From: Xenophilus aerolatus
GTDB lineage: Bacteria > Pseudomonadota > Gammaproteobacteria > Burkholderiales > Burkholderiaceae_C
Reading direction: 5' to 3'
Assembly: GCA_030418545.1 (NCBI GenBank)
Contig: QAIB01000003.1
Span: forward strand, 434,001 to 498,000
DNA length: 64,000 nucleotides
Every line of letters starts with the position of its first letter. The stretch's first letter is position 1. The notes beneath the pieces are model-generated. The model was not told the DNA's origin. It was given only the letters and a program-made list of their open reading frames with translations, and searched no databases. This document shows, one piece after another, positions 1-64,000 of the stretch. The translations under genes were made by a program, and so were the position numbers.

Positions 1-101
1 CGCGCAACCTGCCGTTCTACGAGCGGCTGGGGTTCCGGCCGCTTGCCATGCACCGCGAGCCGGTGACGGGCGCGGACTACTGGATCCTGCTGCGCGACTG
101 A
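1..101 (+). CDS. C-terminal fragment of a GNAT-like acetyltransferase
   Basis: Only the last 32 codons are present; the gene starts upstream of the window. The reading frame begins at base 3 and ends with TGA at 99-101. It encodes NLPFYERLGF near its start, a motif typical of the last helix and strand of GNAT acetyltransferases, where N and Y contact acetyl-CoA. A similar FYERLGF stretch also occurs in glyoxalase/VOC proteins, so the family is a best guess. It converges on the minus-strand lipoprotein gene, with 46 bases between the two stops. Confidence 0.55.
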   Translation, partial: RNLPFYERLGFRPLAMHREPVTGADYWILLRD

Positions 102-147
102 GCTACCGGTACGGCGTACTGGGGCGCCTCGGAGCGAGCCGAAACGC

Positions 148-2301
148 TCACTGCGGCGGGTTGTCGCCGCGTGGACGGCGTTGCGCCTGCTGCTGCATCT
201 GCTGCATGCGGGCCTGGGCGGCCTGCTGCTGCTGTTGCTGCATCTGGGCCTGCTGCTGCGCGCGCTGCTGCATCTGCTGTTGCATCTGGGCTTGCTGCTG
301 CGCCCGCTGCTGCATCTGTTGCTGCATCTGCTGCTGTTGTTGTTGCTGCTGCTGGCGCATCGCCTGCATCTGCTGCTCGCGTGCCTGGGCCTGCATCTGC
401 TGGGCGCGCTGCGCTTCCTGCTGCTGACGCATGGCGTGCTGTTGCGCCTCCTGCTGCTGGCGCATGGCCTGCATCTGCTGGGCGCGCTGCTGTTGCTGCT
501 CGGCCTGCTGCTGCATCGCGCGCTGCTGCTGCTGTTGTTGCTGCTGCTGCGCTGCCTGTTGCTGCTGCATCTGCTGACGGCGGGACTGCTCCTGCACCGC
601 CTGTTGCTGCTGTTGCTGGCGCTGGGCCATCTCCTGGGCACGCTGCTGCTGGGCCTGCTGCAGTTGCTGCTGGCGCGCCCGGTCGCGTTGCTGGGCCTGC
701 AGCTGATTCTGCTGTGCGTCCCGCGCCTGGCGCTGCTGCTGTTCCATCAGTGCCTGGCGTTGCTGCTGCTGTTGAAGGCGGCCCTGCGCGTCCTGCTGGG
801 CCCGCAGCTGGGCTTGCTGTTGCTGAGCACGCGCGGCCTGCTGCTGCTGCTGCTGTTGTTGTTGCTGCGCCTGAAGTTGCGCTTCGCGGCCGCGCTGCAA
901 CTGTTGCTGCTGCTGAAGCTGCCGTGCCTGGTCCTGCTGGGCGCGTGCCGCCTGTTGTTGTTGCGCCTGGAGCTGCTGCATGCGGCCTTGCTGTTGCTGC
1001 TGCTGGGCCATCTGCGCCTCGCGTGCCTGCTGGGCCTGCTGCGCCTGGAGCATCTGGGCCTGTTGCTGGCGCCCGGCCTGCACCTGCTGTTGCTGCAGCA
1101 TCTGCTGCTGCGCCGCCTGCTGCATCTGCGCGGCTTGTTGCTGGCGGGCGGCCTGCGCCTGCTGCGCCAACTGCTGCTGCTGCGCCAACTGCTGTTGCTG
1201 CTGCTGGGCCTGCTGCTGCATCTGCGCCTGCAGCATCGCCTGCGGGTTGCCGCCCGGGCCGAAGCGGCCTCGCTCCACGTTCGCGGGCGGCACCCACACG
1301 TTGTTGTTGAAGACCACGGCGGGGCGGTCCCAGCCGGGTGGCCGGCGGTCCGGTCCGCGGTCGCGGTCACGCCAGTTCGGCCGACCCCAATACATGTCCC
1401 AGTTGCGCCAGCCCCAGTCGTGGCGCTGCAGCGCCGAGCTGACGACGATGCCCGTGCCGAAGGCCAGGGCGCCCACCACCACAGGGTTCACGCGCTGGGG
1501 CTCGGCCCAGTACACCGGCGGGTTGTAGTCGTAGCCCGAGTAGTAGGGGACCGGCTCGCCGTACGCGACGCGCGGGTCGTACGCGGGCACGTACACCACG
1601 TCGGGCTGGGCCGGCTCGATCGTGATGTAGGTGGGCGGCGGCTCCACGATCAGGGGGCCACCGTAGCCCGGCGGCGGCGCGCTGCCCTGGTACATCGGCG
1701 GCGCACTGCTGGCCTGGGCGACGCGCAGCTGCTTGCTGCTCTTGAGTTCGCCGGCCTTCTGCGCGCGCAGGCGCATGACCTGGATGGCGTTCATGACGTC
1801 GTTCGGGTCGTTGTAGTAGGCCTGGCCCAGGGCGGTGGTCCACGGGATGTTGTTCGCCAGCTGGTCGAGCGCGGGGCGGAAGGCGGTGAGCGCCTTCACG
1901 CTCGGGTCCCAGGGCTGCTGGTTCGCCGCGTCCGCGAGCGGGCCGCCCTTGAGTCCGGCGTTCTGCTTCATCCAGCCTTGTGCAGCCGTCACCTGGTCGG
2001 GGAAGGTCGAGGCCGCGAGCACCTGGGCGACCAGCTTGTCGGGATAGAGCGCGATCGGCGCCACCATCTGGTAGAGCGCTTCGGCGGTGGGGGGCGTGTA
2101 GGCGACAGGCGTGGGGGCCGCTGCAGCCGGTGCCGGGGCGGGCGCGGGTGCGGGCTCTGTTGCAGCGGCCTGTGGGGCCGGCGTCTCGGTCTTGCCGCAG
2201 GCGGCCAGCACCAGGGCTGCGGCAACGGCCAGCACCGTGGCGCGGCTGGAGGCGCGTCGCGTCGCGGCGGTCGTGTGGCAAAGGGGGACGGGTCGGTTCA
2301 T
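148..2301 (-). CDS. DUF3300 lipoprotein with a very long Gln-rich C-terminal tail
   Basis: A 717-residue cell-envelope protein. I chose the ATG at 2301 because AGGGA lies 8 bases upstream and the product then opens with a clean lipoprotein signal: a hydrophobic stretch ending LVLAAC, with Cys35 as the predicted acylation site. An Ala/Pro linker follows. Residues about 75-270 match DUF3300 (ALYQMVAPIALYPDKL is characteristic). From about residue 355 to the end, roughly 350 residues are mostly Gln with Ala, Met and Arg, probably a coiled coil or disordered tail. Its function is unknown; DUF3300 proteins are usually shorter, and the tail is extreme. The CAG/CTG bias creates long artefactual Leu- and Ala-rich frames on the other strands. 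Confidence 0.85.
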   Translation of the reverse strand: MNRPVPLCHTTAATRRASSRATVLAVAAALVLAACGKTETPAPQAAATEPAPAPAPAPAAAAPTPVAYTPPTAEALYQMVAPIALYPDKLVAQVLAASTFPDQVTAAQGWMKQNAGLKGGPLADAANQQPWDPSVKALTAFRPALDQLANNIPWTTALGQAYYNDPNDVMNAIQVMRLRAQKAGELKSSKQLRVAQASSAPPMYQGSAPPPGYGGPLIVEPPPTYITIEPAQPDVVYVPAYDPRVAYGEPVPYYSGYDYNPPVYWAEPQRVNPVVVGALAFGTGIVVSSALQRHDWGWRNWDMYWGRPNWRDRDRGPDRRPPGWDRPAVVFNNNVWVPPANVERGRFGPGGNPQAMLQAQMQQQAQQQQQQLAQQQQLAQQAQAARQQQAAQMQQAAQQQMLQQQQVQAGRQQQAQMLQAQQAQQAREAQMAQQQQQQGRMQQLQAQQQQAARAQQDQARQLQQQQQLQRGREAQLQAQQQQQQQQQQAARAQQQQAQLRAQQDAQGRLQQQQQRQALMEQQQRQARDAQQNQLQAQQRDRARQQQLQQAQQQRAQEMAQRQQQQQQAVQEQSRRQQMQQQQAAQQQQQQQQQRAMQQQAEQQQQRAQQMQAMRQQQEAQQHAMRQQQEAQRAQQMQAQAREQQMQAMRQQQQQQQQQMQQQMQQRAQQQAQMQQQMQQRAQQQAQMQQQQQQAAQARMQQMQQQAQRRPRGDNPPQ
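195..1240 (-). repeat. CAG-rich low-complexity tract
   Basis: About 1 kb of degenerate trinucleotide repeat (CAG, CAA, CAT and GCG codons on the minus strand) encodes the Gln-rich tail of the DUF3300 lipoprotein. Runs of up to nine consecutive Gln codons occur. Such tracts expand and contract by slippage, so the tail length may vary between strains. Confidence 0.85.
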
Positions 2302-2493
2302 GGCACGATTCCCTGTATGGATGAACGTCCAACGGTCGAACCCGCCGGCCGGCGGACCGCCTCGCGTCAAGCCCGAGTCAAGCGTGTGACCGTTTGCGTC
2401 AGTGTGCGCCCGGGCAGGCGTGCGCGGCTGCCGTCCCGTGCCGACAGCGGCTGTAGTCGGGCCGCCGGCTTCCGGGCCGCGCGGCGCGCACCC

Positions 2494-2560
2494 GCTATCC
2501 TTTTAGTAGCAGTCGACGCCCGCCCCATAAGCGTCGGACGCCGATTCGGCTCCTGAACTT
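2494..2560 (+). repeat. Dispersed GCTAT palindromic element, copy 1
   Basis: The head GCTATCCTTTTAGTAGC (2494-2510) is followed by a tail containing GCGTCGGACGCCGATT and a final GGCTCCTGAACTTC, matching the layout of the better-preserved copies: palindrome, GC-rich middle with GGACGGGCGC, then a GCTTCAAAA-like end. It is degenerate. It ends exactly where the DUF3299 stop codon begins. Confidence 0.55.
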
Positions 2561-3160
2561 CTACTTGGCGCCGCCCGTGTACTTGGTCACCGTGTCGGCC
2601 GTCATGGTGTAGCCGCTGGTGCCCATCATCGAGTCGTTGCGTTGTGCCACCAGCTTGCCCGTGACCCACACCGTGTCCATGGCACGGAACTTGGCCGGCG
2701 ACTTGGGCCGCACGTGCAGGATCTGGTTGGCCGGCGGCGGCGGCGTGTGGATGCAGGCCCCGAAGTACGGCACCAGCAGGAACTCGCTCACCTCGCCCTT
2801 GTTCTCTTCCAGCGGCACGATGAAGCCCGGCAGCTTCACGTTCTGGCCGTTCATCTCGGGGTTGGTGGGGGCGTTGTTCGACACCTCCTGCATCTTCAGC
2901 AGCAGCTCGTTCGCGCGCGGGTCGGCGTCGTCGAGCTTGGACAGGTCGATGTCCTTGAAGGCCTTGGCCGGGTCCCAGTCCTTGGGCACCAGCTCTTCCC
3001 AGGTGATCTGGCGTGGCCCGCTGCTTGGCTTGGCCGAGGCACCCTTGCCGCCCAGCGGGTTGGTCGCGGTGGTGGCCTCGGGCGCAGGGCCTGCCGCCAG
3101 TGCGGCGGTGGCAACGGCAGTGCCCAGCAGGGCGATCAGAGTGGAGCGCAGGGTGGTCAT
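2561..3160 (-). CDS. DUF3299 family exported protein
   Basis: A 199-residue protein whose start (MTTLRSTLIALL) opens with a signal peptide ending near ALAAG, so it probably acts in the periplasm. The body includes ITWEELVPKDWDP and a conserved region around FLLVPYFGACIHTPPPPANQ, typical of DUF3299. The start lies 2 bases after the stop of the FtsX-like permease, within one unit with the ABC ATPase and ZrgA-like genes. DUF3299 proteins are found with zinc-regulated ABC systems (the zrg cluster of Vibrio), so a metal-linked role is likely, but no catalytic function is established from the sequence. Confidence 0.8.
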   Translation of the reverse strand: MTTLRSTLIALLGTAVATAALAAGPAPEATTATNPLGGKGASAKPSSGPRQITWEELVPKDWDPAKAFKDIDLSKLDDADPRANELLLKMQEVSNNAPTNPEMNGQNVKLPGFIVPLEENKGEVSEFLLVPYFGACIHTPPPPANQILHVRPKSPAKFRAMDTVWVTGKLVAQRNDSMMGTSGYTMTADTVTKYTGGAK

Positions 3161-3162
3161 CG

Positions 3163-4494
3163 TCAGATCCTCGGAGACAGGCCGTCGGCCAGCGACAGGC
3201 GGTACGCCCGGATGCCGGGCAGCAGGCTGGCCAGCCAGCCGGCGGCGAGCAGCCCGCCCAGCAGCAGCCATTCGTTCAGTGTAGGGGCCGACAGCTGCAG
3301 CGCGAGGCCGTACTGCGCCTGCAACCACGGCCCCAGTGCGGCGATGCCCAGGGCCGCCAGCAGGGCGCCCAGCGCCACGCCCAGCACGGTGACGATGGCG
3401 CCTTCGAGCGCCAGCAGCGCCAGCACGTGGCGCAGGCTCGCGCCGACGGCGCGCAGCACGGCCAGCTCGCGCCGCCGCTCGTTGAGCCCGGCCATCACCA
3501 CCGACACCAACCCGGCCAGGCTGACGATGCCCACCAGGCCCGACATCGCGAGCAGCGCCTTCTCGCCCACGCCGATCACCTGCCACAGTTCGTCGAGCGC
3601 CACGCCGGGCAGGATGCCCATCAGCGGCTCCTCGGGATAGGTCGACACCCAGCGCTGCACCGAGAACACGGCGGCGCGGTTCTTCAGGCCGACCAGCGCG
3701 GCCGTGACGTTCTTGGGCGTGAGGTCGAACTTGCGCACCTGCTCGGCGCTGATCTTCACGCCGGGCATCGGCGCACCGCCGACCCATTCGAGATGGATGG
3801 CCTCCATCGCCTCCAGCCCGATGTGCACGGTGCGGTCGATGGGCGTGCCGGTGCGCTTGAGGATGCCGACCACCGTGAAGGGCTTGTCGGCATGTTCGGG
3901 CGTGAGCTCGCCGCTGCCGTGGGCCAGGGTGATCTGCTTGCCGACGTGGTAGCCCAGCTGCTCGGCCACGTCCGCGCCCACCACCGCATCGAACAAACCC
4001 GTTGGCCCCGAGGATTGGGCTGAGCCCGATCCGCCCCCCGAGGGGGGCAAAGAAGCTGGGGGCGGCCCGGCGCTTCTTTGGGAGAACACCTTGCCCTCGG
4101 CCAGCAACTGCTCGCCGCGGCGCACGTGGTCGAAGTAGGCCGGCGTGGTGGCCACCACCGGAAAGCCGCGGTGCGAATCGCCCAGCGACAGCGGCACCAC
4201 CCAGGCCACGCCCTTGTGCGCCTCCAGCGCCTGCACGCTCTTCCACGCGATGTTGTTGGTCGCACTGCCGATGTGGAACACCGAGTACAGCAGCAGCTGC
4301 GTGCTGCCCGTGCGCGCGCCCACGATCAGGTCCGTGCCCGACACGGCCGACGCGAAGTTCTCGCGCAGCTCGGTGCGGATGCGCTCCACCCCCAGCAGCA
4401 GCAGCGTCGCGAGCGCGATCGACAGCACCGTCAGCGACAGCGTGAAGCGCCGGTTCCAGGCGCTCTTCCAGGCAATGGCGAGGAGGGCGTTCAT
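3163..4494 (-). CDS. FtsX-like ABC transporter permease (zinc-type cluster)
   Basis: A 443-residue membrane protein with the MacB/FtsX layout: an N-terminal membrane helix (residues about 17-35), a large periplasmic core, then three C-terminal helices from about residue 290. The periplasmic core carries an odd low-complexity stretch at residues about 139-164, rich in Gly, Ser and Pro; the underlying DNA (4003-4080) is a copy of a GC-rich repeat seen twice elsewhere in the window, so it looks like an in-frame insertion. The partner ATPase lies upstream, separated by a 144-base gap that holds a hairpin element. FtsX-type permeases usually act on envelope proteins or lipids by mechanotransmission rather than by solute import. 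Confidence 0.85.
   Translation of the reverse strand: MNALLAIAWKSAWNRRFTLSLTVLSIALATLLLLGVERIRTELRENFASAVSGTDLIVGARTGSTQLLLYSVFHIGSATNNIAWKSVQALEAHKGVAWVVPLSLGDSHRGFPVVATTPAYFDHVRRGEQLLAEGKVFSQRSAGPPPASLPPSGGGSGSAQSSGPTGLFDAVVGADVAEQLGYHVGKQITLAHGSGELTPEHADKPFTVVGILKRTGTPIDRTVHIGLEAMEAIHLEWVGGAPMPGVKISAEQVRKFDLTPKNVTAALVGLKNRAAVFSVQRWVSTYPEEPLMGILPGVALDELWQVIGVGEKALLAMSGLVGIVSLAGLVSVVMAGLNERRRELAVLRAVGASLRHVLALLALEGAIVTVLGVALGALLAALGIAALGPWLQAQYGLALQLSAPTLNEWLLLGGLLAAGWLASLLPGIRAYRLSLADGLSPRI
4003..4080 (-). repeat. GC-rich repeat, copy 1, in frame inside the ABC permease
   Basis: Read on the minus strand it contains GCGCCGGGCCGCCCC, a spacer, then CCCCCCTCGGGGGGC, the same two blocks in the same order as the copies at 37724-37803 and 51814-51888. 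Its length keeps the permease frame open. Confidence 0.65.
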
Positions 4495-4514
4495 GGATAC
4501 GGATGCGGGAACCG

Positions 4515-4619
4515 TACGCGAAGGACGCGAAGGTCTCGCGAAGGACGCGAAAAAGACAGCGGGAAAATTTTCATTGAATTCTTTTGCGACCTTCGCGGGA
4601 CCTTTGCGCCTTTCGCGTA
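4515..4619. repeat. Hairpin-forming inverted repeat between ATPase and permease genes
   Basis: The left arm starts TACGCGAAGGACGCGAAGG and the right arm, reverse complemented, starts TACGCGAAAGGCGCAAAGG. About 39 bases pair with a handful of mismatches, and both arms run into A-rich sequence near the centre. The left arm also holds direct repeats of GCGAAGGACGCGAA. No reading frame is evident. It could fold in the ATPase-permease transcript and alter its stability. Confidence 0.65.
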
Positions 4620-4638
4620 TGGAGGTCCGATCCCGTTT

Positions 4639-5331
4639 TCATGCCACCGCCGAAACCGCCGCACGGTTGATCTCGGGCAAGAGCACGTGGCGCGCGAAGC
4701 GGTCGGCGATGCGGCGGTCGTGGCTCACGAAGACGAGGGCGCTGCCGTTGGCTTCGCAGGCCGCCAGCAGCACGTCGAGGAAGGCCTCGCGCCGGTCCTC
4801 GTCGAGGGCGGAGGTGGGCTCGTCGGCGATGACCAGCTCGGGCCGGCCGATGAGCGCACGCGCGGCGGCCACGCGCTGCTGCTGGCCCACCGACAGCTGC
4901 AGGGCGGTGCGCTGCCACAGCTCGGCGGGCAGGCCCATGCGGGCGAGCAGTTCCTCGGCCTGTGCGCGCGACCCCTGCACACGTCGTCGTGCCGAGAAGC
5001 GGCAGGGCAGCAGCACGTTGTCCATCACGCTCAGGTAGGGCAGCAGGTTGAACTGCTGGAAGATGTAGCCCACGTGCGCGACGCGGCAGCGGTCGCGCGC
5101 GCTGCCGCCCATGGCAGCCCAGTCGTGGCCCAGCAGGCACACGCGGCCGCTGTCCGCCACCAGCACGCCGGCCAGCAGCGACAGCAGCGTGCTCTTGCCG
5201 CAGCCGCTGGGGCCATGCAGGAACACGGCCTCGCCGGCGCGCACCTCGAAGCGCTCGATGTCGATGCACGGCGCGGCGGCGCCGGGCCAGGCGAAGCGCA
5301 GGTCCTGCGCCTGCAGGACTACGGAGCTCAT
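4639..5331 (-). CDS. ABC transporter ATPase (zinc-type cluster)
   Basis: A 230-residue ATPase of the LolD/MacB type that powers the FtsX-like permease downstream. Walker A is GPSGCGKST near residue 40, the Q-loop is in YIFQQFNLLPYL, the signature reads LSVGQQQR, and Walker B is LVIADEPTSALD. The signature has V-G-Q in place of the usual S-G-G, a common variant in this subfamily. I chose the ATG at 5331 (MSSVVLQ), because the ORF extension upstream adds residues not expected for the family. It is cytoplasmic, with ZrgA-like and DUF3299 genes on either side of the ATPase-permease pair. Confidence 0.88.
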   Translation of the reverse strand: MSSVVLQAQDLRFAWPGAAAPCIDIERFEVRAGEAVFLHGPSGCGKSTLLSLLAGVLVADSGRVCLLGHDWAAMGGSARDRCRVAHVGYIFQQFNLLPYLSVMDNVLLPCRFSARRRVQGSRAQAEELLARMGLPAELWQRTALQLSVGQQQRVAAARALIGRPELVIADEPTSALDEDRREAFLDVLLAACEANGSALVFVSHDRRIADRFARHVLLPEINRAAVSAVA

Positions 5332-5403
5332 TGGATAGCCCCCGCGCGACGCGCTGCGGTGCAAACTCCCTTCGGAGCGGCCGGGCGCGGGCTCATGCGC
5401 GCG

Positions 5404-5973
5404 TCACTTGCCCCAGCCGATGCGGGCGCTGCCGGACGCGGGTCGCTTCAGGCTGCGCTTGAACTGGCCATCGGGCGCGGCGATCTCGGCCTCGATCTGA
5501 CGCGTGGCGGGAAATGCCTCGAACAGCTGCGTGTCGACGAAGCGCGCCTTGGCCGCATTGGTGCAGTTGAAGGCGAAGCTGGCCTCCAGTTCCGCATGCC
5601 CGTCCTTGTCGGGCTCGGCCTTGCCCAGGCCGAGCGCGGCCGATTCGAGCTGCACCGGGCCGAGCTTGCAGCCGGCGGCCGGGTCGATCTGGAACAGGTG
5701 GTCGGCCGCACGAAGGCGTGCCACCATCTGCTCGACCGCGTTCTTCTCGACGTCGGTGCGCGGCGCGCGCTCGAAGCCCAGCAGGTTGTCCAGCGGCGAC
5801 TCCATCTCGATCGTGACCGACGGGCCGTCGACGGCGATGCCGAGCTCGACCTTGCCGTGCACGTGCGCATGCTGGGCGCGCTGCGCCAGCGCCGGTGAGG
5901 ACAGCAGCACGGCGCCGGCCGTGAACAGCGAAAGGACGAGAAAGGTGCGGAAGAAGGGTCGTGTCATGCGCAT
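5404..5973 (-). CDS. ZrgA family (DUF2796) zinc-linked periplasmic protein
   Basis: A 189-residue protein with an N-terminal signal peptide (cleavage near SPALAQ) followed by HAHVHGKVELGIAVDG, the His-rich opening that defines DUF2796, and a later NLLGFERAPRT block. The family was named ZrgA from a zinc-regulated cluster in Vibrio, where it works with an ABC transporter and a DUF3299 protein; the same set is found here. Metal binding by the HxHxH segment is inferred. An alternative start two codons in (5967) is equally plausible, since no strong ribosome binding site is visible. It starts 9 bases after the sulfurtransferase stop. Confidence 0.8.
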   Translation of the reverse strand: MRMTRPFFRTFLVLSLFTAGAVLLSSPALAQRAQHAHVHGKVELGIAVDGPSVTIEMESPLDNLLGFERAPRTDVEKNAVEQMVARLRAADHLFQIDPAAGCKLGPVQLESAALGLGKAEPDKDGHAELEASFAFNCTNAAKARFVDTQLFEAFPATRQIEAEIAAPDGQFKRSLKRPASGSARIGWGK

Positions 5974-5982
5974 CGTCAGCGG

Positions 5983-6894
5983 TCAGGGCTGCGGCCCCTG
6001 GCGGGTCGGCAGGCCCGGTGTGTTGCTCCATTCGCTCCAGCTGCCGGCGTACAGGGCCGGGGTGCCCAGGCCGGCGATCTGCATCGCCAGCACATTGGGC
6101 ACGGCGCTCACGCCGCTGCCGCAGTGGTGCACCACGGTGGCGGGATCGCGCCCGGCCAGCAGCGCCTCGAATTCGGCGCGCAACTGCTCGGCAGGCTTGA
6201 AGCGGCCATCGGCCGTCAGGTTGTCGGCGAAGGGGCGGTTCAGCGCCCCGGGGATGTGACCGGCGATCGGGTCCAGAGGTTCCACCTCGCCGCGGTAACG
6301 AGGTGCAGCACGGGCATCGACGAGGGTCTGCGCGGGATCGTCCAGTCCGGCCGCGACCGTCTTCGTGTCGACCAGCCGCACCAAGGGCGCACCCGGCACG
6401 AAGTTGGTCTGGAAGTGCGCCGGCTCTTCGCCCGCCTTCGCGGGCAGGCCCGCCGCCTGCCAGGCCTGCAGCCCGCCGTCGAGCACGGCCACCGCGTCGT
6501 GGCCCATCCACTTGAGCATCCACCACAGGCGCCCACAGTAGTTGGCACCGTTGCGGTCGTAGACCACGGCCTGCATGTCGTTGGCCAGCCCCACCGACGA
6601 CAGCCAGGCCGCGAACTTCTCCCGGCTGGGCAGCGGGTGGCGTCCGCCCGATGCGGGCTTGTCGGCCTCCTGCGCGACCAGCACCTGGCCGCCCGGGCCC
6701 GGGTGGCCATGTCTGGCACTGAGGTCGGTGTCGAGGTTGGCGTACACCGCGCCCGGGATGTGGGCGTCGAGGTACTGCGCCGGCCCGACCTCGGGCTTCG
6801 TGAGGTCGAAGGTGCAGTCGAAGATGCGCAGCGGCGCCTTGGCATCGATCAGTGCCTGCAGTTGCGAAACGGAGATGAGCGTCGAGTAGGTCAT
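5983..6894 (-). CDS. sseA: Sulfurtransferase, thiosulfate/3-mercaptopyruvate type
   Basis: A 303-residue protein of two rhodanese domains. The C-terminal domain holds the active-site loop HHCGSGVSAVPN, with Cys258 as the expected persulfide-carrying residue; CGSGV loops are typical of 3-mercaptopyruvate sulfurtransferases, which move sulfur from mercaptopyruvate to thiols or cyanide. The N-terminal domain has YDRNGANYCGRLWWML and is expected to be structural. I chose ATG 6894 (MTYSTL); the longer frame would add 21 unlikely residues. The gene may be cotranscribed with the zinc-type cluster, starting 76 bases after the DMT permease stop. Confidence 0.85.
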   Translation of the reverse strand: MTYSTLISVSQLQALIDAKAPLRIFDCTFDLTKPEVGPAQYLDAHIPGAVYANLDTDLSARHGHPGPGGQVLVAQEADKPASGGRHPLPSREKFAAWLSSVGLANDMQAVVYDRNGANYCGRLWWMLKWMGHDAVAVLDGGLQAWQAAGLPAKAGEEPAHFQTNFVPGAPLVRLVDTKTVAAGLDDPAQTLVDARAAPRYRGEVEPLDPIAGHIPGALNRPFADNLTADGRFKPAEQLRAEFEALLAGRDPATVVHHCGSGVSAVPNVLAMQIAGLGTPALYAGSWSEWSNTPGLPTRQGPQP

Positions 6895-6993
6895 GGCAGG
6901 TGGGCTGGAGGCGCGCGCCTGGCGCGCGGCAACCATTGTGCGGGCACCCGCGGCCATTCTGGACGGCGGGGCTTTGGCCGACCTGACTCGTGT

Positions 6994-7917
6994 TCAGTGC
7001 TCTTCGGCCGGCGCCTTGGGCACCGCGCGCTGGCGCAGCACCGTGGCCAGGATGCCGCTGCCGATGATCAGCGCGATGCCGCCCCAGCCGGCCAGGTCGA
7101 TGCGGTCGCCGAACAGCAGCACGCTGTAGAGCGCGCCGAACACGATGCCCGAGTACTGCAGGTTGGCCACCACCAGCGTGGCGGCCTGGGTCTTGGCGCT
7201 GGCGTAGGCCCGCGTCAGGCACAACTGGCCCAGGGCGGCCAGCACACCCACCGGCAGCAGCCACAGCGCATGCGCCCAGGACCAGGCCGACACACCGGTG
7301 AAGAGCATCCACAGCGCGCCGGTCACGGTGGAGCCCACGGCGAAGTAGAAGACGGTGCGCGTCTCGGGCTCGCCGATGCGCGACAGCGCGATCACCTGCA
7401 TGTAGGCGAAGGCGGCGGCCATGCCCGACAGCAGGCCCACCAGGCCGGCGAAGGCGTCGGCACCCTGCGTGCTGGGCTTGAGCAGCAGCACCACCCCCAC
7501 GAAGCCGGCCACCACCGTGAGCGTGAGCGGCCCCTGCAGCGGTGGCAGCGGCACGCGGCCGTTGCGCCCGGGCACCGGCGCCCACGCGAGCAGCGCGCCA
7601 CCGACGAGAAAGGCCGCGATCCAGATGCTGCTCATGTAGTTCAGCGTCATGGCCGTGGCCAGCGGCATGTGGGCGATGGCGTAGAACCAGGCGCCCAGCG
7701 ATGCGGTGCCGATGATGCTGCGCCAGGCGTGCATGCCGGGGTACTGCGTCTTCAGCGTCACGCCCTGGCGGCGGGCCAGCGCGGCCAGCACGACCATGCC
7801 GATCACGCCGCGCCAGAACACGATCTCGGAACTGGCGAACCAGGCCGAGGCGATCTTCACGCACACGCCCATGCTCGCGAAGAGCAGGGCCGACAGCAGC
7901 ATCCAGAGGCTTTGCAT
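6994..7917 (-). CDS. DMT superfamily (EamA) inner-membrane transporter
   Basis: A 307-residue protein with about ten hydrophobic segments arranged as two EamA halves, the drug/metabolite transporter fold. I chose the ATG at 7917 (MQSLWMLLSALLFASMGVC), which opens directly with the first membrane helix; the longer frame would run through the dispersed repeat next door. Members export amino acids, metabolites or drugs, and the substrate cannot be told from sequence. It lies between the sulfurtransferase and Rieske genes, all on one strand. Confidence 0.85.
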   Translation of the reverse strand: MQSLWMLLSALLFASMGVCVKIASAWFASSEIVFWRGVIGMVVLAALARRQGVTLKTQYPGMHAWRSIIGTASLGAWFYAIAHMPLATAMTLNYMSSIWIAAFLVGGALLAWAPVPGRNGRVPLPPLQGPLTLTVVAGFVGVVLLLKPSTQGADAFAGLVGLLSGMAAAFAYMQVIALSRIGEPETRTVFYFAVGSTVTGALWMLFTGVSAWSWAHALWLLPVGVLAALGQLCLTRAYASAKTQAATLVVANLQYSGIVFGALYSVLLFGDRIDLAGWGGIALIIGSGILATVLRQRAVPKAPAEEH

Positions 7918-7954
7918 GCCGCTCGTTCTCAGTGCATGAAGGAACAAAGGCGTC

Positions 7955-8015
7955 GCGAGCCGAATCGGCCCGTAACGCGCGCCGGTCGTGCGCCAGCAGC
8001 TATGAATTCGATAGC
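7955..8015 (-). repeat. Dispersed GCTAT palindromic element, copy 2
   Basis: On the minus strand the head GCTATCGAATTCATAGC is followed by TGCTGGCGCACGACCGGCGC, GTTACGGGCCGATT and CGGCTC. It starts 9 bases past the stop of the Rieske gene, so it forms the 3' flank of that gene, before the DMT permease start. Confidence 0.75.
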
Positions 8016-8023
8016 AGACAGCC

Positions 8024-9187
8024 TCACCGGCGCACTGCCGCCAGCCGCGCCAGCGCATCGGGCGAGGCCTGCAGCTCGCGCCGGTACCACTCGTGGAAGT
8101 GCTGCATGCCGTCCTCCATCGGGCTCTGGTAGGGGCCGACCTCGTTGTCGCCGCGCTGCAGCAGCGCCTTGCGGCCGGCGTCCATGCGCTCGGCGATCTC
8201 GTCGTCCTCGATGCAAGTCTCCATGTAGGCGGCCTGTTGCGCCTCGACGAACTCGCGCTCGAAGGCGACGATCTCCTCGGGGTAATAGAACTCGACCATG
8301 TTCATGGTCTTGTCCGGCCCCATCGGGTGCAGGGTCGAGACGGTGAGCACGTGCGGATACCACTCGACCATGATGTGCGGGTAGTAGGTCAGCCAGATGG
8401 CGCCGTACTCCGGCGGCTTGCCCTCGCGGTACTTGAGCAGCTGCTCGTGCCAGCGCTGGTACACCGGGCTGCCGGCACGGCCGAGACGGTTGGCCACGCC
8501 CACGGTCTGCACCGAATAGCGCGGCTTGAATTCCCAGCGCAGGTCCTCGCAGGTCACGAAGTTGCCCAGGCCCGGGTGGAAGGGGCCGACGTGGTAGTCC
8601 TCGAGGTAGACCTCGATGAAGGTCTTCCAGTTGTAGTTGCACTCGTGCATCTCGACCCGGTCGAGCTGGTAGCCGGTGAAGTCGAGCGTGCTGCGCGGGC
8701 CCATGTGGGCGAGGTCGGCGGCTACGTCGCGGCCGTTCTTTTCGAACAGCAGGCCGTTCCATTCCTGCAGCTCCCAGGTGCGCAGGTTGAGGCACGGGTC
8801 TTCGGCGAAATGGGGCGCACCCAGCAGCGTGCCGGTGGGCTGCGGGCCGGCGGCGTTGTAGGTCCAGCGGTGCAGCGGGCAGACGATGTGGCCGCTGCCC
8901 CGCGCATCGAGCGCGCCGCGGCCCTTCATGATCACGGCCTGCCGGTGGCGGCACACGTTGGACACGAGCTCCACCCCGCGCGGCGTGTGCAGCAGCGCAC
9001 GGCCCTCGTGCTCCTGGGGCAGGGCGTAGAAGTCGCCCGGCTCGGGCACGGCCAGGCAATGGCCGACGTAGCGGGGACCCTTGGCGAAGAAGGTTTCCAT
9101 CTCGAGCGCATACAGCGCCGGATCGAAATACGCGGAAACCGGGAGTTGGCTCGAGGCCTGCTGCAGTTGAAGACTTAAATCAGACAT
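8024..9187 (-). CDS. Rieske aromatic ring-hydroxylating oxygenase, alpha subunit type
   Basis: A 387-residue protein. The Rieske 2Fe-2S ligands are C79-x-H81 (CRHRQ) and C103-x2-H106 (CPLHRW). The catalytic domain shows NWKTFIEVYLEDYHVGPFHPG, which carries the His pair of the mononuclear iron site; the Asp ligand lies later. It should hydroxylate or demethylate an aromatic or quaternary amine substrate using electrons from a separate reductase, but no reductase gene is adjacent. I chose ATG 9187 (MSDLSLQL), since the longer ORF prefixes 59 residues of non-conserved sequence. It is divergent from xseB across a 234-base gap. Confidence 0.87.
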   Translation of the reverse strand: MSDLSLQLQQASSQLPVSAYFDPALYALEMETFFAKGPRYVGHCLAVPEPGDFYALPQEHEGRALLHTPRGVELVSNVCRHRQAVIMKGRGALDARGSGHIVCPLHRWTYNAAGPQPTGTLLGAPHFAEDPCLNLRTWELQEWNGLLFEKNGRDVAADLAHMGPRSTLDFTGYQLDRVEMHECNYNWKTFIEVYLEDYHVGPFHPGLGNFVTCEDLRWEFKPRYSVQTVGVANRLGRAGSPVYQRWHEQLLKYREGKPPEYGAIWLTYYPHIMVEWYPHVLTVSTLHPMGPDKTMNMVEFYYPEEIVAFEREFVEAQQAAYMETCIEDDEIAERMDAGRKALLQRGDNEVGPYQSPMEDGMQHFHEWYRRELQASPDALARLAAVRR

Positions 9188-9356
9188 GGGTGACCTGACC
9201 AAGCCCCCCCACAGGGAGGGAAAAACCAAAATGCCCCGCCTCACTCCTGCGACTGAGCCGGCATCGAAACGGGTGTTCGGGCCGGCATCTCCGCGGAAAA
9301 AGTTGCGCCGGCCCACAGGAAAGCAGGCCGGCGCGGGGATGAGAGGGGATTGTACC

Positions 9357-9374
9357 CCGGACATATCTGTCCGG
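9357..9374. promoter_or_regulatory. Perfect inverted repeat upstream of xseB, candidate operator
   Basis: CCGGACA-TATC-TGTCCGG is a perfect 7-bp dyad with a 4-base centre, about 50 bases before the xseB start and in the region shared with the divergent Rieske gene. It has no following T run, so it reads more as a protein site than a terminator. The binding protein is unknown. Confidence 0.4.
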
Positions 9375-9421
9375 CCCGGCCCGCCCTTCTAGAATGGCCG
9401 GTTTTCACCCACGGTCTTTGC

Positions 9422-9673
9422 ATGCCCAAGGCGCCTTCCTCGTCCCCCGCTTCCGATGCCGCGGCACTGCCCGCCAGCTACGAGGCGGGCCTGCAGGAAC
9501 TCGAACAGCTCGTCGCCGCGCTGGAGTCCGGCCAGCTGCCGCTGGACCAGCTGCTGGTGAGCTACCAGCGCGGCGCGGCGCTGCTCGCCTTCTGCCGCGA
9601 CAAGCTCCAGGCCGTGGAAGACCAGATCAAGGTGCTGGACGCCGGCAGCCTCAAGACATGGTCGGCGCAGTGA
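9422..9673 (+). CDS. xseB: Exodeoxyribonuclease VII small subunit
   Basis: An 83-residue protein with the compact XseB helix pair: [30 protein letters not shown] is the conserved core. Several copies bind one XseA to form exonuclease VII, which degrades single-stranded DNA in both directions; xseA is not in the window. I chose ATG 9422 (MPKAPSS) since the upstream frame crosses the palindrome at 9357-9374. The ispA start overlaps its 3' end, an arrangement found in many proteobacteria (xseB-ispA-dxs). Confidence 0.93.
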
Positions 9674-10605
9674 GCGGCGTGTCGCAGCGCTGGAGCGAGC
9701 ACCAGCTGGCCGACTGGGCCGAGCCGCAGCTCGCGCGCGTCGAGGCGGCGCTGTCGCGCTGGGTGGGCATCGATGCCCCGGTGCTGCTCGGCGAGGCCAT
9801 GCGTTATGCGGTGCTCGATGGCGGCAAGCGCCTTCGACCGCTGCTGGTGCTGGCCGCGAGCGAAGCGGTGGCGCCGCTCGCCCCGGCGGGCACCGCCATC
9901 GGCGAGGCGGCGCTGCGCGCGGCCTGTGCGGTCGAACTGATCCATGCCTATTCGCTCGTGCACGACGACCTGCCCTGCATGGACAACGACGTGTTGCGCC
10001 GTGGCAAGCCCACCGTGCACGTGAAGTTCGGCGAGGCCGATGCGCTGCTGGCCGGCGACGCGCTGCAGGCGCTGGCCTTCGAACTGCTGGTGCCCGACGA
10101 GGCGGACATTCCCGCCACCGTGCAGGCGCGGCTGGTGCGCCTGCTGACGCGGGCGGCCGGCAGCCAGGGCATGGCCGGCGGCCAGGCCATCGACCTGGCC
10201 AGCGTCGGCCGCCGCCTGAGCGAAGCCGAACTGCGCGAGATGCATCGCCTCAAGACCGGCGCGCTGCTGCAAGGCAGCGTCGAGATGGGCGCGGCCTGCG
10301 CGGGCGATCTGCCCGAGCTCGCGCTGGCCGGCCTGCGCGAGTACGGCGCGGCCATCGGGCTCGCGTTCCAGGTGGTGGACGACATCCTCGACGTCGTCGC
10401 CGATTCCCAGACGCTGGGCAAGACCGCCGGCAAGGACGCCGCGGCCGACAAGCCCACTTATGTGTCGCTGCTCGGCCTCGAAGGTGCACGCGCCAGTGCG
10501 CAGCAGCTGCTGGCGCAGGCGTTGGCCGCACTCGACCGCTCGGCGCTGTCAGACACGGCCGCATTGCGCGCACTCGCCCACATGGTCGTCGACCGCGACC
10601 GATAA
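9658..10605 (+). CDS. ispA: (2E,6E)-farnesyl diphosphate synthase
   Basis: A 315-residue prenyltransferase that condenses isopentenyl diphosphate with dimethylallyl and geranyl diphosphate to give farnesyl diphosphate for quinones and undecaprenol. The first Asp-rich motif is [10 protein letters not shown] (from about residue 102) and the second is [18 protein letters not shown] matches the conserved N-terminal substrate loop. The ATG at 9658 overlaps xseB by 16 bases; a GTG at 9670, four codons later, is an alternative. Translational coupling to xseB is likely. Confidence 0.93.
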
Positions 10606-10615
10606 AAATACCCCG

Positions 10616-12472
10616 ATGGCCCCACTGCTTCCCGAGATCAACGACCCCGCGGACCTGCGCCAGCTCGATCGCGAACAACTCAAGCAGGTGGCCGACGAGG
10701 TCCGCGCCTGCGTGCTCGACAACGTCTCGCGCACCGGCGGCCACCTGAGCTCCAACCTGGGCACTGTGGAACTCACGGTGGCGCTGCACTACGTCTTCAA
10801 CACGCCGGAAGACCGCATCGTGTGGGACGTGGGCCACCAGACCTACCCGCACAAGATCCTCACCGGCCGGCGCGAGCGCATGCCCACGCTGCGCCAGCTC
10901 GGCGGCATCTCGGGCTTTCCGCAGCGGGCCGAGAGCGTCTACGACACCTTCGGCACCGCGCATTCGTCGACCAGCATCTCGGCGGCGCTGGGCATGGCCA
11001 TGGCCGCGCACCAGAAGGGCGAGGACCGCCACGCCATCGCCGTGATCGGCGACGGCGCGATGACCGCCGGCATGGCCTTCGAGGCGATGAACAACGCGGG
11101 CGTGAGCGACGACTGCAAGCTGCTGGTGATCCTCAACGACAACGACATGTCGATCAGCCCGCCGGTGGGCGCGCTCAACCGCTACCTGGCGCAGCTCATG
11201 AGCGGCCAGTTCTACGCCGCTGCCAAGAACGTGGGCAAGAGCGTGCTCAAGGCCGCGCCGCCGCTGTTCGAGCTGGCCAAGCGCTTCGAGCAGCAGGCCA
11301 AGGGCATGGTGGTGCCGGCCACGCTGTTCGAGAAGTTCGGCTTCAACTACATCGGTCCGATCGACGGCCACGACCTCGATTCGCTCATCCCCACGCTGGA
11401 AAACATCAAGCAGCTCAAGGGCCCGCAGTTCCTGCACGTGGTGACCAAGAAGGGCCAGGGCTACAAGCTGGCCGAGGCCGACCCGGTGGCCTACCACGGC
11501 CCGGGCAAGTTCGATCCCTCGGTGGGCCTGGTCAAGCCGACCACCGCGCCCAAGCAGACCTTCACGCAGGTCTTCGGCCAGTGGCTGTGCGACATGGCGG
11601 CGCAGGACGGGCGGCTCGTCGGCATCACGCCGGCGATGCGCGAGGGCTCGGGCATGGTGGAGTTCCAGCAGCGCTTTCCCGACCGCTACTACGACGTCGG
11701 CATTGCCGAGCAGCACGCCGTCACCTTCGCCGCTGGCTTGGCCTGCGAGGGCCTGAAGCCGGTGGTGGCGATCTACTCCACCTTCCTGCAGCGCGCCTAC
11801 GACCAGCTGATCCACGACGTGGCGATCCAGAACCTGCCGGTGGTCTTCGCGCTCGACCGCGCGGGCCTGGTGGGCGCCGACGGCGCGACCCATGCGGGCG
11901 CCTACGACATCGCCTTCCTGCGCTGCATCCCGAACATGAGCCTCGCCTGCCCGGCCGACGAGGCCGAGTGCCGGCAGCTGCTGTCCAGCGCCTATGCGCA
12001 GAGCCATCCGGTGGCCGTGCGCTACCCGCGTGGCGCGGGGGCCGGCGTGACGCCGCCGCTCACGCTCGATGCCCTGCCTTTCGGCAAGGGCGAAGTGCGC
12101 CGGCAGGGCCAGCGCATCGCCATCCTCGCCTTCGGCACGCTCCTGTATCCGGCCCTCGAAGCCGGCGAGGCGCTCGGCGCCACGGTCGCCAACATGCGCT
12201 GGGTCAAGCCGCTGGACACGGAACTGCTGCGCGAGATCGCGAGCACGCACGAGGCGCTGGTCACGGTGGAAGAGGGCGCCGTCATGGGTGGCGCGGGCAG
12301 TGCCGTGGCCGAGGCACTGCAGCAGATGGGCATCGTCAAGCCGCTGCTGCAGCTGGGCCTGCCCGATCGCTTCATCGAGCATGGCGATCCGGCCAAGCTG
12401 CTCGCGGCCGCGGGCCTCGACGCGGCCGGCATCCGCGCGGCCATCGAAACGCGCTTCGGCACGCCGCCCTGA
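10616..12472 (+). CDS. dxs: 1-deoxy-D-xylulose-5-phosphate synthase
   Basis: A 618-residue thiamine diphosphate enzyme that joins pyruvate and glyceraldehyde 3-phosphate in the first step of the MEP isoprenoid pathway. [18 protein letters not shown] is the diphosphate-binding motif, [13 protein letters not shown] is conserved in the N-terminal domain, and [15 protein letters not shown] contains the catalytic Glu of the pyrimidine domain; a transketolase C-terminal domain follows. The start MAPLLPEIN lies 10 bases after the ispA stop. Its position after xseB-ispA places it with downstream prenyl chain synthesis. Confidence 0.96.
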
Positions 12473-12484
12473 GCCGCGCCGCGG

Positions 12485-12730
12485 CTACTGCTTGCGCTGC
12501 ACGAAGAGGTTGCGCTTCGCGTCCTCGGGGTAGGCGAAGGTCACGCTGCCGTTGCGCACCGTGCCCATCACCAGCATGTTCTGCGTCAGCGCGTCGTGGT
12601 CGGCGCTGCTGAAGGGGCGCTCGTAGCTGGTCACCACGCCGTAGTGCGTGCGCTTCGGGTTCTCCAGCGAAGCGTTGATCGCCGGCCCGTCGCAGAAAAG
12701 CGCCACCAGGGCACGGGTGCGCAAGCGCAT
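12485..12730 (-). CDS. Small conserved-type hypothetical protein
   Basis: An 81-residue protein I do not recognise. The start is supported by AGGGGGA about 6 bases upstream. It begins MRLRTRALVALFCDGPAI and contains SSADHDALTQNMLVMGTVRNG and the C-terminal NLFVQRKQ. It is not membrane-like, lacks Cys pairs, and has no clear signal peptide, though the first residues are mildly hydrophobic. It converges on dxs with a 12-base gap and is divergent from the TRAP receptor gene. No function is assigned. Confidence 0.6.
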   Translation of the reverse strand: MRLRTRALVALFCDGPAINASLENPKRTHYGVVTSYERPFSSADHDALTQNMLVMGTVRNGSVTFAYPEDAKRNLFVQRKQ

Positions 12731-12919
12731 GAAAGTCCCCCTGAAGATGCCCGAAACAAATCGTCAGCGTAGGGCGTTTGCGCGGGCGGACGGGGCGGGT
12801 TTTCCGCAGGGAAAACCCGAAACGGAGGCCAGAAAACGCCTTCTTACAATCGCGCGGCTTTCGTCGACAACGCGGCCACGAGCCGCGTTCGTTTTTTTCA
12901 TCTGCTCTCGGAGTTCTCA

Positions 12920-14009
12920 ATGGATCGTCGTTCCCTCATCAAGAATGCCGGCATGGCCGGTGTGCTGGCTGCCGGCATAGCACCCGCCGTGCATGCGCAG
13001 GCCGCCGTACGCTGGCGCCTGGCGCCTGGCGTCCAGCTTCCCGCGTTCGCTGGACACGATCTTCGGCAGTGCCGAGATGCTGTCGAAGACCGTCAAGGCC
13101 CTGTCCGGCGGCAAGTTCGAGATCACGGTGCACCCCGCCGGCGAACTGATGCCGGCGTTCGGCGTGGTCGACGCACTGCAGGGCGACAACATCGAGATGG
13201 CCCAATCGGCCGCGTACTACTTCACCGGCAAGGACCCGATCTTCGCCTTCAGCTGCGCCGTGCCCTTCGGCCTGACCGCGCGCCAGAACACCGCGTGGAA
13301 GGACTACGGCAACGGCCGCAAGCTGCTCGACGCCTTCTTTGCGAAGTACAACTTCCGCACCGCCAGCGCCGGCAACACCGGCACGCAGATGGGCGGCTGG
13401 TATCGCAAGGAAATCAAGACCGTGGCCGACCTCAAGGGCCTGAAGATGCGCATGGGCGGCGGCGTGTTCGGCGAAGGCATGGCCAAGCTGGGCGTGGTGT
13501 CGCAGAACATGCCCGCCGGTGACGTGTACCAGGCGCTCGAAAAGGGCACGCTGGATGCGGCCGAGTTCGTCGGCCCCTACGACGATGCCAAGCTGGGCTT
13601 CAACAAGGTCGCGCCTTACTACTACTACCCCGGCTGGTGGGAAGGTTGCGCCGACCTCGAGTTCTTCATCAACCTGAAGAAGTTCAACGCACTGTCGGAC
13701 GAGAACAAGGCCATCCTGAACGCCGCGATGGCCGTGGCCGCCACCGACATGACCGCCAAGTACGACGCCTACAACCCCATCGCGCTGAAGAAGCTGGTGG
13801 CCGAAGGCACGAAGCTGGTGGCCTTCCCCAAGGCCGTGATCGACGCCGGCTTCAAGTCCTGCATGGAAGTGTTCGCCGAGCACGAGGCCAAGTCGCCCGA
13901 GTTCAAGAAGATCCACCAGGACATGCGCGCCTTCCAGCGCGACCAGATCCTTTGGAACCGCTTCTCCGAATTCCCGTTCAACCAGTACATGAACGGCGTG
14001 AAGATCTGA
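12920..14009 (+). pseudogene. dctP: TRAP transporter substrate-binding protein, frameshifted
   Basis: The product would be an about 360-residue DctP-type periplasmic receptor. The start at 12920 has GGAG 6 bases upstream and encodes MDRRSLIKNAG plus a hydrophobic segment ending VHAQA, a Tat-like signal. Right after AAVRWRL the frame shifts: GGCGCCT occurs twice in tandem at 13014-13020 and 13021-13027. Removing one copy restores RWRLASSFPRSLDTIFGS, the expected receptor sequence. The downstream frame stays open from 12993 to 14009 with SGGKFEITVHPAGELMPAF and the usual core, so the lesion looks recent, or is an assembly error. A shared terminator separates it from the convergent permease genes. 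Confidence 0.85.
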
Positions 14010-14024
14010 TCTTCGAGCGCAATT

Positions 14025-14060
14025 AAAAAAGCCCCGCGGCCTGTGCCGCGGGGCTTTTTT
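14025..14060. terminator. Bidirectional intrinsic terminator
   Basis: The sequence AAAAAA-GCCCCGCGGC-CTGT-GCCGCGGGGC-TTTTTT is a perfect 10-bp GC stem with A and T runs on both sides. It serves the TRAP receptor gene on the plus strand and the large permease gene on the minus strand. Confidence 0.92.
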
Positions 14061-14073
14061 CATTGGTGGGCGC

Positions 14074-15906
14074 TCAAGGCTTCTTCTGCTTGAGCGCGTC
14101 CTGCATCGCCTTCATGGGGTCGTCGTCCGCCGCGGCAGGCGCCTCGGGCGCAGGTGCCGTCTCGGCGGGGGAGGACGGGGCGCCGTTGCCAGGCTCGGCA
14201 GGTTTCTCGTCGGCGCCGTAGCCACCATCGGAGCCGTAGCCTTCGCTGCTGCTTTCGGGCTGCAGGCCCTCGCGCATCTGCTCGCCCACGGCCTTGAGGT
14301 CATAGGCCTGCGCCTTGTCCAGGCTGCCCGTCACGAGGTTGGGGAAGGCGATCATGACGCCGACCATGAACAGCTGGATCAACAGGAACGGGATGGCGCC
14401 CTTGTAGATTTGCATGGTGGTGACCGGGTCCATCACCTTGTTGGTCACGCGGTCCACATAGGGCTTGTTGGGCGCCACCGAGCGCAGGAAGAACAGCGCG
14501 AAGCCGAAGGGCGGATGCATGAACGAGGTCTGCATGTTCATGGCCAGCAGCACGCCGAACCAGATCAGGTCGATGCCCAGCTTGTGGGCCACCGGCGCGA
14601 GCAGCGGCACGACGATGAACGACAGTTCGAAGTAGTCCAGGAAGAACGCCAGCACGAACACCAGCAGGTTCACGAAGATCAGGAACCCGACCTGTCCGCC
14701 GGGCAGGCTCGACAGCAGGTGCTCCACCCAGATCGGGCCGTCCGCGGCCTGGAACACCAGGCCGAAGACGGTGGCGCCGATCAGGATGAACATCACGAAG
14801 CTGCCCAGCTTGGTCGTCGTCGCCAACGCCTGCTTGAGCAGCGCCATGTTCAGACGTCCGCGGGCAAAGGCCATGATGAGTGCGCCGATGGCGCCCATGG
14901 CCCCGCCTTCCGTCGGCGTGGCCACGCCCAGGAAGATGGTGCCCAGCACCAGGAAGATCAGCAGCAGCGGAGGAATCAGCACGAAGGTCACGCGCTCGGC
15001 CAGCCGCGACAGCAGGCCCAGCCCGGTGAACTTGTTGACCAGCGCGATCAGCAGGGCGACGGTCGCGCCGCCGCACATCGCGACCACGATCTTCTCGTCG
15101 GTGGCGACGCTGGTGACTTGCTCGCCCAGCCACCAGGTGTGCACCTCGGCCATGTGCCGCGCGAGGAAGGCCGACACCAGGAAGGAGATCACCGTCAGCG
15201 CCAGCAGCGAGGGATAGCCGCCGCTGCCGTTGGGTTCGCGGTAGATGCGTGCTTCCGGCGGCAGGGCCGGCACGCTCTTGGGCTTGAAGATCGCCAGGAC
15301 GGCGATGTAGGCCACGTAGCAGCCGACCAGCATGAAGGCCGGCACGAAGGCGCCCTTGTACATGTCGCCGACGCTGCGGCCGAGCTGGTCGGCCATGATG
15401 ATCAGCACCAGCGAGGGCGGAATGATCTGCGCCAGCGTGCCGGAGGCCGCGATCACGCCGCTGGTGAACTTCCGGTCGTAGCCGTAGCGCAGCATGATCG
15501 GCAGCGAGATCAGGCCCATGGAGATCACGGACGCCGCCACCACGCCGGTGGTGGCCGCCAGCAGCGCGCCCACGAACACCACGGCCAGCGCCAGGCCGCC
15601 GCGCATCGGGCCGAACACCTGGCCGACCGTGTCGAGCAGGTCCTCGGCCATGCCGCTGCGTTCGAGGATCAGGCCCATCAGGGTGAAGAAGGGCACGGCC
15701 AGCAGCGTGTCGTTGGCCATGATGCCGATCAGCCGCTGCGGCAGCCAGGCCAGCACCGACGAGGGGAACACGCCGAGCTCGATGCCGATGATGCCGAAGG
15801 TCAGGCCGCAGGCGCCCAGGCTGAAGGCCACCGGAAAGCCCAGCAGCAGAAAACAGATCAGCCCCGCGAACATGATCGGGGCGAAGTTGGCGGTGATGAA
15901 TTCCAT
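14074..15906 (-). CDS. dctM: TRAP transporter large permease subunit
   Basis: A 610-residue inner-membrane protein of the DctM family with about 14 membrane segments. It carries the transport pathway and, with DctQ and a periplasmic receptor, imports organic acids driven by the sodium gradient. LGVATPTEGGAMGAIGAL and IPPSLVLIIM are conserved family motifs. Typical DctM proteins have about 430 residues; this one has a wide insertion after residue about 220 and an Ala/Pro/Ser-rich cytoplasmic tail from about residue 525 onwards. It follows dctQ with 18 bases between them, and the receptor gene converges on it. Confidence 0.93.
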   Translation of the reverse strand: MEFITANFAPIMFAGLICFLLLGFPVAFSLGACGLTFGIIGIELGVFPSSVLAWLPQRLIGIMANDTLLAVPFFTLMGLILERSGMAEDLLDTVGQVFGPMRGGLALAVVFVGALLAATTGVVAASVISMGLISLPIMLRYGYDRKFTSGVIAASGTLAQIIPPSLVLIIMADQLGRSVGDMYKGAFVPAFMLVGCYVAYIAVLAIFKPKSVPALPPEARIYREPNGSGGYPSLLALTVISFLVSAFLARHMAEVHTWWLGEQVTSVATDEKIVVAMCGGATVALLIALVNKFTGLGLLSRLAERVTFVLIPPLLLIFLVLGTIFLGVATPTEGGAMGAIGALIMAFARGRLNMALLKQALATTTKLGSFVMFILIGATVFGLVFQAADGPIWVEHLLSSLPGGQVGFLIFVNLLVFVLAFFLDYFELSFIVVPLLAPVAHKLGIDLIWFGVLLAMNMQTSFMHPPFGFALFFLRSVAPNKPYVDRVTNKVMDPVTTMQIYKGAIPFLLIQLFMVGVMIAFPNLVTGSLDKAQAYDLKAVGEQMREGLQPESSSEGYGSDGGYGADEKPAEPGNGAPSSPAETAPAPEAPAAADDDPMKAMQDALKQKKP

Positions 15907-15924
15907 CGAACGGTGCTCCGGCGG

Positions 15925-16536
15925 TCAGGGGGCAGGGACGGCGCCGGCGGCCTTGGCGGCCTCGCGTTCGCGCAGGATCTCGGCCAGCTCTTCCTCTGCG
16001 CTCTTCTCGCCCACCTTGAGGTTCGGATCGGGCCCGTCGCCGGTCAGGAAGGCGATGCGCTTGATCAGTTCCGACCAGCCCTGGATCATGAGCAGCGTGA
16101 AACCCACCGGCAGTGCCAGCCACACCGGCCAGCGGATCAGCCCGCCCGGGTTGCCCGACATCTCGCCCGTGGCGTACATCTGCCGGGTCATGGGGACGGT
16201 GTAGTACAGCACCAGCAGGCACAGCGGCGTGAGGAACAGCGCGAAGCCGACGATGTCGATCCAGATCTGCGCCTTCTTGGGCAGCCTACTGTTCAGCACG
16301 TCGATGCGCACATGCTCGCGGTTGAGCAGCGTGAAGCCCGCGGCCACCAGGAAAGACCAGGCGAAGAGGTACCACTGGACTTCGAGGTAGGCGTTGGAAC
16401 TGGTGTTGAACACCTTGCGGACCACGGCGTTGATCGCGCTGATGGCGGTGGACGCCAGGATCAGCCAGATCACCCACTTGCCCACCTGGGCGTTGAGCCA
16501 GTCGATGGCCCGCGAAAGCTTGAGCAAGCCTTGCAT
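15925..16536 (-). CDS. dctQ: TRAP transporter small permease subunit
   Basis: A 203-residue membrane protein with four predicted helices, the small DctQ subunit that scaffolds the large permease. SNAYLEVQWYLFAWSFLVAAGFTLL is the family hallmark region, cut here into its parts AYLEVQWYLF and FLVAAGFTLL, with EHVRIDVL after it. I chose ATG 16536 (MQGLLKLS), which has GGAG 5 bases upstream; the ORF extends 14 codons further without support. First gene of the minus-strand dctQM pair. Confidence 0.9.
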   Translation of the reverse strand: MQGLLKLSRAIDWLNAQVGKWVIWLILASTAISAINAVVRKVFNTSSNAYLEVQWYLFAWSFLVAAGFTLLNREHVRIDVLNSRLPKKAQIWIDIVGFALFLTPLCLLVLYYTVPMTRQMYATGEMSGNPGGLIRWPVWLALPVGFTLLMIQGWSELIKRIAFLTGDGPDPNLKVGEKSAEEELAEILREREAAKAAGAVPAP

Positions 16537-16718
16537 GTCTTCTCCATTTTTGAATTGGGCCTCCGGATACGAACACACCCGACATGCCGGCGTTGTGCGC
16601 CAACGGGTCGGGTGCGTGAGGCGCCGCGGATTTTACGGGCGCCGGCCTGTGCTCCCGACGGGGTGTACCCGGAGCCATCGGGGGCCCTGCGGGCGGGGCG
16701 CGCCGCCATAATCGATCG

Positions 16719-17999
16719 ATGGCCGAGACCCCCGGCACACCGCTGCCCACCGCCTCACGCCTGCCGGCGTCGATCGATTCGCCCGACATGCGCCGCGCCG
16801 GCCGCGAGCTGCTGTCGCTCGCGCTGATCGACGCGCGCAACCACACACTGCACCTGCTGTCGTTGTACGAGGCCGCGCTCGCGTCGCCCGAGCTCGAGCT
16901 GCCGTCGCCGCCGCCGGCCGACGTGGTGCCACCGCGCTGGCTGGCGGGCCACATCGGCTGGTTCGCCGAGTACTGGATCGCACGCAACACGCAGCGCGCG
17001 CTGGGCGTGGACTGCCCCGCGCGGCCCACGCGCCTGGCGGCCATCGATCCAGGCGCCGATGCGGCCTGGGAGCGTCCGCCCGCCCACGAGGTGCGAGCCT
17101 TGCCCGGCATGGCCGACACGCGCGCCTACCTGCTCGAGACGCTGGAGAGCACGCTCGAACTGCTCGAGCACGCCGCCGAGACCGATGCGGGGCTGTACTT
17201 CTATCGCCTCGCGCTGCTCCACGAAGACCTGCGCGGCGAGCAGCTGATCGTGATGGCGCAGAGCCTGGGCCTGGCCATCGGTGCCGAGCTGCCGCCGCCG
17301 GGCACCACGCGGGCGCCGCTGGTCGTGCCCGGCACGCGCTGGACGCTCGGCGCGGCCGATGCGCCGGGCCTGCACCTGGCGCAGGAAACGGGCGCGCAGC
17401 CGATGGAGGTGCCCGAGTTCGAGATCGACGCCCAGCCCGTCACCTGGCAGCAGTTCTGCGAGTTCGTCGACGACGGCGGCTACGACCGCGAGGAACTCTG
17501 GGCGCCCGCCGGCTGGGCATGGACCCAGGCCGAAGGCCGCCGGGCGCCGCGGCATGTCGAACAGATCGGCCTGGGCCACGGCGGTGGCGGCGGGTCGGTG
17601 CTGCAGCAGCGCTTCGGCGCCACCGTGCGCGCCGCGGGGCAGCAGAGCGCGATGCATGTGAGCTGGTGGGAGGCGGACGCATGGGCGCGCTGGGCCGGCC
17701 GACGCCTGGCCACCGAAGTGGAGTGGGAGATCGCCGCCCACAGCGCGGCACGGCGAGGCTTTCGCTGGGGCGAAGTGCAGGAATGGACCGCCGGCACCCT
17801 GCGCCCCTGGTCCGGTCAGCGCCCCGACCCATGGAGCGCCGGCACCGACTTCGACCCGGGCCCCGCCTGGGGCCAGTCGCGCGTGCTGCGCGGCGCCTCC
17901 TTCGCGACGCGTGCGCGCATGCGCGCCCTGCGCTGGCGCGGCTTCGCGATGCCCGGTCGCGACGACGGCTTCTTCGGCTTCCGCACCTGCGCCCTGTGA
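16719..17999 (+). CDS. EgtB/SenA-like SUMF1-domain protein with an incomplete iron site
   Basis: A 426-residue protein with an N-terminal DinB-like helical domain (about 20-190) and a C-terminal formylglycine-generating-enzyme fold (about 205-426; MHVSWWEADAWARWAGRRL and GFFGFRTCAL are typical). This layout is that of EgtB and SenA, iron enzymes that couple a thiol or selenosugar to N-trimethylhistidine. EgtB binds iron through one upstream His and the HxxxHxE motif. Here His78 (AGHIGW) and His168 are present, but the motif reads HEDLRGE, so Arg172 replaces the third ligand. No egtD, senB or senC lies nearby. There is no clear ribosome binding site; CATAAT just upstream suggests a near-leaderless transcript. 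Confidence 0.75.
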   Translation: MAETPGTPLPTASRLPASIDSPDMRRAGRELLSLALIDARNHTLHLLSLYEAALASPELELPSPPPADVVPPRWLAGHIGWFAEYWIARNTQRALGVDCPARPTRLAAIDPGADAAWERPPAHEVRALPGMADTRAYLLETLESTLELLEHAAETDAGLYFYRLALLHEDLRGEQLIVMAQSLGLAIGAELPPPGTTRAPLVVPGTRWTLGAADAPGLHLAQETGAQPMEVPEFEIDAQPVTWQQFCEFVDDGGYDREELWAPAGWAWTQAEGRRAPRHVEQIGLGHGGGGGSVLQQRFGATVRAAGQQSAMHVSWWEADAWARWAGRRLATEVEWEIAAHSAARRGFRWGEVQEWTAGTLRPWSGQRPDPWSAGTDFDPGPAWGQSRVLRGASFATRARMRALRWRGFAMPGRDDGFFGFRTCAL

Positions 18000-18006
18000 C
18001 CGAGGT

Positions 18007-18070
18007 GCTATCGAATCGATAGCTTGCAGCCAAAGCAGGACGGGCGCTGCAGCCCGATCTCTTCAAAATT
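18007..18070 (+). repeat. Dispersed GCTAT palindromic element, copy 3
   Basis: A near-consensus copy: head GCTATCGAATCGATAGC (18007-18023), TTGCAGCCAAAGC, then GGACGGGCGCTGCAGCC and the end TCTTCAAAAT. It starts 7 bases past the stop of the EgtB-like gene and ends before the histidine kinase stop, so it sits between convergent genes. Confidence 0.85.
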
Positions 18071-18093
18071 GCGCTGCGGTGCCCGTGTGCGGC

Positions 18094-20538
18094 TCAGGGC
18101 TCGATCCCGCGCATCAGCGCGCGGATGCGGTGCGCCAGCTGGTCGACCGCGAAGGGCTTGCCGATCATGTGCATGCCGGGCGCAAGGAACTCGGCGCGGT
18201 TGGTCGCGTACTCCGCGTAGCCGGTCATGAACAGCACCGGCAATCCGTCGCGGTACTGGCGCGCGATCTCGGCCACCTGGCGGCCGTTGAGCCCCGGCAG
18301 CCCGACGTCGCTCACCAGCAGGTCGATGCGTGCCTGCGACTGAAGGATCGGCAGCGCCGCCTGCCCGTCGGCCGCCTCCAGCGCCTGGTAGCCCAGTTCC
18401 GAGAGCACCTCGCGCACCAGCAGGCGCACGCCCGGGTCGTCCTCCACCACCAGCACCACCTCGCCGTCGCCCTGCGGCAGCGCGGCCACCTCGCGTGCCG
18501 CCGCCGGCGCAGCGGCCTGCGGCGCATGGGGCAGGCACAGGGTCACGGTGGTGCCCTGGCCCGGCGTGCTGTCGATCTGCACCAGCCCGCGCGACTGGCG
18601 CGCGAAGCCGTAGACCATCGACAGGCCCAGTCCCGTGCCCTGGCCGATCGGCTTGGTGGTGAAGAAGGGATCGAAGGCGCGCGCCAGCACATCGGCCGAC
18701 ATGCCGGTGCCGCTGTCGGCCACCGCGATGGCGAGGTAGTCGCCCGGCGGCACGCCCTCCAAGGCGCGCACTTCGGCATCGCCCAGTTGCACGTTGGCGG
18801 TGGAGATGCGCAGTTCGCCGCCGCCCGGCATGGCATCGCGCGCGTTGATGGCGAGGTTGAGGATGGCGCTCTCGAGCTGGCTCTCGTCGCCCAGCGCGTG
18901 GCGCGCATCGGGCGCCAGCTGCACCGCCAGGCGCACCTGCTCGCCGAGCGAGCGGTGCATGAGCTCTTCCATGGAGCCGATGAGCGCATTCACGTCCACC
19001 GGCTTCAGGTCCAGCGACTGGCGGCGCGAAAAGGCCAGCAGCCGCTGCACCAGTGACGCCGCGCGTTGTGCCGACTGGCTGGCGCTGTCCATGAAGCGCT
19101 CCAGGTCCGTGGTGCGTCCGGCCGCCACGCGCCGGCGCATCACCTCGATGGCGCCGGTGATGCCCTGGAGCATGTTGTTGAAGTCGTGCGCGATGCCGCC
19201 GGTGAGCTGGCCGATGGCCTCCATCTTCTGGCTGTGGCGAAGGCGCTGCTCCGATTCGCGCAGGGCGGTGACGTCGCGGCCCACCGCGTGGATCTGGCCC
19301 GAGGTGTCGGGCACGGCGGTCCAGGAGAAGCTGCGGTAGCTGCCGTCCTGGTGCCGGAAGCGGTTCTCGTAGCGCAGCAGGCGCTGGCCCTGCGCCAGCT
19401 GGCCCAGGGCATGGCGCGAGGGCTCCACGTCCTCGGGGTGCAGCAGGGCGAGCACGTCGGTGCCCACCAGGGCATCGTCGGGCCAGCCGAGCACCTGCGT
19501 CCACGCCGGGTTGACCGACACGATCCGGCCATCCAGGCGCACCGAGATCATCAGGTCGGCCGACAGCGACCAGATGCGGTTGAGCTCGCGCGTGCGCTCC
19601 TGCACGCGCTGCTCCAGCGAGGCATTGAGCTGGGCCAGCGCCAGGCGGGCCTCGTGGCGCTCGGTCACGTCCTGCACCACGCCGCGCATCAGCAGGGGCT
19701 GGCCGTGGGCGCCGCGCACGATCTCGGCGCGACGCCAGATCCAGCGCAACGCACCGTCGTCGGCGCGGCGGATCGGGTATTCGACGTCCAGCGGCGCCGT
19801 GCCGCGCATGCGCGATTCGCGCGTGGACACCGGGTCGCCGTCGGCGCTGTCGGTGCGCAGGCGCTGCACGTCGGCGGGCGCGTGCATCTCCTGCTCGGGC
19901 AGGCCGAACACGCGGCAGAAGCCCGGCGACGCGGTGAGCGTGTCGCGCTGGATGTCGAGCACGAACACGCCGACGCCGCCGGCCGCCTGGGCCAGTCGCC
20001 ACTGCTCGTGGAGCTCGCGCAGGTGTTCCTCGCTGGCCGCCAACTGGCGCGTGGCCTTCACGCGCGAGGTGGTCTCGCTCACGATGCACAGCACGCCGCC
20101 CACGCTGCCGTCGGGCTCGCGCACGGGCGAGTAGGAGATGTCGAAGAACACCTCCTCCATGTGGCCGTGGCGATTGATCTGGAAGGGGCGGTCCTTGGCC
20201 GAGACGGTCTCGCCCAGCGTGAGCACGCGCTCGAGCAGCGGGTGCAGGTCGTCCCAGAGTTCCGTCCAGTGTTCCTGCGCCGGCCGCCCCATCGCCCCCG
20301 GGTGCTTGACGCCGATCGTCGGCGCGTAGGTGTCGTTGTAGAAGGCGACGAACTGCGGGCCCCAGAACAGCACGATCTCGGCCTGCGAGGGCAGCATCAG
20401 GTCGATGGTGGTGCGCAGCGCCGCCGACCATTGCGAGGGCGGGCCCAGCGGGGTTTCGGTATCGGACAGCGCCCGGATGCAGGCGGCCGCCTCCCCCGGC
20501 GCGTAGGGCCAGCGGTCGGGGGCGGAGGCGGCGGACAT
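18094..20538 (-). CDS. Hybrid PAS-domain sensor histidine kinase
   Basis: An 814-residue cytoplasmic-looking signalling protein without obvious membrane helices. Order: N-terminal PAS/GAF-like sensor (about 20-175), two further PAS domains (about 185-310 and 345-435), a HisKA phosphoacceptor with GGIAHDFNNML (His451), a GHKL ATPase domain with ADSGTGM and FTTKPIGQGTGLGLSM, and a C-terminal receiver with phosphoacceptor Asp744 in LLVSDVGLPG. It senses an unknown cue and likely phosphorylates its own receiver; no partner regulator is adjacent. It is divergent from a SnoaL-like gene, with a perfect palindrome in between. Confidence 0.92.
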   Translation of the reverse strand: MSAASAPDRWPYAPGEAAACIRALSDTETPLGPPSQWSAALRTTIDLMLPSQAEIVLFWGPQFVAFYNDTYAPTIGVKHPGAMGRPAQEHWTELWDDLHPLLERVLTLGETVSAKDRPFQINRHGHMEEVFFDISYSPVREPDGSVGGVLCIVSETTSRVKATRQLAASEEHLRELHEQWRLAQAAGGVGVFVLDIQRDTLTASPGFCRVFGLPEQEMHAPADVQRLRTDSADGDPVSTRESRMRGTAPLDVEYPIRRADDGALRWIWRRAEIVRGAHGQPLLMRGVVQDVTERHEARLALAQLNASLEQRVQERTRELNRIWSLSADLMISVRLDGRIVSVNPAWTQVLGWPDDALVGTDVLALLHPEDVEPSRHALGQLAQGQRLLRYENRFRHQDGSYRSFSWTAVPDTSGQIHAVGRDVTALRESEQRLRHSQKMEAIGQLTGGIAHDFNNMLQGITGAIEVMRRRVAAGRTTDLERFMDSASQSAQRAASLVQRLLAFSRRQSLDLKPVDVNALIGSMEELMHRSLGEQVRLAVQLAPDARHALGDESQLESAILNLAINARDAMPGGGELRISTANVQLGDAEVRALEGVPPGDYLAIAVADSGTGMSADVLARAFDPFFTTKPIGQGTGLGLSMVYGFARQSRGLVQIDSTPGQGTTVTLCLPHAPQAAAPAAAREVAALPQGDGEVVLVVEDDPGVRLLVREVLSELGYQALEAADGQAALPILQSQARIDLLVSDVGLPGLNGRQVAEIARQYRDGLPVLFMTGYAEYATNRAEFLAPGMHMIGKPFAVDQLAHRIRALMRGIEP

Positions 20539-20652
20539 GGCAGGTGGGGAAGTGCAGGCTGGGGGTGCGTTGCGCGGAGGTCGCGGCGGATTATGGGCAG
20601 CGGGCCCGCGGCCCGCGTGTCAGCGGAGCCCGCAATCGCACGGCTCGTGGTT

Positions 20653-20714
20653 GCTATCGAAACGATAGCGGTGCACGCGCCTTGGACGGGCGCTGCGGCC
20701 ACTTTTTCTTTGAG
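20653..20714 (+). repeat. Dispersed GCTAT palindromic element, copy 4
   Basis: Head GCTATCGAAACGATAGC (20653-20669), a 17-base spacer, then GGACGGGCGCTGCGGCC and ACTTTTTCTTTGA. It is nearly the same as copy 3 in its middle block. Unusually it lies in a divergent promoter region, between the histidine kinase and SnoaL-like genes. Confidence 0.85.
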
Positions 20715-20729
20715 GGGTGGATGGGCCGG

Positions 20730-20750
20730 CGATGACCTGCCAGGTCATCG
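20730..20750. promoter_or_regulatory. Perfect 10-bp palindrome, candidate operator
   Basis: CGATGACCTG-C-CAGGTCATCG is a perfect dyad around a single base, with CCGG flanks on each side. It lies 73 bases before the SnoaL-like start and about 190 bases upstream of the kinase. No T run follows, so an operator is more likely than a terminator. The regulator is unknown. Confidence 0.45.
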
Positions 20751-20823
20751 ACCGGCGGCGCCGGTGCGGCGAGCATTCCTTCACCCCGCCGCGAGCGGCC
20801 CACCCCTTCTTCAGGAGATCGCC

Positions 20824-21201
20824 ATGAACACCGCCCCCATCGCTGCCGAATCCGTCGCCCGCGACTACATCGCGCTGTGGAACGAGACCGACGCCCAGCG
20901 CCGCGCCGAACTGCTGCGTGCAGGATGGCGCGACGACGCGCATTACATCGACCCGCTCATGCAGGGCCGCGGCCACGGCCCGATCAGCGAATTGGTCGGC
21001 GCCGTGCACCAGCGCTATCCGGGCTTTCGCTTCGCGCTGCTGGGCCGCCCCGATGCGCACGGCGAACACCTGCGCTTCTCGTGGACGCTCGGGCCGGCGG
21101 GCGCCGAGGACCTGATCCAGGGCACCGACTTCGTCGAGCTCGCGGACGGCAAGCTGGCCCGCGTCACGGGCTTTCTCGACAAGGTGCCGGTCGGGGCCTG
21201 A
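20824..21201 (+). CDS. SnoaL-like/NTF2-fold protein
   Basis: A 125-residue small alpha+beta protein. The N-terminal YIALWNETDAQRRAELL and WRDDAHYIDPLMQGRGHGPI match the SnoaL-like NTF2 fold, which forms a hydrophobic pocket used by isomerases, hydrolases or simple ligand binders. It has AGGAG 7 bases before the start. Its partner or substrate cannot be told from sequence. It is divergent from the histidine kinase and ends 6 bases before the convergent modC stop. Confidence 0.8.
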   Translation: MNTAPIAAESVARDYIALWNETDAQRRAELLRAGWRDDAHYIDPLMQGRGHGPISELVGAVHQRYPGFRFALLGRPDAHGEHLRFSWTLGPAGAEDLIQGTDFVELADGKLARVTGFLDKVPVGA

Positions 21202-21207
21202 CCGCCT

Positions 21208-21870
21208 TCAGATGGTCACGACACGGCCGGCATCGAGCCGCACGACCGACTGGGCGAGCGCCTTGACGTCCTCGGGGTCGTGCGTGACCAGCAGGGTCGG
21301 CACCTGCACGCGTTCCAGCATCTGCGCCAGTTCGGCGCGCAGGCGGATGCGCAGCTCGGTGTCCAGCGCCGACAGGGGCTCGTCGAGCAGCAGCAGGCGC
21401 GGCGCGGTCGCCAGCGCGCGCGCCAGGGCCACGCGCTGGCGCTGGCCGCCCGACAGGTGCCGCGGGTAGGCGCGGCGCAGCGCCTGGATGTCGAACTGCG
21501 CCATGAGCGCCTCGACGCGCTCCATCGCCTCGGGCGCGGGCGAGTGCCCCAGACGCCGCACGCCGAAGCACAGGTTCTGGTGCACCGTGAGGTGCGGGAA
21601 CAGCGCATAGTCCTGGAACACGAAGCCCACGCCGCGCTCGCGGGCCGGCCGGTCGATGCCCTGCGCGCTGTCGAGCAGTGTCTGCCCATCGACGCGCACA
21701 TGGCCCTGCACGCCCGGCAGCAGGCCGGCGATGGCCTGCAGCACGGTCGACTTGCCCGAGCCCGAGGCGCCCAGCAGCGCCGTGCGACGCGCGGCAGAGC
21801 GAAAGGCCGCGTCGACCGCGAAGCTGCGCTCGGGCGACTGCAAGGTGAGGCGGATGTGGACGTCGAGCAT
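21208..21870 (-). CDS. modC: Molybdate ABC transporter ATPase, short form
   Basis: A 220-residue ATPase that energises molybdate import through ModB. Walker A is GASGSGKST near residue 36, the Q-loop is in FVFQDYALFPHL, the signature is LSGGQRQRVALARAL, and Walker B is LLLLDEPLSALD. E. coli ModC is about 350 residues and ends in a TOBE (molybdate-sensing) domain; that domain is absent here. It follows modB with a 6-base gap, and the operon order is modA-modB-modC on the minus strand. Confidence 0.88.
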   Translation of the reverse strand: MLDVHIRLTLQSPERSFAVDAAFRSAARRTALLGASGSGKSTVLQAIAGLLPGVQGHVRVDGQTLLDSAQGIDRPARERGVGFVFQDYALFPHLTVHQNLCFGVRRLGHSPAPEAMERVEALMAQFDIQALRRAYPRHLSGGQRQRVALARALATAPRLLLLDEPLSALDTELRIRLRAELAQMLERVQVPTLLVTHDPEDVKALAQSVVRLDAGRVVTI

Positions 21871-21876
21871 GCTCGA

Positions 21877-22530
21877 TCAATGCCTCGCCTGCAGCAGCCG
21901 GTTGGCCAGCACCAGCAGCACGATGCACACGGCCGAGATCACGAGCGTGAGCGTCAGCGCCAGCCGGTCGTCGCCCGCCTGCACGGCCGCGTAGACCGCG
22001 ACCGACAGCGTCTGCGTGCGGCCGGGCAGGTTGCCCGCGATCATCAGCGTGGCGCCGAACTCGCCCATGGCCCGCGCGAAGCTCAGCGCCAGCCCGGCAC
22101 CGATGCCGCGCAGCGCCAGCGGCAGCGAGATGCGCCAGAACACCTCCCACTCGCCCGCGCCGAGCGTGCGCGCGGCCTGCGCGAAGCGGCCGTCGGTCTC
22201 CTCGAACGCGGCGCGCGCGGCCTTGTAGATCAGCGGCAGCGACACCACCGCGGCCGCCAGCACCGCACCCTGCCAGGTGAAGAGCAGGGTGACGCCGAAG
22301 CACCGGTCCAGCCATTGGCCGATGACGCCGTTGCGGCCAACCAGCACGATGAGGTAGTAGCCCAGCACCGTGGGCGGCAGCACCATGGGCAGCACCAGCG
22401 CGGCGTCGACCCACGCATGCCCCGGAAAGCGCCGGCGCGCCAGACACCAGCCCAGCGCGATGCCCGCGGCACCGGCAAAGAGCGTGGCGAGGAAGGCGAC
22501 CTTCAGGGTCAGCCAGAGGGGGGTGAGCAC
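21877..22530 (-). CDS. modB: Molybdate ABC transporter permease
   Basis: A 217-residue inner-membrane permease with five to six helices. FARAMGEFGATLMIAGN is the conserved cytoplasmic EAA loop of molybdate and sulfate permeases, which docks on the ATPase. LPPTVLGYYLIVLVGRNG is also family-typical. The start codon is GTG at 22530 (LTPLWLTLKVAF follows); no strong ribosome binding site is visible. It lies 28 bases after the modA stop and 6 bases before modC. Confidence 0.93.
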   Translation of the reverse strand: MLTPLWLTLKVAFLATLFAGAAGIALGWCLARRRFPGHAWVDAALVLPMVLPPTVLGYYLIVLVGRNGVIGQWLDRCFGVTLLFTWQGAVLAAAVVSLPLIYKAARAAFEETDGRFAQAARTLGAGEWEVFWRISLPLALRGIGAGLALSFARAMGEFGATLMIAGNLPGRTQTLSVAVYAAVQAGDDRLALTLTLVISAVCIVLLVLANRLLQARH

Positions 22531-22558
22531 GGGCGGCAGGCGTGGTGGTGCGCTGGCG

Positions 22559-23320
22559 TCAGAGCCTGGAGAAACCGAAGCTGCCCAGGATCTGCTGGCC
22601 CTGCGGCCCCTTCACGAACGCGATGAAGGACTGCGCAGCGGCCGGCTGCTTGCTGGCAGCCAGCTGGGCGATGGGATAGGTCACGGGCGAGGCCGTCGGC
22701 ACGACCAGCGCCACGCGCGTCTCATCCTTCTTCAACAGGGCGTCGGTGCGGTAGACGAAGCCGGCGTCGACCTCGCCGCGGGCCACGTAGTCGAGCACCT
22801 GGCGCACGCTCTCGCCGTAGATCCATTTGGGCTGCAGCGGCGTCGCGAGCCCGGCCTGCTCGACCACGTTCATGGTGTAGCGGCCCACGGGCACCGAAGC
22901 CGGCGTGCCGGCGGCAATGCGCCTGTAGTCGGGGGCGCTCAGGTCGCCCAGCGCCTTCGGCGCGAGCGCCGATTTCGCCGGGACGACGAGAACCAGCTCG
23001 TTCTTCACGAAGTCCGCGCGCGAGCCGGGCACGATGAGTTGGGCGGCCACCGCCTTGTCCATCGTGGGCTGGTCGGCCGATGCGAAGACGTCGACCGGTG
23101 CGCCCTGCTGCATCTGCGCCAGCAGCGCGCCCGATGCGGCGAAGTTGAGGGTGGCCTTGTGCCCGGGGTGGGCCTTCTCCCAGGCCTGGCCGATGGCCTG
23201 GAACGCGTTCGTGAGGCTGGCCGCGGCCGACACGACGATCTCCTGCGCCCACAGGGCGGGGCTGGCAGCGGCCAGGGCCAGCACCAGCGCACCTATGCGC
23301 AACCTACGGCATGTCGGCAT
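22559..23320 (-). CDS. modA: Molybdate-binding periplasmic protein
   Basis: A 253-residue receptor with a signal peptide ending SPALWAQE. The mature protein has VVSAAASLTNAFQAIG, the conserved oxyanion-binding Ser segment, and VDVFASADQPTMDKA, both diagnostic of ModA. It captures molybdate or tungstate for ModBC. I prefer the ATG at 23320 (MPTCRRL), which has GAGAGG 6 bases upstream; an ATG two codons earlier (23326) abuts that site. A candidate ModE site lies directly upstream at 23331-23355. Confidence 0.92.
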   Translation of the reverse strand: MPTCRRLRIGALVLALAAASPALWAQEIVVSAAASLTNAFQAIGQAWEKAHPGHKATLNFAASGALLAQMQQGAPVDVFASADQPTMDKAVAAQLIVPGSRADFVKNELVLVVPAKSALAPKALGDLSAPDYRRIAAGTPASVPVGRYTMNVVEQAGLATPLQPKWIYGESVRQVLDYVARGEVDAGFVYRTDALLKKDETRVALVVPTASPVTYPIAQLAASKQPAAAQSFIAFVKGPQGQQILGSFGFSRL

Positions 23321-23330
23321 GTCCATCCTC

Positions 23331-23355
23331 TCGCTATTCAAAAGTGGAATAGCGA
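23331..23355. promoter_or_regulatory. Candidate ModE operator (Mo-box) before modA
   Basis: TCGCTATTC-AAAAGTG-GAATAGCGA is a perfect 9-bp dyad with a 7-base centre, 10 bases upstream of modA. The arms resemble the known ModE half-site ATCGCTATATA, and modE is the divergent neighbour. Repression of modABC at high molybdate is the expected effect. Confidence 0.75.
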
Positions 23356-23396
23356 TCATAGCGACGGACGGGCGCATGGCCGCCGCATCCGGTCAG

Positions 23397-23419
23397 CGCG
23401 ATTCGAGAATGGAACAGCG
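23397..23419. promoter_or_regulatory. Second, degenerate Mo-box before modE
   Basis: CGCGATTC-GAGAATG-GAACAGCG has the same 8-7-8 geometry as the modA-proximal site, with 6 of 8 arm positions pairing. It lies 28 bases before the chosen modE start, so ModE may also control itself or bind both sites together. Confidence 0.5.
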
Positions 23420-23447
23420 CGGTCGCCCACCGTCGCACAATGCCGCC

Positions 23448-24215
23448 ATGACCGAACCCGCATCCCGCCGCAGGCCACCGCCGGGCTTCATGGACGCGCT
23501 GGGCCACAAGGCGGCCGACAAGCGCATCGACATCCTGCGTGCGATCGGCCGCAGCGGCAGCATCTCGCAGGCCGCGCGCGACGCCGGCGTGAGCTACAAG
23601 GCCGCCTGGCAGGCTGTGGCGACGCTCACCAACCTCGCGGGCGTGCCGCTTGTGGACAAGGCCGTGGGCGGTGCCGGCGGCGGCGGCGCGGTGCTGACGG
23701 CCGAGGGCCTGCGCCTGCTGACCATGGCCGACGAACTGCTCGCGGCGCGCAGCACGCTGTGGCCCGCGCCGGGCGCGGGGGCGGCGGTGGCGGGGCTGGC
23801 GATCCGCACCAGCATGCGCAACCAGTGGCCGGTGCGCATCGAGGCGCTGGAAGGCAGCGGGCCGACCTTGCATGTCGCGCTGGCGCTGGGCGAATCGGCG
23901 CAGCAGCTGAAGGCGCGCATCACGCGCGAGAGTGCGGAGCTGCTCGGCCTGGCAGCGGGCATGCAGGCACTGGCGCTGTGCAAGGCGACGGCGGTGCGTG
24001 TCGAGGCCCCGGGGCGTGCGCGTGCGACCAATCAACTCCAGGGCGTCGTCTCGGAGGTCGTTCGCAGCCCTGAAGGCGACGAGGTGGCGCTGCAGCTGGA
24101 GGGCGCTGCGATGGAGGTGGTGGGCTTTGCGCCAGCCGGCAGCGGGTTGCGGCGCCGGCAGCGCGTGGCGGCCCGGGTCGATCCCGTGGCGCTGGTGCTG
24201 GCGCTGCCCGCTTGA
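23448..24215 (+). CDS. modE: Molybdate-dependent transcriptional regulator
   Basis: A 255-residue regulator. An N-terminal winged-helix domain (ADKRIDILRAIGRSGSISQA, residues about 20-90) is followed by two molybdopterin-binding TOBE domains (about 120-185 and 190-250), the full ModE layout. With molybdate bound it represses molybdate uptake genes and can activate molybdoenzyme genes. It is divergent from modABC with two dyads between them. Start choice is uncertain: ATG 23448 (MTEPASRRR) is preferred, but in-frame ATGs exist upstream. Confidence 0.92.
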   Translation: MTEPASRRRPPPGFMDALGHKAADKRIDILRAIGRSGSISQAARDAGVSYKAAWQAVATLTNLAGVPLVDKAVGGAGGGGAVLTAEGLRLLTMADELLAARSTLWPAPGAGAAVAGLAIRTSMRNQWPVRIEALEGSGPTLHVALALGESAQQLKARITRESAELLGLAAGMQALALCKATAVRVEAPGRARATNQLQGVVSEVVRSPEGDEVALQLEGAAMEVVGFAPAGSGLRRRQRVAARVDPVALVLALPA

Positions 24216-24234
24216 GCAAAGCCGCTGGCCTGCT

Positions 24235-24555
24235 TCAGCCCAGTCGGGCCATCGCCTCGCGCACGGCACCGGCGTTGGCGGGCCGCACGACGCGGGCGAC
24301 CTCCAGCCCGTCGCGCAGGAACACCAGCGTGGGCCAGAGCTTGACGCCGAAGCTGCGGCCAAGCGGGCGGCCGCTGCCGTCCTCGACCTTCAGGTGCTTC
24401 AGGCCGGCGGGGGCATCGGCCAGCGCCTCGGCGATGGCGGGCTGCGCGCCCTTGCAGATGCCGCACCAGTTGGTGCCGAATTCGATCAAGGCGAGGCCGC
24501 GCTGGGCGTCGACCTCGGCGCGTGTGGTCTGTTCGGGTTCGTAGGGCTGGGTCAT
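24235..24555 (-). CDS. Thioredoxin family protein
   Basis: A 106-residue thioredoxin fold with active site WCGICK and the cis-Pro region LWPTLVFLRDG. It has no signal peptide, so it should act in the cytoplasm as a thiol reductant or disulfide carrier. WCGIC differs from the WCGPC of classical thioredoxin and is found in specialised members. I chose ATG 24555 (MTQPYEPEQ); the longer frame overlaps the AcoR-like gene antisense. It lies 41 bases after the AcoR-like stop on the same strand and converges on modE. Confidence 0.85.
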   Translation of the reverse strand: MTQPYEPEQTTRAEVDAQRGLALIEFGTNWCGICKGAQPAIAEALADAPAGLKHLKVEDGSGRPLGRSFGVKLWPTLVFLRDGLEVARVVRPANAGAVREAMARLG

Positions 24556-24596
24556 CGAGCCATTGTGGTGCGCCGCCGGTGCGGCCGCAGGGGCGC

Positions 24597-25739
24597 TCAG
24601 CGCTTGCCCGTGCCGGCCGAGAGCTTTCTGTAGACGGTGGCACGGCTGACACCCAGCGCCCGCGCCGCCTCGGCCACGTTGCCGCGCGCCTCGCGCACCG
24701 CCTGCTCGATGAGCGAGGCCTGCACGTCCCGCAGGCGCGCGGCCGGCGCCGTGCCGGCGGTGGCGCGGCCGTCGCGCCGCAGGGCCCGCACATGCAGCCG
24801 CAGGCCCGACCACAGCGGCACCTCGGCCGGAGTGGGGTGGCGTGCGGCCGCGTCGAAGAGCAGCGAAGTCGGCACCGCGAACAGGTCGGTTGCCGACCCG
24901 CGCCCCTGTGACGGCAGCGGCAGCAGTTGCCGGGCGACGGTGTTGGCACCGAGCACCAGCCCGTCGGCATCGAGGCACAGCAGGCCATCGCCATCGACGC
25001 CCGCCTCCAGCGCCGCCAGGCTGCCGGGCCAGTTGAACTGCAGCAGCAGTGCGCACGGCAGGCTGCGCAGCCACGCGTTCTGGATCGCGCGCGCCGAATG
25101 TTCAGCCAGGTGCTGGAGCTCGGGGCGCTCGACCACGTTCACCCCGGTGAGGTCGAGCATGCCGGCGCAACGGCCCTCGGGGTCGAAGAGCGGCGCACCG
25201 GCGCAGGTGTAGACGCTGGTGTCGTCGAAGAAGTGCTCGCCGCGGTGCAGCCACACGGCGCTCTGCTCGGCCAGCGCGGCGCCGATGGCAGTGGTGCCCA
25301 CGGCGCGTTCCGACAGGTCGACGCCCACCCGCGCGATGCTGCGCGTGGCGGGGTCGTCGTGGCCCGACAGCGGCCCGACCTCGATCACGGTGCCCTGCGC
25401 ATCGGTCAGCATCGCGAAATAGCGCGTCCCGGCGATGGCGCGCGACAGGCGTTCGAGCACCGGCCGCGCCGCACCCAGCAGCGGCCCGTGGCGCTCCTTC
25501 GCCTGCCGCTGCGCCGAGGGCGCGACGGCGTCGAACACCACGCGCTGATCGGGCGTGCGGCCGGCCGCCAGGCAGCGCTGCCAGGAGCGCGCGATCCACG
25601 GTGCGAGCGGCGCGGGGCCGGCCGACGCGCCGCCGTGCAGCCAGGCGTGGCGCGCCTGCGCGATCAGTGCGCCGCGGTCGGGCAGCGCGAGCGTGCGTGC
25701 GGGGAAGGTCATCGTGGGGAGGCGGGGAAGCTGCTCCAT
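24597..25739 (-). CDS. AcoR-like GAF/Fis regulator without an AAA+ domain
   Basis: A 380-residue regulator. The N-terminal half is a GAF sensor as in AcoR ([16 protein letters not shown] opening, then [19 protein letters not shown] and [11 protein letters not shown]). The C-terminus is a Fis-type helix-turn-helix ([15 protein letters not shown]). The sigma-54 AAA+ domain that normally sits between them is missing: no GAFTGA or Walker motifs are present. It is therefore unlikely to open sigma-54 promoters and may repress or work with the main sigma factor. It is divergent from coxSLM, its likely target. ATG 25739 (MEQLPRL) is chosen; 25712 is possible. Confidence 0.85.
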
Positions 25740-25769
25740 TTTGAGAATTTCGCGCGGGCCGCGCAACCG

Positions 25770-25788
25770 CCTAGGGTTTTGCCTAGGG
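25770..25788. promoter_or_regulatory. Direct CCTAGGG repeat in the regulator-cox intergenic region
   Basis: CCTAGGG occurs at 25770-25776 and again at 25782-25788, a 12-base period, and each contains the palindrome CCTAGG. The site lies about 30 bases from the regulator start and 85 bases before coxS, a good position for autoregulation plus cox control. Binding by the adjacent regulator is inferred only. Confidence 0.4.
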
Positions 25789-25872
25789 AGTGGGGCAGGC
25801 ACGGCGAACAAGATCGCACGGTCGCGCCTTCGCCGGCGTCGGCCCAGCCATCACCACCACGGAGACAGCCAC

Positions 25873-26364
<492 letters not shown>

Positions 26365-26376
26365 ACGGAGGCTGAC

Positions 26377-28821
<2,445 letters not shown>

Positions 28822-28832
28822 GGAGACCCACC

Positions 28833-29624
28833 ATGTACGCATTCACCTTCGAACGTCCCGACACCCTGGACAACGCCCTGAAGCTCGTGGCCGGCGGCGC
28901 CAAGCCCCTGGCCGGCGGACAGACCCTGCTGGCCTCGATGAAGCTGCGGCTGTCGGCGCCCGAGCAGCTCGCCGACCTCGGCGCCTGCAAGGACCTGACC
29001 GGCATCCGCAAGGAGGGCGACGCGCTGGTCATCGGCGCCATGTCGCGCCACCTCGAGGTTGCCAACAGCCCCGAGGTCAAGTCGGCCTACCCGGCGCTGG
29101 CCGACCTGGCCTCGCGCATCGGCGACCGGCAGGTGCGGGCCATGGGCACGATGGGCGGCTCGGTCGCCAACAACGACCCGGCCGCCTGCTACCCCAGTGC
29201 GGTGCTGGCCTCTGGCGCCACGGTGATCACCACGAAGCGCGAGATCGCGGCGGACGACTTCTTCCAGGGCCTGTTCACCACGGCACTCGAAGACGGCGAG
29301 CTGATCAAGGCGATCCGCTTCCCGCTGCCGAAGAGGGCGGCCTACGAGAAGCTGCGCCAGAAGGCCTCGCATTTCCCGCTGGTCGGCGTCTTCGTGGCGC
29401 AGTTCGAGAGCGGCGTGCGCGTGGCCGTCACGGGCGCGGGCAATGGCGTCTTTCGCCATGCGGGGCTCGAGGCGGCGCTGTCGAAGAGCTTCACGCCGGA
29501 GTCGGCCGCCGGCGTCGCCATCGACGACAGCGAACTCAACAGCGACCTGCACGCCACCGCGGCCTACCGGGCCAACCTGATCTCGGTACTCGCACAGCGC
29601 GCGGTGGCAAAGGCCCTGGGCTAA
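28833..29624 (+). CDS. coxM: Molybdenum hydroxylase FAD subunit
   Basis: A 263-residue FAD-binding subunit of the CO dehydrogenase/xanthine dehydrogenase medium-chain family. PLAGGQTLLASMKLRLSAPE and the later AMGTMGGSVANNDPAACYP are the two FAD-contacting motifs. It accepts electrons from CoxS and passes them to the respiratory chain or another acceptor. AGGAG precedes the start by about 7 bases, and the gene begins 11 bases after coxL. The order S-L-M here differs from the M-S-L order typical of form I operons. Confidence 0.93.
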   Translation: MYAFTFERPDTLDNALKLVAGGAKPLAGGQTLLASMKLRLSAPEQLADLGACKDLTGIRKEGDALVIGAMSRHLEVANSPEVKSAYPALADLASRIGDRQVRAMGTMGGSVANNDPAACYPSAVLASGATVITTKREIAADDFFQGLFTTALEDGELIKAIRFPLPKRAAYEKLRQKASHFPLVGVFVAQFESGVRVAVTGAGNGVFRHAGLEAALSKSFTPESAAGVAIDDSELNSDLHATAAYRANLISVLAQRAVAKALG

Positions 29625-29633
29625 GCTGAGCCG

Positions 29634-30560
29634 ATGACCGCACCCGCCGCCACGCCCGATCCCGCCGCACCCTTCGCCTCGATCGACGCCGTGGTGCAGG
29701 GGCTGGCGGCGGTCGGCTACCTGGCCGACCGGCGGCTGGCGACGGCGGTGTTCCTGGCCCTGAAGCTGCAGCGCCCGCTGTTGCTGGAGGGCGAGCCGGG
29801 TGTCGGCAAGACCGAACTCGCCAAGGCCCTGTCGGCCGCCTTGCAGCGCGAGCTCTTGCGTCTGCAGTGCTACGACGGCCTGGAGCAGCGCGAGGCCCTC
29901 TACGAGTGGAACTACGCGGCGCAACTGCTGCACATGCGCGCGGCCGAAGCCAAGGGCAGCGCCGACGACGTCGAGGCCGAGGTCTACCAGCCCCACTACC
30001 TCATCCGCCGCCCCCTGCTGCAGGCCCTGCAGGCGCCGCCGCCCGGCGCGGTGCTGCTGATCGACGAGGTCGACCGGGCCGACGAGCCCTTCGAGGCCTT
30101 CCTGCTCGAATACCTGGGCGAGTACCAGGTCAGCATTCCCGAGCTCGGCACCGTGAGGGCCGTGGTGCCGCCGGTCACGCTGCTCACCAGCAACCGCACG
30201 CGCGAGCTCAACGACGCCGTGAAGCGGCGTTGCCTCTACCACTGGCTCGACTACCCGGAGCGCGAACGCGAGCTGGCCATCGTGCGCGCGCAGGTGCCCG
30301 GGGCCGGCGAGCGTCTGTCCACGCAGGTGGCCGATTTCGTGCAGCGCCTGCGCAGCCAGCCCTTCGCCGATGCCTTCCAGCGCGCACCCGGCATTGCCGA
30401 GAGCGTGGAGTGGGCGCGCGCGCTGGTCGCGATGGACACCGTGGAGCTCGACCCCGAGGTGGTGGTCGACACCGCCGGCATCCTCTTCAAGCAGCGCGAC
30501 GACGTGGCGGCGCTGAACCACCAGCTCGCGACCGAGCTGCTGGCGCCGGCCGACGCCTGA
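29634..30560 (+). CDS. coxD: MoxR-type AAA+ ATPase, CoxD-like
   Basis: A 308-residue AAA+ ATPase with Walker A GEPGVGKTE (from residue 53), Walker B AVLLIDEVDRADEPFEAFLLE and sensor LLTSNRTRELNDAVKRRC. MoxR ATPases work with a VWA-domain partner as chaperones; CoxD, with CoxE, assembles the sulfurated metal site of CO dehydrogenase in Oligotropha. The VWA gene follows immediately. The start lies 9 bases past the coxM stop. Confidence 0.9.
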   Translation: MTAPAATPDPAAPFASIDAVVQGLAAVGYLADRRLATAVFLALKLQRPLLLEGEPGVGKTELAKALSAALQRELLRLQCYDGLEQREALYEWNYAAQLLHMRAAEAKGSADDVEAEVYQPHYLIRRPLLQALQAPPPGAVLLIDEVDRADEPFEAFLLEYLGEYQVSIPELGTVRAVVPPVTLLTSNRTRELNDAVKRRCLYHWLDYPERERELAIVRAQVPGAGERLSTQVADFVQRLRSQPFADAFQRAPGIAESVEWARALVAMDTVELDPEVVVDTAGILFKQRDDVAALNHQLATELLAPADA

Positions 30561-30583
30561 GCTTCTCTTTTTTTCTTGCGACC

Positions 30584-31795
30584 ATGGAGCGCGTGCAGCA
30601 ACTCGGCGACGCCCGGCGCGGCAAGCTGGCGGGCAACCTCGTCGGCTTTGGCCGCGCCCTGCGGCGCGCGGGCGTGCGGCTCGACGCCTCGCGCATCGCG
30701 CTCGCGGCCGAGGCGGCGCAGCTGGTGGGCGTGGGCAGCCGGCACGACCTGGCCGCGGCCATGGAATCGGTGATGGTCAGCCGCGAGCAGGACCGTGCCG
30801 TGTTCCGCGAGCTGTTCGACGCGTGGTTCCGTGATCCCGAGCTCGCCAACAAGATGCTCGCGCAGATGCTCCCCACCGCCGAGGGCCGAGCCGAGCCGGT
30901 CAAGCGCCGCCCGCGGGTGCGCGAGGCCCTGGCTGCGCCGCGCCCGCCGCAGGCCGCGCCGCAGAACGAGCGCGAGGTCGACTTCGACGCCGCCATGACG
31001 GCCGGCGACCGGCGGCAGCTGCAGCATGCCGACTTCAACGCCCTCGGCGCGGCCGAGTACCGCCTCGTCGAACGCCTGGCGCGCGACATTCCCTTGCCGC
31101 TGCCCCGTGTGCCCAGCCGCCGCCTGCGCGTGGCGGGCCATGGCGGCGCGCAGGCCCGCATGCACTGGCCGGGCGTGTGGCACGAAGCGGCGCGCACCGG
31201 CGGCGAGATGCTGCGCCTGCCGCGGCTCGTGCGGCGCGAGCAGCCCTTGCCGCTGCTGGTGCTGGTCGACGTGTCGGGCTCGATGGAGCGTTATGCGCGC
31301 CTGCTGCTGGCCTTCCTGCATGCGGCAACGCGCACGCTGGCCAGCCAGGGCGGGCGGCGCGACGTGTTCGCCTTCGGCACGGGCCTGACCGACCTCACGC
31401 CGGCCTTCCGTATTGCCGACACCGACGCGATGCTCGCGCAGGCCGGCCAGGCCATCGACGACTTCGCTGGCGGCACGCGGCTGGGCGAGTCGCTGGCCCA
31501 GCTGCGGCGCGCCCATGCGCGGCGCCTCATCGGCCGGCGCACGCTGGTGCTGCTGGTCAGCGATGGCCTGGACACCGGCGAGCCCGACGTACTGCGTGCC
31601 GAGCTGCAGTGGCTGCGCCGGCACAGCCGCTGCCTGCTGTGGCTCAACCCGCTGCTGCGCTTCTCCGGTTATGCGCCGCTGGCGCGCGGCGCGAACGAGC
31701 TGCACCGCGCGGCCGACGCGATGCTGGCCGTGCACAACCTGCAGGCCCTGGAAGACCTGGCGCGCAGCATCGCCGCGCTGCTGCGCAACCGATAA
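30584..31795 (+). CDS. coxE: VWA-domain protein, CoxE-like
   Basis: A 403-residue protein whose C-terminal half is a von Willebrand A domain with an intact MIDAS motif DVSGSM (residues 229-234), plus FGTGLTDLTP and LLVSDGLDTGEPD. The N-terminal half is helical with a charged linker. It is the usual partner of the MoxR ATPase in cofactor insertion for molybdenum hydroxylases. ATG 30584 (MERVQQLGD) has no strong ribosome binding site, only a pyrimidine-rich run, so the start is moderately certain. Confidence 0.88.
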   Translation: MERVQQLGDARRGKLAGNLVGFGRALRRAGVRLDASRIALAAEAAQLVGVGSRHDLAAAMESVMVSREQDRAVFRELFDAWFRDPELANKMLAQMLPTAEGRAEPVKRRPRVREALAAPRPPQAAPQNEREVDFDAAMTAGDRRQLQHADFNALGAAEYRLVERLARDIPLPLPRVPSRRLRVAGHGGAQARMHWPGVWHEAARTGGEMLRLPRLVRREQPLPLLVLVDVSGSMERYARLLLAFLHAATRTLASQGGRRDVFAFGTGLTDLTPAFRIADTDAMLAQAGQAIDDFAGGTRLGESLAQLRRAHARRLIGRRTLVLLVSDGLDTGEPDVLRAELQWLRRHSRCLLWLNPLLRFSGYAPLARGANELHRAADAMLAVHNLQALEDLARSIAALLRNR

Positions 31796-31821
31796 CGACA
31801 CACTCCACGAAGGAACACCCC

Positions 31822-32403
31822 ATGGACATGCAAGGCACCCGCCAGCTCGGCGTCACCCAGGAACAGGCCTGGGAAGCCCTCAACGACCCGGAGACGCTCA
31901 AGGGCTGCCTGCCGGGCTGCGACAAGTTCGAGTCGACCGGCGACAACCAGTACGCCGTGACGATGGCCGTGAAGGTCGGCCCGGTGTCGGCCAAGTTCAA
32001 CGGCAAGGTGACGCTCAGCGACATCCAGCCGCCGGCGAGCTACAAGCTGGCCTTCGAGGGGCAGGGCGGCGTGGCCGGCTTCGGCAAGGGCGCGTCGGCG
32101 GTCTCGCTCACGCCCAACGACGCGGGCTGCGAGCTGGCCTACACGGTGCAGGCGCAGGTGGGCGGCAAGATCGCGCAACTGGGCCAGCGCCTGATCGACG
32201 GCGCGGCCAAGTCGATGGCCGACGATTTCTTCAAGCGCTTCGACGCCGAGATGCAGCGCCGCCATGGCCCACCGCCGGCCGAGGCCGCTGCTATCGAAAC
32301 GGGAGCGCCTGCCGCAGAGAAGACGGGCGCCGTGGCCGGATTCATGCAGAAACTCGGCTTCGGCAAGAAGGACAGGCCCGAGGGCGCGCAGGACGAGGGC
32401 TGA
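31822..32403 (+). CDS. coxG: CoxG/SRPBCC family membrane-tethering protein
   Basis: A 193-residue protein with a CoxG-type START/SRPBCC domain (residues about 1-148; LNDPETLKGCLPGCDKFE and VGPVSAKFNGKVTL). CoxG homologues help recruit CO dehydrogenase to the membrane. A linker (residues about 157-177, AIETGAPAAEKTGAVAG) is encoded by DNA matching the dispersed GCTAT element, then a short C-terminal segment GFMQKLGFGKKDRP remains. The element is in frame and appears to have lengthened the linker. AAGGAA lies about 9 bases before the start. Confidence 0.88.
   Translation: MDMQGTRQLGVTQEQAWEALNDPETLKGCLPGCDKFESTGDNQYAVTMAVKVGPVSAKFNGKVTLSDIQPPASYKLAFEGQGGVAGFGKGASAVSLTPNDAGCELAYTVQAQVGGKIAQLGQRLIDGAAKSMADDFFKRFDAEMQRRHGPPPAEAAAIETGAPAAEKTGAVAGFMQKLGFGKKDRPEGAQDEG
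32290..32353 (+). repeat. Dispersed GCTAT palindromic element, copy 5, in coxG
   Basis: Head GCTATCGAAACGGGAGC (the last arm is degenerate), then GCCTGCCGCAGAGAAGACGG with the GACGGGCGC block, GTGGCC, and TTCATGCAGAAAC. It stays in frame with coxG and codes for the inter-segment linker. Confidence 0.65.
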
Positions 32404-32408
32404 GCGCC

Positions 32409-33422
32409 ATGGAGAACCTCGACGTCATGGTGCTGCGCCAGTTGCGCGACTGGCGCCAGGCAGGGCGCCGTGCGCTGCTGGCCACCGTGGTGCGCACCTG
32501 GGGCTCGTCGCCGCGGCCGATCGGTTCGATCCTCGCGCTGGCCGAAGACGGCACCGTGGTCGGTTCGGTTTCGGGTGGGTGCATCGAGGACGACCTGATC
32601 GCGCGCCACAGCCGCGTCGGCGCCTCGCAGATGCCGACCGGCGCGCCGGCCCAGGTCAAGTACGGCATCACTGCCGACGAGGCGCACCGCTTCGGGCTGC
32701 CTTGTGGCGGCACGCTGGAACTGCTGCTGGAATTCGACCCCGACGCCGCCTCGCTCGCCGAACTGGTTGAGCGCCTGGAGGCGGGCCAGCTCATGCAGCG
32801 CACCGTCGCCCTGGTCGACGGTGCGGTCACGCTGGCGCCCGCGCACGCGCCGGCGGAGCTGGCGATCGACGAGCAGCACCTGGTCAACACCTTCGGCCCC
32901 GAATACCGCATGCTGCTGATCGGTGCCGGCCAGCTCGCCGAATACCTGGCAACCATGGCCAGCTTCAGCGGCTTTGCCGTCACGCTGTGCGACCCGCGCG
33001 CGGAGTACCGCGGCAGCTGGCAGGTGCCGGGCGTGGCGATCAGCACCGAGATGCCCGACGACGCCGTGGTCGCCTTCAGGCCCGACAGCCGCAGCTGCGT
33101 GGTGGCGCTCACGCACGACCCCAAGCTGGACGACCTGGCCTTGCTGGAGGCCTTGCAGACGCCGGCCTTCTACGTCGGCGCCATCGGCTCGCGGCGCAAC
33201 GCGCAGGCGCGGCGCGAACGGATGATCGAGCACTTCGACCAGACCGAGGCCTCGCTGGCGCGGCTGCGCGGCCCGATCGGCATCTACATCGGCAGCAAGA
33301 CGCCGCCCGAGATCGCGGTGAGCGTCATGGCCGAGATCCTGGCCGTGAAGAACGCGGTGCGCCTGCCGCGCGAGATGGAAGTCGCGGCGGCCAAGGACAG
33401 GCAGCTACAGACGGCCGAGTGA
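32409..33422 (+). CDS. XdhC/CoxF family molybdenum cofactor maturation protein
   Basis: A 337-residue protein with the XdhC/CoxI N-terminal domain (VRTWGSSPRPIGSIL, VSGGCIEDDLI) and a C-terminal Rossmann-like XdhC domain (LLIGAGQLAEYLATMASFSG). These proteins bind the molybdenum cofactor and support its sulfuration and transfer into the apo-hydroxylase. It is the last gene of the cox run, beginning 5 bases after coxG, and is followed by a large hairpin element at 33458-33618. Confidence 0.9.
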   Translation: MENLDVMVLRQLRDWRQAGRRALLATVVRTWGSSPRPIGSILALAEDGTVVGSVSGGCIEDDLIARHSRVGASQMPTGAPAQVKYGITADEAHRFGLPCGGTLELLLEFDPDAASLAELVERLEAGQLMQRTVALVDGAVTLAPAHAPAELAIDEQHLVNTFGPEYRMLLIGAGQLAEYLATMASFSGFAVTLCDPRAEYRGSWQVPGVAISTEMPDDAVVAFRPDSRSCVVALTHDPKLDDLALLEALQTPAFYVGAIGSRRNAQARRERMIEHFDQTEASLARLRGPIGIYIGSKTPPEIAVSVMAEILAVKNAVRLPREMEVAAAKDRQLQTAE

Positions 33423-33457
33423 GCGCCCGCGGCGTGGGCGTCGCCGTCCGCGGGCTC

Positions 33458-33618
33458 AGAAGCTGTGAATGAATCGGCCGCGTTCGAGCGGCGCGCCAGG
33501 GCGGCGCCCATCGAGGCGCAAAGCGCAGCCATAGCTCGGACTATGGCGAGCATTTGCAACGACGAGGGACGTCGTTAGGGCGCGTCGAGCGGACGTGGCC
33601 GGTTCGTTCACGGCTTCT
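33458..33618. repeat. 161-bp full-length inverted repeat (MITE-like or hairpin element)
   Basis: The ends are AGAAGCTGTGAATGAATCGG on the left and, reverse complemented, AGAAGCCGTGAACGAACCGG on the right. Imperfect pairing continues inward (CGCGTTCGAGCGG with CACGTCCGCTCGAC) to a central CCATAG-CTCGGA-CTATGG hairpin. The right end touches the stop codon of the Bug receptor gene. No reading frame is seen. It occupies nearly the whole gap between convergent genes and could act as a structured terminator. Confidence 0.7.
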
Positions 33619-34634
33619 CAGGCCGCCTCCTTGATCCCCCGCATCAGGATCACGCCACCCAGCGTGGTGGTGTCGCTGCGCATGCGCTTGGCCAGCGCCG
33701 CGGCCGAGCCGGCGCGCGCCTGCCAGCCGGCCTTGAGCAGGGCCTGGCTCACGTCGGGGGCGCGCAGCACCTGGTCCAGGGCCGCGTTGAGCTTGTCCAC
33801 CGCGGCATCGGGCATCGTCGAGGGGGCCGCCAGCGCGGTCCAGATCTCCAGGTCGGCGCCGCGCACGTCGGCCTCGCGCAGCGTGGGCAGCTCGTTCACC
33901 AGCGGGCTGCGGTCGGGCGAGGTGACGCCGATCGCCTTGAGCTTGCCGGCCTTGACCTGTGCCATCGCCAGCGCCGGCGGCAGCAGCGCGATCTGCACCT
34001 CGTTCTTCAGCATCGCGGCGATCACCTGCGGGTTGCCGTTGAAGGGCACGTGCGTGGCGCGGATGCTGGTGCGCATCTTCAGCAGCTCCATGCCCAGGTG
34101 GCCGACGGTGCCGTTGCCGGGCGTGCCGTACTTTGCCTCGGTGCCGAGGTTGCGGGCCCACAGCAGCAGCTGGGCGGGCGTGCTGCCCACCGCCTTGTCC
34201 GACACGGTGAGCACCAGCGGCGCGGTGCCGATCAGGCCCACGGGCGCGAAGTCCTTCTCGGGGTCGAAGGGCGTGCTGCTGTTGAGCAGCCTCGCGATGG
34301 TGAGGTTGCCGTTGATCAGCGCGCCGATGGTGTGGTCGTCGCGGGACTTGGCCACCAGGTCGGCGGCGGTGTTGCCGCTGGCGCCGGGCTTGTTCTCGAC
34401 CACCACCGGATGGCCCAGCAGCTTGGACAGCGGCTCGGCGATCGCACGGGCCGCCAGGTCGGGCGACGAGCCGGTGGGAAAGCCCACCAGGATGCGCAGC
34501 GGCTTGTTCGGCCAGGCGCTGCTGCCCGCGGCTGCGCGAGGGGTGGCACGGGCCGTGTCCTGCGCCCAGGCGGGCAGGCACAGAGCGGCCGTGGCGGCAG
34601 CGGCGGATTGAAGCAGGCGGCGTTTGTCGATCAT
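33618..34634 (-). CDS. Bug/TctC-type tripartite tricarboxylate receptor
   Basis: A 338-residue periplasmic solute receptor of the Bug family, greatly expanded in Burkholderiales. The signal (MIDKRRLLQSAAAATAALCL, then PAWAQ) is Tat-like. The mature part has NKPLRILVGFPTGSSPDLAAR and VVENKPGASGNTAADLVAK, the two carboxylate-contacting loops. Bug proteins bind carboxylates or amides for the TctAB permease or act in sensing; no tctAB is present here, so this is an orphan receptor. It converges on the cox run. Confidence 0.9.
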   Translation of the reverse strand: MIDKRRLLQSAAAATAALCLPAWAQDTARATPRAAAGSSAWPNKPLRILVGFPTGSSPDLAARAIAEPLSKLLGHPVVVENKPGASGNTAADLVAKSRDDHTIGALINGNLTIARLLNSSTPFDPEKDFAPVGLIGTAPLVLTVSDKAVGSTPAQLLLWARNLGTEAKYGTPGNGTVGHLGMELLKMRTSIRATHVPFNGNPQVIAAMLKNEVQIALLPPALAMAQVKAGKLKAIGVTSPDRSPLVNELPTLREADVRGADLEIWTALAAPSTMPDAAVDKLNAALDQVLRAPDVSQALLKAGWQARAGSAAALAKRMRSDTTTLGGVILMRGIKEAA

Positions 34635-34725
34635 GGCAGAGTCAGGCGTAGAAGTTACAAGACGTTAACGAACTACGCGCTGCACTGCAACATAAGGCAA
34701 AGGTACCTACCGCCGGGTAGGAGCC

Positions 34726-34758
34726 GCCGAGGCGCGGCTGCGAGCCACGCGCCTCGGC
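34726..34758. terminator. 11-bp GC hairpin downstream of phaG, possible terminator
   Basis: GCCGAGGCGCG-GCTGCGAGCCA-CGCGCCTCGGC is a perfect 11-bp stem with an 11-base loop. It lies beyond the palindromic element that ends phaG and upstream of the Bug receptor on the same strand. There is no T run, so Rho-independent termination would be weak; it may stabilise the 3' end of the antiporter transcript. Confidence 0.4.
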
Positions 34759-34763
34759 TAGAC

Positions 34764-34828
34764 GAATTCGAAGCAAAAGTGCCAGAAATGCCCGCTACGC
34801 GGGCGCCGTCAGCTATCGATTCGATAGC
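34764..34828 (-). repeat. Dispersed GCTAT palindromic element, copy 6, ends phaG
   Basis: On the minus strand: head GCTATCGAATCGATAGC (34828-34812), TGACGGCGCCCGCGTAGCG, GGCATTTCTGGCACTTTTG and CTTCGAATTC. The head encodes the last residues of PhaG and its TAG stop codon lies inside the palindrome. Confidence 0.85.
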
Positions 34829-35211
34829 GCTTCGGGTTCCTCGCTCGCCGCCTGGGGTGGGCGTTGCGGGCCGTGGGCGGGCGGCGGCACGTCGCCTCCC
34901 TTCTGTCGCTCGCGGAACAGGGCCGCGCGCATCAGGAAGATGGTGGTGACCGGCGCCGTGAGCGCGACGAAGAAGGCGATCAGCACCGCATGCAGGAAGA
35001 GCTGGAAGCCCTGGACCGAGAAGTACACGATCGTCGCCAGCGAGATCGCCCACACGCCCAGCGTCGCCCCCAGCGTGGGGGCGTGGATGCGGCTGAAGAA
35101 GGTCGGCAGGCGCACCAGGCCGAAGGAGCCGATCGCCGCGAAGGCGGCACCCACCAGCACCAGCAGGGCCGTGAGCCACTCGGCCCACCAGGGCATCGAC
35201 CCGCCGCTCAC
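34813..35211 (-). CDS. phaG: Mrp/Pha cation-proton antiporter subunit G
   Basis: A 132-residue membrane subunit with three helices (ALLVLVGAAFAAIGSFGLVRL and later pairs). FSRIHAPTLGATLGVWAISL is the MnhG/PhaG hallmark. It completes the multi-subunit antiporter that exports Na+ or K+ in exchange for protons. The C-terminal extension after the last helix is Pro/Ala-rich and ends EALSNR, which is encoded by the dispersed palindromic element including the stop codon. It starts 22 bases after phaF. Confidence 0.9.
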   Translation of the reverse strand: MSGGSMPWWAEWLTALLVLVGAAFAAIGSFGLVRLPTFFSRIHAPTLGATLGVWAISLATIVYFSVQGFQLFLHAVLIAFFVALTAPVTTIFLMRAALFRERQKGGDVPPPAHGPQRPPQAASEEPEALSNR

Positions 35212-35233
35212 AGGCGAACTCCGGTGCGCGCCG

Positions 35234-35512
35234 TCATTCGATCACCTCGCCGCGCAACAGGAACTTGGCCAGCGCCGAGGTGCCGACGAAGCCGAACAGC
35301 GCGATCAGCATCGCGGGCTCGAAATACACGCTGCTGGCGTACACGATGCCCAGCACCAGCACCATGAGCATGCCGTTGATGTAGAGGCAGTCCAGCGCCA
35401 TCACGCGGTCCTGCGCCGAGGGGCCGAGCAGCAGGCGCGCGAGTGCGCACAGCATGGCGACGGCCAGGAGGAACAGGGCGCCCTTGAGGGCCCAGAAAAG
35501 CACGGGCGTCAT
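35234..35512 (-). CDS. phaF: Mrp/Pha cation-proton antiporter subunit F
   Basis: A 92-residue protein with three membrane helices. LLLGPSAQDRVMALDCLYIN is the diagnostic MnhF/PhaF loop. Part of the same antiporter complex. The ATG at 35512 overlaps the phaE stop as ATGA, so the two are probably translationally coupled. Confidence 0.92.
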   Translation of the reverse strand: MTPVLFWALKGALFLLAVAMLCALARLLLGPSAQDRVMALDCLYINGMLMVLVLGIVYASSVYFEPAMLIALFGFVGTSALAKFLLRGEVIE

Positions 35513-36006
35513 GATGATTCGAAGATCTCCATCAGGGGCTTTTCGTAGCGCTGCTGCACCATGGCGATGAAGGCCGCCTCGTCGGCCAGGTCGAACACGT
35601 GGACCAGCAGCACGGAGCCGTCGAGCGCGAGTTCGCCCCAGGCCGTGCCGGGCGCCAAGGTCAGCATCATCGACAGCACGGCCAGCCCGTTGGGATCGCG
35701 CATGCGCAGCGGTACCTGGACGAAAGCGGGTCGCAGTTCGGCCGTGCGCCGCATCAGCAGCCGGTGGGCGACCGTCAGGGCCGAGGCCACCAGGTCGTGC
35801 AGCGCGATGCCCACCAGCCGCAGGGCGGTGCGCGGATGCCGCATGCGGACCGTGGCCGGGCGCAGCCCCTTGGTGATGAGCGGCACCACGATGGCCAGCA
35901 GCGCACCGAACAGCACCGTGGCCGGATGCACCGACTGGTTCAGCACCAGCCACACGACCAGCAATGCGATCGACAGCGGTGGTGAAGGGATCAGGGCGCG
36001 GAACAT
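35509..36006 (-). CDS. phaE: Mrp/Pha cation-proton antiporter subunit E
   Basis: A 165-residue protein with two N-terminal helices (SIALLVVWLVLNQSVHPATVL) and a cytoplasmic C-terminal part with MLTLAPGTAWGELALDGSVL, which is the conserved MnhE motif, followed by LVHVFDLADE. It starts 1 base after phaD and overlaps phaF by 4 bases. Confidence 0.93.
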   Translation of the reverse strand: MFRALIPSPPLSIALLVVWLVLNQSVHPATVLFGALLAIVVPLITKGLRPATVRMRHPRTALRLVGIALHDLVASALTVAHRLLMRRTAELRPAFVQVPLRMRDPNGLAVLSMMLTLAPGTAWGELALDGSVLLVHVFDLADEAAFIAMVQQRYEKPLMEIFESS

Positions 36007-36007
36007 G

Positions 36008-37705
36008 TCACTCGCCTCCGATCTTCTGCGTGGGGCCCGGGCGCTGGCGTGCCGCCATCACGGCCGTGCGGTAGTCGGCGGGATGCGCGAGGCCCTCGGC
36101 CGTGGCCTGGGCATGCATCATCACCGGCCCGGCGCCGACGGTGAGCGCCACGCAGGCCGCCAGCAGCACCGCCACCGGCAGCACCTCCAGCGCGCGCAGG
36201 GCCGGCACGCTGGCCTGCGTCTGCGTCCAGAAGTGGCGGATGCCGCTGCGGCTGAGCGCCACCAGGGTGAGGAAGCCCGAAGCGAGCAGCAGGCCCAGGA
36301 ACAGCCAGCCGCTGGACGTCGGCCGGTGCTCGAGCAGCCCCGACAGCATCGCGAACTTGCCGACGAAGCCCGACAGCGGCGGCAGCCCCGCCATGAGCAG
36401 CGTGCAGCCCACGAAGCTCAGGCCCAGGAAGGCGACGCCGGCCGGGATGGCGCGCCCGTACAGCGCCTGCGCCTCGTCGTCGAGGTTGACGTCGTCGAAG
36501 GACTGCAGGTCCTCGGACAGAAAGGGCGCGTTGCCGGCGGACTCGTGTGGCGCGATGCTCTGCCCGGCGTTGCGCCAGCGCTCGATCATGTCGATGAGCA
36601 GGAACAGGGCGCTGGCCGCCAGCGTGGAGCTCAGCAGGTAGTACAGCGCGCCGGCCCAGACGGCCGATTGCCCCAGGCCCACCGCCGCGATCAGGGTGCC
36701 GGCCGACACCAGCACGCAATAGCCCGCGAGGTTGGACAGGCGCTGCGTGCCGACGATGCCGATCGCGCCCACCGCCAGCGTGGCCATGCCCAGCCCGAGC
36801 AGCGCAACCTGGCCGAACTGGGCGGAGGCGCCCGCGTCGGCGCCGAAGAACAGCGTCCAGGTGCGCAGCAGCGTGTAGACGCCCAGCTTGGTCAGCAGCG
36901 CGAACACCGCGCTCACCGGCGACACGGCGGCGCTGTAGGCCGGCACCAGCCAGAAGTTCAGCGGCCAGGCGCCGGCCTTGGCGAAGAAGGCGGTGGCGAG
37001 GATGGCTGCCGCGGCGTGCAGCAGGCCGCGGTCGGCCGGCGCGATCTCGGCGATGCGTGCGCCCAGGTCGGCGAAGTTGAGCGTGCCCGTCACGCCGTAG
37101 AGCATGGCCGCGCCGATGAGGAACAGCGACGAGGCGGCGAGGTTGATCGCGATGTAGTGCAGCCCGGCACGCACCCGCAGCTGGCCCGAGCCGTGCAGCA
37201 GCAGCCCGTATGAGGCGGCGAGCATCACCTCGAAGAACACGAAGAGGTTGAACAGGTCGCCGGTGAGGAAGGCGCCGTTCAGGCCCATGAGCTGCAGCTG
37301 CAGCAGGGGGTGGAAATGCACGCCGGCACGGTCCCAGCGCGAGGTGGAATAGATCGAGGCCGCGAAGGCCACCACGCCGGTGAGCGCGACCATGAGCGTC
37401 GACAGCCGGTCGGCCACCAGCACGATGCCGAAGGGGGCCGGCCAGTTGCCCGGCAGGTAGACGCCGATCGATCCCGGTCCGCCGCCGGTGTCGGGCGCAT
37501 TGACCCAGCGCAGCAGGGCCAGCGCCGCCACCAGGCCGACCAGGCCCGACACGACCGACAGGAAGGACTTGGCGCGGCGCCGCTGCTCGCCCATCATCAG
37601 CATCAGCGCGGCCGTGAGCATGGGCACGAGGATCGGCACCGCGATCAGGTGCGGCATCGTGTGGTCGAGCAGCTGGTCGAGCAGCGAGAACAGTTCGTTC
37701 AGCAT
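36008..37705 (-). CDS. phaD: Mrp/Pha cation-proton antiporter subunit D
   Basis: A 565-residue polytopic protein related to the NuoN/NuoM proton-pumping subunits of complex I. LTGDLFNLFVFFEVMLAASYG is the loop carrying the conserved Glu, and FFAKAGAWPLNFWLVPAYS carries the conserved Lys. It probably forms one ion channel half of the antiporter. Between phaC and phaD lie 100 bases that contain the second GC-rich repeat, an interruption in an otherwise tightly packed operon. Confidence 0.93.
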   Translation of the reverse strand: MLNELFSLLDQLLDHTMPHLIAVPILVPMLTAALMLMMGEQRRRAKSFLSVVSGLVGLVAALALLRWVNAPDTGGGPGSIGVYLPGNWPAPFGIVLVADRLSTLMVALTGVVAFAASIYSTSRWDRAGVHFHPLLQLQLMGLNGAFLTGDLFNLFVFFEVMLAASYGLLLHGSGQLRVRAGLHYIAINLAASSLFLIGAAMLYGVTGTLNFADLGARIAEIAPADRGLLHAAAAILATAFFAKAGAWPLNFWLVPAYSAAVSPVSAVFALLTKLGVYTLLRTWTLFFGADAGASAQFGQVALLGLGMATLAVGAIGIVGTQRLSNLAGYCVLVSAGTLIAAVGLGQSAVWAGALYYLLSSTLAASALFLLIDMIERWRNAGQSIAPHESAGNAPFLSEDLQSFDDVNLDDEAQALYGRAIPAGVAFLGLSFVGCTLLMAGLPPLSGFVGKFAMLSGLLEHRPTSSGWLFLGLLLASGFLTLVALSRSGIRHFWTQTQASVPALRALEVLPVAVLLAACVALTVGAGPVMMHAQATAEGLAHPADYRTAVMAARQRPGPTQKIGGE

Positions 37706-37723
37706 CCAGGCTCCATGCGGACG

Positions 37724-37803
37724 CCGCCGGGCCGCCCCAAGGCGGCCGCGCCTCCCCCTCGGGGGGTGGAGTTACACGTGCGCAGCACGTGAAAAGCCGG
37801 GGG
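37724..37803 (+). repeat. GC-rich repeat, copy 2, between phaC and phaD
   Basis: CGCCGGGCCGCCCCAAGG, then GCGCCTCCCCCTCGGGGGG, a spacer, and the dyad CACGTGC-GCA-GCACGTG, ending in AAAGCCGGGGGG. The first two blocks match copy 3 (51814-51888) almost exactly. It sits within the antiporter operon and could form strong secondary structure in the transcript. Confidence 0.75.
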
Positions 37804-37805
37804 GT

Positions 37806-38153
37806 TCATGTTTCTTCGCGCTCCTCACCATCGACGTGGTCGGTGTCGGAGATGCCGCGCGAGGCCAGCATCACGACGAGGAAGAGCGCGGTCATGGCGA
37901 AGCCGATCACGATGGCCGTGAGCACCAGGGCCTGCGGCATCGGGTCGGCCGTGTTGGCCAGCGTGGCCTTGAAGCCGGGCACCAGCACCGGCTCGCTGTC
38001 GACCTTGAGCCGGCCCATGCTGAAGATGAAGAGATTGACCGCATAGGCGATCAGCGTCAGGCCCATGATGACCTGGAAGGTCCGCGGACGCAGCAGCAGG
38101 TACACGCCAGAGCCCGTGAGCACGCCGATGGCGATGGCCAGCACGATTTCCAT
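37806..38153 (-). CDS. phaC: Mrp/Pha cation-proton antiporter subunit C
   Basis: A 115-residue protein with three helices, related to NuoK. FQVIMGLTLIAYAVNLFIFS and DPMPQALVLTAIVIGFAMTA are the conserved MnhC motifs. Its ATG at 38153 overlaps the phaAB stop by one base (TGATG), implying coupled translation. Confidence 0.93.
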   Translation of the reverse strand: MEIVLAIAIGVLTGSGVYLLLRPRTFQVIMGLTLIAYAVNLFIFSMGRLKVDSEPVLVPGFKATLANTADPMPQALVLTAIVIGFAMTALFLVVMLASRGISDTDHVDGEEREET

Positions 38154-41122
38154 CAGGCGGTGCCTCCGACGACGGCGCCGCCGCCTTCTTCGGCCGCACG
38201 TCGCTCGGCGTCCTTTTGCGCGGCCTTCTCGGCCTGCTCGTCGGCCCAGCGGTGGCTGCGGATGGACTGGTGGGCCAGCGCGGTGAGGATCAGCATGGTG
38301 GCGCCGAGCACCAGCGCGAACACGCCGGTGTCGAAGAACAGGGCGCTGGGCACGTGCAGCTCGCCCAGCACCGGCAGCGTGAGGTGGGCGGTGTGCGTGG
38401 TCAGGAAGGGGAAGCCCAGGGCCACGGCGCCGCCGCCGGTGGCCAGCGCCAGCAGCAGACCGATGGCGATCCAGCGGCGCGGGTAGATGCGCAGGTGCTC
38501 TTCCGTCCAGGCCGCGCCCGAGACGATGAACTGCAGCATCAGCGCGACCGACATCACGAGGCCCGCCACGAAGCCGCCGCCGGGCGCGTTGTGGCCGCGC
38601 ATGAAGAAGTACACCGACACCAGCGCCGACAGCGGCAGCAGCAGGCGCACCAGCACCGCCGGAACCATCAGGTAGCCGACCGCGGTGTCCTTGGCCAGGC
38701 GCGGGTTGACGAGGTCGCTGCTGCCGTCGTCGGGCTGCACGCGCTGCTGGGGCGGCAGCGCCATGGCTTCGGGGGCGGGGCGGAAGCGCCGCAGCAGCGC
38801 GTAGACGGTCAGGGCCACGATGCCCAGCACCGTGATCTCGCCGAAGGTGTCGAAGCCGCGGAAGTCCACCAGCATCACGTTGACGACGTTGGTGCCGCCG
38901 CCTTCGGGCAGCGCGCGCTCGAGGAAGAAAGGCGAGATGCTCAGCGGGTTGGGCCGCGTCATCATGAACCAGGCGAGGGCCGACATGCCGCCGCCGGCCA
39001 CCGCGGCTACAGCCAGATCGCGCCCGCGGCGGCCCCAGGGGCGCAGGCGCTCGCGCGGCCGCTGGATTTGCGCCTTGCGCATCGGCAGCCAGCGCAGGCC
39101 CAGCAGGATGAGCAGCGTAGTGACGACCTCGACCACCAGCTGGGTGAGCGCGAGGTCGGGGGCAGAGAACCAGATGTAGGTGATGCAGCTCACCAGGCCC
39201 GCGCCCGAGGCCAGCATGAGCGAGGCCAGGCGATGGAACTTGGCCTGCCACGCCGCCGCGAGTGCGCAGATGCAGCCGATGACCCAGGTCATCGCGAACA
39301 TGGGCGAGAAGGGCAGCAGCTCGCGCGTGCCGCGCTCGGCCGGCACGAACCACAGCGAGCTGCCCGCGCCCAGCACGGCCACGAGCACGAGCAGAAAGAG
39401 CTGCGGCTGCAGGCGACGCGTGCCGAGCAGCCTGCGGCTGCGGCGGCCCGCTTCGGACAGGCGGGCCAGGACGTTCTCGAAGATGCGCTGCCCGTCGAAG
39501 CGGTGCAGCAGCGGCGTGTGCTCCAGCCCGCCGGCCTGCCGACGGCGCCGCTGCAGCAGGTAGAGCGCCGCGCCGCCGGCCAGGGCGACGAAGCTCATCA
39601 CCAGCGGCAGATTGAAGCCGTGCCACACCGCCAGGCTGTATTCGGGCAGCGTGCCGCCCACTACCGGCGCGGCCGCGGCCGCGAGGAAGGCGCCAACCGA
39701 CCACGCCGGCACCACGCCGACCACCAGGCACACCAGCACCAGGAGTTCCACCGGTACGCGCATCCAGTGGGGCGGCTCATGGGGCGGCTTGGGCACCTCG
39801 TTGTTGCAGGGCGGGCCGAAGAACACGTCGAACACGAAGCGCGCCGAGTACGCGACGCTGAAGGCGCCCGCGAGCGTGGCCAGAACGGGCAGCGTGTACT
39901 CGACCCAGGGCGCCGCATCGAGGAACACCGTCTCGGCGAAGAACATCTCCTTGGACAGGAAGCCGTTGAGCAGCGGCACGCCCGCCATCGACGCGCTGGC
40001 GATGATGGCCAGCGTGCCGGTGATGGGCATGGCGCGCAGCAGGCCGCTCAGCTTGCGGATGTCGCGCGTGCCGGTCTCGTGGTCGATGATGCCCGCCGCC
40101 ATGAACAGCGAGGCCTTGAAGGTCGCGTGGTTCATGATGTGGAAGACCGCGGCCACGGCCGCCAGCGGGCTGTTCATGCCGAGCAGCAGCGTGATGAGCC
40201 CCAGGTGCGAGATAGTGGAGTAGGCCAGCAGCGCCTTCAGGTCGCGCTGGAACATCGCCACGTAGCCGCCCAGCAGCAGGGTGAGCGCTCCCGCGCCGCC
40301 GACCAGCCAGAACCATTCCTGCGTGCCCGAGAGCGCCGGCCACAGCCGCGCCATCAGGAACACGCCCAGCTTCACCATCGTGGCCGAATGCAGGTAGGCC
40401 GAGACGGGCGTGGGCGCGGCCATGGCGCGCGGCAGCCAGAAGTGGAAGGGAAACTGCGCGCTCTTGGTGAAGGCGCCCAGAAGGATCAGCACCAGGGCCA
40501 GCGGGTACAGCGCATGGGCGCGGATCCGGTCGCCCGAGGCGAGGACGACGTCGAGGTCGTAGCTGCCCACGATCCGGCCCAGCACCAGCACGCCGGCCAG
40601 CAGGCACAGCCCGCCGGCACCGGTGACGGTGAGCGCCATGCGCGCACCGCGCCGCGCATCGCGCCGGTGGTGCCAGTAGCCGATCAGCAGGAAGGAGAAC
40701 AGGCTGGTGAGCTCCCAGAACAGCACCATCTGGATCAGGTTGCCCGATAGCACCACGCCGACCATCGAGCCCATGAAGGCCAGGAAGAAGGCGAAGAAGC
40801 GCGGCACCGGATCGGACGCCGACATGTAGTAGCGCGCGTAGAGCACCACCAGCGTGCCGATGCCCAGGACCAGCATGCAGAACAGCCAGGCGAAGCCGTC
40901 CATGCGGAAGGACAGGTCGAGGCCCAGCGAGGGGATCCACTCGTAGGTCTGGCGCAGGACGTTGCCATCGGCCAGGCGCGGGAACATCCACGCCACCTGC
41001 ACCGCGCCGAACAGCGCCACCACGCCGGCCAGCGTCGATTCCCGGTTGCGGGCGTCGGACGGCAGCGACGCCGCCAGCACGCTGGCAATGAAGGGGAGTG
41101 CGACGAGAAGGACCAGGGGCAT
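38153..41122 (-). CDS. phaAB: Mrp/Pha antiporter subunits A and B fused
   Basis: A 989-residue polytopic protein. The N-terminal about 800 residues match MrpA/MnhA, a NuoL-like proton channel (YYMSASDPVPRFFAFFLAF; TKSAQFPFHFWLPRAM with the key Lys). From about residue 840 the MrpB/MnhB domain follows (RGHNAPGGGFVAGLVMS). Such A-B fusions define the group 2 Mrp systems, including the K+-linked Pha of Sinorhizobium. It is first in the phaAB-C-D-E-F-G operon, which handles sodium or potassium and pH. The start is ATG 41122 (MPLVLLVALPF). Confidence 0.93.
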   Translation of the reverse strand: MPLVLLVALPFIASVLAASLPSDARNRESTLAGVVALFGAVQVAWMFPRLADGNVLRQTYEWIPSLGLDLSFRMDGFAWLFCMLVLGIGTLVVLYARYYMSASDPVPRFFAFFLAFMGSMVGVVLSGNLIQMVLFWELTSLFSFLLIGYWHHRRDARRGARMALTVTGAGGLCLLAGVLVLGRIVGSYDLDVVLASGDRIRAHALYPLALVLILLGAFTKSAQFPFHFWLPRAMAAPTPVSAYLHSATMVKLGVFLMARLWPALSGTQEWFWLVGGAGALTLLLGGYVAMFQRDLKALLAYSTISHLGLITLLLGMNSPLAAVAAVFHIMNHATFKASLFMAAGIIDHETGTRDIRKLSGLLRAMPITGTLAIIASASMAGVPLLNGFLSKEMFFAETVFLDAAPWVEYTLPVLATLAGAFSVAYSARFVFDVFFGPPCNNEVPKPPHEPPHWMRVPVELLVLVCLVVGVVPAWSVGAFLAAAAAPVVGGTLPEYSLAVWHGFNLPLVMSFVALAGGAALYLLQRRRRQAGGLEHTPLLHRFDGQRIFENVLARLSEAGRRSRRLLGTRRLQPQLFLLVLVAVLGAGSSLWFVPAERGTRELLPFSPMFAMTWVIGCICALAAAWQAKFHRLASLMLASGAGLVSCITYIWFSAPDLALTQLVVEVVTTLLILLGLRWLPMRKAQIQRPRERLRPWGRRGRDLAVAAVAGGGMSALAWFMMTRPNPLSISPFFLERALPEGGGTNVVNVMLVDFRGFDTFGEITVLGIVALTVYALLRRFRPAPEAMALPPQQRVQPDDGSSDLVNPRLAKDTAVGYLMVPAVLVRLLLPLSALVSVYFFMRGHNAPGGGFVAGLVMSVALMLQFIVSGAAWTEEHLRIYPRRWIAIGLLLALATGGGAVALGFPFLTTHTAHLTLPVLGELHVPSALFFDTGVFALVLGATMLILTALAHQSIRSHRWADEQAEKAAQKDAERRAAEEGGGAVVGGTA

Positions 41123-41187
41123 TGCGATCGATTCTATCGACCGACCCTCGTCGGCCCATTGGAAAAAACCGCAGACGGGGCGCTGGT

Positions 41188-41251
41188 CTTTTGAACGAAA
41201 AGTGCCCGGAGCGACCGCCAGCCTTGGGCGGGAAGCTATGAATTCAGTAGC
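41188..41251 (-). repeat. Dispersed GCTAT palindromic element, copy 7
   Basis: On the minus strand: head GCTACTGAATTCATAGC (41251-41235), TTCCCGCCCAAGGCTGGCGG, TCGCTCCGGGCACTTTTCG and TTCAAAAG. It begins 19 bases after the crcB stop and precedes the phaAB start, so it marks the boundary between two same-strand units. Confidence 0.8.
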
Positions 41252-41269
41252 GCGTTGCCAATGCCTTGA

Positions 41270-41656
41270 TCACGAGGCGACGAACCAATGCACCGTGCGA
41301 ATCCCGACCCACGTCAGCGCCAGCGAGCCCGCCAGGTGCAGGCAGCCGGTCAGCAGCGCGAGCCCCAGCCGGCCGTCGAGCAGCATCGCCACCACCTCGG
41401 CCGAGAAGCTCGAGAAGGTCGTGAGGCCGCCGAGGAAGCCGGTGATGAGCAGCAGCCGCCACACCGGGTCGAGCTGCGGCATGGCCTGGAAGGTGCCGAC
41501 GGCCACGCCGATCAGGTAGCCGCCGATGAGGTTGGCGGCCAGCGTGCCCCAGGGCAGTAGGCCGCCTTGCGTGTTGAGTGCGAGGCCGAGGCCCCAGCGG
41601 GCGAGCGCCCCGAGCGAGGCGCCGAGCGAGATGGCCAATACGGGCAGCAGGGGCAT
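41270..41656 (-). CDS. crcB: Fluoride efflux channel CrcB/Fluc
   Basis: A 128-residue protein with four helices that dimerises to form a fluoride channel. GFLGGLTTFSSFS is the diagnostic pore motif (Phe box with the central sodium site), and LGALARWGLGL opens the protein. The gene starts 37 bases after the second TRAP large permease stop and probably reads from that unit. No fluoride riboswitch fold was seen in the short upstream gap. Confidence 0.94.
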   Translation of the reverse strand: MPLLPVLAISLGASLGALARWGLGLALNTQGGLLPWGTLAANLIGGYLIGVAVGTFQAMPQLDPVWRLLLITGFLGGLTTFSSFSAEVVAMLLDGRLGLALLTGCLHLAGSLALTWVGIRTVHWFVAS

Positions 41657-41692
41657 CCGTCGATTCTCACCGTGCTTGCGGGCCGGCGTGCC

Positions 41693-42988
41693 TCACATCT
41701 GCTTCGGCAGCCAGGTCACCAGCGCCGGGAAGAAGTAGATGATCAGCACGGCGGCGATCATCAGCAGGAACATCGGCACCGTCACCCGCGCGATGTAGAG
41801 CAGGTCCTTGCCCGTCATGCCCTGGAGCACGAAGAGGTTGAAGCCCACGGGCGGCGTGATCTGCGCCATCTCGACCACCAGCACGATGAAGATGCCGAAC
41901 CAGATGGGGTCGATGCCGGCGGCCGTGACCGTGGGCATGATGACGCCCATGGTCAGCACGACCATCGAGATGCCGTCGAGGAAGCAGCCCAGCACGATGT
42001 AGAACACCGCGAGCATCGCCACCAGCTGGAACTTCGACAGGCCCAGCGAGCCGATCCACTCGGCCAGGTGGCGCGGCAGGCCGATGTAGCCCATGGCCAG
42101 CGTGAGGAACGCGGCGCCCGCCAGGATCAGCGCCATCATGCAGTACAGGCGCGTGGCACCCAGCAGCGATTCCTTGAAGGTGTTCCAGTTCAGCGAGCCC
42201 TGTGCCGCCGAGATGACCAGCGCGCCCACCACGCCGACGGCCGCCGCCTCGGTGGCGGTGGCGATGCCGGCGTAGATCGAACCCAGCACCGCCAGGATCA
42301 GCAGCGTGACGGGGATCAGGCTGCGCGAGGCGGCGAGCTTCTGCATGAAGCTCATGCGCGCGTCGGCCGGCGGGATCTTGCCGGGGTTCACCAGCGCCCA
42401 GACCGCGATGTAGCCCGAGAACAGCACCGCGAGCAGGATGCCGGGGATCACGCCCGCGATGAACAGCCGCGCGATCGAGACGTCGGCCGCGACGCCGTAG
42501 ACGATCATGATGATCGAAGGCGGGATCAGCAGGCCCAGCGTGCCGGCGCCGGCCAGGGTGCCGATGACCATGTCCTGCGGGTAGCCGCGCTTGCCCAGTT
42601 CGGGCAGCGTCATCTTGCCGATGGTGGCGCAGGTGGCGGCACTGGAACCCGACACCGCCGCGAAGATGGCGCAGCCCACCACGTTGGTGTGCAGCAGCCG
42701 GCCGGGCAGGCGTTGCATCCAGGGCGCCAGGCCGCTGAACATGTCCTGCGACAGCCGGGTGCGGAACAGGATCTCGCCCATCCACACGAACAACGGCAGC
42801 GCGGTGAGCGTCCAGCCCGAGGCCGAGCCCCAGATGGTGACGGCCATGGCATCGCCCGCGGGGCGCGAGGAGAACAGCTCCATCGCGATCCAGGCCACGC
42901 CCGAGAGGGTGAGCCCGATCCACACCCCGCTGCCGAGGATGAGGAACAGCGACAGGATGAGCAGGCCGGCAATGGCGATGTCACTCAT
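41693..42988 (-). CDS. dctM: TRAP transporter large permease subunit, second system
   Basis: A 431-residue DctM protein of standard length with about 12 helices. GTLGLLIPPSIIMIVYG and YAGIATATEAAAVGVVGAL are conserved motifs, and AQITPPVGFNLFVLQG is the C-terminal family motif. It overlaps dctQ by 8 bases. With the receptor and DctQ upstream it forms a complete dctPQM unit, unlike the first system in this window. Confidence 0.94.
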   Translation of the reverse strand: MSDIAIAGLLILSLFLILGSGVWIGLTLSGVAWIAMELFSSRPAGDAMAVTIWGSASGWTLTALPLFVWMGEILFRTRLSQDMFSGLAPWMQRLPGRLLHTNVVGCAIFAAVSGSSAATCATIGKMTLPELGKRGYPQDMVIGTLAGAGTLGLLIPPSIIMIVYGVAADVSIARLFIAGVIPGILLAVLFSGYIAVWALVNPGKIPPADARMSFMQKLAASRSLIPVTLLILAVLGSIYAGIATATEAAAVGVVGALVISAAQGSLNWNTFKESLLGATRLYCMMALILAGAAFLTLAMGYIGLPRHLAEWIGSLGLSKFQLVAMLAVFYIVLGCFLDGISMVVLTMGVIMPTVTAAGIDPIWFGIFIVLVVEMAQITPPVGFNLFVLQGMTGKDLLYIARVTVPMFLLMIAAVLIIYFFPALVTWLPKQM

Positions 42989-43487
42989 GGCGCAGCATCT
43001 CCCCGTCGGCCACCGGCGCGCGGCCGTTCCATTCGATGATGAACTCGTCGATGGCCGCGATCGCGAAGACCACGGCGCCCACCGCCATGCTCAGCTGCGG
43101 GATCCACAGCGGCGTGGCGTCGTTGGAAGTGGACATGTCGTTGAACTCGTGCGACTGCAGCACCAGCCGCACCGCGTAGACCGCGAAGAGGATGGCCAGC
43201 GCCGCGCCCGCGCCCATGGCCCAGCGCTCGAGCCAGCGGCGCGGCGTCGCGCCCAGGGCGTTGAGCACCAGCGTCACGCGGATGTGTTCGCCCTTCTTGA
43301 GGGTGTGGGCCAGTGCCATGAAGCCGGCGCCGGCCATCATGTAGCCGGCGTAGGCGTCGATGCCCGGCACGTTGAAGTGCAGCTGCCGCCCGAGGATGGA
43401 CGTCAGCACCATGGCCAGCAGGCCGACCATGAAAAGCGCCGCCAGGGCGGCGGCGCTGTCGTAGAGGAAATCGAGGGTTTTGCGCAT
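42981..43487 (-). CDS. dctQ: TRAP transporter small permease subunit, second system
   Basis: A 168-residue DctQ protein with four helices. DAYAGYMMAGAGFMALAHTL and KKGEHIRVTLVL form the conserved second-helix region and following loop. The ATG at 43487 (MRKTLDFLYDS) lies 46 bases after the receptor gene stop. Its 3' end overlaps dctM by 8 bases. Confidence 0.92.
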   Translation of the reverse strand: MRKTLDFLYDSAAALAALFMVGLLAMVLTSILGRQLHFNVPGIDAYAGYMMAGAGFMALAHTLKKGEHIRVTLVLNALGATPRRWLERWAMGAGAALAILFAVYAVRLVLQSHEFNDMSTSNDATPLWIPQLSMAVGAVVFAIAAIDEFIIEWNGRAPVADGEMLRHE

Positions 43488-43533
43488 GGGCAGGTCGCGT
43501 GGGAAGGGCCCGGGCCACGCCCGGACCCGGGGC

Positions 43534-44502
43534 TCACATCTTCTTGTACGCGTCCAGCACCGCCTGGCCCTCGGGCCCGGCCTTCTCGGTCCATTCCTTG
43601 ATCATGGTGTCGCCGACCTTCTTCATGTCGGCCTTGAGCTGCGCCGACGGCACGTGGATCGTCATGCCGTTCTTCTTGAGCAGTTCGAGGTACTCGAGGT
43701 TCTTCTTCTTCGACAGCTCCCAGCCGCGCTTCTCGGCCTCGTCGCCGGCCTTGAGCAGGGCGTCCTGCGTCGGCTTGTCGAGCGCGTCGAAGGCCTTCTT
43801 GTTCACCAGCACGGCGTTCTTGGGCAGCCAGGCCTGGGTGTCGTAGAAGTTCTTGATGTACTCGTAGGTCTTGGTGTCGTAGCCCGTCGAACCCGAGGAC
43901 ATGTACGACTCGATGACGCCCGTGGCCATGGCCTGCGAGAGCTCGGCCTGCTGCACGGTGACGGGCTGCGCGCCCACCAGTTCGCCGATGCGGGCGGTGG
44001 CCGGGCTGTAGGCGCGCCACTTGATGCCCTTGAGGTCGGCGGCCGAGTTGATGGCCTTGTTGACGAAGATGCCCTGCGGCGGCCAGGCCACGGTGTAGAG
44101 CAGCATGATGCCCTGCTCGGCCAGCTTCTTGGACAGCACCGGCTTCTGTGCCTGGTAGAGCTTCCAGGCGGCGTCGTAGCTGTCGGCCAGGAAGGGGATG
44201 CCGTCGGTGCCGAAGACCTGCCATTCGTTCTGGAAGTTCACCAGCAGGATCTCGCCCATCTGCGCCTGGCCGCCCTGCACGGCGCGCTTGATCTCGGGTG
44301 CCTTGAACAGCGAGGCGTTGGAGTGCACCGTGATCTTCAGCTTGCCGGCCGTGGCCTTGTCCACGTCGGACGCGAACTGGCTGATGTTCTCGGTGTGGAA
44401 GTTGGTGGGGGGGTAGGCCGTGGGCAGGTCCCACTTGGTCTGGGCCAGGGCGGTGGCGCCGACCGTGAACGCGGCCAGCGCGAAACCGAACTTGTGGATC
44501 AT
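43534..44502 (-). CDS. dctP: TRAP transporter substrate-binding protein, second system
   Basis: A 322-residue periplasmic receptor with a signal peptide ending VGATALAQT. YPPTNFHTENISQFASDV and KITVHSNASLFKAPEIKRAV are DctP motifs, and GIKWRAYSPATARIGELVGA carries the Arg that anchors a substrate carboxylate. GGAG lies about 8 bases before ATG 44502. It delivers an organic acid to the DctQM pair downstream; the exact ligand is not predictable. Confidence 0.93.
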   Translation of the reverse strand: MIHKFGFALAAFTVGATALAQTKWDLPTAYPPTNFHTENISQFASDVDKATAGKLKITVHSNASLFKAPEIKRAVQGGQAQMGEILLVNFQNEWQVFGTDGIPFLADSYDAAWKLYQAQKPVLSKKLAEQGIMLLYTVAWPPQGIFVNKAINSAADLKGIKWRAYSPATARIGELVGAQPVTVQQAELSQAMATGVIESYMSSGSTGYDTKTYEYIKNFYDTQAWLPKNAVLVNKKAFDALDKPTQDALLKAGDEAEKRGWELSKKKNLEYLELLKKNGMTIHVPSAQLKADMKKVGDTMIKEWTEKAGPEGQAVLDAYKKM

Positions 44503-44606
44503 CGACTCTCTCCTGTGCGGGGAAGTGAAAAGCGTGAGCAGGATACGTGCAAATATCGGGCCACGGCTGGGGCATTTCCCGGACGACCACGCACCGGCGC
44601 ACAAGC

Positions 44607-44634
44607 AGGAAAGCCGCCCGGAGGCGGCTTTCCT
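44607..44634. terminator. Intrinsic-type hairpin between comEA-like and dctP genes
   Basis: AGGAAAGCCGCC-CGGA-GGCGGCTTTCCT is a perfect 12-bp stem with a 4-base loop. It lies just past the ComEA-like stop on the minus strand. The stem includes TTTCC rather than a long T run, so termination may be partial. Confidence 0.6.
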
Positions 44635-44651
44635 GGATGGCTGGCGCGGGC

Positions 44652-44978
44652 TCAGTGGGCGGACTTCTTGGCCGCGCCCGGCTTCTTTGCCGCCGACGCG
44701 TCGGCCGCTCCGTCGAACGGCTTCCCATTGACCGTGAGCCCCGCGGCCGAGAGCTTGGCGGCCGACTTCTGCTTGACGCCCTTCACGCGCGCCATGAGGT
44801 CGGGCCAGTCCTTGAACTGGGACTGCTGGCGCGCGTCGACGATGCGCTTGGACAGGGCCGGACCCACGCCCGGCAGCCCGTCGAAATCGGCGACGGAACC
44901 CTTGTTGACTTCGACCGCGGCGGATGCGGCCATCGAGACGGCGGCGAACGCCAGCGAGGCCAGGACTTTCTTGAACAT
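44652..44978 (-). CDS. ComEA-like helix-hairpin-helix exported protein
   Basis: A 108-residue protein with a signal peptide (MFKKVLASLAFAAVSMAASA) and a helix-hairpin-helix segment VNKGSVADFDGLPGVGPALSKRIVDARQ, given here as NKGSVADFDGLPGVG and PALSKRIVDAR. Residues FKDWPDLMARVKGVKQKSAA form the second half. ComEA-type proteins bind DNA in the periplasm during natural uptake; short forms like this are common in Comamonadaceae. The C-terminal tail is Lys/Ala-rich. GGGAG supports ATG 44978. Confidence 0.85.
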   Translation of the reverse strand: MFKKVLASLAFAAVSMAASAAVEVNKGSVADFDGLPGVGPALSKRIVDARQQSQFKDWPDLMARVKGVKQKSAAKLSAAGLTVNGKPFDGAADASAAKKPGAAKKSAH

Positions 44979-45065
44979 GATGACTCCCTGTGTGTTGGTT
45001 GACAATGCGCGTCGATCGCGCCCGGCCATCATGCAAGGGCCTGATGCGTCAGGCCATCGATCCGG

Positions 45066-46250
45066 TCATAGTTCCTCCACCCGACGGGGTGGGTAGCTGT
45101 CCCAGGCCTGGCAACCCGGGCAGTGCCAGAAGTATTGGTGCGCCTCGAAGCCGCAGGCCGCGCAGCGGTAGCGCATCAGCGGCCGCGCGGCCTGATCGAG
45201 CGCGCGCTGCACGGGTGGGTGGGTCAATGCGTCGTCGGTGAATTGCTCGCCGGCCAGCCAGCGCGAGGCGGCGACCAGCGAGCCCGGTTGCTGCGCGAGG
45301 TGCGCCAGGTAGCCGTCGCGCGGCGTGGTGGTCGTGGCCTCGCGGCCCTCGCCGGCGGGTTGCAGCTGTCCGCCCAGTGCGACGATGGCCTCGACCACGT
45401 CGATCGACGGCGCCTGGGCGTAGCGTCGTTGCAGCAGGGCCAGCGCCTCGCCGCTGCGGTGCGCGGCCACCGCGGTCTGCTGCAGCTGCGCGGCGTAGAG
45501 GGGCAGGGCCATCGGTGCCGTGTCCGCCAACGCCATCAAGGTGTCGAAGGCTTCGGCTGCCTGGCCGCTGCGCAACTGGAGCGCGGCGATGTCGATGGGC
45601 GGCCGGGGTGCGTCGGGGGCCAGTGTCGCGGCCTGGCGCAGCAGGCGCATGGCCTCGTCCAATGCGCCCTTCGAGGCCTGCTCGGACGCCTGTTCGCACA
45701 GGTGGTGCGCGCGGCGCGTGCCGTAGCTGGCCTGTTCCGATGCGTCGAGCTTGCTGGCCACGATCTCCGCCTGCGCCCACTCGCGGGAGCGTTCGTAGAT
45801 GGCCAGCAGGGCCAGGCGCGATTCGTTCTCGTAGCGCGTGCCCTCGAGCTTCTGCAATGCCGTCTCGGCGCGGTCGAGCAGGCCGGCGCTCAGGAAGTCC
45901 TGCGCCAGCGCATGCTGCGCGCGGTCGCGGTCGGCGCGGCTGAGGTCGCCGCGCCCCAGCAGGTGTTCGTGCACGCGCACTGCGCGCTGGTATTCGCCGC
46001 GTCGGCGGAACAGGTTGCCCAGTGCGAAGTGCAGCTCCTGCGTGTCGGGGTCGTTCTGCACCGCCTCGATGAAGGCATCGATGGCCTGGTCCTGCTGTTC
46101 GTTGAGCAGGAAGTTGAGGCCGCGGAAGTAGGCCTTGGGCGCCTGGCGGTTCTCCAGCCGCAGCTGGCGCAGGTCGAGGCGGGAGGCGAGCCAGCCCAGC
46201 ACGAAGGCGACGGGCAGGCCCAGCAGGAGCCAACTGAAATCAAAGTCCAT
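45066..46250 (-). CDS. lapB: LPS assembly regulator LapB (YciM)
   Basis: A 394-residue protein with an N-terminal membrane anchor (FSWLLLGLPVAFVLGWLASRL), a series of TPR repeats (residues about 40-340; YFRGLNFLLNEQQDQAIDAF is the LapB opening), and a C-terminal rubredoxin-like metal site CAACG...CPGC. LapB recruits LpxC to FtsH and so limits lipid A synthesis. It overlaps lapA by 11 bases, the usual partnership. Confidence 0.92.
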   Translation of the reverse strand: MDFDFSWLLLGLPVAFVLGWLASRLDLRQLRLENRQAPKAYFRGLNFLLNEQQDQAIDAFIEAVQNDPDTQELHFALGNLFRRRGEYQRAVRVHEHLLGRGDLSRADRDRAQHALAQDFLSAGLLDRAETALQKLEGTRYENESRLALLAIYERSREWAQAEIVASKLDASEQASYGTRRAHHLCEQASEQASKGALDEAMRLLRQAATLAPDAPRPPIDIAALQLRSGQAAEAFDTLMALADTAPMALPLYAAQLQQTAVAAHRSGEALALLQRRYAQAPSIDVVEAIVALGGQLQPAGEGREATTTTPRDGYLAHLAQQPGSLVAASRWLAGEQFTDDALTHPPVQRALDQAARPLMRYRCAACGFEAHQYFWHCPGCQAWDSYPPRRVEEL

Positions 46251-46560
46251 GCTGGCGGGCGATCTGGGGTTCCTGGACGGCGACGGGGCCCGTGCCTTCG
46301 GGCGCGGGATTCGTGCCGACGGGGGTGGGGATCGCGGGCGCCTGCGTGGCGGCGCGCCGATGCTTCCACCATCCGGGGAGCATGCCCAGCGCGCCGACCA
46401 CCATGCCGCCGGCGAAGGCCGCCAGCACCACCAGCACCAGCGGCGCGCGCCAATACGTCCCGAAGAAGAAGTAGACGGTCGCGTCGTGCTGGTTGTTCAG
46501 CGCGAAAGCGAACAGGGTAAAAAAAATGGCTGCCTTGAGCAGCCACAGGAAGTATTTCAT
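46240..46560 (-). CDS. lapA: LPS assembly protein LapA (DUF1049)
   Basis: A 106-residue inner-membrane protein with two helices (LLKAAIFFTLFAFALNNQ and LVLVVLAAFAGGMVVGALG) and a Pro/Ala-rich cytoplasmic tail. NNQHDATVYFFFG is the DUF1049 signature. It works with LapB in lipopolysaccharide homeostasis. It starts 42 bases after the ihfB stop in the same run. Confidence 0.9.
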   Translation of the reverse strand: MKYFLWLLKAAIFFTLFAFALNNQHDATVYFFFGTYWRAPLVLVVLAAFAGGMVVGALGMLPGWWKHRRAATQAPAIPTPVGTNPAPEGTGPVAVQEPQIARQHGL

Positions 46561-46602
46561 CGGTGTCCCGTGAGCCCGGGACCGATTCTACGGAGCCGGG
46601 TG

Positions 46603-46929
46603 TCAGGCCCTCTCGCGCTGGCGCTGCTGCTCGGCCTCGAGTTCGGCGCTGCGCGCATCCACGGCCTCGCGCAGGGCCTTGCCCGGCTTGAAGTGGGGCA
46701 CCCGCTTCTCGGGGATCTGGACACTCTCGCCCGAGCGCGGGTTGCGTCCGATGCGCGGCGGCCTGCGGCTGACCGAGAAGCTGCCGAAGCCACGGATCTC
46801 GATGCGATGGCCGCGCACCAGCGCGTCGCTCATGGCGTCGAGGATGGTCTTGACGGCGTACTCGGCGTCGCGATGCGTCAATTGCGCGAAGCGGGCGGCG
46901 AGTTCTTCAACCAGGTCGGAGCGTGTCAT
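46603..46929 (-). CDS. ihfB: Integration host factor beta subunit
   Basis: A 108-residue nucleoid protein that pairs with IHF alpha to bend [34 protein letters not shown] and [20 protein letters not shown] are the expected IhfB motifs, including the beta-arm Pro. The tail past residue 94 is a charged extension (EQQRQRERA). ATG 46929 is chosen over an upstream start by family alignment. It follows rpsA after a strong hairpin, a conserved gene order. Confidence 0.95.
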
Positions 46930-46945
46930 GGGTCGGCAGATGGAA

Positions 46946-46971
46946 ACACGGCGAGGCAAGCCTCGCCGTGT
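46946..46971 (-). terminator. Hairpin between rpsA and ihfB, attenuator or terminator
   Basis: ACACGGCGAGGC-AA-GCCTCGCCGTGT is a perfect 12-bp stem with a 2-base centre (longer loop in practice). On the minus strand it is followed by TTCC. It lies 22 bases past the rpsA stop and 17 bases before ihfB, so it could reduce read-through and set the rpsA to ihfB ratio. Confidence 0.65.
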
Positions 46972-46992
46972 CCGGGTACCGCGCTTGGCGGC

Positions 46993-48678
46993 TTACTTGT
47001 CGCTGTTGTCCAGCTTGGCGCGCAGCAGGGCGCCCAGGCTGGTCGTGCCGGCGTTCTCGCGGGCCGACTGCTGGCTCAGGCTGGCCATGGCTTCCTGCTG
47101 GTCGACCATGTCCTTCTGCTTGATCGACAGCTGGATGTTGCGGGTCTTGCGATCCACATTGACCACCACGGCCGTGACTTCGTCGCCTTCCTTGAGCACG
47201 TTGCGGGCATCTTCCACGCGATCGCGGGAGATTTCCGACGCACGCAGGTAGCCGACCACGTCGTTGCCCAGGTCGATCTCGGCGCCGCGCGGGTCCACGG
47301 TCTTGACCTTGCCGGTCACGATCTGGCCCTTGTCGTTCACCGTCGTGAAGGTGGTGAACGGGTCGCCGTCGAGCTGCTTGATGCCCAGGCTGATGCGCTC
47401 GCGGTCGACGTCGACGGCCAGCACGATCGCTTCGACTTCCTGTCCCTTCTTGTAGTTGCGAACGGCGGTTTCGCCGGCTTCGTTCCACGAGAGGTCGGAC
47501 AGGTGCACCAGGCCGTCGATGCCGGCAGCCAGGCCCACGAACACGCCGAAGTCGGTGATCGACTTGATCGGGCCCTTGACGCGGTCGCCGCGCTTGGTGT
47601 TCTGCGCGAATTCCTGCCAGGGGTTGGCCTTGCACTGCTTCATGCCCAGGCTGATGCGGCGCTTGTCTTCGTCGATCTCGAGGACCATGACTTCGACTTC
47701 GTCACCCAGCGACACGATCTTGTTCGGCGCGATGTTCTTGTTGGTCCAGTCCATTTCGGAGACGTGGACCAGGCCTTCGATGCCCGGCTCGAGTTCGACG
47801 AACGCGCCGTAGTCGGCGATGTTCGTGACCTTGCCGAACAGGCGGGTGCCCTGCGGGTAGCGGCGCGAAACGCCCATCCACGGGTCGTCGCCCATCTGCT
47901 TGAGACCCAGCGACACGCGGTTCTTCTCGGTGTCGAACTTGAGGATCTTGGCGGTGATTTCCTGGCCGGCCTGAACGACTTCGCTCGGGTGGCGGACACG
48001 ACGCCAGGCCATGTCGGTGATGTGCAGCAGGCCATCGATGCCGCCGAGGTCGACGAACGCACCGTACTCGGTGATGTTCTTGACCACGCCGCGGACCACG
48101 GCGCCTTCCTTCAGCGTTTCCATCAGCTTGGCGCGTTCTTCGCCCATGCTGGCTTCGACCACGGCACGGCGCGACAGCACGACGTTGTTGCGCTTGCGGT
48201 CGAGCTTGATGACCTTGAATTCGAGGGTCTTGTTCTCGAAGGGGGTCAGGTCCTTGATCGGACGCGTGTCGATCAGGGAACCCGGCAGGAAGGCGCGGAT
48301 GCCGTTGACCAGCACCGTGAGGCCGCCCTTGACCTTGCCGCTGGTGGTGCCGGTGACGAATTCGCCGGATTCCAGGGCCTTCTCGAGCGCCAGCCACGAA
48401 GCGAGGCGCTTGGCGGTGTCACGCGAGAGGATCGTGTCGCCGTAGCCGTTCTCGACGGAGCCGATGGCCACCGACACGAAATCGCCGGCTTGCACTTCGA
48501 GTTCGCCCTTGTCGTTCTTGAACTCTTCGATCGGCACGTAGGCTTCGGACTTCAGGCCGGCATTGACCACCACGTGGTTGTGCTCGACACGCACCACCTC
48601 GGCGGTGATGACTTCGCCTGCGCGCATTTCGGAACGCTGGAGGGACTCTTCGAAGAGAGCGGCAAAAGATTCAGACAT
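46993..48678 (-). CDS. rpsA: 30S ribosomal protein S1
   Basis: A 561-residue protein with six S1 (OB-fold) repeats, the full-length proteobacterial form. It unwinds and delivers mRNA to the 30S subunit. [20 protein letters not shown] and [19 protein letters not shown] lie in repeat 3, which is central to mRNA binding. I chose ATG 48678 ([12 protein letters not shown]). It follows cmk after a 219-base leader that contains hairpins, where autogenous control would be expected. Confidence 0.97.
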
Positions 48679-48897
48679 TGAGTTTCCTGTTCCGTCCACC
48701 CAGGTTTCCAGCCGCCCATGCAGGATCGCTTGCGGCTGTTTCTATGACTGGAGACGGCGGTTTGGGTCACACGGACGTGACCCCGGGTTGGGGTTGAACA
48801 ACCAGCAGGCCGGTGCGCTGACGCGCGAGGAGGACCTGCTGGACCAAGGACCGCCCGGCAGATGTTGTGCCGGAGGCCCGAGCCTTCAATGCCTGCT
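48679..48897 (-). promoter_or_regulatory. rpsA leader with stable hairpins
   Basis: This gap between cmk and rpsA has no gene. It holds the dyad GGGTCAC-ACGGAC-GTGACCC (48764-48783) and, beside it, GGTTG...CAACC. E. coli S1 represses its own synthesis through structured leader RNA, so a similar role is plausible. No promoter was confidently placed. Confidence 0.4.
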
Positions 48898-50919
48898 TCA
48901 GCGGGCGTCGAAAGGCTGCACCTGCCGCCACCAGGCCAGGACCTGATCCACCGATTGCTCGATGCTCTGGTCGGAGTTGTCCAGGAGGCGGGCGTCTTCG
49001 GCGGGCTTGAGCGGCGCGACGCTGCGGGACGAATCCCTCGCATCACGCGCCTCCAGGTCGGCGCGAAGACTGTCGAGTGTAACCGAAATTCCCTTTGAAA
49101 TCAACTGCTTATGCCGGCGCTCGGCGCGGTGCGCGGCGCTGGCCGTGAGGTAGACCTTCAGGGAGGCGTCGGGGAAGATGACGGTGCCCATGTCACGTCC
49201 GTCCGCCACCAGGCCGGGCAACTGGCGGAAGGACAGTTGCAGCTCGCGCAGGGCCTCGCGCACGGCCGGAAGCGCCGACACGCGGGACGCGTCCATGCCC
49301 GCGGCTTCGGTGCGGATCGCCTCGGTGATGTCCTCGCCGGCCAGCAGCACTTGGCCGGCGTCGAAGCGCAGGGCCAGGCCGCGGGCGAGTTCGGCGATCC
49401 GGGCCTCATGGGCCGCATCGGCTTCCAAGCCCGCGCGCCGCATGACCAGGCCTGCGACCCGGTACAGGGCGCCCGAGTCGAGGTAGTGGTAGCCGAGCCG
49501 ACGTGCGATCTCGGCCGCGAGCGTGCCCTTGCCCGAGGCAGTCGGGCCGTCCACGCAGATGACGGGCACCTCGGCCGGTTGGACCACGGAGAACAGCGCT
49601 TCGAAATAGTCCGGGAAGGTCTTGCCGACGCACTTCGGGTCGAGGATGCGCACCGGCAGCCGGTCCGGATTGAAGGCCGCGAGCGAGAAACACATGGCGA
49701 CCCGGTGGTCGTCGTAGGTGTGGATGCTGGCACGCCGCCAGTGGCCGGGCGGCAGCGGGTCGATGCGGATGAAGTCCGGTCCGGCCTCGACCGTGGCGCC
49801 GAGCTTGCGCAGTTCGGCCGCCATGGCGTCGATACGGTCGGTCTCCTTCACGCGCCAGCTGGCGATGTTGCGCAGCGTGCTGGGACCGTCGGCGTACAGC
49901 GCCATCACGGCCAGCGTCATCGCGGCGTCGGGGATGTGGTTGGCGTCGATGTCGATGGCGCGCAGCGGCCAGGCCCCACGCTCGATCTGCAGCCAGTTGG
50001 GACCGCTGCTGACCTGCGCGCCCATTTGCCGCGCGGCCTCGACGAAGCGGATGTCGCCCTGGATGGAGTCGGCGCCGACGCCTTCGATCTTCAAGCCATC
50101 TTGGCCCGCAGCGCCCGCTGCGATTGCGCCAAGCGCTATGAAATAGCTGGCAGAGGAGGCATCCGCCTCGACATGGATGTCGCCCGGTGACCGGTACTGT
50201 GCACCAGCTGGGATGACGAAGCGCGACCAGCCGTCGCGCTGGACGTCGATGCCGAATCGCGCGAGCAGGTTGAGCGTGATCTCGATGTAGGGCTTGGAGA
50301 TCAGTTCGCCGATCACGTCGATGGTGATGGCGCGCGAAGCCGCCGCCAGGGGAAGAGCGAGCAGCAGCGCCGTGAGGAACTGGCTCGAGACGTCGCCGCG
50401 TACGCGGATCGGCGCGTCCAGCTGCAGCGCCGAAGCGGCGACGGGTCGGATGCGCAGCGGCGGATAGCCGGGGTTGCCGAGGTACTCGACCTGGCAACCC
50501 AGTTGCACCAGCGCGTCGACCAGATCGCCGATCGGACGCTCGTGCATGCGCGGCACGCCGCGCAGCTCGAAGTCGCCGCCCAGCAGGGCGAGTGCCGCGG
50601 TGAGCGGCCGCATGGCCGTGCCGGCGTTGCCGAGGAAGAGCGACAGGGCGCGCTGGCGGACGTCATCGCCCAGGCGGCCGCCGAGTCCCTGAATACGCAG
50701 CACGCCCCCGTCTCGGTGCAGGCCGCAGCCGAGCGTCGCCAGCGCATCGAGCATCACGCGCGTGTCGTCCGAGTCGAGCAGGTCGTGGACGGTAGTGGTG
50801 CCGTGCGCCAGGGCGGCCAGCAGCAGCACCCGGTTGGAGATGCTCTTGGAACCCGGCAGGCGGACCGTGCCGCCGGCCGCCACCAGCGGCGGGACGTCGA
50901 GAAAAGCGGTGGCGTACAT
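48898..50919 (-). CDS. aroA: Bifunctional EPSP synthase / cytidylate kinase
   Basis: A 673-residue fusion. Residues 1 to about 445 are AroA, which makes 5-enolpyruvylshikimate 3-phosphate ([18 protein letters not shown] and [12 protein letters not shown] are substrate loops; [15 protein letters not shown] also conserved). Residues about 450-673 are cytidylate kinase with P-loop [10 protein letters not shown] and [13 protein letters not shown]. Separate genes in E. coli, fused in several Comamonadaceae. At residues about 258-277 the sequence [20 protein letters not shown] is about five residues longer than in E. coli, and its DNA resembles the dispersed GCTAT element. It starts 2 bases after tyrA. 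Confidence 0.96.
50089..50147 (-). repeat. Possible GCTAT palindromic element, copy 8, within aroA
   Basis: On the minus strand: GCTATTTCATAGC (50147-50135), GCTTGGCGCAATCGCAGCGG, GCGCTGCGGGCCAAGATGG and CTTGAAG. The block order and spacing match the other copies, but part of the coding (Ser-Tyr-Phe) is conserved in all AroA proteins, so this could be coincidence plus drift. Confidence 0.45.
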
Positions 50920-50921
50920 CG

Positions 50922-51806
50922 TCAGTCGTTGGCTGGCGCGTTGGGCGATGCCAGCTGCCATTGGGCACGGGTGCGGCTGGCCGCGGCGATCGCCTGTTCC
51001 AGCGAACTGCCGTCGCCGGCGGCAATGAGCGCTTCCATCTGCAGCAGCGCCTTGCGGAAAGCCTGGGACTGCAGCAGCACCTGTTCGCGGTTGGCCAGCA
51101 GCACGTCGCGCCACATGGCAGGGTCGCTCGCGGCGATGCGCGAGAAGTCGCGAAAGCCGCTGCCGGCCAAGGCCAGGAACTGCGATCCGTCGGGCTGCCC
51201 GGCAACGGCGTTGGTGAAGGCGAAGGCCAGCAGATGGGGCAGGTGGCTCACCGCGGCGAAGGCGGCATCATGGGCTTCGGGTGCCATCTGGATGACCTTG
51301 GCGCCGATGTCGGTCCACACCTGGGCCGCGCGCTGGACATTGGCGCGCCGGGTGGACTTGACCGGCGTCAGCACCACCTGGCGATTGGCGAACAGGGTGG
51401 CCTCGGCGTGTTCGACGCCCGACAGCTCCTTGCCCGCGATCGGGTGTGCGGGCACGAAATGGGACAGCTGCTGCTGCAGGCCTCGCTCGGCGGCTGCGAT
51501 CACGTCGCGCTTGGTCGAGCCCACGTCCATCACGAGGGCGTTGTCCGCGATGCCGTGGCGGATCGCCTTGAAGGTCGATTCAGAGGCCGCGACCGGCACG
51601 GCGATGAGCACCAGGTCGGCGCCTGAAACAGCGAGCAGCGCGGACGGCGCGGCTACGTCAATGACGCCCAACTGGCGGGCGCGCTCGGTGGTCGAGGGCG
51701 ACTTGCTGTAGCCCACCACGCGCTTGACAAGGCGCGCCTGCTTGAGCGCCAGTGCGAACGAGCCGCCGATGAGTCCGCAGCCGATCAGGCCGAGTTGATC
51801 GAACAT
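50922..51806 (-). CDS. tyrA: Prephenate dehydrogenase
   Basis: A 294-residue NAD(P)-dependent enzyme that oxidises and decarboxylates prephenate to hydroxyphenylpyruvate in tyrosine synthesis. The Rossmann motif is [16 protein letters not shown], and [18 protein letters not shown] carries the conserved His of the active site. There is no chorismate mutase or ACT domain. I chose ATG 51806 (MFDQLGLIG); the longer frame is GC-rich repeat DNA. It lies between pheA and aroA; the gap to pheA (87 bases) holds the third GC-rich repeat. Confidence 0.94.
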
Positions 51807-51813
51807 CAGGCCT

Positions 51814-51888
51814 CCGCCGGGCCGCCCCAAGGCAGGCCTGCGCCCCCTCGGGGGGCAGCGATACACGAAGTGATGCGCGTGGGGGCGG
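51814..51888 (+). repeat. GC-rich repeat, copy 3, between pheA and tyrA
   Basis: CGCCGGGCCGCCCCAAGG, then TGCGCCCCCTCGGGGGGC, AGCGATACACGAAGTG and GCGTGGGGGCG. It shares the first two blocks with copy 2 and fills most of the pheA-tyrA gap, interrupting an operon that is otherwise packed with overlaps of 0-4 bases. Confidence 0.75.
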
Positions 51889-51893
51889 ACATC

Positions 51894-53027
51894 TCAGGCC
51901 TTCACCGGGTAGGCGCCGATGACCTTGTAGAACGCGCACAGGGCGCGCAGTTCGGCCAGCGCCGCCGCGACGTGGGGCTGGCTGGGGTGCCCGTCCAGGT
52001 CGATGTAGAAGTAGTAATCCCACTGGCCGGTGCGCGCGGGCCGGGATTCGAAGCGCGTCATCGACACGTTGTGCGTCTTCAGCGGCACCAGCAGGTCGTG
52101 CACGGCGCCGGGACGGTTCGGCACCGACACCACGAGGCTCGTGCAGTCGCGGCCCGAGGCCGGCGGCATGGCGAGCGTGGCCGGCAGGGTGATGACGGCG
52201 AAGCGCGTGCGGTTGTAGGCGTCGTCCTGGATCGCGTGCGCCACGATGTGAAGGCCGTACTCCGTGGCCGCACGTTCGCTGGCCAGGCCGGCCCAGGCCG
52301 GGTTGGTGGCTGCGAGGCGCGCGCCTTCGGCGTTGCTCGAGACGGCGCGCCGCTCGGCCTTCGGCAGATGCTTGGCGAGCCAGCCCTGGCACTGCGCCAG
52401 GGCCTGCGGATGGGCCAGCACGGCCTCGATCCCGTCCAGCGAATTCGTCTGGCGCAGCAGGTTGTGGCGCACCAGCAGGCTCACTTCACCCACGACGTGC
52501 GTGGGCGACTGCAGGAACATGTCCAGCGAACGGGTGACGACGCCCTCGTTGGAGTTCTCCACGCCGACGACGCCGTATTGCGCGCTGCCGCTGGCCGTGG
52601 CGTGGAACACCTCGTCGAAGCTGGCGCAGTAGACGAGGTCCGCGGCGCCACCGAAGTACTCGATGGCGGCCTGTTCGCAGAAGGTGCCCTCGGGCCCCAG
52701 GACCGCCACGCGCTGCGGCGACTCGAGCGCCAGGCACGCCGACATGATCTCGCGCCAGATGGCCGCCACGTGCCCGCCCTTGAGCGGCCCCGGGTTGTTG
52801 CTGCGCACCTTCTCGATCACCTGGGCCACCCGGTCGGGCCGGAAGAAGGGCGTGCCCTCGCGCTTCTTCACCTCGCCGACCCGCTCCGCCACGCGGGCGC
52901 GGGCGTTGAGCAGTTGCAGGAGCTGGTCGTCGAGTGCGTCGATCTGCACACGCAGATCGGCGAGGCTGGCAGAGGAATCGATGGAGGGGGGCGAGGCGGC
53001 GGGAGAGGTCATCAGGCGCACGTGCAT
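51894..53027 (-). CDS. pheA: P-protein: chorismate mutase / prephenate dehydratase
   Basis: A 377-residue bifunctional enzyme of phenylalanine synthesis. Residues about 20-105 are an AroQ chorismate mutase (LRVQIDALDDQLLQLLNARA), about 110-290 are prephenate dehydratase (VLGPEGTFCEQAAIEYFG; the Thr-Arg-Phe motif NRTRFAVI), and the C-terminus is an ACT domain (SLVVSVPNRPGAVHDLL; MTRFESRPARTGQWDYYFY cut here) for feedback by Phe. Its first ATG (53027) abuts the serC stop; ATG 53012 (MTSPAAS) is an alternative. Confidence 0.96.
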   Translation of the reverse strand: MHVRLMTSPAASPPSIDSSASLADLRVQIDALDDQLLQLLNARARVAERVGEVKKREGTPFFRPDRVAQVIEKVRSNNPGPLKGGHVAAIWREIMSACLALESPQRVAVLGPEGTFCEQAAIEYFGGAADLVYCASFDEVFHATASGSAQYGVVGVENSNEGVVTRSLDMFLQSPTHVVGEVSLLVRHNLLRQTNSLDGIEAVLAHPQALAQCQGWLAKHLPKAERRAVSSNAEGARLAATNPAWAGLASERAATEYGLHIVAHAIQDDAYNRTRFAVITLPATLAMPPASGRDCTSLVVSVPNRPGAVHDLLVPLKTHNVSMTRFESRPARTGQWDYYFYIDLDGHPSQPHVAAALAELRALCAFYKVIGAYPVKA

Positions 53028-54149
53028 TCAGGCATGCAGTCGCTCGAATTCTCTCATGTAGGCAACCAGCGCCTGCACGCCTTCCAGCGGCATTGCGTTG
53101 TAGATGCTGGCACGCATGCCGCCCACCGACTTGTGGCCCTTGAGCTGCAGAAGGCCGGCAGCGCGGGCACCTTCCAGGAAGTCGGCGTTGCGGCCTTCGT
53201 CGGCGAGGAAGAAGGGCACGTTCATGCGCGAACGGCAGCCGGCGTCGACACGGTTGCTGTAGAAGGACGAGCCGTCGATGGTGTCGTAGAGCAGCTTCGC
53301 CTTGGCGGCGTTGCGCCGGGCCATCGCCTCGACACCGGTCAGCTCGCCTTCCTTCTGCGCCAGCAGCCACTGGAAGGTGAGGCCGGCGACATAGATGCCC
53401 CAGGTCGGCGGCGTGTTGTACATCGACTGGTTGTCGGCGACCGTGCGGTAGTTGAAGGCGCTGGGGCAGATGTCCAGCGCGTGGCCCAGGAGGTCGTCGC
53501 GCACCACCACCAGCGTGAGGCCGGCGGGCCCGAGGTTCTTCTGCGCGCCGCCGAAGGCCAGCCCGACACGCGACCAGTCGACCGGCCGCGAGGCCACGTG
53601 CGACGAAAAGTCGATGACCAGCGGGGCAAAACTGCCCAGGGCCCGCAGGTCCGGAAGCTCCTGGAATTCGATGCCGTTGATCGTTTCGTTGGAGCACAGG
53701 TGCACGTACGAGGCGTCGCCGCTGAGCTTCCAGCCGGCCGGATCGGGCAGGTTAAGGTGGCCGCCTTCGGCATTGCTGGCGGCGATGCGCGCCTCGCAAT
53801 AGCGCTGGGCTTCCTTGTGGGACTTGAGGCTCCAACTGCCGGTGACGACGAAGTCGACGGCGCCGCCGCGCGACAGGTTCAGCGGCACGATGGCGTTCTC
53901 GCCCAGGCCGCCCCCCTGCATGAACAGGATGTGGAACTGCTCGGGCACGTGCAGCAGGCGCCGCAGGTCACCCTCCGCCTGCGCAAGGATCTCGCCGAAC
54001 TCCTTGCCCCGGTGGCTCATCTCCATCACGCCCAGGCCGCTGCCGTGCCAGTCGAGCATCTCGGCGGCGGCCTGCTGCAGCACCGCCTCCGGCATCGTGG
54101 CCGGGCCGGCGGAGAAGTTGTACGGGCGGCGGGGCAAGGGCGTGGTCAC
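53028..54149 (-). CDS. serC: Phosphoserine aminotransferase
   Basis: A 373-residue PLP enzyme of serine and pyridoxine synthesis. [18 protein letters not shown] opens the protein, [13 protein letters not shown] carries the PLP-binding Lys, and FILADEG-like [13 protein letters not shown] near the C-terminus is typical. No ATG fits: the start is GTG at 54149, which overlaps the stop of the DUF2059 gene as GTGA, so translation is probably coupled. The following gene pheA begins directly after its stop. Confidence 0.95.
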
Positions 54150-54730
54150 TTCTTGGCGGGCGCCTTGGCGCCACCCGACCTGGGCGCCGCCTGGCCGCCG
54201 TCGGTCGGAGCACCGATGGCCTTGGCCACATCGACGTTGAGCTTCTCGACCTTGGGCTCCAGCGTGCTGCGCAGGTCGCCCACGATCTTCTGGCCCAGGG
54301 CCTGTTGCATCTTGCCGCTGGTTTCGGCGAACTTGCGGCTGACCGGCGAGTTGAGCCAGGCCATCAGCGTCTTCAGCTCGTCTTCGGTGAAGTCCTGCTC
54401 GAGGATGGGCGTGACGACGCCGGGGAAGACCTGGGCCGCCTTGTCGCGCACGATCGGGAAGGTGGCGTCGTAGTACTTGCGGAACTCTTCGTCGGCGGCC
54501 TTGGCGGCAGCATCGCGCTTGTCGGCTGCGACGCGGGTGTTCAGGTACTCGGAGGCGGCAGCTGCCACCGGGTCGGACGTGCTCTGGACGATGCCGCGGG
54601 CCATCAGCTCGACGGCAGGCTTCTGGACGTCGAGGAATTGCTTGACCAGCGTCGCCTTGTCCTGGGCCCAGCCAGCGGTGGCGGCGGACGCGAGGGCGGT
54701 GGCGAGCAGGATGCGTTTGAGTTGTTTCAT
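54146..54730 (-). CDS. DUF2059 domain exported protein
   Basis: A 194-residue protein with a signal peptide ([20 protein letters not shown], then WAQDK). The mature part has a DUF2059 region with [20 protein letters not shown], typical of this helical family of unknown role. The C-terminus is Ala/Lys/Gly-rich. ATG 54730 overlaps the gyrA stop as ATGA, and its own stop overlaps serC, so it is embedded in the gyrA-serC run. Function is unknown. Confidence 0.87.
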
Positions 54731-57366
54731 TGAGTGTTCTCCGTTGATGGATTGGAAGAGTCGTCGCCGTCCGTGGTGCCGTTGGCGTCGTTCTCCACGA
54801 TGCGCTGCAGACCGCTGAGCTTGGCGCCTTCATCGAGGCCGATGAGCGTGACGCCCTGCGTGGCCCGCCCGAGTTCCCGGATCTCGGCCACACGTGTGCG
54901 CACCAGCACGCCCTTGTCGGTGATGAGCATGATCTCGTCGTCCGCATGGACCAGCGTGGCGGCAACGACCTTGCCGTTGCGCTCGCTCTGTTGGATCGCG
55001 ATCATGCCTTTGGTTCCCCGGCCGTGGCGCGTGTATTCGACGATGCTCGTGCGCTTGCCGTAGCCGTTCTCGGTCGCCGTGAGCACGCTCTGCTGCTCGT
55101 CTTCGGCGACCAGCATGGCGATCACGCCCTGGCCTTCCTCGAGCATCATGCCGCGCACGCCGCGGGCGTTGCGGCCCATGGGGCGCACGTCGTTCTCGTC
55201 GAAGCGCACGGCCTTGCCGCCGTCCGAGAACAGCATCACGTCGTGCTGGCCGTCGGTGAGCGCCGCGCCCACGAGGTAGTCGCCGGCATCGAGGTCGACG
55301 GCGATGATGCCGGCCTTGCGGGGGTTGCTGAATTCGTCGAGCGCTGTCTTCTTCACGGTCCCCATCGAGGTGGCCATGAAGATGTACCGGTCGGCCGGGA
55401 AGTTGCGCGTCTCGCCCGTGAGCGGCAGCACGACGTTGATCTTCTCGCCTTCGGCCAGCGGGAACATGTTGACGATGGGGCGCCCGCGCGAGTTGCGCGA
55501 ACCCGCCGGCACTTCCCACACCTTCAGCCAGTACAGGCGGCCGCGGTTCGAGAAGCACAGGATGTAGTCGTGCGTGTTGGCGATGAAGAGCTGGTCGATC
55601 CAGTCGTCTTCCTTGGTCGCCGTCGCCTGCTTGCCCCGGCCGCCGCGCTTCTGGGCGCGGTACTCGCTCAGCGGCTGGCTCTTGATATAGCCGCTGTGCG
55701 AAAGCGTCACGACCATGTCGGTCGGCGTGATGAGGTCTTCGGTCGACAGGTCGTAGGCGCTGTGTTCCACCTGGCTGCGGCGCGCACCCAGCTTGGTCTG
55801 GCCGAACTCCTGCTTGAGACTCGTGAGCTCGTCGCCGATGATGGTGGACACGCGTTCGGGGCGGGCGAGGATGTCGAGCAGGTCGTCGATCTCCGACATC
55901 ACCTCCTTGTACTCGGCCACGATCTTGTCCTGCTCCAGGCCGGTCAGGCGCTGCAGGCGCATCTGCAGGATTTCCTGGGCCTGGGTCTCGGACAGGCGGT
56001 ACAGGCCGTCGCTGTGCAGGCCGTACTCGCGCTCGAGTCCTTCGGGCCGGTAGTCGTCGGCATTCACCGTGCCGCCATCGGCACGCGAACGGGTCAGCAT
56101 CTCGCGCACCAGCTTGCTGTCCCACGAGCGCGCCATCAGCTCGGCCTTGGCCACCGGCGGGGTGGGGGCGTTGCGGATGATGGCAATGAAGTCGTCGATG
56201 TTGGCCAGCGCCACCGCCAGGCCTTCCAGGACGTGGCCGCGGTCCCGCGCCTTGCGCAGGTTGAAGACCGTGCGGCGGGTGACCACTTCGCGCCGATGCT
56301 GCAGGAAGACCTGGATCAGGTCCTTGAGGTTGCACAGCTTCGGCTGGCCGTCGACCAGCGCCACCATGTTGATGCCGAAGGTGTCCTGCAGCTGCGTCTG
56401 CTTGTACAGGTTGTTGAGCACCACCTCGGGCACTTCGCCACGCTTGAGCTCGATCACCAGCCGCATGCCCGACTTGTCGGACTCGTCCTGGATGTGGCTG
56501 ATGCCCTCGAGCTTCTTCTCGTGCACCAGTTCGGCCATGCGCTCCTGCAGCGTCTTCTTGTTGACCTGGTAGGGCAGCTCATCGACGATGATGGCCTGCC
56601 GCTGGCCGCGGTCGATGTCCTCGAAGTGGCACTTGGCGCGCATCACTACCTTGCCGCGGCCGGTGCGGTAGCCGTCCTTGACGCCATTGATGCCGTAGAT
56701 GATCCCGGCGGTGGGGAAGTCCGGGGCCGGGATGATCTCCATCAGCTCGTCGATCGTGGCTTCGGGCTGGCGCAGCAGGTGCAGGCAGGCATCCACCACC
56801 TCGTTGAGGTTGTGCGGCGGAATATTGGTCGCCATGCCCACGGCAATACCGCCGGAACCATTCACCAGCAAATTGGGCAATTTGCTCGGCAAAACGATCG
56901 GCTCTTTTTCGCTGCCGTCGTAATTCGGACCGAAATCGACCGTTTCCTTGTCGATATCCGCCAGCATTTCATGCGCAATTTTCGCCAGGCGAATTTCGGT
57001 GTACCGCATGGCCGCAGCGTTGTCGCCGTCCACGGAGCCGAAATTTCCCTGGCCGTCGACCAGCATGTGGCGCATGGAGAAATCCTGCGCGAGCCGCACG
57101 ATCGTGTCGTAGACCGACTGGTCGCCGTGCGGGTGGTACTTGCCGATCACGTCGCCCACGATACGGGCCGACTTCTTGTAGGGGCGGTTCCAGTCGTTGT
57201 TGAGCTCGTGCATGGCGTAGAGCACGCGCCGATGCACCGGCTTCAAGCCATCCCGGGCGTCCGGAAGCGCCCGGCCCACGATCACGCTCATGGCGTAATC
57301 GAGGTAGCTGCGCCGCATTTCCTCTTCGAGACTGATGGGCAGGGTTTCTTTGGCGAACGAGGTCAT
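54727..57366 (-). CDS. gyrA: DNA gyrase subunit A
   Basis: An 879-residue type II topoisomerase subunit that cleaves and rejoins DNA to introduce negative supercoils with GyrB. The catalytic Tyr is at 122 ([10 protein letters not shown]), the same number as in E. coli. The quinolone-determining region reads [15 protein letters not shown]: residue 83 is Gln (Ser in E. coli) and residue 84 is Ser (Ala), while Asp87 is kept. The C-terminal six-bladed pinwheel with its GyrA box (QKRGGRGKQ) follows. It heads the minus-strand run into serC-pheA-tyrA-aroA. Confidence 0.97.
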
Positions 57367-57592
57367 GCAGGAGCGGTCGGGCGACGGGAACCCAAGATTT
57401 TACGTCCTGCGCCCTGTCGTAACGCCGCAACACAACGCCCGGATTCCGCCCCAGTCCTACGCTTTGGCACCCCGGCACGGCCGGTTTGGGAAAGACCCTA
57501 TGGCACAATCATCTGAACGTTTTGGGTGGTGGTCACTTGAGACGTCCTTGTTTCGCAGCGCGGCTGCGGCTTTTTCCCCCAAGAGGAGAACC

Positions 57593-58243
57593 ATGAAGAA
57601 ACTGAATAAAGTGGCGATGATGTTTGCAGTCGCTGCGCTCGCCACGGCCGCAGGCGCGCAGACCCGTGTCACCGCCGCAAACGGTGGTCCCGTGATCGAC
57701 AACTGGCAGAACGGCACCGGCGAACTGGTCTGGAAGAACGGCACCAACGAACTGTGCTGGCGCGATGCCAACTGGACCCCGGCAACGGCCGCCGTCGGCT
57801 GCGACGGCGCCCTGGTGCCTGCCGCTCCCGCCGCAACGCCTGCCGCCCCGGCTGCTCCGGCCGCTCCGGCTGCTCCCCCGGTCGCCGCCTCGAAGGTCAC
57901 CTTCGCTGCCGACGCCTTCTTCGACTTCGACAAGTCGGTGCTCAAGCCCGAAGGTCGCGCGAAGCTGGACGATCTGGTCTCGAAGATCCGCGGCATCAAC
58001 CTCGAAGTCATCATCGCCGTCGGCCACACCGACTCGATCGGTAGCGTCGCCTACAACCAGCGTCTGTCGGTGCGTCGTGCCGAAGCCGTCAAGGCCTACC
58101 TGGTCAGCAAGGGCATCGAGCGCAACCGCGTGTACACCGAAGGCAAGGGCAAGAGCCAGCCGGTCGCGGACAACCGCACCAAGGAAGGCCGCGCCAAGAA
58201 CCGCCGCGTGGAAATCGAAGTGGTCGGCACCCGCCCCAACTGA
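57593..58243 (+). CDS. ompA: OmpA family outer-membrane/peptidoglycan-binding protein
   Basis: A 216-residue protein with a signal peptide ending AAGAQT, a short N-terminal region (WQNGTGELVWKNGTNELCWR), an Ala/Pro linker around residue 85-100, and a C-terminal OmpA domain (FFDFDKSVLKPEGRAKLDDL; the diaminopimelate-binding part NQRLSVRRAEAVKAYLV). The full OmpA beta-barrel is absent, so it probably tethers the envelope to peptidoglycan. GAGGAG lies 7 bases before ATG 57593. The codon choice is that of a highly expressed gene. Confidence 0.93.
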   Translation: MKKLNKVAMMFAVAALATAAGAQTRVTAANGGPVIDNWQNGTGELVWKNGTNELCWRDANWTPATAAVGCDGALVPAAPAATPAAPAAPAAPAAPPVAASKVTFAADAFFDFDKSVLKPEGRAKLDDLVSKIRGINLEVIIAVGHTDSIGSVAYNQRLSVRRAEAVKAYLVSKGIERNRVYTEGKGKSQPVADNRTKEGRAKNRRVEIEVVGTRPN

Positions 58244-58266
58244 TTCCGCAAGCTTCGGCTTTGAAG

Positions 58267-58291
58267 AACCCCGCTTTGGCGGGGTTTTTTT
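58267..58291 (+). terminator. Intrinsic terminator of ompA
   Basis: AACCCCGC-TTTG-GCGGGGTT followed by TTTTT, 23 bases past the ompA stop: an 8-bp stem, 4-base loop and T run, a textbook Rho-independent terminator. Confidence 0.95.
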
Positions 58292-58366
58292 ATTTCTACG
58301 CCACAACGCAGCGGACCGACTTGGCGCGCGTTCGCGTCCGCGCGCGCAACTTGATAATCTGCCGAC

Positions 58367-59086
58367 ATGACCGACAACCTCAATGCCGACCCTGCGGAGT
58401 TGGCGAAATTTTCCGAACTCGCACACCGATGGTGGGATCTCGACAGCGAATTCCGGCCCCTGCATGAAATCAATCCGCTGAGGCTCGAGTGGATCGAATC
58501 GCAAGCGCCCCTGGCGGGGCGTCGCGTGCTGGACGTGGGCTGTGGCGGCGGCATCTTGGCCGACGCGATGGCGCGTCGCGGTGCGGACGTGCTGGGCATC
58601 GATCTCGCCTCCAAGGCCTTGAAGGTCGCCCAACTGCATGCGCTCGAGGCGGGGACTCGCGGCGTCAAATACCGCGAGGTCAGCGCCGAGGCCCTGGCGG
58701 CCGAAGCGCCTGCCAGCTTCGATGTGGTGACCTGCATGGAGATGCTGGAACACGTGCCCGATCCCGCCTCCGTGGTGCAGGCCTGCGCCGACCTGGCCAA
58801 GCCCGGCGGCTGGGTGTTCTTCTCTACCATCAATCGCAACGCCAAAGCCTTTCTCCTCGCCATCGTCGGTGCCGAGTACGTGCTCGGCATGCTGCCTCGC
58901 GGCACGCACGAGTACCGCAAGCTGATCCGGCCCAGCGAACTGGCGGCGCATTGCCGCGCGGCGCGGCTGGACGTCGGTCCGATGCGGGGCATGGCTTACA
59001 ACCCGATCACGCGACGCTACTGGCTGAACGCCGATACCGGCGTGAACTATCTGGTGGCGACGCGCAAGCCGCCGGTGGCTGCATGA
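58367..59086 (+). CDS. ubiG: Ubiquinone biosynthesis O-methyltransferase
   Basis: A 239-residue SAM methyltransferase that performs both O-methylations in ubiquinone synthesis. [20 protein letters not shown] is the SAM motif [17 protein letters not shown] is motif II/post-I, and [20 protein letters not shown] is the UbiG N-terminal signature (WWD...F.PLH.IN). A C-terminal [10 protein letters not shown] closes the fold. The HAD phosphatase gene follows 31 bases on. Confidence 0.96.
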
Positions 59087-59117
59087 GTCCCCGCCCGACC
59101 GTCCCGAAGGTGCCCCG

Positions 59118-59786
59118 ATGAGCACATGGCGTCCACGTGCGGTGCTGTTCGATCTCGACGGCACCCTGATCGACAGCGCCCCCGACCTCGGCGCGGCAGC
59201 CGACAAGATGCGCACAGAGCGCGGCCTGGCGTCGCTGCCCCTGGACGACTACCGGCCGATGGCCGGGGCCGGCGCCCGCGGCATGCTGGGCGTGGCCTTC
59301 GGCATCACCCCCGAGGCGCCGGAGTTCGCCGCCTTGCGCGAGGAGTTCTTCCAGAACTACGAAGCTCGCATGCTGGACAACACCTTCATCTTCGACGGGG
59401 TGGCCGAGCTGATCGCGGAACTGCGCAGCGCCGGGCTCGCGTGGGGCGTGGTCACCAACAAGTCCAGGCGCTTCACCGAACCGCTCACCGCGTCACTGGC
59501 GCTGTTCGGCAGTGCGGGTGCCATCGTGAGCGGCGACAGCACCCCGTACGCCAAGCCGCATCCGGAGCCGCTGTTCGAAGCGGCGCGCCGGCTGGGCCTG
59601 CCGGCGGCAGATTGCATCTATGTGGGCGACGACGAGCGCGACATGGTGGCCGGCCGCGCCGCGGGCATGCGCACCGTCGCGGCGACCTATGGTTACCTCG
59701 GCGCCGATGCCGACACCACCCTCTGGAAGGCCGATGCCGCGATCGCCGAGCCGCTCGAGCTCTTGAAATGGCTGCATACGGACTAA
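59118..59786 (+). CDS. gph: HAD phosphatase: phosphoglycolate phosphatase or MupP
   Basis: A 222-residue HAD-IA hydrolase. Motif I is FDLDGTLIDSAPDL with the nucleophilic Asp, motif II is GVVTNKS, motif III Lys is in AKPHPEPLFEAARR, and motif IV is YVGDDERDM. Such proteins dephosphorylate 2-phosphoglycolate, but in Pseudomonas the homologue beside ubiG in the gyrA-serC-pheA neighbourhood is MupP, an N-acetylmuramate 6-phosphate phosphatase in cell-wall recycling. That synteny holds here, so MupP is a fair alternative. The ssrA promoter appears to lie in its 3' end. Confidence 0.88.
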   Translation: MSTWRPRAVLFDLDGTLIDSAPDLGAAADKMRTERGLASLPLDDYRPMAGAGARGMLGVAFGITPEAPEFAALREEFFQNYEARMLDNTFIFDGVAELIAELRSAGLAWGVVTNKSRRFTEPLTASLALFGSAGAIVSGDSTPYAKPHPEPLFEAARRLGLPAADCIYVGDDERDMVAGRAAGMRTVAATYGYLGADADTTLWKADAAIAEPLELLKWLHTD

Positions 59787-59789
59787 AAT
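59763..59789 (+). promoter_or_regulatory. Putative ssrA promoter
   Basis: TTGAAA at 59763-59768 and TAAAAT at 59784-59789 are separated by 15 bases, slightly short of the optimum, and place a start near the mature tmRNA 5' end at 59800. The site is embedded in the last codons of the HAD phosphatase gene. Confidence 0.5.
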
Positions 59790-59799
59790 AACGAGTCCA

Positions 59800-60185
59800 G
59801 GGGCTGCACTGGTTTCGACGTGGGTTCGGGATCGCAGCGGGGCATGTCGAGCTGAATGCGCTCGTTAAACAGATTCAAACAAACTAACTGCAAACGACGA
59901 ACGTTTCGCACTCGCCGCTTAAACCCGGTGAGCCTTGCAACAGTTGGCCGATGGGCTGGGCAAGGGGGCGTTAGAGCAATCTGACGCCTCCCGGCTGCAA
60001 GGTTAATTACATTGGCTGGCCGCCGTCCGGGCACCTTGGGCGGCGGCGAGATTCAAGGGTGCTGGCGGCCGGTGTAGCGTGCGACTGCGCGACGCCGGTG
60101 GCGAGATCCAAATCAGATCGCTAAACATGTAGAACTGCGCGACGATGGCTTGCGGACGGGGGTTCAAATCCCCCCAGCTCCACCA
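59800..60185 (+). ncRNA. ssrA: Transfer-messenger RNA (tmRNA)
   Basis: A one-piece tmRNA of 386 bases. The 5' end GGGGCTGCACTGGTTTCGAC and the 3' end CAGCTCCACCA pair as the tRNA-like acceptor, and GGGTTCAAATCCCC forms the T arm. The reading frame at 59890-59922 begins with the GCA resume codon and encodes ANDERFALAA before TAA. With SmpB it frees stalled ribosomes and marks their products for proteolysis. CCA is encoded in the DNA. A strong terminator follows at once. Confidence 0.98.
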
Positions 60186-60194
60186 CACGACAAG

Positions 60195-60226
60195 GGCCGG
60201 ATTCTCACGAATCCGGCCTTTTTTTT
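60195..60226 (+). terminator. Intrinsic terminator of ssrA
   Basis: GGCCGGATTC-TCAC-GAATCCGGCC followed by TTTTTTTT: a perfect 10-bp stem, a 4-base loop and eight T, beginning 9 bases after the tmRNA CCA end. Confidence 0.97.
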
Positions 60227-60352
60227 GTTGCGTGGCCATCGATGGGCGGGCTTATAGTCGGCGCTCTTCGCCCTGCCGGACGCGCTCCCGGCCTCGTGCG
60301 CGAAGCGACAACAAGAACATCGCGACCATCATCACGCCGAGGGACCCACCGC

Positions 60353-61948
60353 ATGTCGGATGCACTGACCAGCACGATCACGTCGTACTACGACAGCGTT
60401 CCCTACGACTCCCACCCCTTTCCCCAAAGCTCCATCGAACACCTCGAGGCCCTGGCCTGGCTGTTCGGCCTGGAGGCGCCCGCCCTGGCCCGCGCACGCG
60501 TGCTCGAACTGGGCTGTGCCTCGGGTGGCAACCTGATCCCGATGGGCGCCCGACATCCGCAGGCGAAGCTGCTGGGGGTCGATCTCTCCCCGGTCCAGAT
60601 CCAACAGGGGCAGCGCATGCTGGCTCAGACGCGGGTCACGAACGTGGAGCTGCGGACGCTGAGCATCACCGACATCGACGAAAGCCTCGGCGAGTTCGAC
60701 TACATCATCTGCCATGGCGTCTACAGCTGGGTGCCCGAAGCCGTCCAGGAAGCCATCCTGCGCGTGTGTTCGCGCCATCTCGCCGCCGGCGGCGTGGCGT
60801 ACATCAGCTACAACGTCTATCCCGGCTGGAAGGCGCGCGAGATCGTCCGCGACGCGATGATCCTGCGTGGCGGGCCGCGTGACGCGCCTGAAGAGAAGCT
60901 CTCGTACGCACGCGGCATGCTCGAGTTCCTCGAGGGGTCCGCGAGGCCCGACAGCGTCCTGAAGAAGACGCTGGAAGAGACCATGCCCATCGTGCGCGGC
61001 TCGCACGATTCCTACCTGCTGCACGAGTTTCTCGAGCCCTGCAACGCACCCTGCTATTTCAAGGAGTTCGTCGGCCGTGCCGACGCCCAGGGCCTGAGCT
61101 ACCTGTGCGACGCCGAACCCTCGACCATGTTCGTGCAGAACTATGGCGACAAGGTGCGGGAGCCCCTGCTGCGCGAGTGCGGCGGCAGCCAGATCCTCAT
61201 GGAGCAATACCTGGACTTCCTGGTCAACCGCACCTTCCGCCAGACCCTCCTGGTCAAGCAGGCGCGCAATGGCGACATCCGTTATCGCCTCGATCGGGAC
61301 CGGCTGCGCAAGCTCCACTACGCCGGCACCTTCTCGGCCGCCGATGGCTCGCCACTGACCCTCGACGCGCGCGACCAGCCGAGCAACGCCATTCGCAACC
61401 TCAAGATCACGTTGCGTCTGCCGGTCCACAAGGCGGTGGCCCAACTGCTGGACGAACGCTATCCCGCGACGGTGCCTGTCGATGAGCTGGTCGAGGCGGT
61501 GTCCGCACGCATCGGCGAGCCGCATGCGGCAGTGGACGCTGCGGTCGTCGCGATGCTGGAGGAACTCCTGATCCTCGGCGCGGTGCGCATCCGCCGCACG
61601 CCGGTCGTCACGGCTGCGGCCATCGCGGCGACACCGCAGGCGCTGATGTCGGTGCGGCAGTCGCCCGGCCTGCCGCTGGCTGCCGGGCAGAGCGCCAGCG
61701 TGTGCAACCAGTGGCACGAGCCGGTGGGCCTGTCCCTGCTCGAGCGCTGCGTGCTGCCCCTGCTCGACGGAGCGCACAGCCATGAACAACTGGCCGAACA
61801 TCTCCGGTCCGAAGCGCGGGCCGACCGCCTGCGTTTCATCAAGGACGAGCGACCGATCACCGACGATGCCGAGCTGCACGAGTTCACGCGGCAGCAGGTC
61901 ACACTCGTGCTCAAGGATCTGCGGCGCAAGGCGCTGCTGATCGCCTGA
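60353..61948 (+). CDS. Class I SAM methyltransferase with regulatory domain
   Basis: A 531-residue protein. The N-terminal about 240 residues are a Rossmann methyltransferase: VLELGCASGGNLIPMGARHP is motif I, and FDYIICHGVYSWVPEAVQE is the motif II region, close to the predicted protein-lysine/YcgJ-type group. A methyltransferase regulatory domain follows (about 245-350; CYFKEFVGRADAQGLSYLCD), then a C-terminal winged-helix-like region. ATG 60353 (MSDALTSTITSYYDSVPYDS) has GAGGG 9 bases upstream, which decides the start. Its substrate is unknown; a protein or peptide target is a reasonable guess. It stands alone between tmRNA and ggt. Confidence 0.88.
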   Translation: MSDALTSTITSYYDSVPYDSHPFPQSSIEHLEALAWLFGLEAPALARARVLELGCASGGNLIPMGARHPQAKLLGVDLSPVQIQQGQRMLAQTRVTNVELRTLSITDIDESLGEFDYIICHGVYSWVPEAVQEAILRVCSRHLAAGGVAYISYNVYPGWKAREIVRDAMILRGGPRDAPEEKLSYARGMLEFLEGSARPDSVLKKTLEETMPIVRGSHDSYLLHEFLEPCNAPCYFKEFVGRADAQGLSYLCDAEPSTMFVQNYGDKVREPLLRECGGSQILMEQYLDFLVNRTFRQTLLVKQARNGDIRYRLDRDRLRKLHYAGTFSAADGSPLTLDARDQPSNAIRNLKITLRLPVHKAVAQLLDERYPATVPVDELVEAVSARIGEPHAAVDAAVVAMLEELLILGAVRIRRTPVVTAAAIAATPQALMSVRQSPGLPLAAGQSASVCNQWHEPVGLSLLERCVLPLLDGAHSHEQLAEHLRSEARADRLRFIKDERPITDDAELHEFTRQQVTLVLKDLRRKALLIA

Positions 61949-62058
61949 GCGCGGCATGCCACCGATGCCTTCCGCTTGCATTTTTCATCGCCGGGCCGCC
62001 CGGAATGAAAGGCGCCCTCTGGGGAGCATGGGGACACTTTTTTGAACAGGAGACGACG

Positions 62059-63795
62059 ATGAAGCAGTTTGCATGGACCCACTCGACGCGCGCCGCGCTG
62101 GCCGCTGCCCTCGCACTGTGCGGCGGCGGCCAGGCCATGGCGGCATCGCAGGCGCCGGTCATGGCCGAGAACGGCATGGTCGTCACGGCCCAGCACCTGG
62201 CCACGAAGGTGGGCGTCGACGTACTCAAGCGCGGCGGCAATGCGGTCGATGCCGCGGTCGCCGTCGGCTACGCGCTGGCCGTGGTCTACCCCGCAGCCGG
62301 CAATCTCGGCGGTGGCGGCTTCATGACCATCCAGCTCGCCGACGGACGCAAGACCTTTCTCGACTTCCGGGAGAAGGCGCCGCTGGCCGCCAAGCCCGAC
62401 ATGTACCTCGACAAGGACGGCAACGTCGTCAAGGGCCTGTCGACCAAGGGCCACCTGGCCGTGGGCGTGCCGGGCAGCGTCTCGGGCATGGAATACGCAC
62501 GCGAGAAGTACGGCACGATGCAGCGCGCCGCATTGCTCAAGCCCTCGATCGACCTGGCCGAGAAGGGCTTCGTGCTCGAGCAGGGCGACATCGACATGTT
62601 CAACACCGCCACGGCCGACTTCAAGGCCGACCCGGCCACGGCGGCGATCTTCCTGAACAAGGGCGAGGCCTTCAAGGTCGGCGAGAAGATCGTGCAGAAG
62701 GACCTGGGCAAGACCTTGCGCGAGGTCAGCACCAAGGGCACCGACGGCTTCTACAAGGGCTGGGTGGCCAAGGCCATCGCAGACTCGAGCGCGGCGGGCA
62801 AGGGCATCATCACCACCGAAGACCTCGCGCAGTACAAGACGCGCGAGATGGCGCCGGTGGAATGCGACTACCGCGGCTACCGCGTCGTGTCGGCGCCGCC
62901 GCCGAGCTCGGGCGGCGTGATCATCTGCGAGATGCTCAACATCCTCGAGGGTTACCCGCTCAAGGACCTGGGCTGGCGCTCGGCGCAGGCCACGCACTAC
63001 CAGATCGAGGCCATGCGGCACGCCTACGTGGACCGCAACAGCTACCTGGGCGACCCGGACTTCGTGAAGAACCCGCTCGACCGTCTGCTCGACAAGGGCT
63101 ACGCCGAGAAGATCCGCGCCGTCATCGACCCGCAGAAGGCCGGCGTGTCCAAGGACATCAAGCCGGGCGTGGCGCCGCACGAAGGCAGCAACACCACGCA
63201 CTATTCGATCGCCGACAAGTGGGGCAATGCGGTGTCGGTGACCTACACGCTCAACGACTGGTTCGGCGCCAAGGTCACGGCCGCAAAGACTGGCGTGCTG
63301 CTGAACAACGAGATGGACGACTTCACCTCGAAGGTCGGCGTGCCCAACCTCTACGGCCTGGTGCAGGGCGAGGCCAACAAGATCGAGCCCGGCAAGCGGC
63401 CGCTCTCGTCGATAAGCCCCACCATCGTCAGCAAGGACGGCAAGCCCGTCATGGTGGTCGGCACGCCGGGCGGCAGCCGCATCATCACGGCCGTGATGCT
63501 GACCATGATCAACGCCATCGACTACGGCATGAACGTGCAGGAGGCCGTCGACGCGCCTCGCTTCCACCAGCAGTGGCTGCCCGACGTGACCAACGTCGAG
63601 GCCTACGCGCTCAGCCCCGACACGCGCAAGATCCTCACCGACATGGGCCACAACCTGGGGGTGCCGCAGCCGGCCAACCACCTGGCGGCCATCATCGTCG
63701 GCGCGCCCTCGCTGGGCGGCAAGCCGGTGGGCAACAACCGCTTCTACGGCGCCAACGATCCGCGCCGCAACACGGGGTTGGCGCTGGGTTATTGA
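62059..63795 (+). CDS. ggt: Gamma-glutamyltransferase
   Basis: A 578-residue N-terminal nucleophile hydrolase that cleaves glutathione and transfers its glutamyl group. A signal peptide (MKQFAWTHSTRAALAAALAL, ending GQAMAA) sends it to the periplasm. Autocleavage is expected before Thr379 in GSNTTHYSIADKWGN, giving large and small subunits; PVDAAVAVGYAL-like AVDAAVAVGYALAVVYPAAG and LGGGGFM form the glutamate site, and GTPGGSRII lines the oxyanion region. AGGAGA lies 5 bases upstream of ATG 62059. A terminator follows. Confidence 0.96.
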   Translation: MKQFAWTHSTRAALAAALALCGGGQAMAASQAPVMAENGMVVTAQHLATKVGVDVLKRGGNAVDAAVAVGYALAVVYPAAGNLGGGGFMTIQLADGRKTFLDFREKAPLAAKPDMYLDKDGNVVKGLSTKGHLAVGVPGSVSGMEYAREKYGTMQRAALLKPSIDLAEKGFVLEQGDIDMFNTATADFKADPATAAIFLNKGEAFKVGEKIVQKDLGKTLREVSTKGTDGFYKGWVAKAIADSSAAGKGIITTEDLAQYKTREMAPVECDYRGYRVVSAPPPSSGGVIICEMLNILEGYPLKDLGWRSAQATHYQIEAMRHAYVDRNSYLGDPDFVKNPLDRLLDKGYAEKIRAVIDPQKAGVSKDIKPGVAPHEGSNTTHYSIADKWGNAVSVTYTLNDWFGAKVTAAKTGVLLNNEMDDFTSKVGVPNLYGLVQGEANKIEPGKRPLSSISPTIVSKDGKPVMVVGTPGGSRIITAVMLTMINAIDYGMNVQEAVDAPRFHQQWLPDVTNVEAYALSPDTRKILTDMGHNLGVPQPANHLAAIIVGAPSLGGKPVGNNRFYGANDPRRNTGLALGY

Positions 63796-63809
63796 GCCGC
63801 GTTCTCCCC

Positions 63810-63843
63810 AGCGGCCGTGCCCTGGTGGCACGGCCGCTTTTTC
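63810..63843 (+). terminator. Intrinsic terminator of ggt
   Basis: AGCGGCCGTGCC-CTGGT-GGCACGGCCGCT followed by TTTTCTT: an about 11-bp stem and T run, 15 bases beyond the ggt stop. Confidence 0.93.
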
Positions 63844-63863
63844 TTCCAGCCATCGGCGAGGCC

Positions 63864-64000
63864 ATGCAACTCCAGGATCTTCTCTACAGCCAGGGCTTCG
63901 GCACGCGCCGCGTCTGCGCGGGCCTCGTTCAACAGGGCTTCGTGGCCGTGGACGCCGTGGATGCGCCGGAGCCAGCGACGGAACTGATGGCAGCCGACGG
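63864..64000 (+). CDS. rsuA: Pseudouridine synthase, RsuA family, N-terminal part
   Basis: The first 45 codons are in the window; the frame stays open to the edge. MQLQDLLYSQGFGTRRVCAG is the S4 RNA-binding domain opening of RsuA-type 16S rRNA pseudouridine synthases (residue 516 in E. coli numbering), with LVQQGFVAVDAVDAP following. ATG 63864 is the first in the frame. The catalytic Asp domain lies past the window, so RsuA versus other RluB/E/F family members cannot be separated here. Confidence 0.8.
   Translation, partial: MQLQDLLYSQGFGTRRVCAGLVQQGFVAVDAVDAPEPATELMAAD

Follow-up and report, generated by a model that had tools for sequence, protein, structure and literature searches.

The palindrome-headed repeats in the window, i.e., the whole 64,000-nucleotide stretch of DNA analysed here, belong to a sharply bounded 66-nt composite element that consists of the dyad GCTAT-N7-ATAGC, the pair GCGC-N11-GCGC and an AT-rich tail. 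Copies that lie inside genes are very probably not insertions, and comparison with related genomes suggests that those tested seem to have arisen where they now lie, through substitutions. We tentatively read the element as a DNA recognition signal that would have spread by biased uptake or recombination, rather than as an RNA structure or mainly a transposable element; the proposal was made because DNA uptake sequences evolve likewise.

The full consensus is [T/C]GCTAT-N7-ATAGC TGCYC GCGC-N11-GCGC TGCAGSCC GATTT..CTTGAAA. In a column profile of 64 copies, the edges are sharp, the composition outside them is that of the background, and within them columns high in information alternate with near-random columns. 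The family is conserved beyond its palindrome, as the earlier note had supposed, with 62.7 bits of information over the 66 positions (105 copies, each of at least 30 bits). The head GCTAT-N7-ATAGC occurs 206 times in the 5.84-Mb genome, compared to once for the backwards pattern, and with an N6 spacing the counts are 4 and 0. A covariance model was trained on 23 oriented and aligned copies from the same genome, 19 from contig C11 and 4 from the window, and the 4 window copies match by construction because they are part of the training set. At least 150 candidates in the genome were scored with it, all at E<=1.1e-9. A profile HMM built from the same 23 copies found 99 matches at E<=0.01 in 864 kb, whereas at that threshold it found none in the reversed sequence and none in a Markov shuffle, which gave 2 at E<=1; the excess over shuffled sequence on which the existence of the family had been said to hinge is thus present in these 864 kb. 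In a control with real DNA, 604 kb of five same-genus genomes held no match of at least 36 positions at E<=0.05, and in 444 kb from three of those five the best match of any length reached just 10.4 bits.

The element is unevenly distributed among 15 same-genus genomes: five of them (two being of one species) have at least 150 matches each, G120 has 94, G122 has 6, G132 has 2, and seven have none. In an aroA tree, for which the motif columns were kept in, the full carriers form one clade with G120 as its sister. A survey of 120 genomes of the family, the window's own included, found a match in at least 38, which is a lower bound because the model is tuned to the variant of its own genome and stricter filters were applied. 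A pattern search of a named sequence collection matched at least 118 stretches. Among the 80 listed are stretches from Acidovorax, Rhodoferax, Polaromonas, Simplicispira, Curvibacter, Giesbergeria, Diaphorobacter, Xenophilus, Comamonas, and Ottowia, all of which we take to be Comamonadaceae; the other listed titles are MAGs placed only as Comamonadaceae, Burkholderiaceae, Burkholderiales, beta- or Proteobacteria, and one Rubrivivax MAG. Judging by these names and by the mention of Comamonadaceae in the earlier note, the window's own family is probably Comamonadaceae. At E<=1e-3, the consensus of the named copies matched 5 of 72,556 plasmid records (Diaphorobacter, Acidovorax, Comamonas, Citrobacter freundii, and one uncultured) and 0 of 50,697 phages, and the consensus of the window's own genome matched no plasmid and no phage at 1e-5.

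Eight copies had been claimed in the window, and the covariance model recovers seven of them at full length, three on the plus strand and four on the minus strand. These copies, and the gene that hosts the last of them, are as follows:

2494-2559, plus strand: degenerate element copy, 31.2 bits; only 1 nt separates its tail from the stop of gene 2561-3160 (minus), which runs on the other strand.
7950-8015, minus strand: element copy, 72.9 bits, member of the training set; 8 nt beyond the stop of gene 8024-9100 (minus).
18007-18072, plus strand: element copy, 60.6 bits, member of the training set; 7 nt beyond the stop of gene 16719-17999 (plus).
20653-20718, plus strand: element copy between divergent genes, 51.8 bits, member of the training set.
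34763-34828, minus strand: element copy, 61.0 bits, member of the training set; overlaps the end of gene 34813-35211 (minus).
41186-41251, minus strand: element copy, 35.9 bits; 18 nt beyond the stop of gene 41270-41656 (minus).
50086-50147, minus strand: element-like copy within the coding sequence of aroA, 35.2 bits with the covariance model and 24.6 bits with the HMM.
48898-50961, minus strand: aroA-cmk fusion gene, host of the 50086 copy; its translation aligns to EPSP synthases and cytidylate kinases.

The eighth candidate, at 32290-32355 on the plus strand, scores 11.8 bits (E 0.15) within a called gene and is unsupported as a copy. The earlier note had also placed most copies 7-20 bases past a stop codon, which strictly holds for three of the seven (7950, 18007, and 41186, at 8, 7, and 18 nt), but not for the copy at 34763, which overlaps a gene end, the one at 2494, which lies by an opposite-strand stop, the one at 20653 between divergent genes, or the one inside aroA. 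The 34763 copy itself provides the stop of its gene, as the TAG inside ATAGC, and the 18007 copy sits between convergent genes. Wherever they are covered, all seven sites hold a copy in related carrier species too: the 7950 site in G125 and G127, with a different flank distance in G125, the 18007 site in G125, G127, and G128, and the 41186 site in those three and in G120. At the 20653 site, G120 is shorter by about 86 nt.

Across 1.2 Mb of the genome (C11 1-800k and C32 150-550k), 131 copies were found at E<=1e-3, the 23 training copies included, which extrapolates to about 640 copies per genome. By gene ends taken from our own simple gene caller, with no annotation used, 110 of these are extragenic and 21 lie deep in genes, 10 in sense and 11 in antisense. 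A gene's 3' end lies within 25 nt of 72 of the 110 extragenic copies and a 5' start within 25 nt of 31, bearing out the expected enrichment just past stop codons. The adjoining 3' end is faced by the head in 27 of the 110, by the tail in 30, by both in 15, and by neither in 38, and the element is therefore indifferent to gene direction. The spacing of copies is random (CV 0.94, compared to 0.96 for random spacers), and an evenly spaced chromosome organiser was rejected on this count. No consistent replication-strand bias was seen, with 50 minus and 30 plus copies on C11 and 28 plus and 23 minus on C32. The idea that motif deserts are mobile islands was likewise dropped: the largest desert, 69 kb at C11 411106-480253, is a flagellar cluster, in which 6 of 10 sampled proteins are flagellar and a sigma factor is also found.

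Twelve gene-internal copies were examined, in aroA, trpF, an rlmD-like gene, uvrD, and others, and ten of them are spanned by relatives that are free of or poor in the motif, which are never about 66 nt shorter. For the aroA copy at 50086, the orthologues in all 15 genomes of the genus align across the site with no large insertion, and the protein is longer in this region than solved EPSP synthases by 5 residues, not 22. The ATA codon that completes GCTAT-TTC-ATAGC, with a spacer of 3 rather than 7, occurs only in the five full carriers (G000, G124, G125, G127, and G128), while G120 and nine other genomes of the genus have ATC instead. The tail GGGC..GGCC..TGG..TGAA is present in the same five, with varying quality, and part of it is shared by G120. 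Eleven of the other gene-internal copies were then searched for in ten genomes of the genus, six of which have few or no copies. At least one of these six spans the site for nine of the eleven, and zero-copy genomes do so for seven of the nine, over lengths from 18 nt shorter to 35 nt longer than here (a weaker second match in G130 is 21 nt shorter). The two not spanned by these relatives are in hemD, at C32 351627, and at C32 499759.

Seven of the copies were inspected base by base, namely those in trpF, the rlmD-like gene, an hscA-like gene, an ndh-like gene, uvrD, ileS, and a short-chain dehydrogenase gene (Pfam names). The trpF copy occupies an unremarkable part of the fold and can be aligned without gaps to the solved PRAI chain 1lbm, and the residues QFHGDE are encoded as CAA TTT CAT GGT GAT GAA here and as CAG TTC CAC GGC GAC GAG in G120. 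The HMM scores of the orthologues rise in steps, from at most 5.5 bits in the other genomes through 7.7-31.1 bits in G120 to 19.2-39.9 bits in the carriers other than G000, steps that accrual in the carriers and decay in G120 would produce indistinguishably.

Sequence constraint on the motif columns is also supported. Among carrier species, five intergenic sites of the window show differences in 9.3% of the high-information columns, compared to 31.8% and 35.9% of the others. Relative to G120, at 16 intergenic and 10 coding sites, the motif columns diverge more than their flanks (24.1% versus 10.2% at the coding sites), an excess that is restricted to A/T columns and confounded by decay in G120 and by the choice of copies. 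Near-matches to the head with 0, 1, and 2 mismatches number 46.7, 57.5, and 100.8 per Mb, versus 0, 6.6, and 84.4 in other genomes, a graded excess that is clear at one mismatch and slight at two.

Some of the intergenic copies may be insertions. In 6 of 11 comparisons, which together cover 6 spacers, the spacer that contains a copy exceeds its counterpart in another species by 50-190 nt; the median spacer difference is 55 nt with a copy versus 37 nt without one (43 comparisons), and copy-free spacers vary as widely. When 51 copies of the genome were compared to G120, both flanks were found for 47, and the interval is exactly 66 nt in 26, clearly shorter in 5, and otherwise different in 16. 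At one locus of Rhodoferax bucti, two near-identical copies with the same flank represent a real duplication. Over 125 copies, linkage between columns more than 12 nt apart is 0.0413, compared to 0.0411+-0.0005 in shuffles, while within 6 nt it is 0.0761 versus 0.0406 shuffled. The closest pair among 105 copies is identical at 55 of 66 positions, and column shuffles give 50-56. With neither long-range linkage nor near-identical pairs, the copies compared therefore do not fall into subfamilies. Short alternative words recur among the copies.

Of the readings that we weighed, a recognition signal is favoured, a binding site of a chromosomal protein and an old mobile element each appear unlikely, the latter slightly more so, and an RNA structure appears very improbable. 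The last would be a terminator or mRNA stabiliser, selected past the stop and made of two hairpins. Such a role would suit the crowding of copies at gene 3' ends, the 13 of 58 intergenic copies of one set that lie between convergent genes, and the pairing of positions 27-37, which among 80 named copies exceeds that of shuffles (0.54 versus 0.34), although this signal can follow genome G+C. An RNA hairpin is nevertheless unsupported: copies adjoin gene ends evenly in the two orientations, 21 of the 131 sit deep in genes on either strand, and no covariation is seen at head positions 6-12 or 7-11 in the same 80 copies. None of the 23 copies of the genome itself has a compensatory change, and a search of Rfam left the element unmatched, with only tmRNA models matching. 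The "selected 3' structure" of the earlier note thus holds as regards constraint on the sequence, but not as regards a hairpin. Its other suggestion, a non-autonomous mobile element, would here take the form of an old REP- or MITE-like element that a Y1 transposase may at one time have mobilised, with short ectopic gene conversion making its copies uniform or remodelling them. The sharp 66-nt edges, the intergenic sites that are shorter in other species, the Rhodoferax bucti duplication, and the recurrent words are all in its favour, as is a copy that follows the stop of a Y1_Tnp gene in 5 of 14 genomes. That single gene, however, occupies one shared locus across 14 of the 15 genomes of the genus, carriers and non-carriers alike (in G122 the locus aligned and no protein was extracted there), and a RAYT (Y1) transposase limited to carriers was accordingly rejected. 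As a general explanation the mobile element is unsupported and fits badly, because the gene-internal copies are uninserted, subfamilies and near-identical pairs are lacking among the copies compared, and carrier species share the window sites wherever these are covered.

The remaining rival is a site under selection to which a chromosomal protein would bind (in nucleoid organisation, segregation, gyrase action, or repair) and which would have evolved in place to the benefit of the cell, with no bias in uptake or recombination. This would account equally well for the in-place origin, the constraint, and the indifference to orientation, and it would agree with a motif that is chromosomal and almost never found on plasmids. 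Against it stand the random spacing, the inconsistent strand bias, the 7 of 15 same-genus genomes without a match, and the 62.7 bits, which far exceed what one protein would need to find about 640 sites. Under the recognition signal that we favour, a component of the cell would read three blocks at fixed spacing, i.e., the GCTAT/ATAGC dyad around its AT-rich spacer, GCGC-N11-GCGC, and the GATTT..CTTGAAA tail. Near-matching stretches in tolerant places, such as past genes or in protein loops, would be drawn to the consensus by substitution and then kept. The driving step would most likely be that better-matching DNA is preferentially taken up or recombined, a molecular drive of the kind that acts on the Neisseria DUS and the Haemophilus USS. 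The reading protein, uptake or recombination as the driver, and the same origin for the intergenic copies are all things that we infer. There are points against an uptake signal as well. At 66 bp and 62.7 bits, the element is far larger than the 9-12 bp cores of known uptake signals, and the Rhodoferax bucti duplication, the longer copy-bearing spacers, and G042, which has 7 motif matches and in which ComEC was not found, also count against it. ComEC was found in G000 and in 114 of 120 family genomes, as a match in three pieces in G003 (34 motif matches); being present with or without the motif, it is uninformative as a discriminator of carriers.

It is possible, though doubtful, that the Comamonadaceae represent a third self-marking lineage, i.e., one with sequence-biased uptake or recombination, and that theirs is the longest such signal, a three-block motif of 66 bp written by substitution at hundreds of sites, even in conserved enzymes, and acquired or lost between species of one genus. 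If so, a family outside the two classical ones would mark its own DNA, shaping gene exchange among soil and water bacteria, and the split within the genus would allow comparative tests of how the system is gained or lost. Irrespective of what reads it, the rise in place of a motif with about 63 bits in genes as unrelated as aroA and trpF demands an explanation, and annotators should call gene-internal copies neither insertions nor terminators.

We found no account of the whole element in one open-access library, and three 14-mers and one 12-mer from it were absent from the full texts there. Nothing was found in that library on a DNA uptake sequence in Comamonadaceae, or on an uptake sequence together with natural transformation in Comamonas, while for an uptake sequence and Acidovorax one relevant paper came up. 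Verminephrobacter eiseniae belongs to the Comamonadaceae. In passages of one study, a sequence-limited natural transformation is suggested for this species (PMC4212676). Two unexplained spaced pairs are reported in passages of another, GCTTAT(N)5AAGCG with 114 copies in Acidovorax ebreus and ATAGCT(N)22CAAAAG with 125 copies in Polaromonas naphthalenivorans, both mostly intergenic, near gene ends, and often between convergent genes (PMC5217627). The first occurs 17 times in the 80 listed named loci (6 times by a strict one-strand test), visibly inside the element in 11 of the 12 printed, and the second occurs once, inside a Polaromonas copy. Both pairs look like pieces of the 66-nt element. 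That study, in these passages, describes fragments from two genomes, without the whole element, its spread, or its in-place origin.

Compared to REP sequences with a RAYT (Y1), the element is similar in being a short palindromic repeat past genes, and in the copy that comes after the stop of a Y1_Tnp gene, but it differs in its uninserted gene-internal copies, its lack of subfamilies, and the presence of Y1_Tnp in motif-free genomes too. The beta-proteobacterial repeat element BRE is also a short dispersed repeat of Comamonadaceae; excerpts of its description give about 90 bp, often in tandem, with at most 29 copies per genome, in Bordetella and Comamonadaceae, and it is by this described layout, not by sequence, that we set it apart (PMC3110155). 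The closest comparison is with the DUS of Neisseriaceae and the USS of Pasteurellaceae, and a study of uptake sequences in "dialects" reportedly describes variants between lineages. We do not file the element as a DUS or USS because its length does not fit and we only infer the uptake step. Where those have a core of 9-12 bp, the element spans 66 bp, divided into three blocks, and carries about 63 bits, and unlike them it has a palindromic head and crowds gene ends in either orientation; uptake-enhancing sequences, in passages of one study, are not palindromes and have no bias to gene ends (PMC1939737). The same passages describe them as arising in place, favouring tolerant DNA, lacking an orientation, and having graded near-matches (PMC1939737). 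The element is like the DUS and USS in its hundreds of dispersed copies on both strands, its indifference to orientation, its variants between lineages, its place in spacers and tolerant coding DNA, its apparent origin by substitution, and its graded near-matches.

Within the copies of the element, a dispersed 66-nt composite motif, in the window's own genome (G000), discrete word alternatives occur at element positions 8-12, 27-31 and 49-54, paired as AGGCG/CCGYC, CGATTY/ACTTTT and AATTC/AATCG. These alternative words assort freely from block to block; possibly the element is recognised in two modes, or short tracts of conversion are responsible.

The same genome carries a single RAYT-like gene with an element copy beside it:

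L040:1462-2157 (an extracted locus; contig C32, about 153.6 kb), Y1_Tnp (RAYT-like) gene, adjoining gltB
L040:2159-2209, minus strand, element copy directly past the Y1_Tnp stop

Of the 15 genus genomes, 14 share this position of the Y1_Tnp gene next to gltB, and an element copy was found adjoining the gene in five of those 14 loci. Elsewhere in G000, a 69-kb stretch (C11:411106-480253) is without any element copy. Six of ten proteins sampled from it are flagellar, so the stretch is a core gene cluster, and the idea that it is a mobile island was rejected.

In the sister lineage G120, 16 recognisable copies were found in C4:1-400000 (loci L094-L113), versus 51 in the matching stretch of G000, and many G120 sites orthologous to G000 copies are intermediate. 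The G120 set is either at an early stage or in decay.

Two genes of the window merit separate mention. The aroA frame (48898-50961, minus strand), which hosts an element-like copy, is one 687-residue reading frame in which aroA and cmk are fused. The other, overlapped by a weaker permuted-tmRNA match, is:

59800-60185, plus strand, tmRNA gene, tag ANDERFALAA

In Rhodoferax bucti, two near-identical copies (L247:510-550 and 2478-2518) lie 2 kb apart and share their upstream flank; this pair is a genuine local duplication. Element matches were also noted in the plasmid records NZ_CP049911.1 and NZ_CP154589.1; the former, on a Diaphorobacter plasmid, is full-length and lies under cobN, and the latter, on a Citrobacter freundii plasmid, is partial.
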